A DNA stretch of 64,000 bases from Pilasporangium apinafurcum. Its lineage: Eukaryota > Oomycota > Peronosporomycetes > Pythiales > Pythiaceae. The position numbers and the translations under genes are program-made. Positions 1 to 64,000 of this stretch are shown here, piece by piece. The stretch's first letter is position 1. Each line of letters begins with the position of its first letter. The notes beneath the pieces are model-generated. The model was not told the DNA's origin. It ran no database searches and saw only the letters and a list, made by a program, of their open reading frames with translations. The DNA lies in assembly GCA_001600495.1 (NCBI GenBank), contig BCKE01000017.1, forward strand, positions 494,142-558,141. Reading direction: 5' to 3'.

Positions 1-1095
1 CTTGGCGAGTGTACCGGTTACCATGGTAATGCGATGCAAACAGTTGTCACGCTCAGCGACACCAGCACCACGGTTACCATACAATCCAACAGCATGGACT
101 TCATCATTGAAGGTCATAGCACCATATTTATCAGCCAAGTCACATATCTCATGGAGAGGTGCGACAGTGCCTTCCATGGAGTTGACACTCTCAAATAAGA
201 TAAGCTTTGGGGCGCTTGGATCAACAGCGTTGGCTTCCTGTAGTTTGGCCTCAAGATCTTGCATATCATTGTGCTTGTAAATATATTTTCTCGCCCCACT
301 GTGCTTAATGCCTTGAATCATAGAGGCATGGTTCAGAGCATCGGAAATCATGATCAAGTTGGGGAAAACCTTCGTCAATGTGCTGATCACCGAATCGTTA
401 GCAACGTAGCAGGATGTGAACAAGAGTGCAGCCTCCTGTTGGTGCAGATCTGCCAATTCAGATTCCAACATAACGTGTTGATGGTTCGTGCCCGAGATGT
501 TACGAGTGCCACCCGCACCCGCACCCGCCTGCAACAGGTAGTCTTGCATCGCACCAACAACCTTTGGATGTTGACCCATGCTCAGATAATCATTGCTGCA
601 CCACGCGACTACTTCCTTCGTTTTACCATCTGTTTGGTTATGTGTGGCAATTGGGAACCGGCCGCGTTGACGTTCCAGGTCGGCAAACTCACGGTACCGG
701 CCTTCACGTTTGATCTTGGCGATGATATCAGCAAATCCGTTGGTGTACTGCTGAGTGGACAGACCGCCAATACGCACCTGCTGAGTAGGGGACGTGCGGA
801 ACGCTGCGACAGCGGAGGCATATCCACGGCTAGTTTGTTGCTTCTGCTTCATTTCCTTCAATTCAGCCATGCGCTTCAACGTCGCTTCGGTTGTTGACGA
901 TGACACATGAGCCTGGGAGCTGCTTCCCCCCGCGGCGGCACCCATCACGGATGACATGTGGGGACAGAGCTTGGCCAACTGGGAGATGTTAGGTAACAAT
1001 GCCGCACGTGCTGTAGGGAGTGCGTGCATGAACGGGCAGCGAGAAGCTGCTTGCATACGCGAAGCGGCCACAGAAGCGCGAGTCAACGGAGCCAT
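1..1095 (-). CDS. ALAS: 5-aminolevulinate synthase, mitochondrial (3' part cut by window edge)
   Basis: PLP enzyme that condenses glycine with succinyl-CoA to 5-aminolevulinate, the first step of haem synthesis, in the mitochondrial matrix. The first 365 codons are present in one uninterrupted frame from the ATG at 1095; the C-terminal part, including the PLP lysine, lies outside the window. The start gives a basic, Ala/Ser/Arg-rich mitochondrial presequence (residues about 1-90). Recognisable synthase segments follow: [28 protein letters not shown] and the PLP-aspartate motif [11 protein letters not shown] near residue 345. The presequence contains two Cys-Pro pairs (RCPFMHA and KLCPHMS), which look like haem regulatory motifs. 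The family assignment is firm; haem control is inference from the motifs. Confidence 0.95.
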
Positions 1096-2315
1096 TGCGA
1101 TAGTTGGTCTTCCTGTTTTTTTTTCCGACGGAGGAGAAGCTCTTTGACGTGCTGTGTCGGTGATCAGTTGCAAAATGAACGCAAACGGCAGCACAACCAC
1201 CACACAGTGCGCTGATGAAGGGACGGTGGAGGAGGGGAGAGGAGCAAAAGGGGTAGGGAATTGTCAGTGGTTTATAAATTGATCAGTCAGATGTCTCCCC
1301 TCCCGTTTGCAACTGGTATACAAATTTCTAGTGTTGGACCATCAGAATGGGATTTGAATAAACCAGTCAGATATGTGGCTTGCAGCTGTTTTTGTGGATA
1401 GAAACCACCAGCCCGGTTAATGCCAGGGTTTTTACCGGACGAATCCAACTCCCCACGCGTTTGTGGCTAGATAGTGTCTGAGGAAGCGGATGACGATTTG
1501 TCGAAGAAAGGAGAACGTTAATCCCCATCCGTTTCATCATCGATCATGCGTGTGTCTTGGAATTCCTGTCGATCGTCAGTGTGGAAAGATTTTAAATGTG
1601 ATGGGAGCATTTCAAACACACAATACAACATTTGAAAGTAAATGCACCGTCGGGATACTAATACAGTACGTTCAAACGTGGATCGATTACGTAGTCTGTT
1701 TTGACAGAATGATGCGGCAGTTGGAAAAAAAAAAGGTAACAGTTAACGTCCAATTGCATGAAGATCGTATCAAGATGCTAAGGCAGTTATATTTGAATGC
1801 AACCATGTGGCCATCTGGCGGCTTCCAATGCACCACCCGCTTGACCTTAGAGTGCTCATTTCCGATCATCTCGGCCCATCTCAGTAGGTAACACATGAAA
1901 GACACTGCCTGGTTGCCCGGTGGTGCGGACAACATATCCACTTCTGCTCGTAATCTTGCGTGAAATGTGAATGCCAATTTCGCCACTCTTCTCGAAATAA
2001 TAGAACCGATCAATCTAGGTTCAAAATGGCATAGCGCATAAATTCAGATGGGATAGATGACCTCTTTTTTTCGGAGGATGCTAGGTGCAGGCCTAATCCA
2101 TGTCCGTCCATGTTTGGATGCACTTGGTTGCATTTTTGTCATCGTTGCGTGTCCATGTCCTGCCTTTCAAAACCTTCATCATCAGATCTGAATCTGAGTC
2201 TCACCCAACATATTGGATAACTGTATAACCCGTTATAAGTTAATACCTTTATAAATGAATAGTTCACAAAAATCCTAACCTCTCTTAAATCGCAGATCTC
2301 AAAGACACCGACAAC
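1096..2315. other. Intergenic, with a possible small minus-strand gene at 1518-2013
   Basis: 1.2 kb between the ALAS start and YJU2. On the minus strand a frame opening at 2013 (MIGSIISRRVAKLAFTF) runs about 75 codons with plausible coding character. A different frame ends at 1518 with an acidic tail (TRMIDDETDGD). A two-exon gene of about 120 residues is possible, but I could not fix a splice that joins them and recognise no family. Otherwise I see only promoter sequence. Confidence 0.25.
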
Positions 2316-3206
2316 ATGGGTGAACGGAAGGTGTTGAACAAGTACTTTCCGCCAGACTTCGATCCGTCGCTGGTGCCGCGGCGAAAACGCCCAAAGAATG
2401 AGCAGATTGAGGTGCGTATGATGCTGCCATTCTCGATCCAATGCAACACCTGTGGCGAGTATATGTATCGCGGCAAAAAATTCAATTCGAGGAAGGAAGA
2501 AGTCTTGGAAGAAACTTATCATGGCATCCGCATCTACCGGTTTTACATCAAGTGCATCACCTGTTCATCTGAGATCACATTTAAGACCGATCCAAAACGT
2601 GGTGATTACACGGCAGAGCATGGCTGCCAGCGAAATTTTGAACCTTGGCGTGAAAATGAGGACGAGCAAGAAGCAGCTTTGTTGAAACGTCAGGAAGAAG
2701 AGAAAGGTGATTCCATGAAGGCATTGGAGAATCGTACACTGGATTCTAAGCGAGAGATGGATATCTTGGATGCACTTGACGAAATCAAGGCTATCAATCA
2801 GAGACATGCCAGGATAGATACTGACAGTTTGCTACAACAGCATGCAGAATCAGGGAAGTTGGCCAAAGAAGAAGAACAGAAACAGCTCGAAGAAGATCAA
2901 TTAGCGGCTAAGCGCGCGTTCCAAAAGAAACGAACGCTGAAAGAAATGACAGAAGGAAATAATAAACAGAACTCCGACAGTAATCCTCCACCTGTGAAGA
3001 AAGCGAACACGACGAGTGACTTCACCTCCGTGAGTATAGTCAAGCCAGAAGAAAAGAAAAACCCCGCCATCACAGTCGTTGTGAAAAAGAAAGTCACCTC
3101 TAATGGCAACACGACAAGCAATCTAGCCAAGCAGAAGAAGAAAACACCAGCAAAATCTGTAGCGACCAGTTTAGTTGCAGAGTACAGTGATAGCAGTGAT
3201 GATTAA
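2316..3206 (+). CDS. YJU2: Splicing factor YJU2/CCDC94 (CWC16 family)
   Basis: A 296-residue, single-exon protein of the CWC16 family. This family joins the activated spliceosome with the NineTeen-associated proteins and promotes the first splicing step. The N-terminal 110 residues carry the diagnostic start MGERKVLNKYFPPDFDP and a four-cysteine zinc site: CNTCGEYMYRGKKFNSRKE, then CITCSSEITFKTDPKRGDY. The AEHGCQRNFEPWR segment follows. From about residue 115 the chain becomes a charged, low-complexity coiled-coil tail with Lys-rich stretches, ending SDSSDD, as is normal for the family. The start is preceded by a long AT-rich leader and lies in the tandem + orientation upstream of the convergent GET3 gene. 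Confidence 0.95.
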   Translation: MGERKVLNKYFPPDFDPSLVPRRKRPKNEQIEVRMMLPFSIQCNTCGEYMYRGKKFNSRKEEVLEETYHGIRIYRFYIKCITCSSEITFKTDPKRGDYTAEHGCQRNFEPWRENEDEQEAALLKRQEEEKGDSMKALENRTLDSKREMDILDALDEIKAINQRHARIDTDSLLQQHAESGKLAKEEEQKQLEEDQLAAKRAFQKKRTLKEMTEGNNKQNSDSNPPPVKKANTTSDFTSVSIVKPEEKKNPAITVVVKKKVTSNGNTTSNLAKQKKKTPAKSVATSLVAEYSDSSDD

Positions 3207-3322
3207 TTGAGGGAGCAATGATCAAGATGCGAGAATTTCTTTCTTCGGATTTATCAAATGCACCATATCTTCTAAAATCTCCATATCTTCATTGAAAATG
3301 CTCTTCCTGCTTCAGTCTGATT

Positions 3323-4486
3323 TTACTGATTTGGTTCATATGGCGTGAGCAAATTCTCCGAAAACGCGGTCAACGACGCGACGCCACGTACTTCTTCGTT
3401 TAGTAGCGGCATTTCCACGACGTGGAAGTCTTCGTACAGATCGTAGATTTGATCAATATATTTCTGTTGCATTTTCTGTCGGGCAATGCAATTCTTGCAA
3501 GTCGTGCTTTCTTCTGGGTAAAGAACTTGATTGACCACGATGTTGTGCACATCAATGTCATACTTGGTCAATTCCTGCACCAACCGCTCAGTCTCGTAAA
3601 GCGAGAGAAACTCGGGGATGCACACACACACAAACGTCGTCCGATCTGGGTCTTTAAACGTGGCGTTTACTTTCTGAATCACTTCACGGGTCTGTTCCAA
3701 CTTGCCGAGTAGCATTTCCTGGGAAGGCAATGCGCCACCAAGCAGAGCCGAGAATTGTGAAAACATACCCGAGAATTGATTCTTCAACGAAAGAATCTTG
3801 TCAAACGCTTTATCTAACGCTGTGGGAAAGCTCAGCAGCCGCAGGGTATGACCCGTGGGCGCCGTATCAAACACAATCACCGAGTAATCCATGTTTTGCA
3901 CTTGCTTCATCAGTTCAGCAAAGCTCATGGCTTCATCGATACCCGGAATCGAATTCGTCAGATCCTTCATGAACGACGCCATGCCGGAATTGTCACGCAC
4001 ACCATCAGCATTCATCTCTTCCAGCTGTATCAACCGTCATAAAATAACGCATTGAAGTCAATCGCTTTGGTACGCTCCAGTTAGATAGTGATTACTTACG
4101 TCTACATTAGGGTCGATTTCCATAACAGCGAGGTTCGAGAAGCCATTGACCAGCGTGGGTTCCCGCGTGAATTTTTGTCCAAATGCATCGCTAAGAAATA
4201 AAATTAACATCAATATTAATCAACTAATCCATGCCGTTCGATATGTGCACCCTCCCCCTACATGCAAATGAGGAGCTACAGTTATATAGAAAACGTACCT
4301 GAGATTATGAGCAGGATCGGTCGAGACAATCAACACCTTTTCGCGCTCCATCGCGAGACGGATACCCAAGCAGCAGGATGTCGTGGTCTTCCCCACACCA
4401 CCTTTCCCTCCCACGAAGATCCATTGCAGCGTCTTCTGCGCCACCAGGTTCCGCAGGCTCGCTTCTGGGACTTCACCTTCTGCCAT
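3323..4486 (-). CDS. GET3: GET3/TRC40 (ASNA1) tail-anchored protein targeting ATPase
   Basis: Cytosolic ATPase that receives tail-anchored membrane proteins and delivers them to the ER. There are three exons by splice reading: 4486-4299, 4190-4100 and 4024-3323, giving 326 residues, close to the family length. Exon 1 has the deviant Walker A (P-loop) [12 protein letters not shown] and ends in DPAHNL. The junction restores DPAHNLSDAF, the switch I motif. Exon 3 has [13 protein letters not shown] (switch II) and the zinc-binding CKNC pair that makes the dimer. Introns are 108 and 75 bp with GT-AG ends. The gene is divergent from bS21m, with start codons only 170 bp apart, so the two probably share a promoter. 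It is convergent with YJU2, 116 bp apart. Confidence 0.96.
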
Positions 4487-4586
4487 TTTTCACTTTGTTC
4501 GTCTGTTACCTGATAGAAATGGGGGACATTTGTCGTTCCTATCACACCAATTACAATAAATATACTATTTTGTGTAATTAAATATT

Positions 4587-4607
4587 ATTGACTCCCAGGG
4601 AGTCAAT
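4587..4607. promoter_or_regulatory. Perfect 10-bp palindrome in the GET3/bS21m divergent promoter
   Basis: Arms ATTGACTCCC and GGGAGTCAAT are separated by a single A. It lies 101 bp before the GET3 start and 50 bp before the bS21m start, between the two divergent genes. The symmetry and position suggest a dimeric transcription-factor site or a shared core element. The factor is unknown. Confidence 0.45.
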
Positions 4608-4656
4608 TATGCTCCTCTTGTGGCTGCCATCAGTGTGGGAAATAACAGCATCAAAG

Positions 4657-5189
4657 ATGAGTGCTTCACTGCTGCGAACTGCCTTGACCGGGCGGTCGGT
4701 GGTGCTAGCGCCACGGGCGAGCGCGACGGTCGCGTCCACTGCACAACGTTCGATCTTTATCCAAGTACGCGAAGGTCAGGATGCTGAGCGTGTCGCGAAC
4801 CGACTGCACGGTATCATGAACGAAGACGGAATCATGAAGACGCTCGCGCGGAAACGCTTTCACGAAAAGAAATGGCAAAAGCGCAAGCGAAAAGCCGAGG
4901 AACAAACGATCCGTCACGCGAACCGACGCATTGGCTCCATGATTGACTTCATTCTACAGCGCAAGAAGGCGTACGTGTGCTCTGCTCAATGTATTGATGT
5001 GATTACTTTGTATGGTGAATTTGACTATTATTAACGCTGTGCTTTTGATCTTCGTGATTCTCTACCAGTGGTTTCTAAGAAGCTGGTTAATTAGGCAACT
5101 ACGGTCCGATGTTTAGGTTGCTAGGCGAGGAAGAGGAAAAAATGTGTAGAGATGATTATCATCCATCAGTATACAGGATTGGCGAGTGA
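4657..5189 (+). CDS. MRPS21: Mitochondrial small ribosomal subunit protein bS21m
   Basis: Component of the mitochondrial 30S-like subunit. The ATG at 4657 gives a presequence rich in Ala/Arg/Ser, then FIQVREGQDAERVANRLHGIMNEDGIMKTLARKRFHEKKWQKRKRK, which matches the S21 fold including the basic helix. An in-frame exon 2 (GNYGPMFRLLGEEEEKM to the TGA at 5187) follows an AG at 5091-5092. The donor best fitting the phase is at 4991 (GTATTG), though GT sites at 4971 and 4975 also exist, so the exact junction is uncertain. Product of about 143 residues. An upstream ATG at 4588 is in frame but falls in the palindrome and is unlikely to be used. Confidence 0.85.
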
Positions 5190-5478
5190 CCACCGATAGT
5201 ATTTACTATCGAACGTTGAATATCCCTTGCCTTCGCTTTGCATTTGCTTATTTTGCCTCAGTACTTGATTGTATCTTACTCCTCTGCATACCAGTTTTGA
5301 TAAAACCAGGCAGATTGAGTAGCGCTCTTCCGGGCACGTGTTTATGACGGTACACATGCTCGGCCAGGCAAGTATGTATTGCGTTTTGGACTACAACTGT
5401 TTATTATCCAACGAATAAGCAATATGAAGACTGTTTTCCTGAAGATACAAAGACAAATAGAGAGTAACGGTCTCCTTA

Positions 5479-7028
5479 TCAGGCAGTGCCCGTGCCAAGC
5501 CACTGCTTAATATCGGCGATTTGCTTCGCGACGGAACTCTTGCTCGTACCGCCAGTCACGTTCTTGCGCTCGACACTGACATCAAAGTCCCATACGGCCA
5601 TGACATCGTCTTCAAACTTTTCATGCAACGACTTGAGTTCTTCAAATGTCAGTTCGTTCAGCGGCTTGCGCTTGTCTTCTGCGAGCCGTACGGCTGCACC
5701 AGCAACGTGGTGGGTTTCTCGGAATGGCACACCTTTTCGCACCAAATACTCAGCCAAGTCGGTCGCCAACATCTCTGTCACGAGGAAGGATCGCATCTTT
5801 TCGCCATGAGGCGTCATCGTAGCCAACACTCCCGTAGCAATTTGGAGACAATCTTGAATGGTGTCGATGACGTAAAAGAGCGCGTCCTTGTCTTCTTGGA
5901 TATCTTTGTTGTACGATCGTGGCAAGCCCTTCAATGTGACTAAGAAGCCGTTCAAACGGCCAATGACACTACCCGACTTGCCACGAAGCAGTTCAAGCGC
6001 ATCAGGGTTTTTCTTTTGCGGCATCAAACTGCTACCAGTGCTATAAGCGTCGGCCATCGTCACAAATTTCTGTTTAAAAAAGAACATGAATCAATATTGG
6101 TAGCAAAGTATTTCGCAATAAAAAATGGCTGGAACGTACCAGAGTGTTGTAGATAATGAGATCTTCAGCCATTTGTGAGAAGTGCACCATCAGCATTGAC
6201 GCCCAGAACATAAACTCTGCAATGAAATCGCGATCGCAAACCGCGTCCAAACTATTGGGCGTGATGTTACTGAACCCCAGTGACTTGGCGAGTGCTTCTC
6301 TATCCAAACCGAATGAGTTACCTGTAATCAGCCATATACGTCTAAGTCAAACCATTTCAAGCACAAAAATTGATGCAACAACTAATGCAAAACATATACA
6401 CACCTGCGAGCGCTCCACTGCCAAGCGGCAGGTAATCCACGCGCTTAGTCAAATCCGTCAGTCGTTCTGCATCGCGGTGCAACGGTGCTACATGCGAAAG
6501 TACCCAATGCGAGAACCGGATTGGTTGTGCTGGTTGCAGATGCGTGAAACCAGGCATGAGCAGTTCAATGTGATCCTCCGCGAGTTGTGTCGCCGTGCCG
6601 ATGAATTCTTTTAGCGCAGCGTCAATAACCTTGATGACGCTTTTCAAGTAAATTCGCACATCGGTTGCGACTTGGTCGTTGCGACTGCGACCAGTGTGCA
6701 ACTTGCCACCAACCGCACCGATCAGCTCAGTCAAGCGACGCTCATTTGCCGTGTGGATATCTTCGTCGCCTTCTTTAATCACAAACGTATTGTTCTTCCA
6801 TTCTTCTTTAACTTTCTCCAATCCTGCGACGATTTCGTCCGCTTCCTGAGCGTTTAACACGCCGCTCTTGACGAGTGCGTGCGCGTACGCCTGACTGCCT
6901 TCGAGATCGGCTTGCCACATGCGTTTGTCCACGGACAACGACTCGTTGAACTTGTCCATGACCGGATCGACTTTACCACGGAAGCGACCGCCCCACAGCT
7001 TTTTCTCTCCCTTCGGTGCGTCCGTCAT
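5479..7028 (-). CDS. ASL: Argininosuccinate lyase
   Basis: Splits argininosuccinate into arginine and fumarate, the last step of arginine synthesis. Three exons (7028-6404, 6321-6140, 6069-5479) join in frame to a 465-residue protein, the usual length. Seen in order: KLWGGRFRGKVDPVMDKFNESL at the N-terminus, LHTGRSRNDQVATD, LMPGFTHLQPAQPIRFSHW with the catalytic His, and the fumarase/ASL signature GSSLMPQKKNPD in exon 3. Introns are 82 and 70 bp. An in-frame ATG at 7124 would add 32 residues; the ATG at 7028 directly before APKGEKKLWGGRF fits the family better. Divergent from the NSUN gene at 7635 across a 606-bp promoter region that holds no other gene. Confidence 0.96.
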
Positions 7029-7634
7029 ATTTTTCTTCTCTTGCGTGTAACTCTTCTTTCCACTTGCTGCCTTTGTGGCTTTTTCAGATCTGCCACCAGC
7101 AAAACCATAAGGAAAGAAGATCACATGTATCGTTCCTGTTTATTTATGGGCTTTATTCCAATTTTCCACAAAAGTATTGCCTGTTACTTGGTAAAATTAT
7201 TGCAATTGAATTATTTTGTGACAACATATTTATTTACGAGGTTGAGGTAACGACCATCACTCCTGGCGTGTGGTGCATCAAATCGTTTTGTTATGATGCA
7301 TGCCAGAACAGAGATGCTGTGTGCTTTGTTATCCACAAGAACATGCGCACACAAATATCCTGAAGATGTGCTTTATAGAGCAACACACTATCTGAATGGA
7401 TATACAAGCTGTAATTTCTTGTTATTATAATGAAGAGGTCAGGTCGGGATGATGATGAATGTATAATGTCAAATGGAGTTGTGCAAATGCTCAGCACTTT
7501 TGGAGCCAAACCGCAGATTTTTTTCGCAAGTCTTGTCATCACCTCCTGAACTGGACGTATTTTAGGTGGTTTTTGCTTTCTATTTTGGGTTGCTTAGTGA
7601 TAACCCAATCAGAAGTGCAATTGTGCCAAGGAAA

Positions 7635-9284
7635 ATGACAGATAGTGCCACTGGTGGAGAGGACAAGTGCACATGGGATTCGCTTGCGGTGTGGGAAGCG
7701 TCGGGCTTTCTGGCGTTCCTACAGGCACACGCTATCCAGCGAAGCGATCTCATCGCTCATAGCACGACTGGAAACCATGTCGAGCAGCGTTTTTTCCGGT
7801 CAGAAATCGAGTTTGTCCAGCACACATGAATGCGTATTTGTATAGGATGCGCACTGACTGCTGCTCCTTATATCTCTGTAGATTGAAGCGTTCATCACGT
7901 CATACAGAGGCAGAGTTACTAGATGAGTTGGTGAAAAGCCTCAGTGATCAAGATATCCAACGACTAGATGGAGAAAGAAACAGCAACGAAGGAATTCGGC
8001 CAATTCGAGTGGATTGGTTGCCTCACTTTTACAGTCTTCCAGTAACGACCCCGTTGGCACGAATTGACTTGTATCGTCGCGGTGAACTGTACGGAATTGA
8101 TATTTCCAGTGGTTACGCCGTGACATTACTTAATATTCAACCAGGTAAGGATGGATATTGTTGCTGCTACTCGTCTGAGCCCAACATATATTCATATAAA
8201 TTTGGTCTAATCACAATAGGAGAGCATGTGCTGGATCTATGCTGCGCGCCTGGAGCCAAATTGACTATGATTGCTGATATGCTGGGTATGCGTGGGAGCG
8301 TCACAGGCGTCGATTTTTCCAGGCAACGGCTCAGTGCCTGCAAGCAACTCGTGCACAAGTACAAGCTCATTCACCCACTTGCCATTGAAGATACTGCGGG
8401 CGAGAATTCTGACCACAGTATTAAAGATGCAAATGCATCACTACCATCAGAAGTAGAACAAACCGAAACATCAGTACCACGACTATCACTACCGTGGCGT
8501 TGTCGACTCTTCCATGCCGATGGTCGCACGTTTAACATCGGACCGAAAACCGAATGCGACCAAATCGATGGTCTTGAAACATTGTTAGATACGGAAGAGA
8601 TCGCGGCGCGAGGCAGTAAGTTCGGTCAACATCAACGCAAGCGGAAAAACAAAAGTGCACGTGCACGCGACCGGAAGCGACCGAAATTGCTGGTCGTGGA
8701 CGAAACACTGTACGATAAAGTCCTGGTCGACGCGGAATGTACGCACGACGGCTCGATTCGTCATCTACAGCGATTGGATTCACCCGAGAAATGGGAGACG
8801 TATGTAGCAGATCATCTGAACATCCAAGAAATCAATCGAATCTTGAAGCTTCAGCACGATTTGATCCGGTAAGCAACCGGTGTGAGTCATTGACAAAGCA
8901 CAAATTCACCATGTTTGACTGTCTTGTTGGTGTTGTTTGGTAGGAATGGGTTCAAAATGCTCAAGGCGGGTGGGACAATGATATACAGCACGTGTAGCCT
9001 GTCAATCAAGCAAAACGAAGACATCGTTTCCTCTTTTTTGGAGGACGAGAAGAGCGCAACGATAATACCAATCAGTCGCGATGGAATTCCGTGCCAGGTA
9101 TAGCCAACGCCAGCACGACTATTGGACAAGGGTATATCCTCAATGAGTGTCTAATTGGATATTTATCGTGCACGTGTAGGAGGGAAGAATCCCTGGGTCA
9201 GTTCGCTTCACTCCATCAAACCATACAAGCGGATTGTTTATAGCGAAGATTCGTAAAGCCGATATAGAAGCACCATCAGTCTAA
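7635..9284 (+). CDS. NSUN/RsmB-type RNA cytosine-5 methyltransferase
   Basis: SAM-dependent methyltransferase predicted to make m5C in tRNA or rRNA. Five exons read cleanly in phase: 7635-7798, 7882-8144, 8220-8868, 8944-9097 and 9180-9284, giving 444 residues. The first splice joins EQRFFR to LKRSSRHTE. The second creates the SAM motif I LQPGEHVLDLCCAPGAK. Motif IV reads VDAECTHDGSIRHL, motif VI is YSTCSLSIKQNED (catalytic Cys), and the last exon ends RFTPSNHTSGLFIAKIRK, typical of the RsmB fold. A Lys/Arg-rich insertion (residues about 310-325) precedes motif IV. The usual DxPC in motif IV is DAEC here, suggesting a specific subfamily. The substrate is not readable from sequence. Confidence 0.9.
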
Positions 9285-9357
9285 TTTCAAGCAATTACAT
9301 TTCAAAAAAGCTGCTGTCGATCAATCTTTATTTGTTCTGATCTTGATTGTTCTCTTA

Positions 9358-9725
9358 ACCTCAGAAGACCATACGAGATACCAAAGTACGAGTATCTCAG
9401 GGAGGACTTCCTGTTTTTTCTTTGGGTTCGATTCAATAGCAAAAGTTAGCTAAGACTAGATAATCGCGGAGTAGGCGGCTCTGACACCTGAATGCGATGA
9501 ATAAGTGTTCATTCTTGAGAAAGATGTTTCTAGTGTGATCTTTGCCTTCCTTTCGCACCGATACTATTGCACCACGCTTTCTGGACAATTGCTTTGATTT
9601 TCCATGCACTACCATCGCTTCGCATCCGTTCTTGAAAAGAAGAATGGCACTGAAAAGAGTTCATTGCGAAGAATTGGAAACCAGTTTCTGGTTTTATCGA
9701 TGTGGATCTGTTCACTTTAACAAGC
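9358..9725 (-). pseudogene. IS607/Fanzor-related transposon relic, copy 1
   Basis: About 365 bp that is duplicated in inverted orientation at 25098-25462 and is related to the relic at 47.8-48.2 kb. On the minus strand it encodes, in two frames, an HSSFQERM segment and then RNIFLKNEHL. The second matches the TDRDVNAARNIFFKNEHL of the 47.8-kb relic, a RuvC-III-like end of a Fanzor/TnpB nuclease. Frames are broken, so it is not a gene. A further inverted scrap lies at about 10351-10425, sharing the ends AACAAGCAATCCGC and AAAAAATCCGC with 9718-9780. Confidence 0.6.
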
Positions 9726-10857
9726 AATCCGCGAGCCAACGGTGCCAGTTTTCAGTTGTTTTCCTAAACTCAAAAAATCCGCAACTGCCTTTTAGCACAT
9801 AATATTTTGGCATAGGATAGTTTTTTATTTGTAATGATGAACAAAGCAAACAGCGTTCAAATCGAACTAGTGGTTGTCGAGTAATTAGCAGTCAAAGATG
9901 AGTATTCGCTTCCATTTTGGCATTGTTTTAGCTTGATGGTCATCGTTTTTATTTCTTTTGATTCATAATTCGTTTCATATATGTCATTTACCCTAACCAT
10001 ATTGAATAAAATGAGCTCTAATATTGTCAAGAGTGTTTGTCGTCCAAGTAATTTGGCGGCAATCTTCGAGTTATTGGTGCAATACTGTTGGTGTCTTAAG
10101 CCACTCTTCAGCACTTGAGTTCCATACTATGTGCTACAGAGTATATCATTGGACAAAAATGGTATTGTGGTATTTTTTATGTTCTGAACGACCTTGAGAA
10201 TCGCAAAATCGATGACCATCTGACAGAAAATGCAAATTTTGTCGTACCAGTTCTCCTCTCTGGATGCTACGACTTGGATAATAATCACGGGAAACAAGTT
10301 TTCTTGGACGGATCTGTTTCGAACTGCCACACATTTTCGTAGAGCACGAATAGCGGATTTTTTGGATTTTGGCCAACCTAAGAATTAGGCTGTTTTTGGC
10401 TCCCTTGACTTGCGGATTGCTTGTTAAAAACCACGTCAAAATGTATCCAACAGGTAGGTTGAGTTGGTATCATAAGAAGTCAGATCCACGTCTGTTGTCG
10501 ACGTGCTTGATTACTCAGCTCTAGCCAACTGACGGAAACATATGAATGGCTCATTCGCTTGACATGTGTAGTCATGTGCCGTTAGTGCATGCGCATAGTT
10601 ACCATCAGCGATCAATCGTTCCTTCTCTTGTACTGTGATCACCCGCAATTTGGTTTCCCAAGGGAACCCTAAGAAAACCATATAAATATCTTAAATAACG
10701 GTTTTAATCATGAATAAAGCGTTAATTATGGATTATCATATTTTCACTCACATAACCCAGCACAATAAAGGAGCAACAGCGCAGAATGTCGATGACCATC
10801 ACTCTTGTATTCTTTTTCCTGAGCAGCTACATCCCGATACCTCCCTAAAGCTCGAAA
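9726..10857. other. Intergenic, relic scraps only
   Basis: Contains the inverted scrap at about 10351-10425 noted for the neighbouring relic. The short frames here have no recognisable content. The last 200 bp is presumably the ATG16 promoter and leader. Confidence 0.4.
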
Positions 10858-12537
10858 ATGGCCGCAGAGAAGGAGAAGGAAGGCGCAGCGTCACATGTAC
10901 ACAACCAATCGCAGAGCTTCTTCAATAATGAAGCATTGAAGCTCCTAGACGATCGCAATCGCCGCGAGGTAGATTTCTTCAGCGAGTTAATCGATTCCTA
11001 CCAGCAGCTACTCTTCCGCGGACAGGCGTCCATGTCGGTGTCATCTTCTTTGTCCACTAGTATGTATGCGTCCATGGACCCTCATGCGTCAAACAACGAG
11101 AGCGATAGTATCGCCCAAAAGTACCTCACTACGATTCAGCACCTAGAGAAAGAAGTGAGTGACAAGAACGCGCAGCTGGCCGAGTATGCCGGGAACCAGT
11201 TGAAGTTGATGAACGAAAGCAAAGAACTCTATGCTGCAAGGGATCAGTGGGAGTTTCAGTTTCAATTTTTCACAAAGCGATTGGAAGAAGAGATGCTGCT
11301 TAATGAAGAGAAAGACCGTGCGATGAAGGAACTCGAAAGCTCGTTGCAGTTGCTAAGAGACGAGGTGGGTCGGCATCGTAGTTTGCTGGAAAAAGCTGAG
11401 CAGGACAACGAAGAGCTACGACAACGATATGCCGATCTGGAAGAACAGCTGCTACAGAAGGATAAAATGATGAAAGAGTGGTTGACTGCGCATGAAGCAG
11501 GAAATCTTGCCAAAACTACTGGTGATATTGAATTAAGCAAGTCATCTATAACCAATAAATCCATGGCATCCCAGGAAATGGCTGAAAATATGAGTCGACT
11601 CTTTTTGGACTCGAGTGTCAAGCAGACCACGCGTCTAGTCACCCAAGTCGCACATTCTGTGCGTGCACATGCTACCGAAGTGAATTCCGTATGCTTCAAC
11701 GCGTCAGGGAAGATCTTGTTTAGTGGCAGCAGCGATGGTACCGTTCGCGCTTGGGATGCGTCTTCCTGTCGACCTATGGGGGAATATCGTGGTATTGGGA
11801 CTGCTCACCCATTGCTCTGCGTTCGAGTCTCGGAAGATGGCCAATTGGTGCTCGGAACGGGTTGCGACCGCAAAAGCTTTATATGGCGCGTTGGCACTGG
11901 TCGAGTGTTTCAAACGCTCACGGGTCACAAAGGCAAAGTGTTGGCAGCAGAGTTTTCAATGACGACCCCAAATGAAGTTGTTACAGGATCCCAAGATCGG
12001 TCAATGCGTGTATGGGATATCACGAAAGGACGCAGTTTACAGAGTGTCAATTGTAAATCCAGTTGTAACGACATTGCCATGACCATTGGTGGTCAATTTG
12101 CGAGCGCTCATCAGGATGGTGTTGTGCGCTTTTGGGATACACGGAGCAAGACACTTATTAAAGAGATGGATGGGCTTCATCAAGGGCAAGTCACATCGGT
12201 AAGTTTTTCAGAGAACGGAAACCAGCTGTTAACGAATTCTAGAGACCATACTTTGCATGTCATCGACCCACGCATGTACGAAAGCGTCCTGACATTCCAG
12301 AATTCAGGGTATCAGTGTGGTTTTGACTGGTGCAATGCCTCCTTGAGCGCCAATGGCGTGTATGCGACAGCGGGCAGTTCGACTGGATCGGTATTTATCT
12401 GGAACACGCTAAAGGGCAAATTGGAAAAGGAGCTGCGCTTGGGTCATCAGGGTGCGGTTGCTTGTTGTGTGTGGCATCCTGATGGTGAAAGCATGGCATC
12501 ATGCGATAAGAACGGCTTTTTGGTATTGTGGGAATGA
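10858..12537 (+). CDS. ATG16: Autophagy protein ATG16 (coiled coil plus WD40)
   Basis: Scaffold that binds ATG5-ATG12 and directs ATG8 lipidation to the growing autophagosome membrane. Single exon, 559 residues. Residues about 30-60 (RREVDFFSELIDSYQQLLF) form the ATG5-binding helix. Residues about 85-215 are a continuous heptad-rich coiled coil (HLEKEVSDKNAQLAEYAGNQ onward). From about 255 to the end there are seven WD40 blades, for example HATEVNSVCFNASGKILFSG, SDGTVRAWD, SQDRSMRVWD and FLVLWE at the C-terminus. This is the ATG16L1-type architecture with the propeller, unlike the short yeast protein. The ATG at 10858 is chosen because the coiled-coil frame opens there. ISCA2 converges on it, 102 bp downstream. 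Confidence 0.95.
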   Translation: MAAEKEKEGAASHVHNQSQSFFNNEALKLLDDRNRREVDFFSELIDSYQQLLFRGQASMSVSSSLSTSMYASMDPHASNNESDSIAQKYLTTIQHLEKEVSDKNAQLAEYAGNQLKLMNESKELYAARDQWEFQFQFFTKRLEEEMLLNEEKDRAMKELESSLQLLRDEVGRHRSLLEKAEQDNEELRQRYADLEEQLLQKDKMMKEWLTAHEAGNLAKTTGDIELSKSSITNKSMASQEMAENMSRLFLDSSVKQTTRLVTQVAHSVRAHATEVNSVCFNASGKILFSGSSDGTVRAWDASSCRPMGEYRGIGTAHPLLCVRVSEDGQLVLGTGCDRKSFIWRVGTGRVFQTLTGHKGKVLAAEFSMTTPNEVVTGSQDRSMRVWDITKGRSLQSVNCKSSCNDIAMTIGGQFASAHQDGVVRFWDTRSKTLIKEMDGLHQGQVTSVSFSENGNQLLTNSRDHTLHVIDPRMYESVLTFQNSGYQCGFDWCNASLSANGVYATAGSSTGSVFIWNTLKGKLEKELRLGHQGAVACCVWHPDGESMASCDKNGFLVLWE

Positions 12538-12639
12538 GGACAATGGAATAGGCCAAGAAAATATAAATGCAAAAGCCACCGGAATGTGGTAGTAATATAT
12601 TGTGAGTTACTATGCCAAAATATGACACGTTATTCTTGC

Positions 12640-13250
12640 TTACTCCTTGAGTTCAAATGACGTTCCGCAGCCACAGCCTCCGACTGCACTGGGGTTGTTT
12701 ACCACGACAAATGCACTGCGAATGAGTTCCTGTTCGTAATCGACCGTACTTCCACGAATGAATTCCAGTGATTCTTTATCAACGACCACTTTACCACCAT
12801 TTTGCTCAAACACCCTATACATGCATCCCAACATTAAACATATCAAATATTGCAAAACATGTCATTCATAAGATGGATATTCTTCCCACGTACATGTCCT
12901 CTTCTTCGTCGGCGCCTTCCTTCTCGAATTCATAGACGTACTTGAAACCGGAGCAGCCGCCGCCTTCTACTGCTACGCGCAGCATTAAGTCTGGTGTCTT
13001 CTGCTTCTCTGCTTCTTCTACTAGTTTCTGCACCCCACGTGCATCAAACAACCGTCACGTCATCGACAATCGTTGAGTATCAATGCCGTGTTTAACTAGT
13101 GCCCAGAGACTTTATACAAACCTTGGCAGCTAGAGGCGTGATAATGATATCCGGGAGGCCGGCATCATGTGTGATCTCTACTTGTGAGATCCATCGCGTC
13201 TGGAGCACCCGTGTTCGCTGGAAGCTTTGACGAATGTGGCGCTGTAGCAT
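12640..13250 (-). CDS. ISCA2: Mitochondrial iron-sulfur assembly protein ISCA2
   Basis: A-type Fe-S scaffold that works with ISCA1 and IBA57 to mature mitochondrial 4Fe-4S proteins. Three exons: 13250-13122, 13027-12894 and 12814-12640, joined in phase to 145 residues. Exon 1 encodes a basic mitochondrial presequence ([14 protein letters not shown]). Exon 2 has [13 protein letters not shown] with the first ligand cysteine. Exon 3 has [20 protein letters not shown] and ends with [13 protein letters not shown], holding the Cys-Gly-Cys pair. The [15 protein letters not shown] stretch favours ISCA2 over ISCA1. Introns are 94 and 79 bp. Divergent from the large gene at 13532. Confidence 0.93.
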
Positions 13251-13531
13251 CACTAGTGAACGAATTGCTTCCTTCGTGCCAATCGAAAAATGAAGAGCTC
13301 ACATGGACAACAACGGAATGATGACGGAGGGCGCTCTAATAGCAATATCGCTTTACTAAATAATAGCCAATTAAAAAATTTATTTGAATATTTATATCCA
13401 ATCATTGTCCTTAATAACATAATACTACATAATAAGCAAAACAAATGCCTACCCCTATTACGTATTTTTGATAGTCCCGTGAATAACAGCAAATTGTTTC
13501 TAAATTTGGTACTTTCGTTGCTTCAAGCGCC

Positions 13532-16500
13532 ATGCCCATTTACTCATTTGCGCAAATGCAACCACCGGAAGATCAATCAATGAATGTGGCTGCAGAGAGA
13601 CTGGCTGAGTGTTATCATGCCGTAATTGCACGAAAACTGGAACGCGGGCGGATTAGTATACGTACCAAACAAGGTTATCAGCGGCTATGCGATCGATACC
13701 AACCAAGATTGTGTTTCCAACAGAACAGCTTATCCACGACTAGAACAACAACTTCAACAACTACAAAGGAAATAACAGGAAGAGAGAACGTTCTACAGCA
13801 GACTAAGATGGAACCATTGGTACCAGATGCCGGTGTGATATACATGAACATGAGAGAAGGAGATCAGATGGCGCTTGAAGATGGAGAGAGTTTGTATCAA
13901 CTTGTGGGAGTGTATTTTGATGTTCGCATCAAGCGATTCATCAACGAGGTTTGTTGGCCGTTAGCACATTATCGTGGAAATGATGGCGCTCAAAGCCCTT
14001 CTTTGCGACAAAGCTCGGTATGTCCTGTTTATTTGCTTACTTGGCTGTCCATAATGACTGATTGAATTTCTGTGTCATAGGTCCCAGAATGGCAAGAGCT
14101 AGAACAGGAGAAATACATTGCCTTGACTGTCCAAGTGCTGCTGTGGCTATTTCCAGGGTTGCCTGTGTATGAAGCGCAACAATTGACAGATTGGGATTGG
14201 CAGAAAGACTGTGAGTTTGATGCTTACGGGAATTATGGACTCAGTTATGAAGCATTCACGGTCTCTTTAATTGATCTCGCTGTTGCGTGCACGGTGAGTA
14301 ATTCAAGAGGGCTATGCAAACTACTAGTAATCTCACTCTTCTACAATGACGCGCATGTAACGACTTCATCATGAGTGGTACAGGATGGTACAGTTGATCA
14401 ATGTCTGGAGTTCCTTCAACTCATAGCCAAACACGTTCAGAAATTAGTTCCTACATTAGACATTCTACCGCAAACGAATGTGCTGGATGAAGGAGAATCC
14501 AGTATTTCATCGCGAAACCCACGTCCAGATAAACACACGAAGGATATACGGTGGAACACAATCGCAATGCAACAATTGTATCCCTGTCAATTAAGTACAA
14601 AGCCTCAATACTTTGAGTTCAAGGTAGGTACAACAACTTTTTCTTACTATATTTTGCATTCATGCAACCAAATAGTAATGCATAAAGACTGATTTGTCAC
14701 GACTACCATGCATATATTAGGTTAATAAATCCAGAGCACCATTTGCTATGATGATACTCGCCGACAGCGAACAGTAGGCATTGCGATTTTCTTTGCATTT
14801 AACCATGGATGCAAGAGTTCTCATATCGAACCAGTTTTCAATCGTATCTTGTGGCAGGCTGATCGAGTTGCAACTTTCTACAAATGCAAAGTTGTTAATT
14901 CGCGAACACGATAGCCGTACCAGCATCCGTCGTCGGACGATTGCATTGAAAGCGCATTTTATTGAGCTGGAAAAGCAAAACCTGTGGACATACCGTGACG
15001 TGGGGGCTCGTCCCTCGTTGTTGTTGATTCCGTGTGAGTGCATCAATCGGCGCGTGCAATCTCTTTACGGATGTCTGCGACTCTTGGACGGTTATGAACA
15101 AAGACTGCAGAAGAATGAGGACGGAATATCTGGTATGTCTGTCAATGACACTCCTAGAAGAGAAAGCAATACGAAGATGAGTGGCACGACCAATTCGCGC
15201 TATGAATCGATTCCGCTACCTGTTCGTCCAATTCTAACGCTTTTTACAAATGTCCAAGACCCGATACTGCTACCATTTGGCGCAGATAGTAGTATATGCG
15301 GCCGCATTGAACGCCAATCCAGTAAGCTTTTTACAATGGATCACAGACAAAGAACAGAAGCGTTTGTGATCAAATTGAAGACATCACTTATTCAGAACAC
15401 AATTGCAGGTGGAGGAGCAGGAGCAGCAACTGTGTTAGGTGTCGACTCGGATTCGAAATTGTTGTCATTGCCGTTAAAGAGAGATAGTGCAGCAACGCCG
15501 CATTCCTTTGTGTTTATTGTGAAATCAGACGAAGAATTGGCTGTGGATTCATGCGACACAGCAGTAAGAAGAGAAGAGGTGACGGTTCCGCGGCAATGGT
15601 TTGCATCCATCTGGTTCGTTCTGCAATTTTAATCCCATTTTCTACACTAACGAAGAAATTTTCACATCTAACGTCTATGATTTCTGCCGATTATTGGTCA
15701 TCTAGTGGAGCAGACGAGTCAAAAACAATACCCATTGAGTTCGCATCTGATGCTATCGATCCATTACTTAATACCGAAGGTTGTAGTGACGACAAAACTA
15801 CTCCCAGTAATGATCGCAATGCTAGGTCCAATCTCAGCGGTATTCCATTATCGATGCCTCGGAGCGCTGCCGGTCTTTATTATATGTTCATCTTTTCACT
15901 TCACGGTTTTTACTATGAAATGTCGTATGAGAAAATGGATGGAGCAATTTCTGTACAAACTGAGGTGCAAGTCGATGGTCTCACAATGCCACCAGCACAA
16001 ACTCTGTCCATGTGTAACAATGATCGTCAAGATGAGCCCCTAACCGTTGTCGATGCGGATAGTACTGATGAGCAACACATTAACATATCAAAAGAGCTTC
16101 ATCAAAACAATATACGAAGTATAGCAAGTAGCGCCTCTCTCCTGCAAAGATTGTTGCTACTTCATAAGAAGCAGCAAAGGAATGCAACCGCACAGCCTCT
16201 ACCGGACCTTCTCATCGGAAATAAAGTCCATACAATGAAGTCGATATCAGCTGCTGCCACTTTAAAGGCAAAGGTTTGTTATATCCAGTTGAAATCTGCT
16301 GGCGTCTTCAATCTCGTTTAACTATTGGCCGTCATACTTTATTTCGTTAGTTTCTTCGCGCACGAGCATTAGAAAGGCAGACGCGACTTATTCAGAACGA
16401 AGAAGCACGACGAACTAAGGCCATGACTGCTTTAACACAATCTCAAGGAAGACGATCAACGAAAGCCATTTTAGAAAGATCAGATCAAGAAAACGATGAC

Positions 16501-18000
16501 ATTTCTAGTACAACAACACCCAGGCCATCCGATACTGAAACTCGTGCCAACCTGTTATCTACTTTTTTTCAAGAAATGGCAATTTATCAACCCACCAAAC
16601 AGGATCTTGCTGAAATTGCATCTGAACAGGCTATTCATGATGCGAAAGAAGCAACGCTTCTCAATCACTTCGGAGACCTGTTTGATGCTGACATATGCTT
16701 GCAAAATATGCTGGATGTGGAGAAGTGGGCTCCAGAAGAGGATAAGGTTATAAACCGGAAGCTATCCGTAATGGAACGTACGTGTATGCACTCCAGTAAT
16801 CGTGGACAATTACAAGTGAAGTCTGATGGGTTGAAACGCTCCTCAGAAGATTACCAAAGCACAGCGAAGTATATTGAACAGCTAATGGAAGAGGTAGCAG
16901 CTGAAGAAACACAAAAGCGCCAAGCGATGGAACAGCACACAATCGCAGTGAGCCAACACAATACAGAGCAAATGGTTGAATCTTGGCGTTATGCTCAACA
17001 GAGGGTCAATCCATACTGCACCATAGACACAATATTCGAGGATCGCCTCGCAAAATCAGAAGTAATACGCCGACCAGAATGGATGAAATCAAAGTACATT
17101 CAACCCGCTGGAATTCGGCAACGCCAGACTGCATCTAATACCTCAGAGAAACCGCCATTTATCACTCAAAGGCACACATTTAGCGCAGAAGAGCAATTGC
17201 TTCCTTGGCACGCTGTGTGGACAATTTCTAGTATCGACACTCGGAAGAATCATCATGACACTGAATCTTCTAGTAATCTGAACCTTAACGCTAGCGACAA
17301 AATTGTTGTTCCAGAGCGTCCCAGGAAAGCTCCTCTACGACCAGCGTTTGAACGACCTCGGACAGCAATCACTTCATTTGACAAAGAAACTGCATCACGA
17401 TCAGCCTCGTTCGCGCTTGCGAATACCCGACGAATACGCAGCGCAGCTGCTCGGGCTAGCACTCAACTTCCAATTCAAGGTATCACTACCGATGAAGCAA
17501 AAACCTGTGTCTATCGAACAGTATCGACAGATTCGCCGAAAATTGTGTTAATGGGTGAGCAACGCTCGTGCGACACTGAACATAGAAGTACCAACGATCC
17601 TGAAATGGATAAGTTGCAGTCTATTTCTGCTGGTACATGCCAGGATTCCCGCGAGGGTCATGAAGCGAAAAGACCCTCATACGATGATAGTGCTTTTCTT
17701 TATGTAGCCTCTGAGCCGCAACGTTTGGACGAGATGCTGCAACCAGATGATTGTGTGGTTACCTATGCAGGCAGAGATTCTCAGGCATCACCTCGCTGCA
17801 ATGCAAAGCTATCTGACTCTACTACTGAATTATTTGACACCCGTAATGACTTAGACTGCAGCGAAGTGAACAACAAGAAGAGAATAACCAAGAAGCTAAC
17901 CAAGAAAAAACGTACTGACCAAGAAAAGCGGCACAATCAACGCGTTAAGGAACTACTCGCTGCGACATCAATGGTGAAAGACCTGGAAGGTAATGAATGA
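13532..18000 (+). CDS. Large uncharacterised protein, possibly flagellum-associated
   Basis: I do not recognise this gene. Six exons join in phase: 13532-14017, 14081-14293, 14384-14623, 14778-15613, 15706-16273 and 16351-18000, for about 1330 residues. The 14624-14777 intron removes an in-frame TAG at 14775. The 15613/15706 junction is the least certain. The N-terminal half has the segment GNYGLSYEAFTVSLIDLAVACT followed by DGTVDQCLEFLQLIAKHVQ. That resembles the 'SYxxFxDSLxELADxWT' pattern I associate with ciliary proteins of flagellates, a weak inference. The middle is Ser/Thr-rich. From about residue 780 there are charged helices (ERQTRLIQNEEARRTKAMTA) and a Lys-rich end (RITKKLTKKKRTDQEKR). 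No signal peptide or membrane segment is seen. Confidence 0.7.
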
Positions 18001-18121
18001 GACGAGTGCCCAAGCCCATACAATATAGAAAAGTTATCAGCGCTGAGAATGCATAGCAACGCCCACCTTTAGAACGACGCAGATTGTTCACCAATCTATT
18101 CTGTCATAAACAACGGATTAG

Positions 18122-18793
18122 ATGTTGCTGCTCTCTGTTCCCCGAATGAAGATGCTCATATTTGTCTTCGGTGTATTAGGATTTGGGTGTTCAGTGGTCA
18201 TCGTTGCAATCATATACGCTTATTACTACAAAGATGTTCAAGCAATATTGCTAGCGAAATTCGACTAAAACTTTTCCAGCCTCCAAGAGCATCTATTGGC
18301 GTCATGCCTTGTCGACCTAATGCAATGGAAATCCGCGCTGTCCACCCCAGTGCTAAACCTGCGAGTGTAATTTTTATGGTTACTCAACATCGATATGGTC
18401 AGCCTGTCCGCGAAAGAGGAGCTTCGCTTCTACAAAAAACGTATCATACTCATCATACTTGCGATCTTGATCGATTATACTACGATTGTGTACAAGCTGT
18501 GCTATGACGACGAAACGAAAGCTGTATTCGTGTCCCGTGTGATCTGGACCGACCAGATTCTCGAAACGCAACGCTTTGAAATGCCCACAAGTATGACGGC
18601 TCTACAATGTATCATTACGACCTTTGGAAAGAAGCGGGTTGCTCGTCTACGAGTTTGCATCGAGTACAAACGACGACGTAGTGTTTCTCCACAGACAACT
18701 GTAGTACTTCAGTCCATACTGCATATCTTCGCTCCGTGCGATAAAGCCGAAACCAGCCTAGCTGCGATTGGCCTCCTTGTAGGTTACGAATAG
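18122..18793 (+). CDS. Possible small membrane protein gene (structure unresolved)
   Basis: The ATG at 18122 begins a frame with one strong hydrophobic segment (LIFVFGVLGFGCSVVIVAII) followed by YAYYYKD. A 44-bp GT-AG intron with a TTTTCCAG acceptor (about 18228-18272) would join it to one of two open downstream frames. One ends at 18507; the other, better-looking one reads KEELRFYKKRIILIILAILIDY to the stop at 18793. I cannot decide between them and recognise no family. The gene may not be real. Confidence 0.3.
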
Positions 18794-18970
18794 ACAGTGT
18801 AAGTGTGCGAAGCAGCTGTAATATCATCGCATCGATTGCAATAATTACCCTTCCATGTTCTGTGTACGATAGCGCGATAGCAGTGGGTGTGATAAGTCGA
18901 TTGTGATCAACGGCTGTGCAGCTTTAGGCTGGTACTGCCACGTAGCGAATTTGGGTGTCTGCAACTTATT

Positions 18971-19290
18971 ACAAAGGGCACCGAGAATGCCACCCCGAGC
19001 AATAATGCGGGAACTCCTCAGTTATGAGACGTGAAGATCCAGCTATCATCTAGCCACTGCGAGTAAAAACATACTCTACAGCACCAGACAATACATTTTC
19101 TCTTCCCTCCCACCTACGTTCTCTCTCTGCAAAAGACAGGTGGTTGAGCCTGACGATGTAGCTGACACTGGAGAAGCAGAAGGATGTTTCTGGATGCGTT
19201 GTTGTCGCAGTCCACAGGCATACCATGGCAACGTCATTGTCCTCACGACTATACTATAGTAAAAAAGGCGACATTCTCGATGCCCTTTGT
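18971..19290. mobile_element. MITE-like element with ACAAAGGGCA inverted ends
   Basis: About 320 bp bounded by imperfect inverted repeats. The left end begins ACAAAGGGCACCGAGAATG; the right end, reverse-complemented, begins ACAAAGGGCATCGAGAATG. The two agree at 21 of the first 24 bases by eye. There is no coding capacity inside. A 70-bp relative with the same ends lies at 57740-57810. No clear target-site duplication was found. It sits in the spacer between the possible membrane-protein gene and the RidA gene. Confidence 0.65.
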
Positions 19291-19639
19291 TTTAAATATA
19301 GCCCATGCACCAACGCGCTTGCAATCGAATGCCTATGTGATGATTTCAACAGCAGTTAATCTCCTCATCTTACCATGTGTAGGTCCGCACGTCTCCATGC
19401 TGGGCAAATGAGGTTCAAGCAAATTATTGTACAGAGCAATACGGCAATGAAAAGATCACATGCAAGGTCACAAGCAAATTTCACAATAAATACAAGATAG
19501 CAATAGTAGAAAAGCAGACGCTATCGAATCCATTGATCAATTTGTGTATTGATTGATCCTGCGGAGTAGTACATATCGTCGCTACGGGAAGCGGTGCAGT
19601 CACCACCATATTCATTTTTTGCCAATCCATTCCATCGTC

Positions 19640-20289
19640 TTAAAGTGCCGAGGATGATGATGGCGTACTCGGTTCTACTTCCACGATCGCTTCGATCTCC
19701 ACACACACATTTAATGGCAGTGCGTTCGTACCAACCGCCGATCGCGCGTGTTTGCCCTTGTCCCCAAAGATCTTGGCGATGGTATCCGACGCACCGTTGA
19801 TCACTGCTGGTTGCCCCGCAAAACCATCAACACAATTGACAAACCCTGTGAGCTTCACCACGCGCTTGATGTGATCCAATTCTCCACAGAGCTCCTCTGT
19901 GGTCAAGCATAGATATTAGACAATTAAAGAAAGCAGTCACTCCTTACAAAAACATGCACACGTACTCTTCAACGTAGCGAGCAGACTGAGCACCACACGG
20001 TGCGCAGCGGCGTAACCCTCTTCCGTCGTCAAATCCTGGCCGATCTTTCCCACGATGAAGCTTCCATCAGCATTCTGCGCCACGTGACCCGCTACAATAC
20101 CAATTCGCATCAGTGATTTATACACATCATTTCACTGCCTTATGGGTAAAGAGAAATGCATAAACGAGCAGGCATACCAGTGAAAATATAGTTGCCTGTG
20201 CGCACGACGTTGACGTACGTGCCCGCGGGCGAGCCAGGCGCCGGTAATTCGTAGCCAAGTTCGCTCAATCGCTCGTCAATCTTGCCCAT
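19640..20289 (-). CDS. RidA/YjgF/YER057c-like protein
   Basis: Member of the RidA family, whose best-known role is hydrolysis of reactive enamine/imine intermediates from PLP enzymes. Some eukaryotic members have unknown roles. Three exons (20289-20178, 20091-19966, 19896-19640) join in phase to 164 residues. Seen: KIDERLSELGYELPAPGSPAG, YVNVVRTGNYIFTAGHVAQ at the first junction, DLTTEEGYAAAHRVVLSLLATLK, and VVKLTGFVNCVDGF. The last has the FVN core strand, and ALPLNVCVEIEAIVEV is near the end. Introns are 86 and 69 bp. The LSELGYELP start and GYAAAHR segment fit the longer YjgF-like subgroup with APGSPAG rather than the canonical 130-residue RidA. Confidence 0.9.
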
Positions 20290-21448
20290 GTTATCTTTGT
20301 GGTTTTGATTGGACAAACATAAGAAGATCTGATGGCCGGGAAAGGATTGGCGTGGTACCACATTAAATCAGGATGCTTGTCTTAGTTTTACAAAGTGGTG
20401 TGTCATCATGATGCCCAGCTTTTGTTGCGCATCGATGACATTAATTCAGTAGGAGGTGGCTACATTTGACTTAATTTCTAAAAGTGTAGTTTTGGGGTCC
20501 TATTTTTGGGAAGAGTGCTGCGGAGATGACCTATTTTGGAAGTTCATATTCTAGCACTGTGTTGTTCTGATTTTGTGCCATGGAGGCTAGCCTCAAACTT
20601 GATCATCTTCTGCATCTGATCCTAGCTTCAATGGATGCTATACATTGATGGTCTCATATCTCGCGCTAAAAAGGAGCCTTGCCTCTGAAAACAATACGCG
20701 GATATTGTGATTCTGACTATTTTGATTGATTGTTCTTCAGTGGTATATGTTTTTTTGCTTTAGGAACCCAAGCAAAGACGGTGATAACGTCTTCACAAAT
20801 CGGGCATTTCTCGAGATAAACTCTCAAAGATACACACTTTAAACTCGACATGATCAGCATAGCATAGCGTTGCATCGCATCGCCGTCATCACTGGATGGA
20901 GCATATGGTTATATGAGCTTGTTGTTCATGTTAACAACGGCTTATTTTTCCTCCGCAAATAGTCATACTATTTGAATCCGTAAAAACCCTCTTCACACCC
21001 ATCAACTGTCACTGGTAGGAATACTAGATCGTTGACCGCAACACAGCTATTAGCTACGCGAATCCGGAAGATTTAACTGTACGTCTTTAATGATATGGTT
21101 TGGCAAAAAAATACCGTGAATATCGAACTCTGAATAGCATCGATAAAATACAAGTACTTTGGTATTAAATTGTTCTTCAACCGGAATTCCTGTGTATTTT
21201 CCAAGTGCAGAATCCTTTGCAAGTCCATCATGAACATAACAGTTCATATCAATAACAGCGACAGTAACTCTTATCATCTTAAGGTTAGTGACCGATGATT
21301 TCTCGCAGTAGATGCATCAGAAACAAAGTGCGGATTTTCAAATCATTATCATCCCCCTGAGCATGCCGCAAATAATTCAAAACTGCTCCATTATAATGGA
21401 TAAATAAGAAGGTCTACTCAATGATAAAACCCTATGGGCGGTGCTGAT
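20290..21448. other. Gene-poor spacer at the left edge of the accessory island
   Basis: 1.16 kb with only short frames. A 75-codon minus frame at 21050-21277 (KYTGIPVEEQFNTKVLVFY) has no recognisable relatives and no upstream support. No repeat was seen. Confidence 0.4.
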
Positions 21449-21895
21449 TTAGCACGACAGTACTGGCGCTTCCCTTGCTTCGGTTCTTACGCGCTCTGCA
21501 ACCTTGCGATATTTGAGTGCCTTCTTCGCGAGGAAAGCATTTGTACTACTGGAAGCAGATCGGTCTTCGGCCTCTGCGATTAGTTGCTGCACTTTAGCTT
21601 GCGTGTGTAGGCGGAAAGCCTCGTTTTGGAAATTGATCCCATTGGAAGAGACCGCGAAATACTGGTGCTTTGGAGTCCACGATCCAAAGCAGGAGACACT
21701 GCGCTTGTTTGGCATCTTTCGAGGGATGGCAAGCAGCGAGTCATCCTTGGACTGTAATGCAGTACCCGATTGTGCACAAGTGGTCGTCAAATGCAAATCC
21801 ATAGGAGCAGCTTTGTCCGTACGAAGCATAAGTGGGTGGAGCGGAGAGGTAATAGAAGTATGTGGGAGCACTTGGTAGGCAGCTGGACGACACAT
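21449..21895 (-). CDS. MCRP small-protein family, copy A
   Basis: 148 residues; function unknown. Starts MCRPAAYQVLPHTSI. The N-terminal half is variable. The conserved core is at residues about 85-130: GINFQNEAFRLHTQAKVQQL, then SSSTNAFLAKKALKYRK. The end is EAPVLSC. The core looks like an amphipathic helix, a Ser/Asn turn and a basic helix. There is no signal peptide and no membrane segment. Longest of the copies and most like copy B at 22973. Single exon; the ATG is chosen because the MCRP start recurs in copies G, H and J. Confidence 0.7.
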   Translation of the reverse strand: MCRPAAYQVLPHTSITSPLHPLMLRTDKAAPMDLHLTTTCAQSGTALQSKDDSLLAIPRKMPNKRSVSCFGSWTPKHQYFAVSSNGINFQNEAFRLHTQAKVQQLIAEAEDRSASSSTNAFLAKKALKYRKVAERVRTEAREAPVLSC

Positions 21896-22972
21896 TCTTG
21901 ATGGATGGCTTTGTGGTTCTTTCGAGGTAAGTTTGGAAATGCAGCGATGACAATCGCATCCATTAAAGGCGTTCCTTTGTCCAACGGTACATTCTCAGTC
22001 TTGATGAGTCTCTTCTATTCAGTTCCGTCTTGTTTACCGGATGGAAAAATATGAGAGACTCATCAAGGCTAAAAATAAGAAAAACAATACGTTACAGAGC
22101 TGTTACTCCTAGTGTTAAAAATCGTGGCACAAGTGACAACTTGAGGCTATTTCTTCCGAGGAACCACCAGTTTAAGCGACGTGCAGGGCGAATGGGATCA
22201 TAGTTGCTCGTGCTATTTAAATAGATTTTCGCCTATTTTTCATCAGAGGGTCAGACTGATCGAATATTCTGCGTAGTTGAGAAAGAGTCTATGATGGAGT
22301 AGGGGTATGAAACCCCGGAACAGTAGAGGCAGTTGTAAATTTGCTCATGCACTGAAAAAGTTCAATAAGAATTAGCTCGTAGATCTTGTTTTATATAAGC
22401 CGAAAAGAGAAGGTATACTATAGAAAAAAAGTCGTCTGCAGATCAGCCCGCAGTCAGCTTTGTTGAGTGTGTTGAAGTTCCAGTCACATGTGATCTGTTC
22501 TTTAGTGATTGTTATGTAAATTATGACGAAACATAATACAAAGGGTGTATGTAAACCAATTACACGTGTCGTTTCAATGTTCGATCAATAGTACACCGAA
22601 AGAGTTGGAGCACAAAAATCTCGGTAGCAAATTCCGGGATTACTTTACAATTGATGTGGATTGACTGCTACCAAATTGTTATGAGATTTTAATTCGTAAT
22701 ATGCGCCGATGCATTTACAAAACAATTTGTCAGTATTGCCCACCTGCCTGGAAAGAAGCGATAATAGACTGCAGGCTTGTGTATGTTCGCGCAGAACCAT
22801 CCCTTTGCCTTTTTGCCCACAATAGTTGGCATTCTACAAACTCTCTTCGTTAACAAAGGCAAGAGATAACAGAAACATTGCGTTCTTAATAAATAGATGA
22901 TATATTACAAAATTTCAAAAAATCCAGCAATGCTGTCCGAAGGTTGTCTACAACATGTACGAGTGCCCATAT
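21896..22972. other. Spacer between family copies A and B
   Basis: About 1.08 kb without a credible gene or recognised transposon part. It includes a copy of the general AT-rich filler of the island; presumably it also holds the promoter of copy A just after 21895. Confidence 0.35.
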
Positions 22973-23353
22973 TTAGCAAGACGCAACGGCGATGGTAGCA
23001 TTGCCTCGCTCGACGACCTTACGAAATTTAAGTGCTTTCTTTGCAAGGATGGCATTGGCACTGGAGCTGGATTCACTTGAAGCAGTGGCAATCAATTGTT
23101 GCACCTTCGCTTGGGTCTGCAAGCGGAAGGTCTTGTCTTTAAATGAAACACCACGTGAAGATACCACAAAGCGTTGATTGGCGAATGCACGGGGCTCAAT
23201 ACAAGAGACGCTTCTTTGAATTGGCTCAATAATTGGCAACTTCAGCTTCTCATCAATGGGAAGCATTGGAGGCTTGGTGGTGATTAGCATGAGTGGAGGA
23301 ATATTGCTAGCCTCAGAGTGCGCAAAAACTTGGCTACTAGCTAGTCTGCACAT
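22973..23353 (-). CDS. MCRP small-protein family, copy B
   Basis: 126 residues; function unknown. Starts MCRLASSQVFAHSEA. The core GVSFKDKTFRLQTQAKVQQL is followed by SSSSANAILAKKALKFRK, ending TIAVASC. Tandem with copy A in the same orientation, 1.1 kb apart. The identical TQAKVQQLIA segments point to a recent shared ancestor. It shares VSCxxxRxFANQRF-like spacing with A before the core. Confidence 0.7.
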   Translation of the reverse strand: MCRLASSQVFAHSEASNIPPLMLITTKPPMLPIDEKLKLPIIEPIQRSVSCIEPRAFANQRFVVSSRGVSFKDKTFRLQTQAKVQQLIATASSESSSSANAILAKKALKFRKVVERGNATIAVASC

Positions 23354-25097
23354 GTTGTTATTGTATGCTTTGCTGATGATACTGATGCTTCAAAACGTGT
23401 AAATTGAGGAGTGAGCTTCTCTATGCAACCGAGAACTCTTCTTCCCTCAGTCGACTCCTCGCGTGTGCAGCTTTTTTGCGACCAGAAGAACAGAACAACC
23501 AGAAATGACGAGTTTATATTTATCTTTCATCTTTGCTTTCTCTGGTAAAGCAGGGCGGTCTCAGTCATCCTTGATGTGTTACAGCCTCCTATCCAGACCC
23601 TCGACATTTCTGGGTGAAACGGTTTCAACGGACAAACCTTGTTGGCAAAACTGGGCAATAGCTTTCGAATAAAGACTTTCAAAGCATCCACTGATCATCC
23701 TTCTACTTCTGGTGCTGCACCTGCTTCAAGGTCTCTTACTGAAAAATCGCCTGACGGATGTCAAAAATCTAGAAGATCGACTGATCGAGGAGTAACTGCG
23801 TAATGATGAACGAGTCCAAACGGCCATGACGGCTAACGCAAATGTTGCGAACTTTTGAAGAGAGAAGCGCCGCAGCTCGACTAACCACTCGATATTATGT
23901 AGTGTAGCGGGCTATTGAATGCGAAACACTCCACTGAAACCCCCTCGCCATGAACATTTTGTGCCACGTACTTGCACATTAGATGGTTGCAATCGTTGAT
24001 TAGGCAGTTTCTATAAACGTCATTTGTTCGGGTCAACCATATTGGTTGGGTGTGGATCTTTTTTAAAGTCTCTGAAAATGTAGAGCAGTATTTTCTGTTG
24101 TTGTGCGCTCGCTCTAAAATGACTTGAACAGTACGCAAGGCCAAAAGACTCCAAATACCGTTGTATTACCCAGATACCTTCTGATATATTGCAGCATGAA
24201 GAGGTACGATCGCCGAGTTTGCTAATCAAAACAAGAGTATCCTCGTCTCAGCGTACAAATATCCAGTATTCGAGTACGCACCCTCAGTCTACTGACCAGC
24301 AATCTAGTCTTTCGTATGTGCCGTTATTTGATGGGTCATGCTGTAGCACAGCGATAGATCTACGATCCAAATTGTTTTGTCGTTAATTGACACTTCATGC
24401 TGAAGAAAAATACATCTGGATGTTGTTATCGAGATTAAAACAAATCGGCACGAGACATTGCTTGCTGCATGTTTTATTGATCGAAGATATCATCATCTCT
24501 CTCCTGTATTCTCTGTATAATGTGATCGCATTGCGAGATATGCCAGTTTATTGAGTGACTAACCAACATAAGTCTGTCGACCATAGAGTATCAACTCATG
24601 CACCAGACCAAATAACAATAGTCGACCATAGGGCTTAGTGGCTCTGTATCCCAATTCAAGACCTTCTATATGATTTGCTAAAAAAAGAGAAAATAATAGT
24701 TGTGTATGTATAGATTCCGTGCGACGCTTACGATCTCACCCATGAGAAGTTGGAGTGTTAAAAGTACTGATCGCTTTCTCAGAGCCCAGGGTTCATCCTA
24801 ACTCATCAGGGATGACTAGGTATGCGGAAAACGATATCAGCGGCCCTTACTTAGGAATTCTTTTAATGACGAAAAACTCCAGAATAAGCTGCAATTTCTT
24901 CCCAAGGATGAATGAACAACTTGTTCGTTAGTAAAACGGAATGACTGACAGATTCTCTTGTTAATATGGTAGTGAACTCAAGAGCATCGGAGCGACTTGC
25001 ACAAGTATGCGCTGAGTTGGATGCGCAATGCTTTGTCGAGGTGACTACACTTTTGTCACACGATTTAGAGCCACTGCAGCAGTAGACATCACTTTTT
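23354..25097. other. Spacer with repeat debris
   Basis: 1.7 kb. Around 23565 a motif CCTTGATGTGTTA recurs in similar form near 29838 and 45263. Around 24787 GGGTTCATCCTAACTCATCA resembles 38350. Minus frames at 23881-24229 are short and unrecognised. I see no intact gene. Confidence 0.4.
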
Positions 25098-25462
25098 TTA
25101 AAATGAACAGATCCACATCGATAAAACCAGAAACTGGTTTCCAATTGTTCGCAATGAACTCTTTTCAGTGCCATTCTTCTTTTCAAGAACGGATGCGAAG
25201 CGATGGTAGTGCATGGAAAATCAAAGCAATTGTCCAGAAAGCGTGGTGCAATAGTATCGGTGCGAAAGGAAGGCAAAGATCACACTAGAAACATCTTTCT
25301 CAAGAATGAACACTTATTCATCGCATTCAAGTGTCAGAGCCGCCTACTCCGCGATTATCTAGTCTTAGCTAGCTTTTGCTATTGAATCGGACCCAAAGAA
25401 AAAACAGGAAGTCCTCCCTGAGATACTCGTACTTTGGTATTTCATATGATCTCTTCGAGGTT
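25098..25462 (+). pseudogene. IS607/Fanzor-related transposon relic, copy 2
   Basis: Inverted near-duplicate of 9358-9725; identity by eye is roughly 90 percent. Plus-strand frames read FAMNSFQCHSSFQERM and then, shifted, TRNIFLKNEHLFIAFKC. The second part matches the RuvC-III-like NAARNIFFKNEHL of the 47.8-kb relic. Broken frames, no intact product. It lies 230 bp from family copy C. Confidence 0.6.
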
Positions 25463-25691
25463 AGGGATGAAGAAATGCAAGATGGCTTCGTTCTTCAAGA
25501 TGCCCAAACACGTGATAAGACAGTTAAGCCACTTCCACAGCATGTTCGCTCTTATGACGACAAAGTGACAATAAGAGATGTGCCACATGTTTTAAATATC
25601 TGTCATAGACGAGAAAGATGAGCTTGTGAAAGCTGTTATTCAACTTGCTAAAATATTTCATGTACCTACTACGATTACTGTCTAGAGTGTG

Positions 25692-26045
25692 CTAGCATGG
25701 GGTTCCATGTGCGTATGCCCTCGCTCTTCCCATGGCTTTGCGAAACGTCAATGCTTTCTTGGCAATGACTGCATTTGCAATGGTTGCAGTGGATCCCTCC
25801 GCTGTCGCGATGAGCCGGAGCACTTTTGCTTGTATTTCTCTTTGAAAATTTGGGTCGTGGAAAGTGATTCCGCTGGACGAAAGTGTGTAGTGCTGGTAGC
25901 AATGTGGCTTCATAGCAGAACGTTTACGCACCGATGTGATGGACGAGTATAAGGGTCGAGAAGCCGCCTTATCAGTATCGAGGAGAAGTGTGGAGACGTT
26001 GCATTTCAGGTTTCCAACCATTTGGTATGACGCAAGACAGTACAT
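25692..26045 (-). CDS. MCRP small-protein family, copy C
   Basis: 117 residues; function unknown. Starts MYCLASYQMVGN, so Cys is at position 3 here rather than 2. Core: GITFHDPNFQREIQAKVLRL, then IANAVIAKKALTFRK. The end is HGTPC. It is more diverged than A and B. Its upstream sequence (about 26180-26300) resembles the upstream sequence of copy E (about 30870-30985): both contain GAAGGCAAG, CCTCAGA and GTAAGCAC blocks in the same order. The two loci were therefore probably duplicated together with their 5' regions. Confidence 0.65.
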   Translation of the reverse strand: MYCLASYQMVGNLKCNVSTLLLDTDKAASRPLYSSITSVRKRSAMKPHCYQHYTLSSSGITFHDPNFQREIQAKVLRLIATAEGSTATIANAVIAKKALTFRKAMGRARAYAHGTPC

Positions 26046-27110
26046 CTATGGTGCGTTATGAGTCTTTGCTTCGTTGCGACCTGTTTGCGGTTAATTTAAT
26101 AATGGAGGCAGCTACCTTCTAAATCCATGAATGTAGAATAGTGCAGGTACACGTATCACTGAAATGAACTGACAGTCTGAGCGAGAAGGCAAGCAACGAA
26201 GAGCGTTTGATGGAAGTTTTATTTTGGACTTTCCTCAGAAGTCGGGAGACGTGATATTATGGCTGATCCTTTCTTGTGGGTTGTAAGCACTTGTTTAGTC
26301 TCCGGATGACTTTGTTATTCATGAGAAACGATATCAAAACTTACAAATATCTCCTATCACTTTGTGCTGTACCACCTTCAGTTCCACATTCCCATTTTCC
26401 ACAATCATATTGCACTGTTTTTCTTACTGCAATCAGGCTTTACCGTCCTGCCAACCTGAAAGTTCTACCATCGTGATTTCATCTTAAAAGATAAGTAGCA
26501 ATGGCTCCACGTTTCATACACGTGATGGTAACATCCGAAAAGCATATGAACTTCCTACGCGGTAATTAAGAAGACCCAAGTGGAACCATGAAATATGAGT
26601 TGAATGTCTTGAATCTGACAGCAAATATCGAACTAAGCATAATACATTAAACTCAAAAAATATCTCAGCAACCCTATATGTACGATGCGTACTACCTAAG
26701 TGCGCATGATAATTTGTCTCCCCAGATCAATCGATGCTAGAGAAGCGGACGGTTTTCTTTGCTACCAATCTGAAAACAGCACCGTTATCGTCCGTATCCT
26801 AATCACTCAACATTGTTCACGCCCATAACGAGTATCCAGTGGGATACAATATAACCCCTACCTTGGCTCTTCGCTACGGTTGTATGACCCAGACCATATC
26901 TGGAAACGTTATATCGCCATTCTATTCAACTTTATAAATGAAGAGCGTTGCTAATAGCACTATACCCATACAAGTAGAATAGTAGTCTTCTTGCCCAGCT
27001 CCACGGTCCCTACCTAGAGGAGTTCATTAGCGCGTGGCGTCCAAAGTGATTTCTCCCGGTCGCATGGTCGTGTCTAAATCACTTGGGTGTAAATGGGAAA
27101 GCATTGAGCA

Positions 27111-27298
27111 GTTGCAGTTTCAAAGTAGCTAATTTCTCTGTGTGCAAATGGAATAGCGAGAGCATTAGTAGTTGTGACAACCATACAATTCTTCCATACA
27201 ACCAGTTGCAGTTTCAGAGTAGCTGATTTCTCTGTGTTCAAGTGCGATGACGCGAGCATCAACAGTCGTGGCAATCCTACAGTTCCTCCATACCACCC
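27111..27298. repeat. Two-unit tandem repeat, period 94 bp
   Basis: Two imperfect direct copies begin GTTGCAGTTTCAAAGTAGC at 27111 and GTTGCAGTTTCAGAGTAGC at 27205. Each runs through AATTTCTCTGTG/GATTTCTCTGTG to TTC(T/C)TCCATAC. No coding role is apparent. The flanks (26046-27110 and 27299-27891) hold no recognisable gene. Confidence 0.6.
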
Positions 27299-27891
27299 GG
27301 ATTGATCTGCCTAGCTGTAAATTGTTAGCTCACCAACCATTAAACAAATGAACCTACCCATTTATCAGCACATCATAATGTTACTGTGATAATTTTCTGA
27401 GCAAACGTGACTCATCATTGTGTGTAAAAGAGGATGTACAATGATAGTGGAGCACCGTCAACTGTTGATTACCAAGAAACTGCTAGCAGGTGGTTAGAAT
27501 TAGTTCTTTAATTTTGGCTCCACTACGTCTAACGCGAAGCGATCAGCTGAGCTTTCTTGTACTTCAATGCATTTCAGATGGCCTTGTTGTGTGAAGAATG
27601 ATAAAAACAAAAATGGAAAACAGCTACTACGACTGCACATTCCGTTTACTTGAATCCCTTCTTCTCTATTTGCTTGTTTTTCACATATGTACATTGGAAC
27701 GATCGATACAGCTACTTGATTTGTCCCGGATAAAGAAACCTTCTTCTCTTCGATTTCTTAAGCGAAAACATCGTATCATTTTCATTTATGGCAGCTTGAA
27801 AAGAAGTGACAGGCTCGCTTTTGCCGAATACGTACCCAGTTGAATAATTTCTCACCATATTGGAAGTGCCACAGATACTATTTTCGCATCG

Positions 27892-28152
27892 ATGTTCAGA
27901 TCGCATCATACTTTCCTGAATATGCTTTACTGTGAACAACGGTATGTCATCACTCCCCATGGAATCATCTTCCAAGACAAGGCCTTCCAGTTATATACGC
28001 ACAAAAAGTTCCAGCAATTGATCGAATTGGCTGAGAATCCATCAAGCTCCCATGTGAACGGCATCATCGCTAGAAAAGTGCTTAAGTATCGTAAGAAAAT
28101 CCGCTTAGAAGCCTCGACTAACATCAACGACTTTCACTTCTGTTCCTCGTAA
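27892..28152 (+). CDS. MCRP small-protein family, copy D (short form)
   Basis: 86 residues; function unknown. It lacks the MCRP N-terminal half and begins MFRSHHTFLNMLYCEQ. It keeps the core: HGIIFQDKAFQLYTHKKFQQ, then PSSSHVNGIIARKVLKYRKK. With copy F (34.2 kb) it forms a subgroup sharing the TPHGI/SPHGI and AENPSSSHVN segments. It may be N-terminally truncated, or its true first exon may be unrecognised. Coding status is less secure than for A, G, H and J. Confidence 0.5.
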   Translation: MFRSHHTFLNMLYCEQRYVITPHGIIFQDKAFQLYTHKKFQQLIELAENPSSSHVNGIIARKVLKYRKKIRLEASTNINDFHFCSS

Positions 28153-30386
28153 GTTAGTTGGTTACAGACTGCAGATATCAGTTGACGGATGTGGGAGATC
28201 CCAGTCCTTCTTCCTGTCGAATCAATACACGATTTATTTAGCATCTTACCACTCCTGCAACACTATGCAGATGTATGGAATTGTATTACGTATAATGCAA
28301 CATTTTACTTTGGCTCTGGTAGAGAATGCAATTCATTTACGCCTAGGTGCTATATGCACAGGTTTATACCTTTGTTGGAGCATATAAGCATCCGATAATC
28401 GACGTACGAGAATAAGTAGACGTCGATTCGCTTTCAAAGGATACCATAAAGAGTGGAAAATCTATACATGCCTACTGTAAGGGTAAATAGTGACGAAAGG
28501 ATCAACTACTGTGCTCTAATGTGTTACTCCACTATATCCAGGCGATCCACAGCATTTGTCGTCAGATTGAACTATGGAGTTGATACAGTCTCGAATCTGT
28601 ATAACAAAATTCGAGTCACGGCTAGAACAACAACAATAAAAAGATATAAGCTCGGTAGAAAATCGCTTCCTTTCTTGTAGAGGTTAGAACGAAATGGATG
28701 TCGTGAACGAAGCATAGACAAGCAGCAAAGCTGACACAGAAAAACGACCAGAACGTTCTCCATAGAAATAGAACATTTAGGAAAAGAGTCGATGATACAA
28801 GATGGGTACAGTCCATCTGGCAGTTACCTAAATTAGACAGAGCCTATGCATATCAGGGTGGAAAATACATCTGTGACTTTATAAGAATTCTGCAAAAAAC
28901 TACCAGCATCTGGAGTTGAGTACAGGATCCCAAGGAACACGCTTTGGATTCGAGAGTAAAAATGGAACAAGAGAGAAACATAAACATGAGAACAAGGCAT
29001 GCATGGTCCCGGCTACGCATTTCTTTGCGGCAATCATGACCTTTTGACATTGCAGCAAAGATAAGCAACGAAAAGTTGCGATCCGTGTCCGTTGCGTCAC
29101 ACAATCATACATCCAGACGTCGTCACCCGTTACAAGGCACTTTTTATTAGCAGAATCAGAAGACAACCACCTTTTACCTCACTAACTACTATACAGCTCT
29201 TCCTCAATCAAATGGATGCATTGTCAATAGCTTCAGCACACTCACGGCAATCCAAAGTATCCATTAGAGTGCAAGTCACCAGCAGGAAGATGACTTTCCA
29301 AAGCCATATGGACCCTTTACGTGAAAGGAACTAGCACATTATGATGAACAATTAACATCTTCAAATGTAACTCATGGTATGTAGTACCAATGGACTATTG
29401 ATCGATAATAATAGAAAATTTACGATTACTGGTGTTTGTCTATCACCGATGTGTCATATGTCACACCATCCAATCAACCCTTCATATATAGCATAGTCAT
29501 TTCATGGAATTTAGATTCGAGCAATAGTTATGCGGTTTGGTCTTATTGTTGTTAATCAGCATGATAATGCTGGGTATATTACGAGTTAGTGTATACCTTT
29601 TGCTCATACCGCATCAACGCATACATCACCGGCCAAAATAACAGTATAGTGGCAGTATCCAACATCATTTGTTCTCAATTCTGCTGCTTCGAATGCAATA
29701 TAAACCATTTCGGATGATTCTACAGCGTTAACACGGCTAGCAACAGAACGTGAGGTCGTTGTGACATTCAAACTTTAAAGACAAAAGACGATATAAAAAT
29801 ATCCTTCCCCCAGAACAAGCATGGCACCATGCCATCTTTGATGTGTTAGGCAGCTCAGTCGACATCACTCATCAAGGATGGCCAACGATGTGAAACGGCT
29901 CCAGTGAATCAGTATTTCTGAAATGGTGGAGAATTTCTTGGGCATCTTTGAACGACGACTTACGCATCTCTTCCCTTCTGCACCGCAGTCAGGCGCATTC
30001 TGTACGTAGAAAGTGCACAGATATTACCGGTTAACCGATGTTGATTGGCTGTTTGTGGTCCGAACATCAAAGAAAACGGCCAATTACATGCGTTCAAAAG
30101 TATCAAGATACATATGAGATAAAAAAAGAACTCCGCTGTTCTTCAAGGCGTCCTCACCGTCTTTCCAAAAACGAAAATGTAACGCAGCAGAATACTCGCA
30201 TTCCAAATTATTCTCTTATGACAAAAAATGAGAGGATACAGTGGTCTAAAGCTCTGGTGCTGTTCATATACCTTATTTACGAGAAGAATGCTCTGATCTA
30301 AAGCCAAAACTATACTTACTCTTCAAGTATGTTAAATTACATGGGTCTTTTCTCATCCTACAACCTATTTCTAACGATAGTGTGTG
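28153..30386. other. Long gene-poor stretch
   Basis: 2.2 kb. A minus frame at 28900-29166 contains LVTGDDVWMYDC, faintly like the mariner 'VTGDExWVYGY' site, but the rest does not follow. Around 29838 lies one copy of the CATCTTTGATGTGTTA motif. No intact gene. Confidence 0.35.
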
Positions 30387-30734
30387 CTAAAATGAGACTT
30401 CTGTCTGCATGGCTTCGGTGTGTGTTTTCTTTGTAACCTTGCGAAACTTCAGTGCTTTCTTCGCAAGGACTGCATTCGCGCTAGTACCCTCCGCAGTAGC
30501 GACCAATTGCTGCAATTTTGTTTCCATTTGTCTTCGAAAGTCTTTATCTTGAAAGGCGATACCACTGGCTAAAGGTGTATAGTATTGTGGATTGATAACG
30601 GATGATCTGCAAGTCGATGCTGGGGTGAAGCGCATGATGTTGCAGATTGTGAGAGTCTTCTCTGGTGAGAGAAAAAATGAGTGAGGGTTGGTTACAGCAC
30701 CTTCCATCACTTGACACGATGCGAGACGGCACAT
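30387..30734 (-). CDS. MCRP small-protein family, copy E
   Basis: 115 residues if started at the inner Met (MCRLASCQVMEG); ten more codons are open upstream, to 30764. The inner start is chosen because it recreates the family N-terminus. Function unknown. Core: GIAFQDKDFRRQMETKLQQL, then ANAVLAKKALKFRK. End: MQTEVSF, lacking the final SC of A, B and G. The 5' region is related to that of copy C. Confidence 0.65.
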   Translation of the reverse strand: MCRLASCQVMEGAVTNPHSFFLSPEKTLTICNIMRFTPASTCRSSVINPQYYTPLASGIAFQDKDFRRQMETKLQQLVATAEGTSANAVLAKKALKFRKVTKKTHTEAMQTEVSF

Positions 30735-32283
30735 TCTTTCGTGTTTGTGCGACTTTGTTTGCAATGACTTGTAAAATTCCGACTGAGGTGGCTACGCTAC
30801 CAAATGGACAAGAAGGATATGGCACAAAGACACGTGCATATGAAAAGCTCCTCAGTGAACCCTGGAGAGAAGGCAAGAAGCCAAGGAACTTTACCGACTG
30901 TTTTAATTTTGATATTCCTCAGAGGCTGGGACGTAGAAGGATATAGGGATGACGATTCTTCAACGGTAAGCACAAGTTTAGTCACGCCTTGCCTTCAATA
31001 CTAGGCGAAACGGCTACAAACGGTTCTTTTGACGAAAAAATAGAAGGTACATAACGCTCGTCTGAAAGATGATGTTGAATTACCTTGACCTGACACTTCG
31101 AATCCACATCCCCCATTCACTCTCGTAATCTGTTCTTATCACCAGTCGTTGCCACCTCCTCGCGCACTTGTAACTACTCTACATTCACTAATCAGTATTA
31201 GTAAGTTGATGAAGAACAACAACAATAATGGCGTATGCAGGTTTGTTGTCGTGCTGAACGGTAGAAGATATGATCAGTTGCATTCCTCGTACACGGCATA
31301 GATGCCTAACGCATCGACTTGTACCAAGAGAAACGAATTAAGAGCGCCTAATAGTCTGGATAGTTCGATATGCATTGTATTAACGTATAGCGTCGTTTCA
31401 TGGTGAAGCCAACGTGTGAGAATCCCGCTTTGTTTACTCCTAGCAAACAGGCAGCGGTAGTTTACTTGATAATAGCTCGTTAGCACGAAAAGCAATATAT
31501 GCGACGGTATAGAGGGAAAGAGAATTCAAGTATGCTGATCTAACTCCATCACACGGAGCTTTATCGTACCCAATAAAAAATAGTGTAGCTAGCAATATTT
31601 CCATTATTCGACGTTGCGTACCTGGAATGCAGAGTACCCATCTGTATACTTATCACAGTTTATGTTTTGACATTTTGTTCCGTAAGCTAACCTACTACTC
31701 TAAAGGCTCAATAGTGTATGAAGCACCACCATCTTTCGAAAGACACTAGTTGTATTGGCGATTTAAATCAAGGCAAGCAAGTTGTGCATGTGTTTTTTAT
31801 CAATCACTATGATGTACTAATAGTTCACACAACCCAAGATAAGGGAATCGATTATCATTACCCGGCTTACAAACATGCATCTAACAAACGGATGGAAAGC
31901 ACTCTGGGAGGAGGAGAGGAGGGTCGCTCTAGTGCATTACTAAGCTCCTATTTGAGAGAGTGAGAAGTTTCAGATTCAAGCCACTGGATGTCTGAATGAA
32001 CCGTGCCGATTGAGAAGGTGCAAACATTCATGAGAATCATAAAGTAGACCGAACTTTCTAGTATTACTCTTCTCTCAGATTCCCTAGTGCAAGCGATTAC
32101 GATCGTTGATCAAACATCAAGCCATTTTGCTCAGAATTTTCTGTGCGGCAGTGACTCATCACGACTTTGGATACTACCCCTAGAAGCAAAGGACGGATAG
32201 GGAGCGCCATTAACGATTGATTATCGCTGTATTGACAGTCGATGACTAGATCTCACTATATATTTTCAGCTTCTCACCTTTTA
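30735..32283. other. Spacer between copy E and the 32-kb Fanzor relic
   Basis: 1.5 kb. The first 300 bp is the conserved 5' region shared with copy C. The segment AGGCGAAACGGCTACAAACG at about 31002 resembles CGAAACGTCTGCAACGG upstream of copy H. The remainder holds only short frames. Confidence 0.4.
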
Positions 32284-32342
32284 ACCTTTATTCCCAGGTG
32301 TTCTGTACCGCGCGTGATAGAGAACACGTGGAGAATAAAGGT
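32284..32342. repeat. Palindromic element with ACCTTTATTC ends (copy 1)
   Basis: Inverted arms at 32284-32304 and 32321-32342 (ACCTTTATTC...GGTGTTCT paired with AGAACACGTGG...GAATAAAGGT) around a 16-bp loop. It sits just beyond the stop of the Fanzor relic at 32389. Related palindromes lie at 33835, 42725 and, as one half, 48247. Confidence 0.65.
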
Positions 32343-32388
32343 ACACTCATCCGTTTCCGGAATCATAGCAGTGAGATCGTTTATCACC

Positions 32389-33443
32389 TCAGTTTTTGAT
32401 TTCGGGTACCAATTCATTCTCTTTCCTCGTGAACGCCTCGAGTCTCCTCTTTTTCTTCACTTGGTCGATGAATANTCTCAAAATGTTGATTGCGGCGNTG
32501 ATGTCACGGTCCCACAATGTGCGATGGCATTCACTATTTTTGCAGTGTCNCACACCATAAAGACTGGCACTGACAACTTTTCCATCAAGGACGAACCCCT
32601 TCATCTTCTTGTGACAAGCACAACACAGCTTGCTCATCCTGAACTCGTCCACATCAACAACACGACACCTGGAACCAATTTTTTTCCATAGGGTCGTTAT
32701 GAGAACAGCAATGTTGCCTTTAGCTGAGCTTGTGAAACTTGTGTTTCCATACGCGAGCATCTGGCCGAATAAGCTATACTGAGTTTGGGTGCTTGCACGG
32801 ACTAGCAGTGAAACAGCACTCTTGATTATCTTGCCTTGGTGCCTTTCAAAATAGTCACTGTTGTGAAGACGTATCTGCAAGTGCATCCACTTACACAACC
32901 GGAAGTAGAACGTCAATCGGTTGCTGACTTGAAAATTCTGTCTTGCGTGCTGAGCAATCATAACCAACATCTGACTCATATAGGATTGCTTCTCTGTCGG
33001 TTCATAAACTGAAGGATGCTGGACCATGTAAATATTCCGACTGGTCTTCAAATCAGAATGGATCTCTCCGCTGCCGTCCAAGTTGGCTATTGCAGATGAG
33101 CATCGATTGAAGAAGTTATTATCCAATGGAGGAAGTTCTTCGCCAGCTTCCAATAATCACAGAACATGGACGGATGCCACCATAGATGTCTCACATGCTA
33201 TTCTTGAACAAAGTCGCACAGCCTCATCAATCTTTTCCGCCATTTCTTTGTCTTTGCAAAACTTTCGCCACCCAGTCTTCACAGTGGTGTATACGCTTTG
33301 CTTTTGTCAAACTTTCCGTTCCGCAAAATCTGGGTGGGCTCTGCGCTTTTTAGTGGTGTTCTCTTTAGTACCGTCGCTCGTTGATATCATTTTATCACAA
33401 TGTTCAAAAACAAGGACACCTCGTAGTTGGTTTGATTTTTTCG
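32389..33443 (-). pseudogene. Fanzor (eukaryotic TnpB-like) nuclease relic
   Basis: TnpB-like RNA-guided nuclease family of IS607-type and other eukaryotic transposons. The minus frame reads from MISTSDGTKENTTKKRRAHP at about 33443, with two in-frame TGA stops, into an open stretch from 33153. The C-terminus is diagnostic: MSKLCCACHKKMKG plus HCKNSECHRTLWDRDI form the four-cysteine zinc ribbon and RuvC-III aspartate, followed by AAINIL. The RuvC-I GIDPG and RuvC-II region is missing: about 250 residues are absent between the helical part and the ribbon. It also contains three N bases. It is flanked by palindromes at 32284 and 33835, which may be element ends. Confidence 0.8.
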
Positions 33444-33834
33444 GTGCCTTTGATTATGCTGTTTCTCAAAGCTGCAGTTCTTTCTGTTTTGGCAAATGGT
33501 GTTGAAGCAACACTCAATGAATGGCTGCTAGGACATGAGATGATAAATACTTGAATTCAATACGCTTCGCTATTGAGAAGCTGGAAACAATTCATTCAAG
33601 AGATGCTACTGAAATGAGAAACTCTCAAACTCCTGAGAAGTGCCTTGTGGTATATACTTGATTTTTCTAACTTCATATATCTTAACTTTTTTTCCTCATC
33701 CAAGGTGTATAATTTCATTTTTCTGGAAACGCGATTGATCGTCAACATGGTCTTTCAAGATGATTGCGCACGCAGCAAGAGCTACCAAGGAGTCTCTCCA
33801 TCCAATGAATACTAAAGTCTACTCTCAAGGCAAT

Positions 33835-33885
33835 CTTTATTCCCCACATCATTTGTACAATGCGTTGTACAAGTGGGGAATAAAG
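33835..33885. repeat. Palindromic element with CTTTATTCCCC ends (copy 2)
   Basis: Arms CTTTATTCCCCAC at 33835 and GTGGGGAATAAAG at 33873, with inner TTGTACAA repeats on both sides. Lies upstream of the Fanzor relic's 5' end and is closely similar to 42725-42790 (same inner TTTGTACAA and GCGTTG blocks). Confidence 0.7.
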
Positions 33886-34167
33886 GTTAAACATAGAAAG
33901 TCTTGATCCATGTTTCAAAATACACAATAAGGTTGCCTGGATGCCTTTTGTTACATAAATCTTCAAAATAACTGAACAAATTCTATTAATTCAGTAACTC
34001 GTTGTCCTTTAAAAGTCGAGCTGCATGAATCTAGGGGAGCAGTGGATGCAGCCATTTGATTTGTCTCCTCTCTCTCCCATTGTGCAATTTTGATATTTCC
34101 AGTTTCAGTAACAACGTGCCTCATTTTCTTTTGCGCCAACTCGAGAGCATAGCTTCATTTCTCCTTT

Positions 34168-34428
34168 GTGCTGGCACTGCAATATCATACGATCCTCATG
34201 CGCAAGTCCTCACAAATGACGGGATCAGATCGACGTATATCAGGCGTATTATACGTCAAGCAACGTTATACCATTTCTCCGCATGGAATCGTGTTCCAAG
34301 ACAAGGTATTTACTTTGTACACCCACAACAGAGGCCATGAATTGGCCGCATTAGCTGAGAATCCGTCGAGCTCCCATGTGAATGTAACCCTCGCCAGAAA
34401 AGCGCGCAAATGCCGGAAGAAGACCTGA
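34168..34428 (+). pseudogene. MCRP small-protein family, copy F (truncated)
   Basis: 86 codons in which only the C-terminal part resembles the family: YTISPHGIVFQDKVFTLYTH, then AENPSSSHVNVTLARKARKC, stopping early after RKKT. The family N-terminus is absent, the helix is altered (RGHELAALAEN), and the basic tail has lost its pattern. Closest to copy D. It is probably a decaying copy, though still open. Confidence 0.5.
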
Positions 34429-35280
34429 TCACAAATGTTAATCGACGTCGAGAGCATGGAAACCCTGTAGACGCATTAAGCTCAATTACGTTTTGCATGG
34501 TTATCAACCGAAGCACCAGATGGATCACATTCTCGCCTAATATTATTAGTATACTATTTATTTAACAGCTAACGACTGTGAGCGATTTTTTTTATTCTCG
34601 ATTAGAAAGATTGTCATCGTATCTCGAAATTATAGGGGCCCAAAACCTCGATTGGAGACCTCTTTCTAATATTCCTGCGTTAGAACGGCAGACACATGGT
34701 TCATTTTTCATAAATACGACGCAAATCTGGCATGGAAACGGTTAGAATGTTCTGTGCCTTCTGGCTCAAAACAGAAAGATGAGGAAAAACGCTACCGATT
34801 CCAATATGGCTATACAATGTTTATTACATAGGGCAACGAGGATGTCACTCTTTGCACCTGAAGGATAATAATGTTCGAGACCCTCAGCCATGAAGTAAGG
34901 ATCGAACTATCTACCGGTCACCTTATAATAAAGGCACTGTAACACATACCTGATCTTGTGTTCGAGGTCAGACGACATTACATAACTTAAAGGCATTTCA
35001 ATACATTAAGAGAGAAAATAGTCAGAAATACATAGTTACATGTTATACATGTGTAAAGGGAGAAAGTAGAAAGCTTATCGTAATCAGATTAGGAAAACAT
35101 GCATTCAAAGGAAGCTTAGATGTAGTGGTAGCGAACTAAGTCCTCCATCTAATTCACTTTTCATTTTGGCTTCAAGTGACCACCTCCGCCCATCAATGTT
35201 CTCCAAGTTCTTCGTATTTTTGACTAATAATAACCCTTCAATTTGACTTTCATCCAATCAGTGTCTCAGAAACCAAGTAA
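34429..35280. other. Spacer, no gene seen
   Basis: 0.85 kb of AT-rich sequence with no convincing frame, on the 3' side of the decayed DDE transposase. I could not find terminal repeats for that element here. Confidence 0.35.
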
Positions 35281-36110
35281 GCGTCACAAAATGTATGGTG
35301 CATTTGCGCTGACAATCGTTCGAATAGTGTTAAAACACAGCTCTACAGGCTTTAACTGTGGAGAATACGGAGGAAGATAAAGCATATTCATGTGTTTCTC
35401 TTGGACAGTCTGAGAAATTGTGGACAGGCCCATACTTTGCAAACTAGCTACTGCTTTATGCGTTGCAGCATTGTCCAATATAACATTGGTTTCATTTGAT
35501 AACCCACTCAAAAAAGAAGGAAGGCGGACCGAGTTCACACTTCCTGAAAACAAGAATCAATTAACGCCATCGGGTGATGCTGCTAAGATCAATGAATGTA
35601 AATTTTCTCGTCTTCCTGGTTTTCTCACAATAGTTCTCTGACCTTTCATGCTCCATGCATACTTTCGGCTGNNATTGAGAAAGAATGCTGCTTCATCCAA
35701 CGCTATCCACTTTTTCCCTGTATGTTTGGACAATGATGACAAAAAATGATGTTGTTGTGTGCTACAGGCTTCTTGATAAGCAATGGAAGCCTTTTTGTAC
35801 GTGATTTTATGTTCTAGCAAGATGTGCAGGACCGTTCGTAGAGAGACATCAACGTCATATGCATTTTTCACGAAAATAATTCCGTCAGCAAGCATGCTTC
35901 TATTACGACTGAGAAAAAAATTGACGAGTTGGTTACGCTGGTTGCCATTCAAATTTCACAGTTGAGATCGATTGAGAGGTCATGCTGCAAACTTAACATC
36001 ATTGAGTCAATGTTGAACGGTTCGTTTGCTTATATCAAGAATCTCAGCTATCTTGATGAGGGTGAATCCTTGGGTCCGAAGATGAAAAAAATTTGTCGTT
36101 CGACAATTGA
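35281..36110 (-). pseudogene. IS630/Tc1-type DDE transposase relic
   Basis: Cut-and-paste transposase remains, in three pieces on the minus strand. First comes a helix-turn-helix piece (IKIAEILDISKRTVQH, about 36070-36010, with stops). Then 35952-35557 has QEACSTQQHHFLSSLSKHTG and the first catalytic Asp region WIALDEAAFFLN. After a frame shift, 35553-35284 has ILDNAATHKAVASLQ (second Asp) and YLPPYSPQLKPVELCFNTI (third acidic residue). The order and the PYSPxLxPVE motif are typical of the DDE_3 family. Stops, the frame break and two N bases make it non-functional as assembled. Confidence 0.8.
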
Positions 36111-37739
36111 TTTCATGGCTATATATTTACAGATAAAAAACGTGACATTCTCACTGCCGAATGTAATAACGAATAGAACCAACAATGAAAGCAATAGACA
36201 CAGGATGCATTTCTTTACAGCAGTCGTGACTGTTGATGCAGCAGCAAAGGCACAAATAACGCAATCTATTCAACGATGTGAGAGTTAATTCCCGCGAGTA
36301 TACTTTCGTGTACTTCCAACCGTTACACCCTGTTTTTGGCAGGATCATCATTGCTATTTGCGGCTCATCTCCTCCCCTAGCTCATATTTCGTTCTTTGCG
36401 CCACGCGTCACCATAGTCACCACTAAGTGAATACATATACAGTAGCTCCAGCACAGGTGATTAAAAACCAAGAAGTGCGAGGAAATGCAGATGAAACCTA
36501 ATGGAATGTCGTGCTGTCTTTGTAATGGTGGAAACGATCTCATACTTTGCCTGTCCCGCTAGTTGTAACGCCACGAAGGGCTCCATAGAACTCGAATAGT
36601 AGAAAATTGTAAACAATTTTCTGCATGATTGATGTATGTAGCAAAGGCAAGCGAAATCAAATACATTCGCGATCATTCTCTCTACATGTCTGATCTCTAT
36701 CCTCACTTTATCTATTTCTCTGTTGTATCCTCTATCGTTGATGTACCGACAGTAAGTCGCAGTGTCGGCCCACATAGAGCTGCAGATAGTCGTTTTGACA
36801 GTTTTGCTCACCCAAGCGGCGCAGCGTTGATATATATTTAATGCCACAATGCCACAAAAATGCGGTATAGCAAAAACTACCATGCTTCATTCAGTTCATG
36901 CATTGATTCTCCATAAGTGAATATTTAAACATAGAAGACTTACTTTGGTGGTAGCGAATCAATTGATATACTTCTTCCATTCAGAAAAATCTGTGCTTCG
37001 AAAGCCAATTCCAACAAATGAAATGTTTATCCTGTGGAGTATCAACCAAAGAGGATCTGAAAACGAGGGTACGTCTAAATGTAAGGTTACACCGTTAATA
37101 ATCTCATTCCGGGATAAATTTGCAGGTTATCGAAGATTGGACTTGCATATAGTAGCAAATTTCATCACGGCTTAGGACTAGTATCATATACATCGGTTAC
37201 AGAGAATGTTGACGAATTTTTTGGAGGATTCGCTTTTCTGATGCGTCATTATTCTCGGTAATAATCTGATGAAACGACAAGTAACAATCTGCTTGAAAAA
37301 ACGGATAGAAGTACATGAGAACCCTTGTTGTGTCGCGCTGAGATAGCAATCGTTGCGCTCTAATAGCTCACCAAATAGAACGAAGGCGAACAGGGTTTTG
37401 AATTGTGTGACATTGTACCTATCCCCACCCTTCGCGTGTTTTTGCAATTTACTTGTCACATTTAAAAGTAGCATGCACGCTTTGTCCCTTGTGCTTATTC
37501 CCACACATAATTACTTTTTTTGCGAATAAATCTTTTCCATCCCTTTATCTTCTTCTTACCTCTTAATTCTCCAGCATTTATTGTCCAAATCACACTACTA
37601 CACGAAAAAAGACCAATTGGGGAACAATGTACCGCTTTGCTCAATGGCAAATGCTTCCATGTACTGTTCAACCGCTGGCCACAAAAATCTATGTAGCAAA
37701 AGTAAAACAAACAACACTACCAATAGCTACCTTCAAACA
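36111..37739. other. Gene-poor stretch with unrecognised frames
   Basis: 1.6 kb. Minus frames at 36461-36883 (140 codons) and 37184-37504 (106 codons) are the longest; neither shows a motif I know. At 36140, GTGACATTCTCACTGCCGA slightly resembles the end of the GGGCACCGAGAATG MITE. Confidence 0.35.
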
Positions 37740-37749
37740 ACTCAATTCG

Positions 37750-37990
37750 TCTCCAACAGTATGTAGTATATTGCTTCATGGCGAGATGCTTCGGCAATAA
37801 ACGACAATGAATGTACAGAGGATTGTTCACTACGGCATCAAGTCCCAAAAGCTCCATTGTCAATATTTTTCTCACCGCAAAAGCACTTTGATGCCGAAAA
37901 AAAGTTGCTGTTGTCATGAAGCGGCCAAGAATCACGTCCATATATTTTACTGCAACTATAGAATTGTCAATTGTGTCGCTAATCATGTGT
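37750..37990 (+). pseudogene. MCRP small-protein family, copy K (broken, previously hidden)
   Basis: No long open frame, but nucleotides align by eye to copy H. The reading GEMLRQ-stop-TTMNVQRIVHYG lines up with DEVFQRQVHTNLQNLIIT. After a one-base shift, SSPKSSIVNIFLTAKAL-stop-CRKKV lines up with SPKSSSVNALLAKKALRYRKKI. There are two stops and one frameshift. It shows that a family copy once stood between F and G. Confidence 0.6.
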
Positions 37991-38645
37991 ATTGTAGATG
38001 TAAAATAAATTAATAAACTATTTAATGAACAGAAATTTCTTTTTTACTCATTCCTCGCCACACGTTTGAACACCATTATTCAATCGACAGAGCTCATCCA
38101 ATATATAACTACTTCGATATAGGTATTAAAAGTTTTATTTGTCACCTCTATTTCTCCGTGACGAAGCTGGAGGTATGAGAGCATATTGTATAGATTTGGT
38201 CGCCGATCAGATGAAGGCGAAAATATAAATGCCGTTTTCTCAGGCACAATCCCATGCCATCACTGATGAGTTATGCCACTAAGCAGCTGTATGACACATC
38301 GACGATGAGCTATCTTGCGAGCGAGTCTTTTAACAGCTGGAGGAGCGTCAGGGTTCATTCTAACCCCTGATCATTTCTCCGTCATCGTGCTCTTGAAATC
38401 TCAACATTCATTGAAACATACTGATTGGACAAATACCCGATACGCAAATTGAATCAGCCAACCAAATGCTTTGAGATAGTATCTGTGGTTGCTTAGACTA
38501 TTGCTGGCAACTAGGTTATTCCAACTCGCTTCGCGAGTTGCGCCTACCAACTGGCTACACCTAGAATACGGGCTGTATCGTGCGAGGAGGTTCAAGTCCG
38601 AAGACCCCAAGCTCACCCTTTTTTGCGCTTCTACGACTTACTTGA

Positions 38646-39002
38646 TTATCGTTGCAAGTACTCTGGTCTTGCTCGATTGTTGAAAAGTTCTATTGTCACG
38701 CGCATAATATTCAGCGAAGCGTTCACGTCGCGATCCCAAAACGTCTTGCATTCACTGGATTCATAGTGCAAAACGGATCGAGATTCAATTGTGCCATCGG
38801 GAACGCCGTTGACCATTTTCGGGAAGACTACCTTCGAAAGTTCAGCGTGACAGTGGAAACATCGCTTACTTGTACGAAACTCGTCGACGGAACGAACGGT
38901 AGTGCGCTTTGCCAGTTCCTTCTTGAGCACTTCGACGCCATGGTGGCGAATTGTCGAATGACAGAGCAGTAAAAAAAATCCCCATACTGATTGCAAAGAC
39001 AC
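38646..39002 (-). pseudogene. Fanzor nuclease C-terminal relic
   Basis: A 118-codon minus frame ends with the TnpB/Fanzor zinc ribbon and RuvC-III: VDEFRTSKRCFHCHAEL, VLHYESSECKTFWDRDVNAS, then LNIMRV. The ribbon's third cysteine position reads Tyr (LHYESSEC), so zinc binding would be impaired. A shifted frame at 38828-39271 extends it upstream without a RuvC-I motif. Only the last fifth of the protein remains. Confidence 0.75.
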
Positions 39003-39573
39003 ACTTGCAGTTGGTTATAGTGAAAATAAGATTTCGAGGTAATTCGTTTGTCAGGTTTTCTAGTCAGTGTGACAGGTTTGGTCAGACAGACAAAATGGAA
39101 TCTCATACATTTTCCGCACGGATGGACAGCTTGCGAAAATAAGATGAAAGGGAGATGATCAAATGATGCATATACTACCGTACTCATGAGATCTCTGCAT
39201 CGTCCATAGACTAGTTCAGTGCTTACTTGTATTAGCACTAATAAAATAGGCTTCAGTGGATTCCCAAGCACAATTTAAAAATCGGGTACTGTATTTCGAT
39301 ACATTTTTGGCTCAAAATTTGTCTATGCTTATACTTCAAGGTCCTCAATCTTACCGCGATGTTATATTTTGCGTAATTGTAACTTGGCTTGGGTGTATTG
39401 AACAAGGTGAAGTCTCGGAACAAAGATAATAGGGAGGTTGTGCAGCTGTCACATAACAGTGAAAAATTACAGTAAGCAGTAAAAGGGGTAGGTTATGGTT
39501 ACTATTGTGATTTTTCAATAAGGAAAGTTACATTAGCGTCCTGTCTATAGTAACCCCAAATGACAACACACGG

Positions 39574-39889
39574 ATGGATGAAAAGAAGGAAAAACACGAC
39601 CACAACANCCACATCGTTCCAAAGAATATGTCAAGCAATGACAGCGCTGCCAATCCCGTTGCCTCTACAAGCGAGCAGCAAAGCGTTCCAGGAACTGGCA
39701 ACGGGGCAACAAAGAATAGGAAGAGAGCATTTCGTTTCATGCCATCATCTGATGTAATGCTCCTTAAAGAAGCGATCAAACACACACCTTGGGCGGCAGC
39801 GCATGGAGAAACGTTGACAGCGTGGACTCATGTTGCCAGGGAGCTTCACATGGAGGTTCCTTCTTGCACTGCAGACGGCAAAGCGTGTC
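39574..39889 (+). CDS. Harbinger accessory Myb/SANT-like protein (partial, runs into gap)
   Basis: Harbinger elements usually carry a Myb-like DNA-binding partner that brings the transposase to the nucleus and to DNA. Seen: a Ser/Asn/Thr-rich leader, then MLLKEAIKHTPWAAAHGETL and TAWTHVARELHMEVPSCTAD. This is the W-x-h pattern of the SANT-like domain in such proteins. The frame enters the N run at 39890. One N occurs near codon 12. The start may instead be the Met at about 39628. Confidence 0.7.
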
Positions 39890-40589
39890 NNNNNNNNNNN
39901 NNNNNNNNNNNNNNNNNNNNNNNNNNNNNNNNNNNNNNNNNNNNNNNNNNNNNNNNNNNNNNNNNNNNNNNNNNNNNNNNNNNNNNNNNNNNNNNNNNNN
40001 NNNNNNNNNNNNNNNNNNNNNNNNNNNNNNNNNNNNNNNNNNNNNNNNNNNNNNNNNNNNNNNNNNNNNNNNNNNNNNNNNNNNNNNNNNNNNNNNNNNN
40101 NNNNNNNNNNNNNNNNNNNNNNNNNNNNNNNNNNNNNNNNNNNNNNNNNNNNNNNNNNNNNNNNNNNNNNNNNNNNNNNNNNNNNNNNNNNNNNNNNNNN
40201 NNNNNNNNNNNNNNNNNNNNNNNNNNNNNNNNNNNNNNNNNNNNNNNNNNNNNNNNNNNNNNNNNNNNNNNNNNNNNNNNNNNNNNNNNNNNNNNNNNNN
40301 NNNNNNNNNNNNNNNNNNNNNNNNNNNNNNNNNNNNNNNNNNNNNNNNNNNNNNNNNNNNNNNNNNNNNNNNNNNNNNNNNNNNNNNNNNNNNNNNNNNN
40401 NNNNNNNNNNNNNNNNNNNNNNNNNNNNNNNNNNNNNNNNNNNNNNNNNNNNNNNNNNNNNNNNNNNNNNNNNNNNNNNNNNNNNNNNNNNNNNNNNNNN
40501 NNNNNNNNNNNNNNNNNNNNNNNNNNNNNNNNNNNNNNNNNNNNNNNNNNNNNNNNNNNNNNNNNNNNNNNNNNNNNNNNNNNNNNNNN
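39890..40589. other. Assembly gap (700 Ns)
   Basis: Exactly 700 N bases inside the Harbinger element. The round number suggests an estimated or fixed gap size. Any frame crossing it is not evidence for coding. Confidence 0.99.
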
Positions 40590-40941
40590 ACAAATGCTGC
40601 AATACATGGTTGCATATCGTCGATAGTGTTGTGCGGTCACGCCCGAAGAGGCTCTCGAGATCGACAAGTCGAGTAGGATAAGCCATCCGACGAAGGAAAA
40701 CACAAAGAGCCTCGAACGCGGTAATACGGTAGCGCTGCTTTGTAATGAGTGGATCTGAGAGACGAAATTGTTCAACCAGCTTGAAAATTTGGGGTTTATT
40801 GAACCTAAACATTGTTGTCCACATGTATGATGAGGGTGGCAAGTTGAAATCGAATCTGTGGCTCCTCGGACGGCAGCTTCTTCCCAAAACGATCGCTACC
40901 GCCGCCAACTCCTCGTCCTCGCTTGAGCTATCACTCTCCAT
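40590..40941 (-). CDS. Harbinger transposase (HARBI1/DDE_Tnp_4-like), N-terminal part
   Basis: A minus frame of 117 codons from the ATG at 40941 runs into the gap. Seen: MWTTMFRFNKPQIFKLVEQF, then KQRYRITAFEALCVFLRRMA and LVDLESLFGRDRTTLSTICN. This is the conserved N-terminal helix-turn-helix region of PIF/Harbinger transposases. The catalytic DDE part would lie in the gap. Whether it is intact cannot be judged. Confidence 0.85.
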
Positions 40942-41582
40942 GCTCCTCTATCGTCTTGTTCTCTTTGAAAATGACTGTAGCACAATTCCTATTGTGAAAT
41001 ACTAAACCTCTTTAAACCGATATTGACTATTGGTATTTTTCACTGTTATGTGACAGCTGCACAACCTCCCTAATGATACGATTTTTCCCAGGACAAAACG
41101 ATACGTACATATGAGAAGAGTCAATTGAGAGCCTTCTGTCGGAAAGTCGCTGTAGCAATTGCTTTTTGGGGATGGAATAGCTGACAATCTGTTGCATGTT
41201 AACCCTTATTTCGCCGTGAATGCAGCTTAGCTATCGAATGAAAACGGCCATTAACAGTTTTCTCGGAATGTCAATGAGAACAATAGGGTGTAAACAGTAG
41301 TTGAGTCACGTGCAAGTCCTACCCCTTCGAGCCTGATGAATGAAGCTTAGTGACGGTAGGGTTTGAGAACGTTTTGATGCGCGTGTTTATGCGATTTACT
41401 CGTCTTATTTAACAATATACGGGTACATCTTTATCACCCACAAGTATTTCAAGATGCCGTTACGATTCTTCGACGAGGAACCGTCTGAATGTTTATCGAT
41501 TCGCTTTTTCACATTGAAGGTTTAAAATGACTTCTCATTTCCCAAGATTCTCTGAACAAATCGCATTACGAAAAAAAAATCA

Positions 41583-41942
41583 ATGTGCCGCCCAGCAGAA
41601 TATCTAATGTCGCAAAGTGCTCTTATCCAGCCTGCGATGAATGGCAACTGTGAAATATTTGCCCACCAAGAGAAACAAGTCATTCTCACGCTGAAGCAAT
41701 GTACTTTGCTTACAAATACACGAAGCATGTCGCTCATGGATGACGCATTTCGCCGTCAAGCGCAAGCAAACCTACAGCAATTGATCGCAACGGCAATGAA
41801 TCCAAACTGTTCCAGCGTCAACGCATTGTTGGCTAAAAAAGCACTTCGATACCGGAACAAGTTCGCAGTTGACTCAGAGCGACAAAGCATGGCACGTATG
41901 GATGCAGCTGGCACCATGGAAGTACCAGTTATGTCCTGTTAG
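41583..41942 (+). CDS. MCRP small-protein family, copy G
   Basis: 119 residues; function unknown. Starts MCRPAEYLMSQSALI. Core: MDDAFRRQAQANLQQLIATA, then CSSVNALLAKKALRYRNK. End: TMEVPVMSC. Forms a clear subgroup with H and J (same C-terminal TMEV-V-S and the same NALLAKKALRYR). The upstream region has TGAGTCAC at 41302, as in H, and an A-rich run directly before the ATG. Soluble, no signal peptide. Confidence 0.78.
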   Translation: MCRPAEYLMSQSALIQPAMNGNCEIFAHQEKQVILTLKQCTLLTNTRSMSLMDDAFRRQAQANLQQLIATAMNPNCSSVNALLAKKALRYRNKFAVDSERQSMARMDAAGTMEVPVMSC

Positions 41943-42724
41943 TCAGCGTAATAGTTACCAACAATGTAGCTGTGATAAAGTATTATTTATTGAGCACAAT
42001 TTTTTTGCATTTGACTGAGTTTTCGTTGAGCATTTGCGTAGCCGATTCTTATCACTCCATATAAGCACAGTACACTCGAACAATAAGACGATGGGACCGT
42101 CCATATACATAAGACCAAGCGCGACATACAAAGTATAGCAGCATGATAAGGAAAGATCTTCATCCATATCGGTCTGCATGGTTGTAGCGGCGTATGTCTT
42201 TGAGAAAAAGTTGGCTACGACTTCGTTTACGAACAAAGGGGCATGGTAGCCGAAGCCATTACAGTTAAATTGCCACTGATACCTTCCTGGTAGTAAATGA
42301 GCATGACGAAAATGGATCGATGTCGCTGAGTTAAACGATTAGATTACACACTTTATATTAGAATATCGAGTTACGTAGCTTTGCTTCCGAGAAATCACAT
42401 GCTGAGCGACTGTAAATATAGCCCACTGTTGCGTCAGATCGAACACAATCTCAAGCCATTCATTATGTGCTCTGTCGCATCACTCTTCGGAGATATGACT
42501 AGCAGGCAGTCATGAGAACAGCCTTGGGTCAACCGATCTTTTCACAGCTAGAGAAGTGTACATTTGCTCTTGTTAGTCCATTTTAGCTCACTTACAATCC
42601 AGACATCCTTGACAATGCGGAAATGGGGTGGTAAGCATTCTTAGTCCACAAAAATTTAAGTGATGATTGGTTAAAAAAATGAATTTCTACTCGTTTGACC
42701 AATCGTAATTCACAAAAATGTATC

Positions 42725-42790
42725 TTTTAACCTTTATTCCCCCACATCATTTGTACAACGCGTTGAACAAGTGAGGAATAAAGGCTAAAA
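42725..42790. repeat. Palindromic element with TTTTAACCTTTATTCC ends (copy 3)
   Basis: Left arm TTTTAACCTTTATTCC, right arm GGAATAAAGGCTAAAA, inner TTTGTACAACGCGTTGAACAA. About 66 bp in all, nearly the same interior as copy 2 at 33835. It stands alone here, 800 bp downstream of family copy G and with no Fanzor coding sequence beside it. That suggests a non-autonomous miniature element. Confidence 0.72.
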
Positions 42791-43303
42791 AGGCATAGAC
42801 ACACAACATAACATGAACCAAGCCAAAGAAAGCACAGTGTTTTGCGAGTGATGAGTTATCTTGGTAGTGCATTTCCGTCATAGGCGGAATAAAGATTGAT
42901 ATTCAACAGACCCTTTGAGTATAGTAACCCTGTATTTCGTCACTTTTGACCGCACGATCGAACGAAACGTCTGCAACGGTCTTTTCGTCTTGGCATGAAG
43001 GAGCGAAAAAATAGATTGCAAGCCACAGTTGAGTCACTGTTTACCCTTATCCACTGTACCTCGCACAACTTACCAGCTGGATCGCAAAGTCCAAAGAGAC
43101 TTCAACTACGCGTGTCTTTGTTCTCTGCTCTTCAGATTTTGACAATAGCACGCGCTTCTTTGTCGCTTCCGCTTTTTCCGGTATGCCGTTACAGTTCTTT
43201 TAAGGGGAGGCTCTACTATCTGACTGTTTTTGATTTGTAAGTCGAATAACTATTCATTCTCTAAAATTCTCCAACGAAATAACAAGCAAACCACAAAAAA
43301 AGA

Positions 43304-43660
43304 ATGTGCCGCCCCATTGAAAGTCAAGTGCTCCCCAGTGCTCTTCTTCCACTCATGATGACAAACACAACAAAAGACCTCACACAACAAAAGGCATCAG
43401 CCGCTTCACACAGAGACTTGGATTCACTCCCAGCAGTACGAGGCGTGTCGTTCCAAGACGAAGTGTTTCAACGCCAAGTGCATACCAATTTGCAAAACTT
43501 GATCATCACGGCTACAAGCCCCAAGAGTTCCAGTGTCAATGCATTGCTTGCCAAGAAAGCGCTCCGGTACCGCAAGAAAATCGCGGCTGCCTCAGAGCAA
43601 ACACATATGCCATGCATGAATTTTTCGAGGACGATGGAAGTGCCAGTCCTATCTTATTGA
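43304..43660 (+). CDS. MCRP small-protein family, copy H
   Basis: 118 residues; function unknown. Starts MCRPIESQVLPSALLPL. Core: GVSFQDEVFQRQVHTNLQNL, then KSSSVNALLAKKALRYRKK. End: TMEVPVLSY. It is the closest relative of J; the first 15 residues are almost identical. Upstream blocks shared with J and the broken copy I include GCGTGTCTTTGTT near 43110 and a TTTCGTCAC block near 42938. TGAGTCAC at 43030 is shared with G. The shared 5' sequence suggests common expression. Confidence 0.8.
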   Translation: MCRPIESQVLPSALLPLMMTNTTKDLTQQKASAASHRDLDSLPAVRGVSFQDEVFQRQVHTNLQNLIITATSPKSSSVNALLAKKALRYRKKIAAASEQTHMPCMNFSRTMEVPVLSY

Positions 43661-44785
43661 TAGAAGTTGATGAGTCGTTTATTTATTAGTATCAGATAGC
43701 TCCACCCAAACGCAATTATCTATTAGTTGAATGAAAGCAAATGTGTTATGAGAGATTCATTCCGATCTTTGAATACCTGCATCTCATGCTATTGGTAATT
43801 CGTTCTTCCATCCTTTCGAGTAGATCCATGAGCAATCGGGTCAGATGGCACCTGCCTCAAAACACGACTAAAATCTCAAGGACACTAGTACATTTTACCA
43901 GCCTTTTCTGTAAGATTTTGGGTGGTAATAGTAAGTCGTGAGGTTACCTATGTGTTTTCACGAGGTTCCACGAAGAGAATGTCTCAGATTGGCTGTTGCT
44001 ATACACCAGGTGCTGTGATTATTTACTTAAAGATGTCTTGATCAAATTTGTTCCATAGAGATCTAGGTACTTGATAGCTGAATTGGCTTTACCGCTAACA
44101 GATATGAGATCGTAAAGCACATATGGTACACATAATGACTTTAATCAACTTTCTTGATCACAAAAAAGTTGACCTCGGTATGCTTTGACCAGACTTGTCA
44201 GTTTTGAATGACGCGGACATACACACACATCGGAACGACCGGAACCAACCGAGCAACGAGAGCATAAGAGATATAGGCCGCCAATACCTTGGCTTTCATT
44301 GCCAACCAGATATTGATCTATGGTCCTGATTATGCTCAACATGGGTAATCCCTGTTTTGGTCACCCTTGGTTTCAGCACTTGACAAAATGGCTACAAAAG
44401 ATTACTTTGCGAAGAAGGAGAGGAAAAGTTATCTTTGAACTGCTGTTGAGCTATTTTCCTCAACTCTTATCAAGTAAATTTGGCAGAGTGGTGGCTACTT
44501 TCTAACGCGGGACTGTGAAAGTCGTTTTAGGGATGGGTGTTTTTGCTCGTTCTCGGCTTATTTGATAAAGCAGACTGTGCGTCTTTGTCACTTCGACTTT
44601 TTTTCAGCATATCATTGCAATTCCTGTGAAATTCGCTATCTTGTCCCGTTGGCATCAAAATCTCGGACAAGATCATCCACTCTTCAGCTCCTGGTTCCCA
44701 CACTACCAGAAAGTATGCGCAATTAGGGATCCTAGCGACTAACGCCGATAAGTAAAACCCAACAGCGCGTGGTTTTTGTTCTAGG

Positions 44786-44980
44786 ACGAACAGTTTCGAC
44801 ACCAAGCACAGACCAGCATGCAGAAGTTGATCATCACTGTGGCAAGCCCATCAAGCTCCGCTCAGTGCACTGCTCACCAAAAAAAACACTTCGATATTGC
44901 AACAAAGCTACCACTACCTTAGACCGAATTCATATGAGATAGCTGAGCGCAATGGAAGTGCCAATTATGTCCTGTCAATG
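44786..44980 (+). pseudogene. MCRP small-protein family, copy I (broken)
   Basis: Family core without a start or intact frame. DEQFRHQAQTSMQKLIITVA is followed by a shift at SPSSSAQ. The equivalent of NALLAKKALRYRKK is then readable in another frame, and AMEVPIMSC appears near 44950. Upstream (44560-44640) keeps the GCGTCTTTGTCACTTCGAC block of H and J. A dead tandem duplicate between H and J. Confidence 0.65.
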
Positions 44981-46560
44981 ATATAGTTAACTTATAGCTC
45001 CAAGGAAGCCGCGGTAAAGCGATATATAAACGTTTTGAACATATTCACTGTCATGACGTTCTTGCATTCTACACAGTTAATTATCTGAAGACTACGTTGC
45101 TGATAATTATATATAGGATCAGCGTGTGAATGGTTGGTGAGGCATTATCTTGAGCAATACCCGCCCTATAACATTGGATCTCACTAAATTGAAGTAAGCC
45201 CAACCCTTGACGGAAAATACAAAAATAAATACGAATTCATGAGAAAGCATGCAGTCGCAATCATCTTTGATGTGTTATATGCTCCAAGATGCTGACGATC
45301 CGTATAGCCAACGGCTCCTAGTCGTTTAAACATAATAGCAGCTGGAAGAATTGCGTTTGCTCTTTTATGATCCTAGGCAATGTTAAGATTACCTGACTGA
45401 TTATTTGATATTATAAATCCGTATTAGGTGATGATTGGATAAATATCTCCTATGTCCAATTGCCCAATTGCATCCGTCGAAAACGCATCTTTCATAGGTA
45501 CGTTTTCGTCAAAGTAGCTATGACTTTTCTCTAATACAGCAACCAGGTCGAGTGCTCGTTAGATATCAATTAATTAAAGGTCTGGAATGAATTTCAGCAA
45601 GTACTGATAGCGCGGAATCCCAGTGTTTTGAGCACGAATCCACTCATATCAACTACCGCATGAGAGTTTAGAGAAAATCTCGTGCCCTTTTTGCATTAGA
45701 ATGATGGGCTTCTCAGTGGAGGGTTAACTCGATTGTTCTTAGACAATACTACGTCTTTGAAAATTGGATTGGTTTTGTTTGCAATGAATATGAAGATATA
45801 ATGCTCATAGGGTATCCGTAACAACTTGGATCAATTGGATTTTGCGTGCTTGATATTTGGATCGCAGATAAATTGACCATACTATGGTTTATCTAACATG
45901 CCACTCGCTAGTGAGATGGAGATACGTGCACACATAGAATGAGACGAAACCGAGGAAACGCATACAGCATGAAGAGCGAGCATCGTCATTACGCTGTATT
46001 TCGTCGCGAACGAGATAAACAAATGTTAATACGTAACGATCTTTCGCGGAGGCAATCCCTTGTTTCGTCACCCCTTTGCCCCAAGATCGAAACCGATATA
46101 AACGGTCTTCTGCGCTAGAAGAGAATAACAATTATAGAATGTAAGCTGCTGTCGAGTCACTGCAGTCTCTCATTCTCTCAAACGGCTATCAAATAAATTT
46201 GGCAGAAAATCCGGAGCAATCAAAGTAATCTTCCTATATAATAGAGACAAAACAACAGATCGAGCCAATTCCATATATTAAATATTTATCTTTCTATTGT
46301 ATAAAGTTTGCTATTAGTCGCCTAAGTTGGCAACTAGTCGGTCACATTTAAAAGTAAATCGACTAGCTAGCAACTATCCAGTTAAAGACTCACCCCGAAC
46401 CTCCAAGTCTGCGTGTCTTTGTTTTTTCTCGTCTTATTTTACAAGTCGGCATACAGTTACAGTTCCTTGAGTTCATCATTCGCTGTCGCTTAAGCCTCAT
46501 TCTCCAAATTTCTCTTTTTCAAGCACACGACAACCCAAGCAATATAAAACTAAGATACAA
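44981..46560. other. Spacer and 5' region of copy J
   Basis: 1.6 kb. A CATCTTTGATGTGTTA motif lies at 45263. 46060-46170 carries CCCTTGTTTCGTCAC, AAACGGTCTT and CGAGTCAC blocks that are also upstream of H. GCGTGTCTTTGTT is at 46411. No gene was seen other than the promoter of J. Confidence 0.5.
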
Positions 46561-46908
46561 ATGTGTCGCCCAATTGAATGCCAAGTGCTCCCAAGTGCTC
46601 TCTTGTCTCTGAAAGTCAATATCAGCAAAGAGCCATTCGAGATGATTACCACCACTGCTCTACGCAGCTACCCAGTGCCACCAACGCATGGTATCTCTCT
46701 ACAAGACGAGGCATTTCAACATCAAGCGCATGCTAATCTGCAAAATTTGATCATCACAGCGGCCAGTCCTAAGAGCTCCGCGATCAACGCATTACTTGCC
46801 AAGAAAGCGCTTCGATACCGCAAGAAAATCCCTACTTCCTCAAAGCAAATTCGCATGTCATCAATGCATCTTGCAAGCACGATGGAAGTGTCAGTCATGT
46901 CCTCTTAA
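46561..46908 (+). CDS. MCRP small-protein family, copy J
   Basis: 115 residues; function unknown. Starts MCRPIECQVLPSALLSL. Core: GISLQDEAFQHQAHANLQNL, then KSSAINALLAKKALRYRKK. End: TMEVSVMSS. It lacks the final Cys of G. A 5' region of at least 500 bp is related to that of copy H. It is the last family member, 340 bp before the Fanzor/IS607 relic. Confidence 0.8.
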   Translation: MCRPIECQVLPSALLSLKVNISKEPFEMITTTALRSYPVPPTHGISLQDEAFQHQAHANLQNLIITAASPKSSAINALLAKKALRYRKKIPTSSKQIRMSSMHLASTMEVSVMSS

Positions 46909-47249
46909 GAGCATGAAGTAGATTTATTATTGATGTTGCGTAGCCGGGGATCAACCCTTATTTATTATTTTTTTAATGGACCTATAATTATTTTTCCCAT
47001 ACTATTGTAAGCATTCGATGCACGCTTCTTCGCAGGAATGCTGTTGCTTTCCTGGTATGTCAATTCTACTGGACTCCACACATAGCCATCGCACAAGTGT
47101 TCTCCTACCGGCGATTACCAGAATACGGACTAACCGTGTGAACACGTTTGAAAAGTCGGTTGACTCCCCCAATGTCCACGGATACTTTTCCTATACTCTA
47201 TTTGCTTCCTACATTCTTTTCTCCCTGTTGTAACTCTGGCGGTCTTGGA

Positions 47250-48267
47250 AGTCCATGTAGGAGACACATAGCGAGTATAAGGATGTTCTTTGATGCATTC
47301 ACATCTCGATCCCACGTGATTCATGGCTCCACATGTACTTGACGTTTGTCATATACTGCTCATACGACGCCCTCTTGAACGAAGGTATCGTCCTGACAAT
47401 CCTTCCGTACTCATATCCCCGCTGCTTCAAGTTCTCGTACCAGAACGCACACTTATTCATCCCGGCGAGATGCCTGTACTCTCGCATAGATATCTGTTGA
47501 ATGTCGTACTGCTAGTTACTGGTTTGCTTGCGTCGAACACCATGCTTGTGTCCCCTCTTCCTTTTCTTTTTCCGCTTCTTTCGTCGTTTCTGCTTCGACT
47601 CTTCCACTTGACTCTGCTTGGGCATCCTTCCGTTGCATTTGGTTTTCTTCTCTTCCACATCAACTTCTCACACACGAATGGCAGTGCAGAGCGATCGCGT
47701 ACCAGGGTCGATCCCAACGACAGTATCGGGAACATAATTGTCAGGAGGTACTATCATATTTTCGTCTTTCTCTTTCACGGGACACTGCTGGAGGTGTTCA
47801 TTCTTGAAAAAGATGTTTCTAGCAGCATTGACATCTCTGTCAGTAAGGATTAACACTTGACCAGAAGTCTTCTTGGCGTTCTCTTGCTTTCATGTCTTCA
47901 TTTTTGTCTTGATGAAGTTGTTGGTCAGCGTGAATCACGACTTGGATGCTATGCTCTTTACATATTTGTGCGAGGAGTCCGTACTCAAATCGGTCATGGA
48001 TAGTAACCGCAATCTTCGAGATCTGTTTTTTACGTGCCATTTCTACCAATCTGGACAGTCGTAGCTTGCTATCCTTGAGATCGGAACCAATGTCGATCTC
48101 CTCGAACATGTACTGTCATTGACTTGCATCTTTTCTTGAAAAGAAGAATGGTGGAAAAAAGAGCTTATTGCAGAGAATTGAAAACAAGCTTTTATCGATA
48201 GGGAGAAGAAAAGCAGATCGAAGTATATCCCACCGGTGGGAGAAATGGGGGAATAAAGGTTAACCAA
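47250..48267 (-). pseudogene. IS607-type element relic: serine recombinase piece plus Fanzor nuclease pieces
   Basis: On the minus strand, in order: an HHSSFQEKM segment as in the 9-kb and 25-kb relics (48200-48130), then 48109-47840, EEIDIGSDLKDSKLRLSRLV and VTIHDRFEYGLLAQICKEHS. The last two look like the catalytic-domain end of an IS607 TnpA serine recombinase (DR-x-x-F/Y-G pattern). Next come TDRDVNAARNIFFKNEHL, VVGIDPGTRSLCTAI (RuvC-I of a Fanzor) and REYRHLAGMNKCAFWYENL. The last piece is TWDRDVNASKNIL (RuvC-III) near 47300. Frames shift several times and the zinc ribbon is gone. The double RuvC-III implies two overlapping or nested copies. Confidence 0.72.
48228..48263. repeat. Palindrome and half of the AACCTTTATTCC element (copy 4)
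   Basis: A perfect 14-bp palindrome TCCCACCGGTGGGA (48228-48241) is followed by GGGGGAATAAAGGTTAA. The second is the same end sequence as the palindromic elements at 32284, 33835 and 42725. It adjoins the IS607/Fanzor relic. Confidence 0.55.
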
Positions 48268-48415
48268 GTTGACTCTCTAATAACCACGTAATTTCTACCT
48301 ATTAAAATGCATTATTTTATTATTCAATATTTTTTATCCAATGAACGTGCCGATAGGTTTGACACGGATCATCACTGTTGCTTTGGTGAAATCCTCAACA
48401 AGCGAAAGGCACAGG

Positions 48416-49712
48416 ATGGCGTGGCGGAATGCAGATCTGGACGACGCCATTCGCCTTTTAGGCAAGGAATTCGGCAAAAACAACGAGAAAATCGTTCTGG
48501 GCAAGTAAGTAGACCATTACTACTCAAAGTTCTGCTGCCATCACTCTCATTATCGTTGATAGTATCCTCTGATCAACTCTATCTGCTGATGAAATAGAAC
48601 GGATGCGGAGAAGGAGCTCCTGGCGAAGCATGCGCAGATCGGCAAGCGCCGATCGTTCATTGGTTTTGTCATTGGGGGGACAACATTCGCAGGATGTATG
48701 ATGATCATATTGACTTCTTATGGAGAAGGAATAATTGGATCATGTTCTGCACAATTGTGGTGGATTTATAGTATGGAAGGCTGCTGGCGGCAAGCGTCGC
48801 GTCTTAGGGGCAATGGCTTCAGCATGTACGTATTGAAAACAACGATGTTTATGAAAGTGCGATGATGGATTATTGGTGACTTTTTTATTTTGTGATTGTT
48901 GTAGCGGGTGGTATCATTGGTATGACATATGGCATCCTGAGCATTCGCCGTGAGTTGTTCACGGAGCTACTCTCGCTCCCGACTGAAAAATCACCCTTTG
49001 CTAGCCGTGCGAGAAAAGTGTACGCACGTTAATTTTCAGCTTCATCTTCATGTATGAGTGATATAGATTGCTCAGCAGATGATTGCCTGTCTGATTTGTC
49101 GTCTGTAGTCTACAAGAGCAATTGCCGAACAACGAATTTGTCGCTCAGATCCAGGAAAAAATGAAGGGAATGGGGTCCTACAGGTGCGTGTGTTTGCAGT
49201 CTTGTACTAGACCAAAAGCTGATCTAATGAACGATTGATACTTGGAAAATGAAAATAGTGATGCATGGAATGAAGATTTTCAAGGGAAGCCCAGTTTCCC
49301 AGAACTCCCGGTTATTCGGAATGAGAACGAACAGAGGTTTCCAACCCGTCAACGTCGAACGGATGTGTCCTCGTTATCGTCGAGAAACGAACAGGGCACA
49401 CCTTCATCAGATGATGTGGATGATAATGAGCCGACGAACTCGATGCGCTCGCCGTTCTTCTTTGGCTCGAAAGCGCCAGCATCTTTTGACGAATTCGACC
49501 GCGAGGAAAATCGAGACCTCCCACCATTATCACGTGATCCATATACCCATCGTTACAGAACAGAGTTGCACAACAATAGGAACGATGATGAGCTGAACCA
49601 CGACACAGACGATTACTACTTTGGCTACCCGCGCAGCGAGTCGGATGCACCACCGAAACCCACCACATGGGACGAAATTCGACGGCGAGCATCTGAACAG
49701 CAACGGAAATAA
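48416..49712 (+). CDS. OCIA-domain-like membrane protein
   Basis: Six exons join in phase (48416-48504, 48598-48695, 48772-48825, 48905-49019, 49109-49183, 49259-49712) to 294 residues. Two glycine-rich hydrophobic helices, [15 protein letters not shown] and [20 protein letters not shown], are followed by [20 protein letters not shown]. That resembles the end of the OCIA domain found in endosomal/mitochondrial membrane proteins. Also OCIA-like are [10 protein letters not shown] and the C-terminal [14 protein letters not shown]. The rest is acidic and disordered. The OCIA match is from memory of the pattern and is moderate; a generic two-pass membrane protein is the alternative. The last exon's 3' end nearly meets the convergent gene at 49809. 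Confidence 0.6.
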
Positions 49713-49808
49713 TGCATTTTCAGAGTGCTTGCTCTATACATTTCCATTGTCTTTGAAGGGCATAAGTAAGCCAGAAAAACAAGAATACAGACGCACGCAG
49801 ATGCGCAT

Positions 49809-50738
49809 TCACAACGAAACATCATTGTTGTCTCCCTTCACGCGTCCAGACCTTGCTTTTGATGTGAAAATCGCCTCTTGTTGCACTAGTGACTTCATGC
49901 GATGGTCCGCTGCCGCCTGTACTTTCGTCAATTTCCCAAATCGTTGCTCTTCGCGGAGTAGAAAACACTCAGCGAGGCGGATTTTTGAAGGTAAATCGAC
50001 GCTCACGCTTGCAGAAAATGACGTCGAGTCGAGCAACACAGGTAAGTCATCGTCTTCAGGAAGTTCGTGTTGCCAGAACATGCTCATACTTTGATCTAGA
50101 CCACCGATCGTTGAGAATGGATTGCGTTTCGATAATCGAACGCCATCCATCGCCTTGGTCGCTAATTGGCTCCTGTTGAGGAAATCCAAATCACAATTCA
50201 TTTTCAGTAGATAGTTCATGTTTCGCCATGGGAACGGCTCGATCTTCGCCATTCGGCGGCGCCAGCCAGCGATAGCATCAATTACAGAAAGTGAAAGCTC
50301 TCGCACTTTGAGCAACGTTTCTAAAAGCTCTACACTGCAATCTTCCTCAAATGAACAACAATACTGCAACAGTTGATCGAGACCATCTTCTCTCGCCACG
50401 ATTGTCTTCAGCACCTTGAGTTCTTCCACCGACTGATACCCCTCGTACGAAATTGCCTTGTCGCCTACATTAGCAGCAACGTTGAGAAGATGTTGTGCGT
50501 TCGAAACCTTGCTTCCATGGGCTTTGGTAGAAGATATTGGGATTTGTCGAGAATTATGAGTAATGTCATAGGCATCAAATGTGTAAACAGCTCGATTCGT
50601 TGCTGTTGTACCTGTTCCACTCATGCACTCTTCCATAATTGTTCGCGAGAGCTGGTCTTTCCGCCTGTTGGTGTCTGTGACTAAAGCGGCAGTGACTAAA
50701 GAACTATTGTATCGTGACACGACGCTTTCCATGACCAC
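49809..50738 (-). CDS. Uncharacterised protein
   Basis: 309 residues, single exon; not recognised. Thr/Asn-rich N-terminus, then mostly helical segments (SVEELKVLKTIVAREDGLDQ, LLETLLKVRELSLSVIDAIA) and WRRRMAKIEPFPWRNMNYLL, a Trp/Pro-containing conserved-looking stretch. The C-terminus is basic. No signal peptide; no membrane segment. It lies 156 bp downstream of SMC1 on the same strand and converges with the OCIA-like gene, 96 bp apart. Continuous high-quality coding frame; function open. Confidence 0.7.
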   Translation of the reverse strand: MVMESVVSRYNSSLVTAALVTDTNRRKDQLSRTIMEECMSGTGTTATNRAVYTFDAYDITHNSRQIPISSTKAHGSKVSNAQHLLNVAANVGDKAISYEGYQSVEELKVLKTIVAREDGLDQLLQYCCSFEEDCSVELLETLLKVRELSLSVIDAIAGWRRRMAKIEPFPWRNMNYLLKMNCDLDFLNRSQLATKAMDGVRLSKRNPFSTIGGLDQSMSMFWQHELPEDDDLPVLLDSTSFSASVSVDLPSKIRLAECFLLREEQRFGKLTKVQAAADHRMKSLVQQEAIFTSKARSGRVKGDNNDVSL

Positions 50739-50894
50739 GAAGCATAAATATAAGACGCGCGACGTCCATTCAACATAAAGTTAACTAGAAGCCAAAAGAC
50801 AAGAAGAAAATTAAACGCAACTACAGCACTAGCTACCCATTCACATGCAAGCGTTTGTGTGCTTATGAGTATTTGCACTTGCTCTGTGATCTTT

Positions 50895-53800
50895 TCAATC
50901 GAATCTCGTGAGATCAAGGGTGAGCGCTTGTGATTGCTGGAGGTTGACATCTTTGGCAATCCCTACGAGCGCATCGGCTTTCTCGTAAAATGCATCTTTC
51001 AACGAGATCACCACACACTGAAAGTCGCAATTCGCGATGTAGTTCGAGACCTTGTTCACGTTCACGTTATCCAGCGCAGCGTCGACTTCATCGAGCACGA
51101 AAAATGGCGAGGGACGGTAGTTGTGGATCGCAAACAAAAGTGCCAGTGCTGCAACAGTCTTCTCACCACCAGATAATTGCTCCATTTCCCGGAAGCGCTT
51201 CATAGGGGGCATGGCATTGTACTTCAAGCCATTTAAATAAGGTTCTTCAGTATTCTCCAAGTTGAGATAAGCAGTCCCACCAAGCGGATGCTTGGAACTC
51301 TTGGTCAACTGTTTATAAGTGGAATCAATCACACTCGAAATGTGATTAAAGGCTTCCATGAATCGCTCATACCGAGCAGTTTTCACCTTCTCAAAGTTTG
51401 ATGCAGCCTCGTATGATTGCCGTTTGATTCGCTCTAATTCTTCTTCTTCCTTCGCAATACGCCCTTGAATCTCGTCATATTTGTTGAGTGCGCGCATGTT
51501 CGGTTGCATCCGCTCCAACTCAGATAGCATCTCACTGAGTCGCTCTTCATAATTAGAATTAATACTTTCATACTCATAATCATCCTCGACAATAACTGGA
51601 TCTGGTAGTGACGAAAAGTCGATTTCCTGATCGATGTATTTTTCAACAGCCTGCGTGACCAACATACCGTCCGCACTCTCGAGACTTTCACGATCGGAAT
51701 GACTGCCGTTCAATGAAGGAACTGTGAGATTACTAACATCTTCCATCTCCTCATTCTCTTCATTTTTCTTGCCATTCTCACTCTTTTTCCTCACAATTGG
51801 TAAATTCAATTGGTCAAAAGATGCTCGTTTGAGGATTTCATTAATTTGATCCCTCACACGGTCAAGAGTCGTCTCCACCGTCGTAATTTTCTTTAAAATG
51901 TCGGCTTTCTTCTGCTCGCTCTTCGATTTCTTCTTACCAATGGTCTTCAGCTCGTTTTCCAAGTCATCCACCTTGCTGGATAATTGTGTATGTTGCCCTT
52001 CTTCGGTCTTTTTCTCATGTACCAAGGCATTAACCTTCTTCTCGAGTTCATTTTGGTCCTTCGCTAAGCTTTTCAAAATTTGTCTCTCTTCTGCTGCCTT
52101 TTGTTTTGCAGATTGCAATTGGACTTCATAGTCCTGAGATTCCAAATAAGCGATCTGAAAACAAACGAATACACAAAGACATAATTAGTATGTGCACTTG
52201 GCTGTTCAGTACATGTAGCACACATGCATTCAACCTGTGCCTCCAACTTCGCCATATGCTCTGCTATCTTCCGTCTCGTCTCCATGTGTTGTTGTTGGCG
52301 CTTCAAAACTGTTTCTTCGTAAACACGGATGCTATCGACACCCATTTGCTGACTAAAATCCGCAAACATTTCATCTTCTACACTGTGAATTTCATCCTCT
52401 AGTGCAGATATTTTAGCTTTACGAGAGCTCACAGCTGCTTCAAACTTTCGCAGTTCGGGAAGAATACGCTGTTGTATACGTTTATTCGTATCCTCAATCC
52501 GCGATTGAATCATGGGCTTTTTTGATTCCGTGGTGCTCAAATCTGCCTTCGCGTAACGCAAGCGATTCTGCTTGCCTTCCATTTGAGTCCGAAGAGTCTG
52601 CAACTTGGAATATGTCCCACCATGTTTCTCCATAGCATGTAACTCCTCGCTCAATTCATCCTTTTGTTGCTGAAGTGAATCAATCTCACGATCATCCCAT
52701 CGACCAGCACGTTGCACATCACCATGGGTTTTCCCTCCAGTCATACTGCCGTTCTTGCTCACTACCATTCCATTTAGTGTCACTGCTTTTACTTTTTCGT
52801 TTTGTCGGAAGCAGAGATCACGAGCGACCTCAATGGAATCGCATACGACAGTATCCCCAACTGCGTAGAATAGAGCGGGTTCAATTTCAGGGTCACACTC
52901 AATAACATCAACTACAAGTTTGATGTTATTTCCCAGATTCCGAAAGCGCTCATTGATGGGTTTCACGCGAATTTTGTCGAGAGGAATAAATTGTGCACTT
53001 CCAAGTCGGGATTCACGCAAGCACTGAATACAATCTTGGCCAGTCTTGTAGTCAGTAACGACAAGTGCATCCATGTGTTTGCCTGTCGCGACTGTCACTG
53101 CCATATTGTACTTACGCTGAACTGGTTTGCATAGATCAGCTAAACGACCACGCACGCCAGGGAACAAGCGTTTCAAAGTTTCGGTCGTTTCGGCTCGTCG
53201 CGTGTCAGCTTGAGATTGTCGTTTATCGTCTTTCAAATCCCTCAGTTTGCTGTGTACACGATTCAGCTGCTCTTGAAGTTTTTCTTTCCGTTGTGCCTGA
53301 GTTTGAATCTATGGTGCCATTGTACATACAATCAGAATGTGAGCTTACAGCTTCAGAACACTTCAGTATGTATATGCACGTACATCTGCTTCAGCATTTT
53401 GCAAGTCCTGCTCGGCTTTTATAATAGACTGCTCCGTCTCAGCGATGACATCTCGCATCTGTGATACATAAGATTAGTAAAATGTATTTGATAGAATGAG
53501 AGAGAGAGATACAAAATATAGCTTACTTTTTTGATCCTATCTTCAGCCACTTGAAAATCCTCAGTCAGCATTTCAACCACCTTTTCATTTTCTTTCTGTT
53601 CCTGGGACAGTGTTAACACCTTGTTCTGATCAATTTTCTGTTGTCGCAGAATAGAATCAAGTTCATTTCGCAGGAGATTGGTTTTCACCCGCACCGCTTC
53701 CTTAATCCGATGGTACTCTTCTAATCGCGCTCCTTCCATTACAAGCGCTTCACCGTCTTGATTAGAGCTTTTGTTCCGCTCTTGTGCTTCTAGCTTTTGC

Positions 53801-55015
53801 TGTGCAGCTGTGAGTTGTTTTAAATCATCTTTTAATCCCTGGATCTCTTTCGTTTTCCCCGTCAATTTCACCTTCAACGTTTGCTTGGCGTTTTCCGCTT
53901 CAACCATTCTTCTGTGAGAAAATTTACCGCGCTCCTTCAGTTGAATCATTTGTGGTTCAACAGCGGCAATTTCAACTTGAATATCCTGTATTCGTTGGCG
54001 GCTGGACTTGATTTCACGAAGTGCTATGGAGTGCTCTTTCTTCTTCTCTCGATACTTTTGTGTTATTTGTTCCTCCTTCGCAGTAAATTGGGAAAGCTCG
54101 TCTTGATAGGCCTTCAGTTCTTCGTCATGACTTTTTCTACTCTCTTCGACTTGGAAAAGCTGCCACAGGTAGTGTTCAATGCGAAGATCATTCTAAAATA
54201 GACATACACTAAAGTTGTAAGTATACATATCCCAATTCGACGCAAAGATCCTCAAACCATCACGTACTACTTGCTGTAGCTTAGTTCGAAACTCTTCAGC
54301 CTCCTCTTTCTGCTCCTTGACCGTTTTCTTTTCGGCAAACAAGATTTTTTTCTTTTGATAGGCGAAAATCGCGTTCTCTTCGGCAGCATTCTTTGCCTCT
54401 AAACATTTCTCATATTCTTGCCTGTAATTTCACAACTCATCAATCAATGCAACGCGTACAAAAAAAATAAAATGAGTGTACTGTTTACCTGAGTTCATCA
54501 GACGTGGAAATCTGTTCAAACAGCTTTGTAAACTCCTCTGGATTCTTGGACGCGATCGACTCAACGTCGCCCTGGAAGACGAGGAAATTACGTGCTTTGA
54601 CCAAGATACCGATTTCCTTTAGTTGTTGCTGATATGCCTCAAACGATACATCTTGATGGTTGAGTTGATACGTGCCCACGCCTTTATCATTGATAATCCG
54701 TGTAAATAGCAGCTCTTGCTTCTCAACTGCTCCTGCGATTTCGTCCGCACTCAATCGATACACAAGCGTCACGTATGCCTTTCGAATCGAATTGACTGGT
54801 GTATTGGTAGGTCCGCGGTGGATTAAATCCTTCAACTGTGTTGACCGTAAGTGACGACTTGGCACGCCTAAGACGAAACTAATTGCATCCATCAAGTTGG
54901 ATTTCCCCGATCCGTTCGGTCCAATCACAGCTGTGAAGCGTTGGAAGGGCCCCACGACGTGTTTGCCGCCGTAGGACTTGAAATTCTCCAGCTCCAGGCG
55001 CTCGATACGTCCCAT
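50895..55015 (-). CDS. SMC1: Cohesin subunit SMC1
   Basis: ATPase of the cohesin ring that holds sister chromatids together. Six exons (55015-54489, 54421-54268, 54192-53527, 53458-53384, 53308-52235, 52154-50895) join in phase to 1251 residues, the usual SMC1 size. The N-terminus has MGRIERLELENFKSYGGKHV and Walker A AVIGPNGSGKSNLMDAISFV. A long first coiled coil follows, then the hinge at about 520-680 (GRLADLCKPVQRKYNMAVTV, VSKNGSMTGGKTHGD), then the second coil. The head closes with the signature LSGGEKTVAALALLFAIH and Walker B FFVLDEVDAALDN. The GRIERLELENFKSY start marks SMC1 rather than SMC2-4. Introns are 67-82 bp. Confidence 0.96.
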
Positions 55016-55569
55016 GATGCCTTCTCCTCACTTGATGCAGCAGTGATGATTCGGAGGGTAAGATAGGATGTAAGTGCAAGTTTCCCTTTGTTACTTTCAC
55101 CAACGACACACGAAAAATGGCGCCAACTGCAGCAGGCAGCGTCTAAAATAGTGTTAGTGACGTATAATGCTGGATAGACTCCTAAAATAATGTGTTCATT
55201 CTGATTAAATTGGTATTTTGTGCTCACTGTACTATTCCATTTAGGAATCTAAATTATTGTGCACTCAACTGGCAGCAACGATAATCATCTTTGCCTCAAT
55301 CCTTCTTCCCATGCACTACCACATCAAAACAAGCCAAGTGTCCTCGAAAGCGGAAAAAGAGGAAGATATTGGAAATGCGGAGAGCATGTCTCTTCATCAA
55401 CCACAGATATATCCATGTACAGAATGTATTATCTCCAACAAAACGGATGAGGCAATTTTCTACAGTTTTTTTTCATAATGGACTCAATTGTTTCTTCATT
55501 TGCTCCTCCATTTACTTCCTGTGCATATTTTGATGCGTGCGTCCGTCCACCTTTTTCTTAGACAACATA

Positions 55570-57592
55570 TTACAACGACAGATCCCAGTAGTTAACACAG
55601 GCGTCGTTGCCGACGGAGACCAGTTCGGTTTCCGCGGTGAAGCTCACACCAGTGACACCGTCCTTGTGCGTAAATTCGAAGAATTTCTTGGAAGCGGGGT
55701 TCTCAACGTTCCAGATGTAAATGCGCTCGTCCAGCGCACCACTCGCCACGAATTTCCCACTTGGCGACCATGCAATGCTCGTCACACGGGTCGAGTGGAA
55801 CACCCATTGACCCTGAACAACGGCGGAGCGCGACGCAACATCCCAAACACGCACTTCACGGTAGGCATCACCCGCCGCGAGTTGTGTTCCATCAGGAGAA
55901 AATGCTACGCTCGTGATTGCGCCGAGATGGCCGATGATCTCGCCACATTCGGTCAGTTTATCGCCAGCCAAGTCAAACAAATAAATCTTTTTGTCCTCTT
56001 GCGACCCTACGGCAACCAAATCACCAGCGGGAGAAATCGCGACGCACGTTGGTGTCCACGCAAACTCAGGAGTTTCGAAGATGAGCTTCTGGTCGCGGAG
56101 CAACTTTACGCCCTTGTTGGTGCTAACAACAGCTACCGATGAATCTCCTGGGGTTAGCGCGACTCCCGTTGGTTGAGCACCCAATGCCGTACTGGCCGTG
56201 TATTGTGCACCATCCGTAAATCGCAATTGGTCATCCCATCCACTACTCGCAATGTGGCTCTCGTTAGCGGCAATACCCGTGATCTTGGCCGTGTGGATAC
56301 TCCCCGTCAACTTTGTAGCGATACGCTCCGTGTTCCACGAGTTCACGACGCCATCGTAGCTACCTGTGAGTAGCAAGTTCCGCGACGGCTCAGTCGCCAG
56401 TGCCAAGATGCTCACTTGATGCGCCTGCACGATTTTCTTCGGCTTTGAAGGGTTGTTGATGTCCAAATAGTTGATATCTCCAGATAGACTGAGCGAGATC
56501 AGGTAGTCATGCGACCAAGCGACACTGACTTGCATGTCGTTCACTTGTGGTTTGTCAGCGAACGTAAACTGCGTCACAACGCTCTTGGTCGCCACATCCC
56601 ACAAAATGACAGTCTTGTCGGCCGATGACGTCAGCAATTGCGTACCATCGGGGCTCCAGCACACCGAATAGATCGACGCAGTGTGAGCAGTTGGGAATTT
56701 GTCTAGTAAATCTCCACTCTTGGCGTCGTAAAGGCACATCAACTTGTCAGATCCGACACTTACCGCGAACTCGCCATTCGGTGAATATCGCACACAATTG
56801 ACAAAGTTTGAGTGGATGTTGTTATTGTTTTGCTTGAACTTGAATGGTGGACCTTCGTACACACAGACATTAAAATCTTCACTCGCAGTCATGATACGGA
56901 ATGGACGCGAAGGTTTGTAATCCACGCTCAGAATACGTTTTTGATGACCCACAATCTCGCCCAAACTGTTGCCCGTATCCCACATGAATACCCGCGCCAT
57001 CAAAGCGCGGCCATCGCCAACTGCGACGATGCGCTTGCTCTCCGGGTCCCAAGCGATATCCTTGATCTCTCCAGCAAACACTGGTACCTCAATCTTCAGC
57101 GTATGCTCTGGGTTGTCGTACGACCTGTCATTATCACACAAACAGATGTTAATCTTCCCCATTGTACAAGCCATAGTAGCGCATGCAATAGTGTGCAACG
57201 TGGTGGAAGAAAAAGCAAACATACCAGACACGGACTTTGCCTGAGATATCACCTGAGGCGACCCAGTAACCACTGGGAGAAAACTTCGCGACAGTCGTCG
57301 GCTCGTTATGGCCTTTGTACACAAACGTATCCGCGGGGTTCTCAAGGTTGCGCACCACAACCAGTTTCCCACTGCAATAGATGATCTTGGGCTCTTTCGG
57401 ATGCACACTCAGCACGGTCGGTGCGCCACGTGTTGTCGCAGGGTTTGGCCCTACGATCGCCTGAATGAATACAATAAAAGTTACAGATCAGCAGGAGGGA
57501 AGGGACGCATCAGATGCATAGACGCAGCGAGTGAAATGTACCTTGAGCGCAGGCGGGGGGATCTTCTCGGTGGGGTTTGCGGGCGTCGCCAT
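55570..57592 (-). CDS. AIP1: Actin-interacting protein 1 (AIP1/WDR1), WD40 repeats
   Basis: Cofactor of ADF/cofilin in actin filament disassembly. Three exons (57592-57542, 57460-57225, 57124-55570) join in phase to 613 residues, the family length. Two seven-bladed propellers are expected. Seen are the repeated WD units FSPSGYWVASGDISGKVRVW, GDGRALMARVFMWDTGNS, TSSADKTVILWDVATKS, GSYDGVVNSWNTERIATK and AAGDAYREVRVWDVASRS, ending CVNYWDLSL. The N-terminal GPNPATTRGAPTVLSVHPKE is typical of AIP1. Introns are 81 and 100 bp. The spacer to SMC1 (55016-55569) holds no gene. Confidence 0.96.
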
Positions 57593-57739
57593 TGCGTTGT
57601 TAGATTGTTTTCCTGTTTTGTCTTGTGAGATGTGGAGCTCTTCAGATACTGAGGAAAGGCATGGCAGATTATTGCTGAGAAAAAAATGAGTTCAACCTAC
57701 TTCATACCGGTGCCAAATACCGGTATATTAGTATTTAAC

Positions 57740-57810
57740 ACAAAGGGCACCGAGAATGTCGCCCTGCTGTCAGGACGTAAATCCTACGGTGACATTCTCA
57801 ATGTCCTTGG
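57740..57810. mobile_element. Short MITE with CAAAGGGCACCGAGAATG ends
   Basis: About 70 bp, almost entirely an imperfect inverted repeat. The left end begins CAAAGGGCACCGAGAATGTC; the right end is GACATTCTCAATGTCCTTGG. The ends match the 320-bp element at 18971-19290. It lies between the AIP1 start and the secreted-protein gene, so it could form a hairpin in a transcript or promoter. Confidence 0.62.
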
Positions 57811-57995
57811 TAATAATACGGAGGCACGATACGAAAAAGCTCGGATGTTGATTGCTTAGTAATGAGAAACAAGTGATAGTTTACGACAACACTGCATCCT
57901 GTCCATGTGCTTTTGAAATTCATTCATAGCGCAATGGTATTGGAGATGACCAATCCAAGCGTGCAAGTATACAAGCGACAGTCGGTGCTGATAAT

Positions 57996-58445
57996 TTAGC
58001 AATAGAAGAGACCGCCAAAGGGAATGCCAAGTCCACAGCTACCTCCATACAGTCCAGCACCATAGGCATTCCAGTAACCGAGTGGATAAGCCCATCCTCC
58101 CCAGGCACCGCAAGCAAATCCGAAGCGGTATGGTCCGAATCCACCCCAGCCTCCCCCGACTCCCCACCATTCATTCTTGTCATCAGATTGCGCACCACGA
58201 AGATCGACTTCTTTTTTGTCGATTTGCTGCTACTGTGCTGGTTCTGGGATATACTCGGCAGTATTAGTGAGCGTGACTCCCTTGGGAAGTTCAAGTCCCT
58301 TGACCGCTTGTAGCGCTTCCTGTGGTGAGATGACGGATGATGGATTGGCTGGAGCAGCAACGTCATCGCTGACTGCAGCATTGCTGGATGCCACACCAGT
58401 AGTGATAGTGATAAGCGCAGTGACAACGAAGATAATGAAGTTCAT
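57996..58445 (-). CDS. Small secreted Gly/Trp/Tyr-rich protein with in-frame TAG
   Basis: The ATG at 58445 gives a clear signal peptide (MNFIIFVVTALITITTGVAS, cleavage near SNA) and then an acidic Ala/Pro stretch. Codon 72 is TAG (58230-58232), after which the same frame stays open 77 codons: QQIDKKEVDLRGAQSDDKNE, then WWGVGGGWGGFGPYRFGFAC and YGGSCGLGIPFGGLFYC with two further Cys. Glycine/aromatic-rich secreted proteins occur in oomycete walls and secretomes. The TAG may be removed by an intron: a 48- or 75-bp GT...CAGTAG intron would keep the frame, and CTAAT is a possible branch site. It may instead be read through (CAG TAG CAG context), or mark a pseudogene. The product is unknown; secretion is the firm part. 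Confidence 0.65.
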
Positions 58446-59925
58446 GGTGTTGTTGTGACTTGTGAAGTTGGAAGCAAGTAACGTTATGTTGGTTTGGAGA
58501 GCAGATGCTCGGTGGATTGTTGTGAAAGTCTATCATTGTCACTAGGGGTTGTGATTGGGACATTTCTAGGCGAGAATGCGTAGTGCATTTCGTGGAAAAT
58601 GGTTGATTTGGAAGCGATGGCTGCTAGTTGTTGTACTTGTGTGTGATTGATGAATGTCGAATGTCGAATATCATGTCATGCCTTGTGTAATGGGTATTCA
58701 TTACATATCAGACCCAGCGGGTCTGAAAACGGGACAAACCCGAACAAGTTTGATAAAGTACGATTTCTTATCGTATAGGGATGCGAACTTCTGTTAGGTG
58801 CGGTAGCTCATTGTTTACGGTTATATTCGAATTGGACACTCGAACATTAGTCATTCATTTCACTTTCTAGGTAGCTTTATTAACTCGTAATCTCAGAGTC
58901 AACCAGACCAAAAAAAGTCGATTTGTGGAGGTCAACCAATATTCATAAAATCCGGAACTAATCTAATCTTCAAATAAATCTCACCTCCAAAATCTTCATG
59001 TTACTGTGATAAGAATTATATTCTGTTTACTTCCAAACTAAACGTCTATGAAGAGAATTGGCGGGCTGAATTTGAGCACTAATGCTGGTTGAGCATACCA
59101 TTTGCACTCAGAACGGGTGACAGTGGATGAAAGACGTACTCTATGGAGATGGACTTGCAAAAAACCATCGCTACGTTGTGTAACCCACGTGTAACCAGTT
59201 GGGAAGTCTTTCCAGGGGTGTATCCAGCGAACTACACATTCTGGTCGTTCTGGTTAATCACTAGTGCTAATGCTGGATAGCGTTAATGTAGGTCGTGTTG
59301 CTTGATATAGATCTTTACATGAAGCCACGGATCCAGCGTTAGGAGTAGAAGTGGTAGTGCGAATTAGCTGTCTAAATTGTCGGATAGTGTGTTTTGGTTT
59401 AATAGAGCAACAATGCTGAGAATAAGATTTCTCGTATTGTACATGAGTGCACCGCGCGGGAATACACTCGCCCGCCGGTCGAAGGACCCATTGTTTCACA
59501 TAATTAATAGCAAAACTTGTAACAGCAGCTTAAATGTCCTGTAAATCTAAATGGTTACTTCGATAGGGGGTATACAGCAGTAGTGAGTTGCTTTTATGCT
59601 TGATAGCTTTCGCGAAAATTGTGAAACTTGCACATAGTTCTTCTGTTAGTTGAGTAATTATCGTAGGCTTGCATTAGTCGGTGTCATGTATGTCGTTGTT
59701 AGTAGAATAGTTGTGCTGAAGATCTGAATGCGAGATTCCATGCCAGTGTCTCGCGACGAAACTTGCGGAAATCTTTGCCGTATCTCTGAGGTAACTTCCC
59801 ATTCCTTGGAGAGTTGCAGGCTTACCGAAAAGCGCACCATAGTTTGTTGGTGCAATCAGTGAAGACCTCAAGTATTTTACCACTTTCGCATGGAACCAAT
59901 GATAGTCATAAACTCGCACATCCTA
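58446..59925. other. Spacer with a cluster of short hairpins
   Basis: 1.5 kb upstream of the secreted-protein gene. Three adjacent perfect inverted repeats lie at 58687-58742: GTAATG/CATTAC, CAGACCC/GGGTCTG and CGGG/CCCG. No gene was seen; short minus frames at 59254-59919 are unrecognised. Confidence 0.4.
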
Positions 59926-62900
59926 CTATCCACTTTTCTTCTGAGATTTCAAATAGTTTATCTTGTTCTTGATTTGCTTGTCTGTGAGATGAGATTCCTT
60001 GAACGCTTCTCTGAATCGAGTAAGCGCCACCATAGGCTTAATTTGAGGATTTGCGATAAGTAAATCACAAAAAAAAGCGTTATACTCTGACTTCTTTTCG
60101 CTCGAGACACTGGATCGCGTTGTAGCTATACCGTTCGCCTCTCGCGAGGATGATGTTGATGCCTGAAGGTTCTTCAGCTTGGATAGCTCCTGTCGAATCT
60201 CATTTTCGGCAGGGATATCAAATCGGTTTGGATGCCGATCGCGCAACACCTCCAGTATGCGTCCTGGGCCCATTTTGTTCGCTTTGTCTATCTCCCCGCG
60301 TTCAAATAGCTCTTTGATATCGTCTTGAAAAGCAGCAACATATCTTTGACCATACATCTTTCCTTTCTTTGGACGTCTGGCCCATCCTGCCGGAAAGGAA
60401 TGAGGAACAGCAAATTGCTTTAGAATGGCATTACAGTCATTCAAATGTATACTAGAGGCGTCTTGAACGAAAATTGCGCCAGCGTTTCGCATTTCTAGCG
60501 CAATTTTCACAGCGTATGCAATGACATGTTTTGACTGAATCGCTGGATCGGAAGATTTTTCCAGTTGTGGCTGCTTTTTCCAACGTCTGGTTCGTCGCCG
60601 TAGCTGTCCTTGTGTAGATATCTTTATGCCGCTGACTGGTCCTATCGTCATATCTACTTCAATAGTCTCTGTATCACATTCTTGACCATCTGACGCTTCT
60701 ACGTCGCTCTCAACGTCCACGCCAGTTTGATGTATCATATCAACGTTCGTATCAAGTCTATTGTCGTTGTCAACATCTGCAATGACCTGCTCTACCACAT
60801 TGCCGCTGTCAATATCGTCGGGCATCATATCTTCGTCATCCTCGCCGGCCAGCTCCCCCAAATCCATAGAAGAATTGAGGGTGCATTTATTGTTGAAAGG
60901 ATGGCACGTAACCTTCAACCCATCACCAATGCCGGAGTATTCGTAAATTGTCAGGGTAAACTCAGGACATCCTCTATATCCCATATTAACCGAGGTTCCT
61001 GTGCTTGGTGTTGGTGTTGTAATCGATATTTCAATATCATTTGCCCGACTTACAACTCGACGAAGCTGTTTTTCCATTCCTTCCACTTGTTTTACTAGTA
61101 GCTGAAGCGACTGACGATCGTGTTCCACAAGCTCCACAACACTGTTGGGCAAACCACCATGACATTTTAATCCAATTACAGCTTGTGTTGGAGTAATACA
61201 ATTATTACCTTCTTTCACCCAAGTTACAAGCACTTGCATTGCTCTAGCAAAATGCGCATCCAAGACACTCTTGCCGTCTTGTGTTTCTGTATGAATGAAG
61301 CGACTAATCTCAATCCCATGAACAAACGATAGATACGGCAGAACCAGTGGTAGGAGCATGTTTTGGTAGCAAGAAGCATTATCAGACTGTAGAACGATCT
61401 TCTTGATACCGGGTAGATCTTTTCGGAGTCGGATCAGCACAGCTTCAATCATAGAAATAGCCGACTCACGGTCTTGTTTGCTGTCTTCTTTCGAAATGTG
61501 ATCAAAATACATTTTCTGACTGATCAATGCGGATGGCTGGTTGGTGTCATTACCATCATCAAAGTATTGTATCAATGCACCGTGCCAGCTTATTCCCCGT
61601 TTCCCATAATGATCAACGGTTTTTTCACGGAAGTACATGGGTTCCAGTTTCATCTTGAAATCCAATATAACTAACGCTTCATTGAAGCAACTGTTTTCTA
61701 TGCACCGCATGCGCATGTCTTCTATCAACTTCGCAATCGCCAATTGCTGGTTGATGACACGGAGGCGATGACCAAAAAATATTTTTGCTTTCTCACTGCA
61801 GTCATCTACAATCTTGATTGCGGACATTGGTGCGTTATTCAAATCCAAAAGTGCCTTGACTCGATCATAGAAGTAGAAAGTACTTTTGCAATCACTGCAA
61901 AATTCTCCTGCTTTACCGCTGCTTACTGGGACGTTGGAATCGAGTCCATAATCGATCTGATGAAGTAGACATGACATTTTGGATGTATTTTTCACTTTCG
62001 AGTCAAATCCATACTTCAAATACGCCCGGTAGATTTCCATATCTGCAATCATGCGCTCGTCATTGATATTCAGACTGAGTAACATTTGTTTCAATAGTTC
62101 GAACGGGTCGTTCACCAAAAGGCCAACCACATAGTCTATCCCTTTTCGCAGCTTTGCATCGCCTGCTGTAATTGTCGACATAATGCGAAAAAATGTCGCG
62201 CGGGAAAGAGGCTCATCGCTAGGAACTTTTGTAGTTACCGTCACAATGTACGTTTTGTATATGTGCGTTCTGGATCGGCGTCGAATCAATGCAGGAAATA
62301 GTTCTGTCTTCCCATCCACTTGAAGCCGTTTTGTTCCCCATGACAAGAAAGAGACATTATCAGGTGAGAGAATATAGGCAACAGCATACTCAACGGCTCT
62401 TGTGTCAAACCGCTGGATGCTTCGGTTAGTTTTTTTGATAAGACGGCCCTCTTTTAGTGCGCTCAAATCCTGACGCGCTACAGCAAAACTGCCACATGAT
62501 AGTGAAAATCCTGGCACTTCATTACTGAGTTCCTTCAACTCTTCACGTGTATAACTTGATATACATGCTCGAAGCACGCGCTTCTCTATCGACGATTTTT
62601 GTGCCATCACATAGCATTCCACAATGTTCTTCAAAAGAGTGTTTCCAGAGATATCCAATCTACTTGACTGATTGAAGTTTGCACGCACTAAATAATCCCA
62701 CAATGCAGCACCGGCCTCCATCGAATTACCGCAGAACAAGGTGCACACGCGTTGAATTATTTCTCCAATGATGTTTTTAACAACTTTTGTCGAAGCTTCG
62801 TCATTGTTTTGCCATGCTGACGGGTCAGATCGTTTATCGGTAGAAGGCATGTGAGAGTATATGTAGTTGACTTTATCATGTAGACCAAATATCCTCAGCA

Positions 62901-63240
62901 CGTCTGCAACACTATCACATTGAGGAGTCGAAATAGCAGGATTCGAGCTCGTGAACGACGAAAATATGGTGTACTGTCCATTTTTCATGCGTGTGCGTGG
63001 AGAAACTTTTGGAATCAGCGGCGATTCGTACAAGAGTCCCGGTTTGTACTTGTTTGCATCTCGCTTATATTTCTTCTTGGAAGCGTTATTGGCAAAGCTA
63101 ACACCACGCTGACCACGTTTTCTGCTCGCTTTTTCAGTCGGCGAAAATCCATCATGCCCGCAACCACACCTACTACATGCTAAACAGGTTTGACAGCGAG
63201 CAACCCTGCAAGCACATGTTAATATAGGAGGGGATTCCAT
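59926..63240 (-). CDS. 1104-residue Cys-rich protein, possible transposase-derived gene
   Basis: One uninterrupted frame of 1104 codons. This is unusual here, where long genes generally carry introns. Residues 9-27 hold a dense cysteine cluster (CACRVARCQTCLACSRCGCG), likely zinc-binding, followed by a basic stretch. The centre has IVLQSDNASCYQN (about residue 615) and FIHTETQDGKSVLDAHFARA (about 650). Their spaced acidic residues and hydrophobic strands look like an RNase H-fold/DDE core. An acidic stretch (GELAGEDDEDMMPDDIDSG, about 793) and a C-terminal basic helical region (PGRILEVLRDRHPNRFD; NKINYLKSQKKSG) follow. I cannot name the family. No terminal repeats were found, so it could be a domesticated host gene or an intact autonomous element. 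Confidence 0.75.
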   Translation of the reverse strand: MESPPILTCACRVARCQTCLACSRCGCGHDGFSPTEKASRKRGQRGVSFANNASKKKYKRDANKYKPGLLYESPLIPKVSPRTRMKNGQYTIFSSFTSSNPAISTPQCDSVADVLRIFGLHDKVNYIYSHMPSTDKRSDPSAWQNNDEASTKVVKNIIGEIIQRVCTLFCGNSMEAGAALWDYLVRANFNQSSRLDISGNTLLKNIVECYVMAQKSSIEKRVLRACISSYTREELKELSNEVPGFSLSCGSFAVARQDLSALKEGRLIKKTNRSIQRFDTRAVEYAVAYILSPDNVSFLSWGTKRLQVDGKTELFPALIRRRSRTHIYKTYIVTVTTKVPSDEPLSRATFFRIMSTITAGDAKLRKGIDYVVGLLVNDPFELLKQMLLSLNINDERMIADMEIYRAYLKYGFDSKVKNTSKMSCLLHQIDYGLDSNVPVSSGKAGEFCSDCKSTFYFYDRVKALLDLNNAPMSAIKIVDDCSEKAKIFFGHRLRVINQQLAIAKLIEDMRMRCIENSCFNEALVILDFKMKLEPMYFREKTVDHYGKRGISWHGALIQYFDDGNDTNQPSALISQKMYFDHISKEDSKQDRESAISMIEAVLIRLRKDLPGIKKIVLQSDNASCYQNMLLPLVLPYLSFVHGIEISRFIHTETQDGKSVLDAHFARAMQVLVTWVKEGNNCITPTQAVIGLKCHGGLPNSVVELVEHDRQSLQLLVKQVEGMEKQLRRVVSRANDIEISITTPTPSTGTSVNMGYRGCPEFTLTIYEYSGIGDGLKVTCHPFNNKCTLNSSMDLGELAGEDDEDMMPDDIDSGNVVEQVIADVDNDNRLDTNVDMIHQTGVDVESDVEASDGQECDTETIEVDMTIGPVSGIKISTQGQLRRRTRRWKKQPQLEKSSDPAIQSKHVIAYAVKIALEMRNAGAIFVQDASSIHLNDCNAILKQFAVPHSFPAGWARRPKKGKMYGQRYVAAFQDDIKELFERGEIDKANKMGPGRILEVLRDRHPNRFDIPAENEIRQELSKLKNLQASTSSSREANGIATTRSSVSSEKKSEYNAFFCDLLIANPQIKPMVALTRFREAFKESHLTDKQIKNKINYLKSQKKSG

Positions 63241-64000
63241 CGCTTAAGTTCTGAATGCAATAACAGCAGTAACACAAACAATAATCAAGATTCAGTATAT
63301 CAGTTTTTTGCATACGCTCATAGAATTCTGAAAGCGACTGCGTTTACACAAGTGATAGCAAGAGGTTTTCTTTTTCTTCGTAGGAACTATAAAGTCCAAG
63401 TTCTTAGCGGATTGATCCCGATATACACGATACGGTGGCTTCACCGTTGCGCTGTCCCTCTCACGTTTTCAGAAACTGTAATGGAGTAATGTAACCATAG
63501 CACAGTAATGGACAAATGACTGTACGTGAGTGTAACCAGGGTTACACTTTTGTTTCATAAGTCTGCGAAATGGTGATGAGCACAATCACCTACTGAGTCA
63601 GAAGACATGCAATTTGAATTGAAGTCAACCATCAACACCTTTCGGACATCCCGGTATTCCCCAGCACGACCTAAAACGCCGTGAAAGATAGTGATTCTTC
63701 AAAGATATATTGCTATACTACCAGACGAGACCACATTTACCTCTGTTAAATGCAAATAAGTGAGCGAAAATGCGATGCCCTTTGGCAAAAATATGTTAGG
63801 AAATTCTTGAGAGTGCTGCCTTCAAATCACAGCTACTCGTTAATTACAACTCATAACGAACATCTGAACTCGAATATGAGATCCTGAAATACATAGCGTT
63901 TTGCTCCTCAATCCACGTTTGTAGGCAAATTTAACCGGATTTTTTAGATTGCCAACCACCTACGTATTTTAGTCTGATTGATTCAGAGACTGCGTGTTAA
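63241..64000. other. Right-edge spacer
   Basis: 0.76 kb upstream of the 1104-codon gene; no gene visible. It contains the partial palindrome GTGTAACCAGGGTTACAC at about 63531-63548. Confidence 0.4.

What the first reader, a model, noticed from the sequence alone, without database searches (positions are those of the whole stretch)
21449..46908. An undescribed small-protein family, 11 copies in one 25-kb island
Sequence shows eleven related loci: A 21449, B 22973, C 25692, D 27892, E 30387, F 34168, K 37750, G 41583, H 43304, I 44786 and J 46561. Products are about 85-150 residues with no signal peptide. The shared core is F-Q-D-x-x-F, an amphipathic helix (QxxxxLQxLIxxA), a Ser/Asn turn and a basic AKKALRYRKK helix. 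Most start MC-R-(P/L) and several end in V(M/L)SC. Members left of about 31 kb are mostly on -, members to the right on +. I recognise no domain. This is the best candidate for a new system: a lineage-specific family of small, probably intracellular, possibly nucleic-acid- or membrane-binding proteins.
Basis: partly seen in the sequence, partly recalled or inferred. Interest (0 to 1): 0.85.

Follow-up and report, generated by a model that had tools for sequence, protein, structure and literature searches.

The report
Oomycete basic-hairpin small-protein gene cluster
A Pythium-like water mould carries nine intact and two decayed copies of a small protein, made of a loose front half and a tight positively charged two-helix hairpin, from a family that relatives such as Phytophthora also carry as unnamed proteins and whose role I found no description of.

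Summary
Nine copies (A-H, J) are intact and under purifying selection; K and I are decayed remnants. The family has no Pfam match and no clear structural relative, but it is not private to this island. The same genome has at least six more copies. Two protein searches return 66 homologues; the 52 with a named organism are all from Phytophthora, Nothophytophthora, downy mildews, Globisporangium and Pythium. None is from Albugo or the Saprolegniales, whose proteins are in that database. The tree shows a long type ending in a VDWCK tail, a Phytophthora-type clade, a Phytophthora Met-Cys clade, and the window copies, which probably amplified separately (71/75). The predicted structure is a disordered N-terminal half plus one confident helical hairpin with a strongly basic second helix. 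Best reading: small intracellular adaptor or regulatory proteins whose hairpin binds an acidic partner (nucleic acid or protein). Bolder reading, not excluded: the Met-Cys start makes some copies oxygen/NO-sensing N-degron proteins. The genome has two PCO/ADO-type dioxygenase loci, but no arginyltransferase was found.

The parts
21449..21895 (-). copy A, intact ORF, 148 aa, MCRP start, VLSC end
22973..23353 (-). copy B, intact ORF, 126 aa, MCRL start, VASC end; core-promoter-like match 14/15 at -63 (recalled consensus)
25692..26045 (-). copy C, intact ORF, 117 aa, MYCL start, TPC end
27892..28152 (+). copy D, intact ORF, 86 aa, short N-terminus without Met-Cys
   Evidence: no ATG-TGY within 1.5 kb upstream
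30387..30734 (-). copy E, intact ORF, 115 aa, MCRL start
34198..34428 (+). copy F, intact ORF, 76 aa, nearest to D; promoter-like match 12/15 at -123
37628..37985 (+). copy K, decayed pseudogene (altered start region, frame change, in-frame stop in core)
41583..41942 (+). copy G, intact ORF, 119 aa, MCRP start, VMSC end; promoter-like match 12/15 at -50
43304..43660 (+). copy H, intact ORF, 118 aa, MCRP start, VLSY end; structure predicted (helices 53-71 and 77-99)
44786..44982 (+). copy I, decayed 5'-truncated pseudogene
46561..46908 (+). copy J, intact ORF, 115 aa, MCRP start, VMSS end; promoter-like match 13/15 at -66

Best explanation
A tandemly amplified family of small, probably intracellular proteins, so far found only in the Peronosporales/Pythiales. 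Each has a disordered, faster-evolving N-terminal half and a conserved C-terminal helical hairpin (core G-I-x-F-Q-D...L-x-x-L-I-x-x-A, a Ser/Asn turn, then N-A-L-L-A-K-K-A-L-R-Y-R-K). Shown: homology, copy number, purifying selection on the core, confident hairpin prediction. Likely from the tree: separate expansion in this lineage and in Phytophthora. Inferred: one face of helix 2 (Leu82, Ala86, Tyr89 and neighbours in H) packs on helix 1, leaving a stripe of Lys/Arg (84, 85, 88, 91, 92) that binds an acidic partner, most likely nucleic acid or an acidic protein surface. The N-terminal half carries short linear signals (RSxS-type possible phosphosites in many Phytophthora-type and long-type members; Met-Cys start and terminal Cys in the window and Phytophthora Met-Cys types) that would control each paralogue's binding, place or lifetime. 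The cluster would then be a set of diverging, differently regulated adaptor/regulator paralogues.
For: Family and copy number. Homologues returned only from these oomycetes: while a WD40/AIP1 protein of Albugo, Saprolegnia, Achlya, Thraustotheca and Aphanomyces is in the same database. Core conserved in 59 aligned members, Ala83, Lys85 and Arg90 invariant. Long type and window type are one superfamily: hhalign probability 98.8, E 9.5e-17 over 51 columns. Hairpin with block pLDDT 90-96 over residues 51-90 of copy H; a long-type copy also gives two helices, the second at lower confidence. Helix-2 segment net charge +4 to +7 in all nine copies. Purifying selection strongest in the core. R[ST]xS in 59 of 81 members against a shuffled mean of 14.9, maximum 22 of 200 shuffles (rows are related). 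Tree: window copies together (71/75), Phytophthora-type clade 100/100, Phytophthora Met-Cys clade 100/99.
Confidence: 0.42

Rival explanations
1. Oxygen/NO-sensing Cys N-degron proteins. Met aminopeptidase removes Met1, exposing Cys2; a PCO/ADO-type thiol dioxygenase oxidises it when O2 is available and the protein is destroyed, so the Met-Cys paralogues accumulate in hypoxia (for example in flooded soil).
For: Met-Cys start in 6 of 9 intact window copies and in 6 of 6 tree rows of the Phytophthora Met-Cys clade (P0001, P0098-P0102) while much of the rest of the N-terminus differs. Two PCO_ADO loci in the genome, C5 (125.6 bits) and C34 (exon pieces of 31.9 and 25.8 bits, cut-off 27), the second with an HNHPGM stretch that resembles the family's metal site as recalled. 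UBR-box matches are present, 5 over the cut-off, one of them with stops inside.
Against: No arginyltransferase: ATE_C 0 matches, ATE_N only a sub-threshold match (19.5 bits, cut-off 27) with two stops. Copies C, D, F and own C17:374k lack Cys2. PCO/ADO enzymes also have other substrates (recalled).
Confidence: 0.12
2. Acylated or redox-linked small proteins: Cys2 and the C-terminal Cys are used for palmitoylation, disulphide pairing or a PDZ-like C-terminal contact, and the basic hairpin docks on acidic phospholipid.
For: 4 of 9 window copies and 6 of 66 homologues (P0097-P0102, all of the Met-Cys type) end in Cys. Basic helix 2.
Against: A terminal Cys is absent in D, E, F, H and J and in 60 of 66 homologues; no lipidation consensus was tested.
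Confidence: 0.1
3. Unconventionally secreted host-directed effectors, which would explain the fast N-terminus and repeated tandem birth.
For: Tandem birth-and-death with two pseudogenes; looser N-terminal half (pN/pS 0.53-0.77 outside the core).
Against: No leader visible by eye; the strongest conservation is in a basic core; long-type family members also occur in Pythium oligandrum and P. insidiosum, a mycoparasite and an animal pathogen (lifestyles recalled).
Confidence: 0.05
4. Remnant of a mobile element or non-functional ORF array.
For: Transposon-like fragments lie between the copies; two copies are decayed.
Against: Purifying selection, homologues across several genera, no match to a transposon protein.
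Confidence: 0.02

Closest known systems
Phytophthora/Peronospora hypothetical proteins (e.g. PITG_05713 and PITG_05707 of P. infestans, PHYSODRAFT_516104 and 286987 of P. sojae)
   Same: Same core and similar length; near-consecutive locus-tag numbers suggest clusters too
   Different: Mostly start with RRRSLSE-type stretches and carry RSKSESFICTAQG before the core instead of Met-Cys; separate clade at 100/100
Phytophthora/Nothophytophthora MCNM proteins (P0001, P0098-P0102)
   Same: Met-Cys start, core, Cys at or next to the C-terminus
   Different: Group with the genome's C17:374k copy (92/74) rather than inside the window cluster
Pythium/Globisporangium long type ending GVDVNDPxFDVSKFLGVDWCK
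   Same: Same hairpin; hhalign E 9.5e-17
   Different: Extra conserved C-terminal tail; no Met-Cys start in 11 of the 12 tree rows (P0047 has one)
Cys N-degron substrates (plant ERF-VII, RGS4/5; recalled)
   Same: Met-Cys start
   Different: Sequence similarity beyond that was not tested; arginyltransferase not found here

Membership tests
Oomycete basic-hairpin family (this family) | Core FQD...LIxxA...NALLAKKALRYRK | tested here: met
   9 of 9 intact window copies align over the core
Oomycete basic-hairpin family (this family) | Two-helix hairpin | tested here: met
   Prediction for copy H and, less confidently in helix 2, for the C86:48k long-type copy; not experimental; the other eight window copies were not folded
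Any Pfam-A family | Match over the curated cut-off | tested here: not met
   0 of 9 window copies; best E 0.014 among the 59 members; the 16 homologues new to the set were not scanned (their precomputed Pfam column is empty)
Solved structures | Sequence or fold relative in the PDB | tested here: inconclusive
Cys/Arg N-degron substrates | Met-Cys start | tested here: met
   6 of 9 intact copies; 3 of 9 lack it
Cys/Arg N-degron substrates | Thiol dioxygenase in the genome | tested here: met
   PF07847 at C5 and C34
Cys/Arg N-degron substrates | Arginyltransferase ATE1 in the genome | tested here: not met
   PF04377 0 matches; PF04376 sub-threshold only; six-frame, intron-blind search of a possibly incomplete assembly
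Cys/Arg N-degron substrates | O2-dependent turnover | not testable with these tools
   needs cells
Secreted effector families | N-terminal signal peptide | not tested
   no predictor available; none visible by eye
Transposon-encoded protein | Transposase or accessory domain | tested here: not met
   no Pfam match

The most novel reading that the evidence does not exclude
A stramenopile oxygen/NO-sensing switch: the Met-Cys paralogues are substrates of the oomycete PCO/ADO enzymes and are destroyed through an oxidised N-terminal Cys without ATE1, linking a basic-hairpin regulator family to soil flooding. This would be N-degron O2 sensing that skips arginylation.
Probability: 0.08. Interest if true: 0.82.

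Novelty: new member of a known kind. Interest (0 to 1): 0.42.

Why it matters
It puts a boundary, an architecture and a testable function on a family that sits unnamed in oomycete genomes. Repeated tandem amplification of a protein without a visible secretion leader, with a constrained hairpin and a looser N-terminus, stands out in a group where attention goes to secreted effectors (general knowledge). The Met-Cys start makes one specific question, whether oomycetes sense oxygen through N-terminal cysteine, directly testable.

Tried and rejected
Albugo as source: the WD40/AIP1 gene next to the cluster is 58% identical to A. candida and 57% to A. laibachii, but 76-84% to the environmental, Pythium, Globisporangium and Lagenidium rows that head the list and 78%, 73% and 63% to three Phytophthora rows. 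The organism is therefore Pythium-like; the species was not identified (literature listings, gave nothing useful).

Pfam, PDB sequence and fold searches gave only chance-level matches. The single-TPR-like resemblance (PF18833, E about 0.1, copies D and J) was dropped as too weak. The 'viral' structure library and the long-type model were not searched.

A shared promoter motif over ten copies: the best 10-mer had an enrichment ratio of 6.5; 12 random control sets gave 4.0-9.0, one of 12 exceeding 6.5, and the controls tried fewer candidates against a smaller background, so this is suggestive at most. The right-hand copies G, H, J, K and I do share upstream blocks. The recalled oomycete core-promoter consensus scored well for B, J, G and F (12-14 of 15), not for A, C, D, E and H (10-11 of 15). 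Of 12 control start sites of other ORFs in the window, one (1095) scored 12 and 11 scored 9-10, so the consensus is not general here and the evidence is weak.

Upstream exon with Met-Cys for D and F: no ATG-TGY within 1.5 kb.

Literature: searches (locus tags, 0 papers each; motif strings, 0 papers; topic, 5 papers listed) showed no description of the family; (N-degron and oomycetes) listed nothing on an oomycete Cys N-degron. Only listings and abstract beginnings were seen; no paper was opened; supplements were not available.

Full report
What is there. The island at 21.4-46.9 kb holds nine intact ORFs of one family, each readable as a single exon, and two decayed copies. Six of nine start Met-Cys-Arg; A, B and G end in Ser-Cys and C in Pro-Cys. 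No further copy was found in the 64 kb.

Genome context. The window lies at C17:494142-558141 of a 36.47-Mb, 136-contig genome. Six more members lie outside it: C17:374k, C17:567k (about 9 kb beyond the window's right end), C86 three times and C53 once. Searches by single proteins score only the best candidates, so these are lower bounds. To the right of the island are an SMC-type gene (exon 54485-55015, SMC_N E 1.4e-33) and a WD40 gene of the AIP1/WDR1 type, whose best relatives are Pythium-like rather than Albugo.

Relatives. Two protein searches returned 50 and 18 proteins, 66 distinct. Fifty-two have a named organism, all Peronosporales/Pythiales; 14 are environmental without one. Albugo and Saprolegniales proteins are in the database but none was returned; the search depends on short shared words, so distant members there are not excluded. 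Near-consecutive locus-tag numbers (PITG_05707 and 05713; V7S43_012651, 012652 and 012666; DVH05_010383, 010398 and 010403) suggest clusters in Phytophthora too. The listed longest-contig lengths agree between family member and AIP1 in P. citrophthora (569,863; P0041 and P0064) and P. oligandrum (955,744; P0089/P0093 and P0057), so they probably share a contig; closeness was not shown.

Tree. With 55 rows (116 columns; the 15 intact own copies and 40 of the 66 homologues), the long VDWCK type separates from the rest (99/94). On the other side are the Phytophthora-type clade (100/100), the Phytophthora Met-Cys clade (100/99) with own C17:374k (92/74), and the nine window copies together (71/75, 72% of bootstrap trees). 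So the window cluster and the Phytophthora-type cluster were probably amplified separately. 28 of 52 inner branches are weak, and two own rows, C17:567k and C53, are long branches.

Selection. NG86 core dN/dS is computable for 18 of 36 window pairs and runs from 0.08 to 0.58, lowest in close pairs (H/J 0.08, G/J 0.12, D/F 0.18); synonymous sites are saturated in the other 18. Bootstrapped pN/pS, which overstates dN/dS when synonymous sites saturate, is 0.16-0.43 in the core of 8 pairs chosen of 36 and 0.53-0.77 outside it, where three of the eight pairs reach 1 in 3% or more of resamples. The hairpin is kept and the N-terminus is looser.

Structure. AlphaFold2 on the 59-row alignment gives copy H a disordered N-terminal half and two helices, 53-71 and 77-99, at block pLDDT 90-96 for residues 51-90; mean 68.5, pTM 0.42. 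The long-type copy gives helices 35-54 and 61-78 plus short ones in its tail, the second helix at block pLDDT about 75-77 (mean 73.3, pTM 0.33). No PDB match stands out. Helix 2 is basic in all nine copies. The assignment of a packing face and a basic face is my helical-wheel inference.

Signals. R[ST]xS occurs in 59 of 81 members (200 shuffles, mean 14.9, maximum 22) but in only 3 of 9 window copies. Met-Cys start: 7 of 66 homologues, six of them the Met-Cys clade and one (P0047) of the long type; P0097 has the MCNM stretch internally, after a longer annotated start. The genome holds two PCO/ADO-type dioxygenase loci and UBR boxes, but no ATE1 was found with either of its Pfam domains in an intron-blind search. 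The N-degron reading is therefore open but incomplete.

Verdict. It is not an island-private novelty but a local expansion of an oomycete family, spread over the Peronosporales/Pythiales, that remains unnamed in what I could search. The most likely role is that of basic-hairpin intracellular adaptors or regulators; the exact ligand is unknown.

Noticed in passing
window 32389-33027 -: ORF with a Cas12f1-like TNB (TnpB/Fanzor-type) domain match, E 2e-5, 25.1 bits against a Pfam cut-off of 26.3; probably a fragment of a eukaryotic TnpB-like element.
   Followed up: partly
window 39574-40941: Two opposed ORFs run across a 700-N gap; the minus-strand one looks like a PIF/Harbinger-type transposase and the plus-strand one like its Myb-like partner (by eye, recalled; no Pfam match).
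   Followed up: partly
window 35557-35895 -: Weak DDE_3 transposase fragment (E 0.005, below the Pfam cut-off).
   Followed up: partly
window 59926-63240 -: Long ORF of 1104 aa with no Pfam family over cut-off; possibly a mobile-element or orphan protein.
   Followed up: no
window 27109-27296: A 94-bp unit repeated once head to tail at 80% identity.
   Followed up: no
L010 (C86) and L030 (C53): Family members on C86 and C53 both lie near a zinc-type quinone oxidoreductase-like ORF (by eye), as if the block had been duplicated.
   Followed up: no
G000 C5:661149 and C34:148002: Two PCO/ADO-type thiol dioxygenase loci in a genome where no ATE1 domain over its cut-off was found.
   Followed up: partly
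window 37420-46572, upstream of G, H, I, J, K: Shared upstream blocks (GTGTxTTTGC-like, CTCGTCTTATTT-like, GCCGTTACAGTTCTT-like, CTCATTCTCCAA-like) although whole-ORF dS between G, H and J is 1.2-1.6; possible common regulation.
   Followed up: partly
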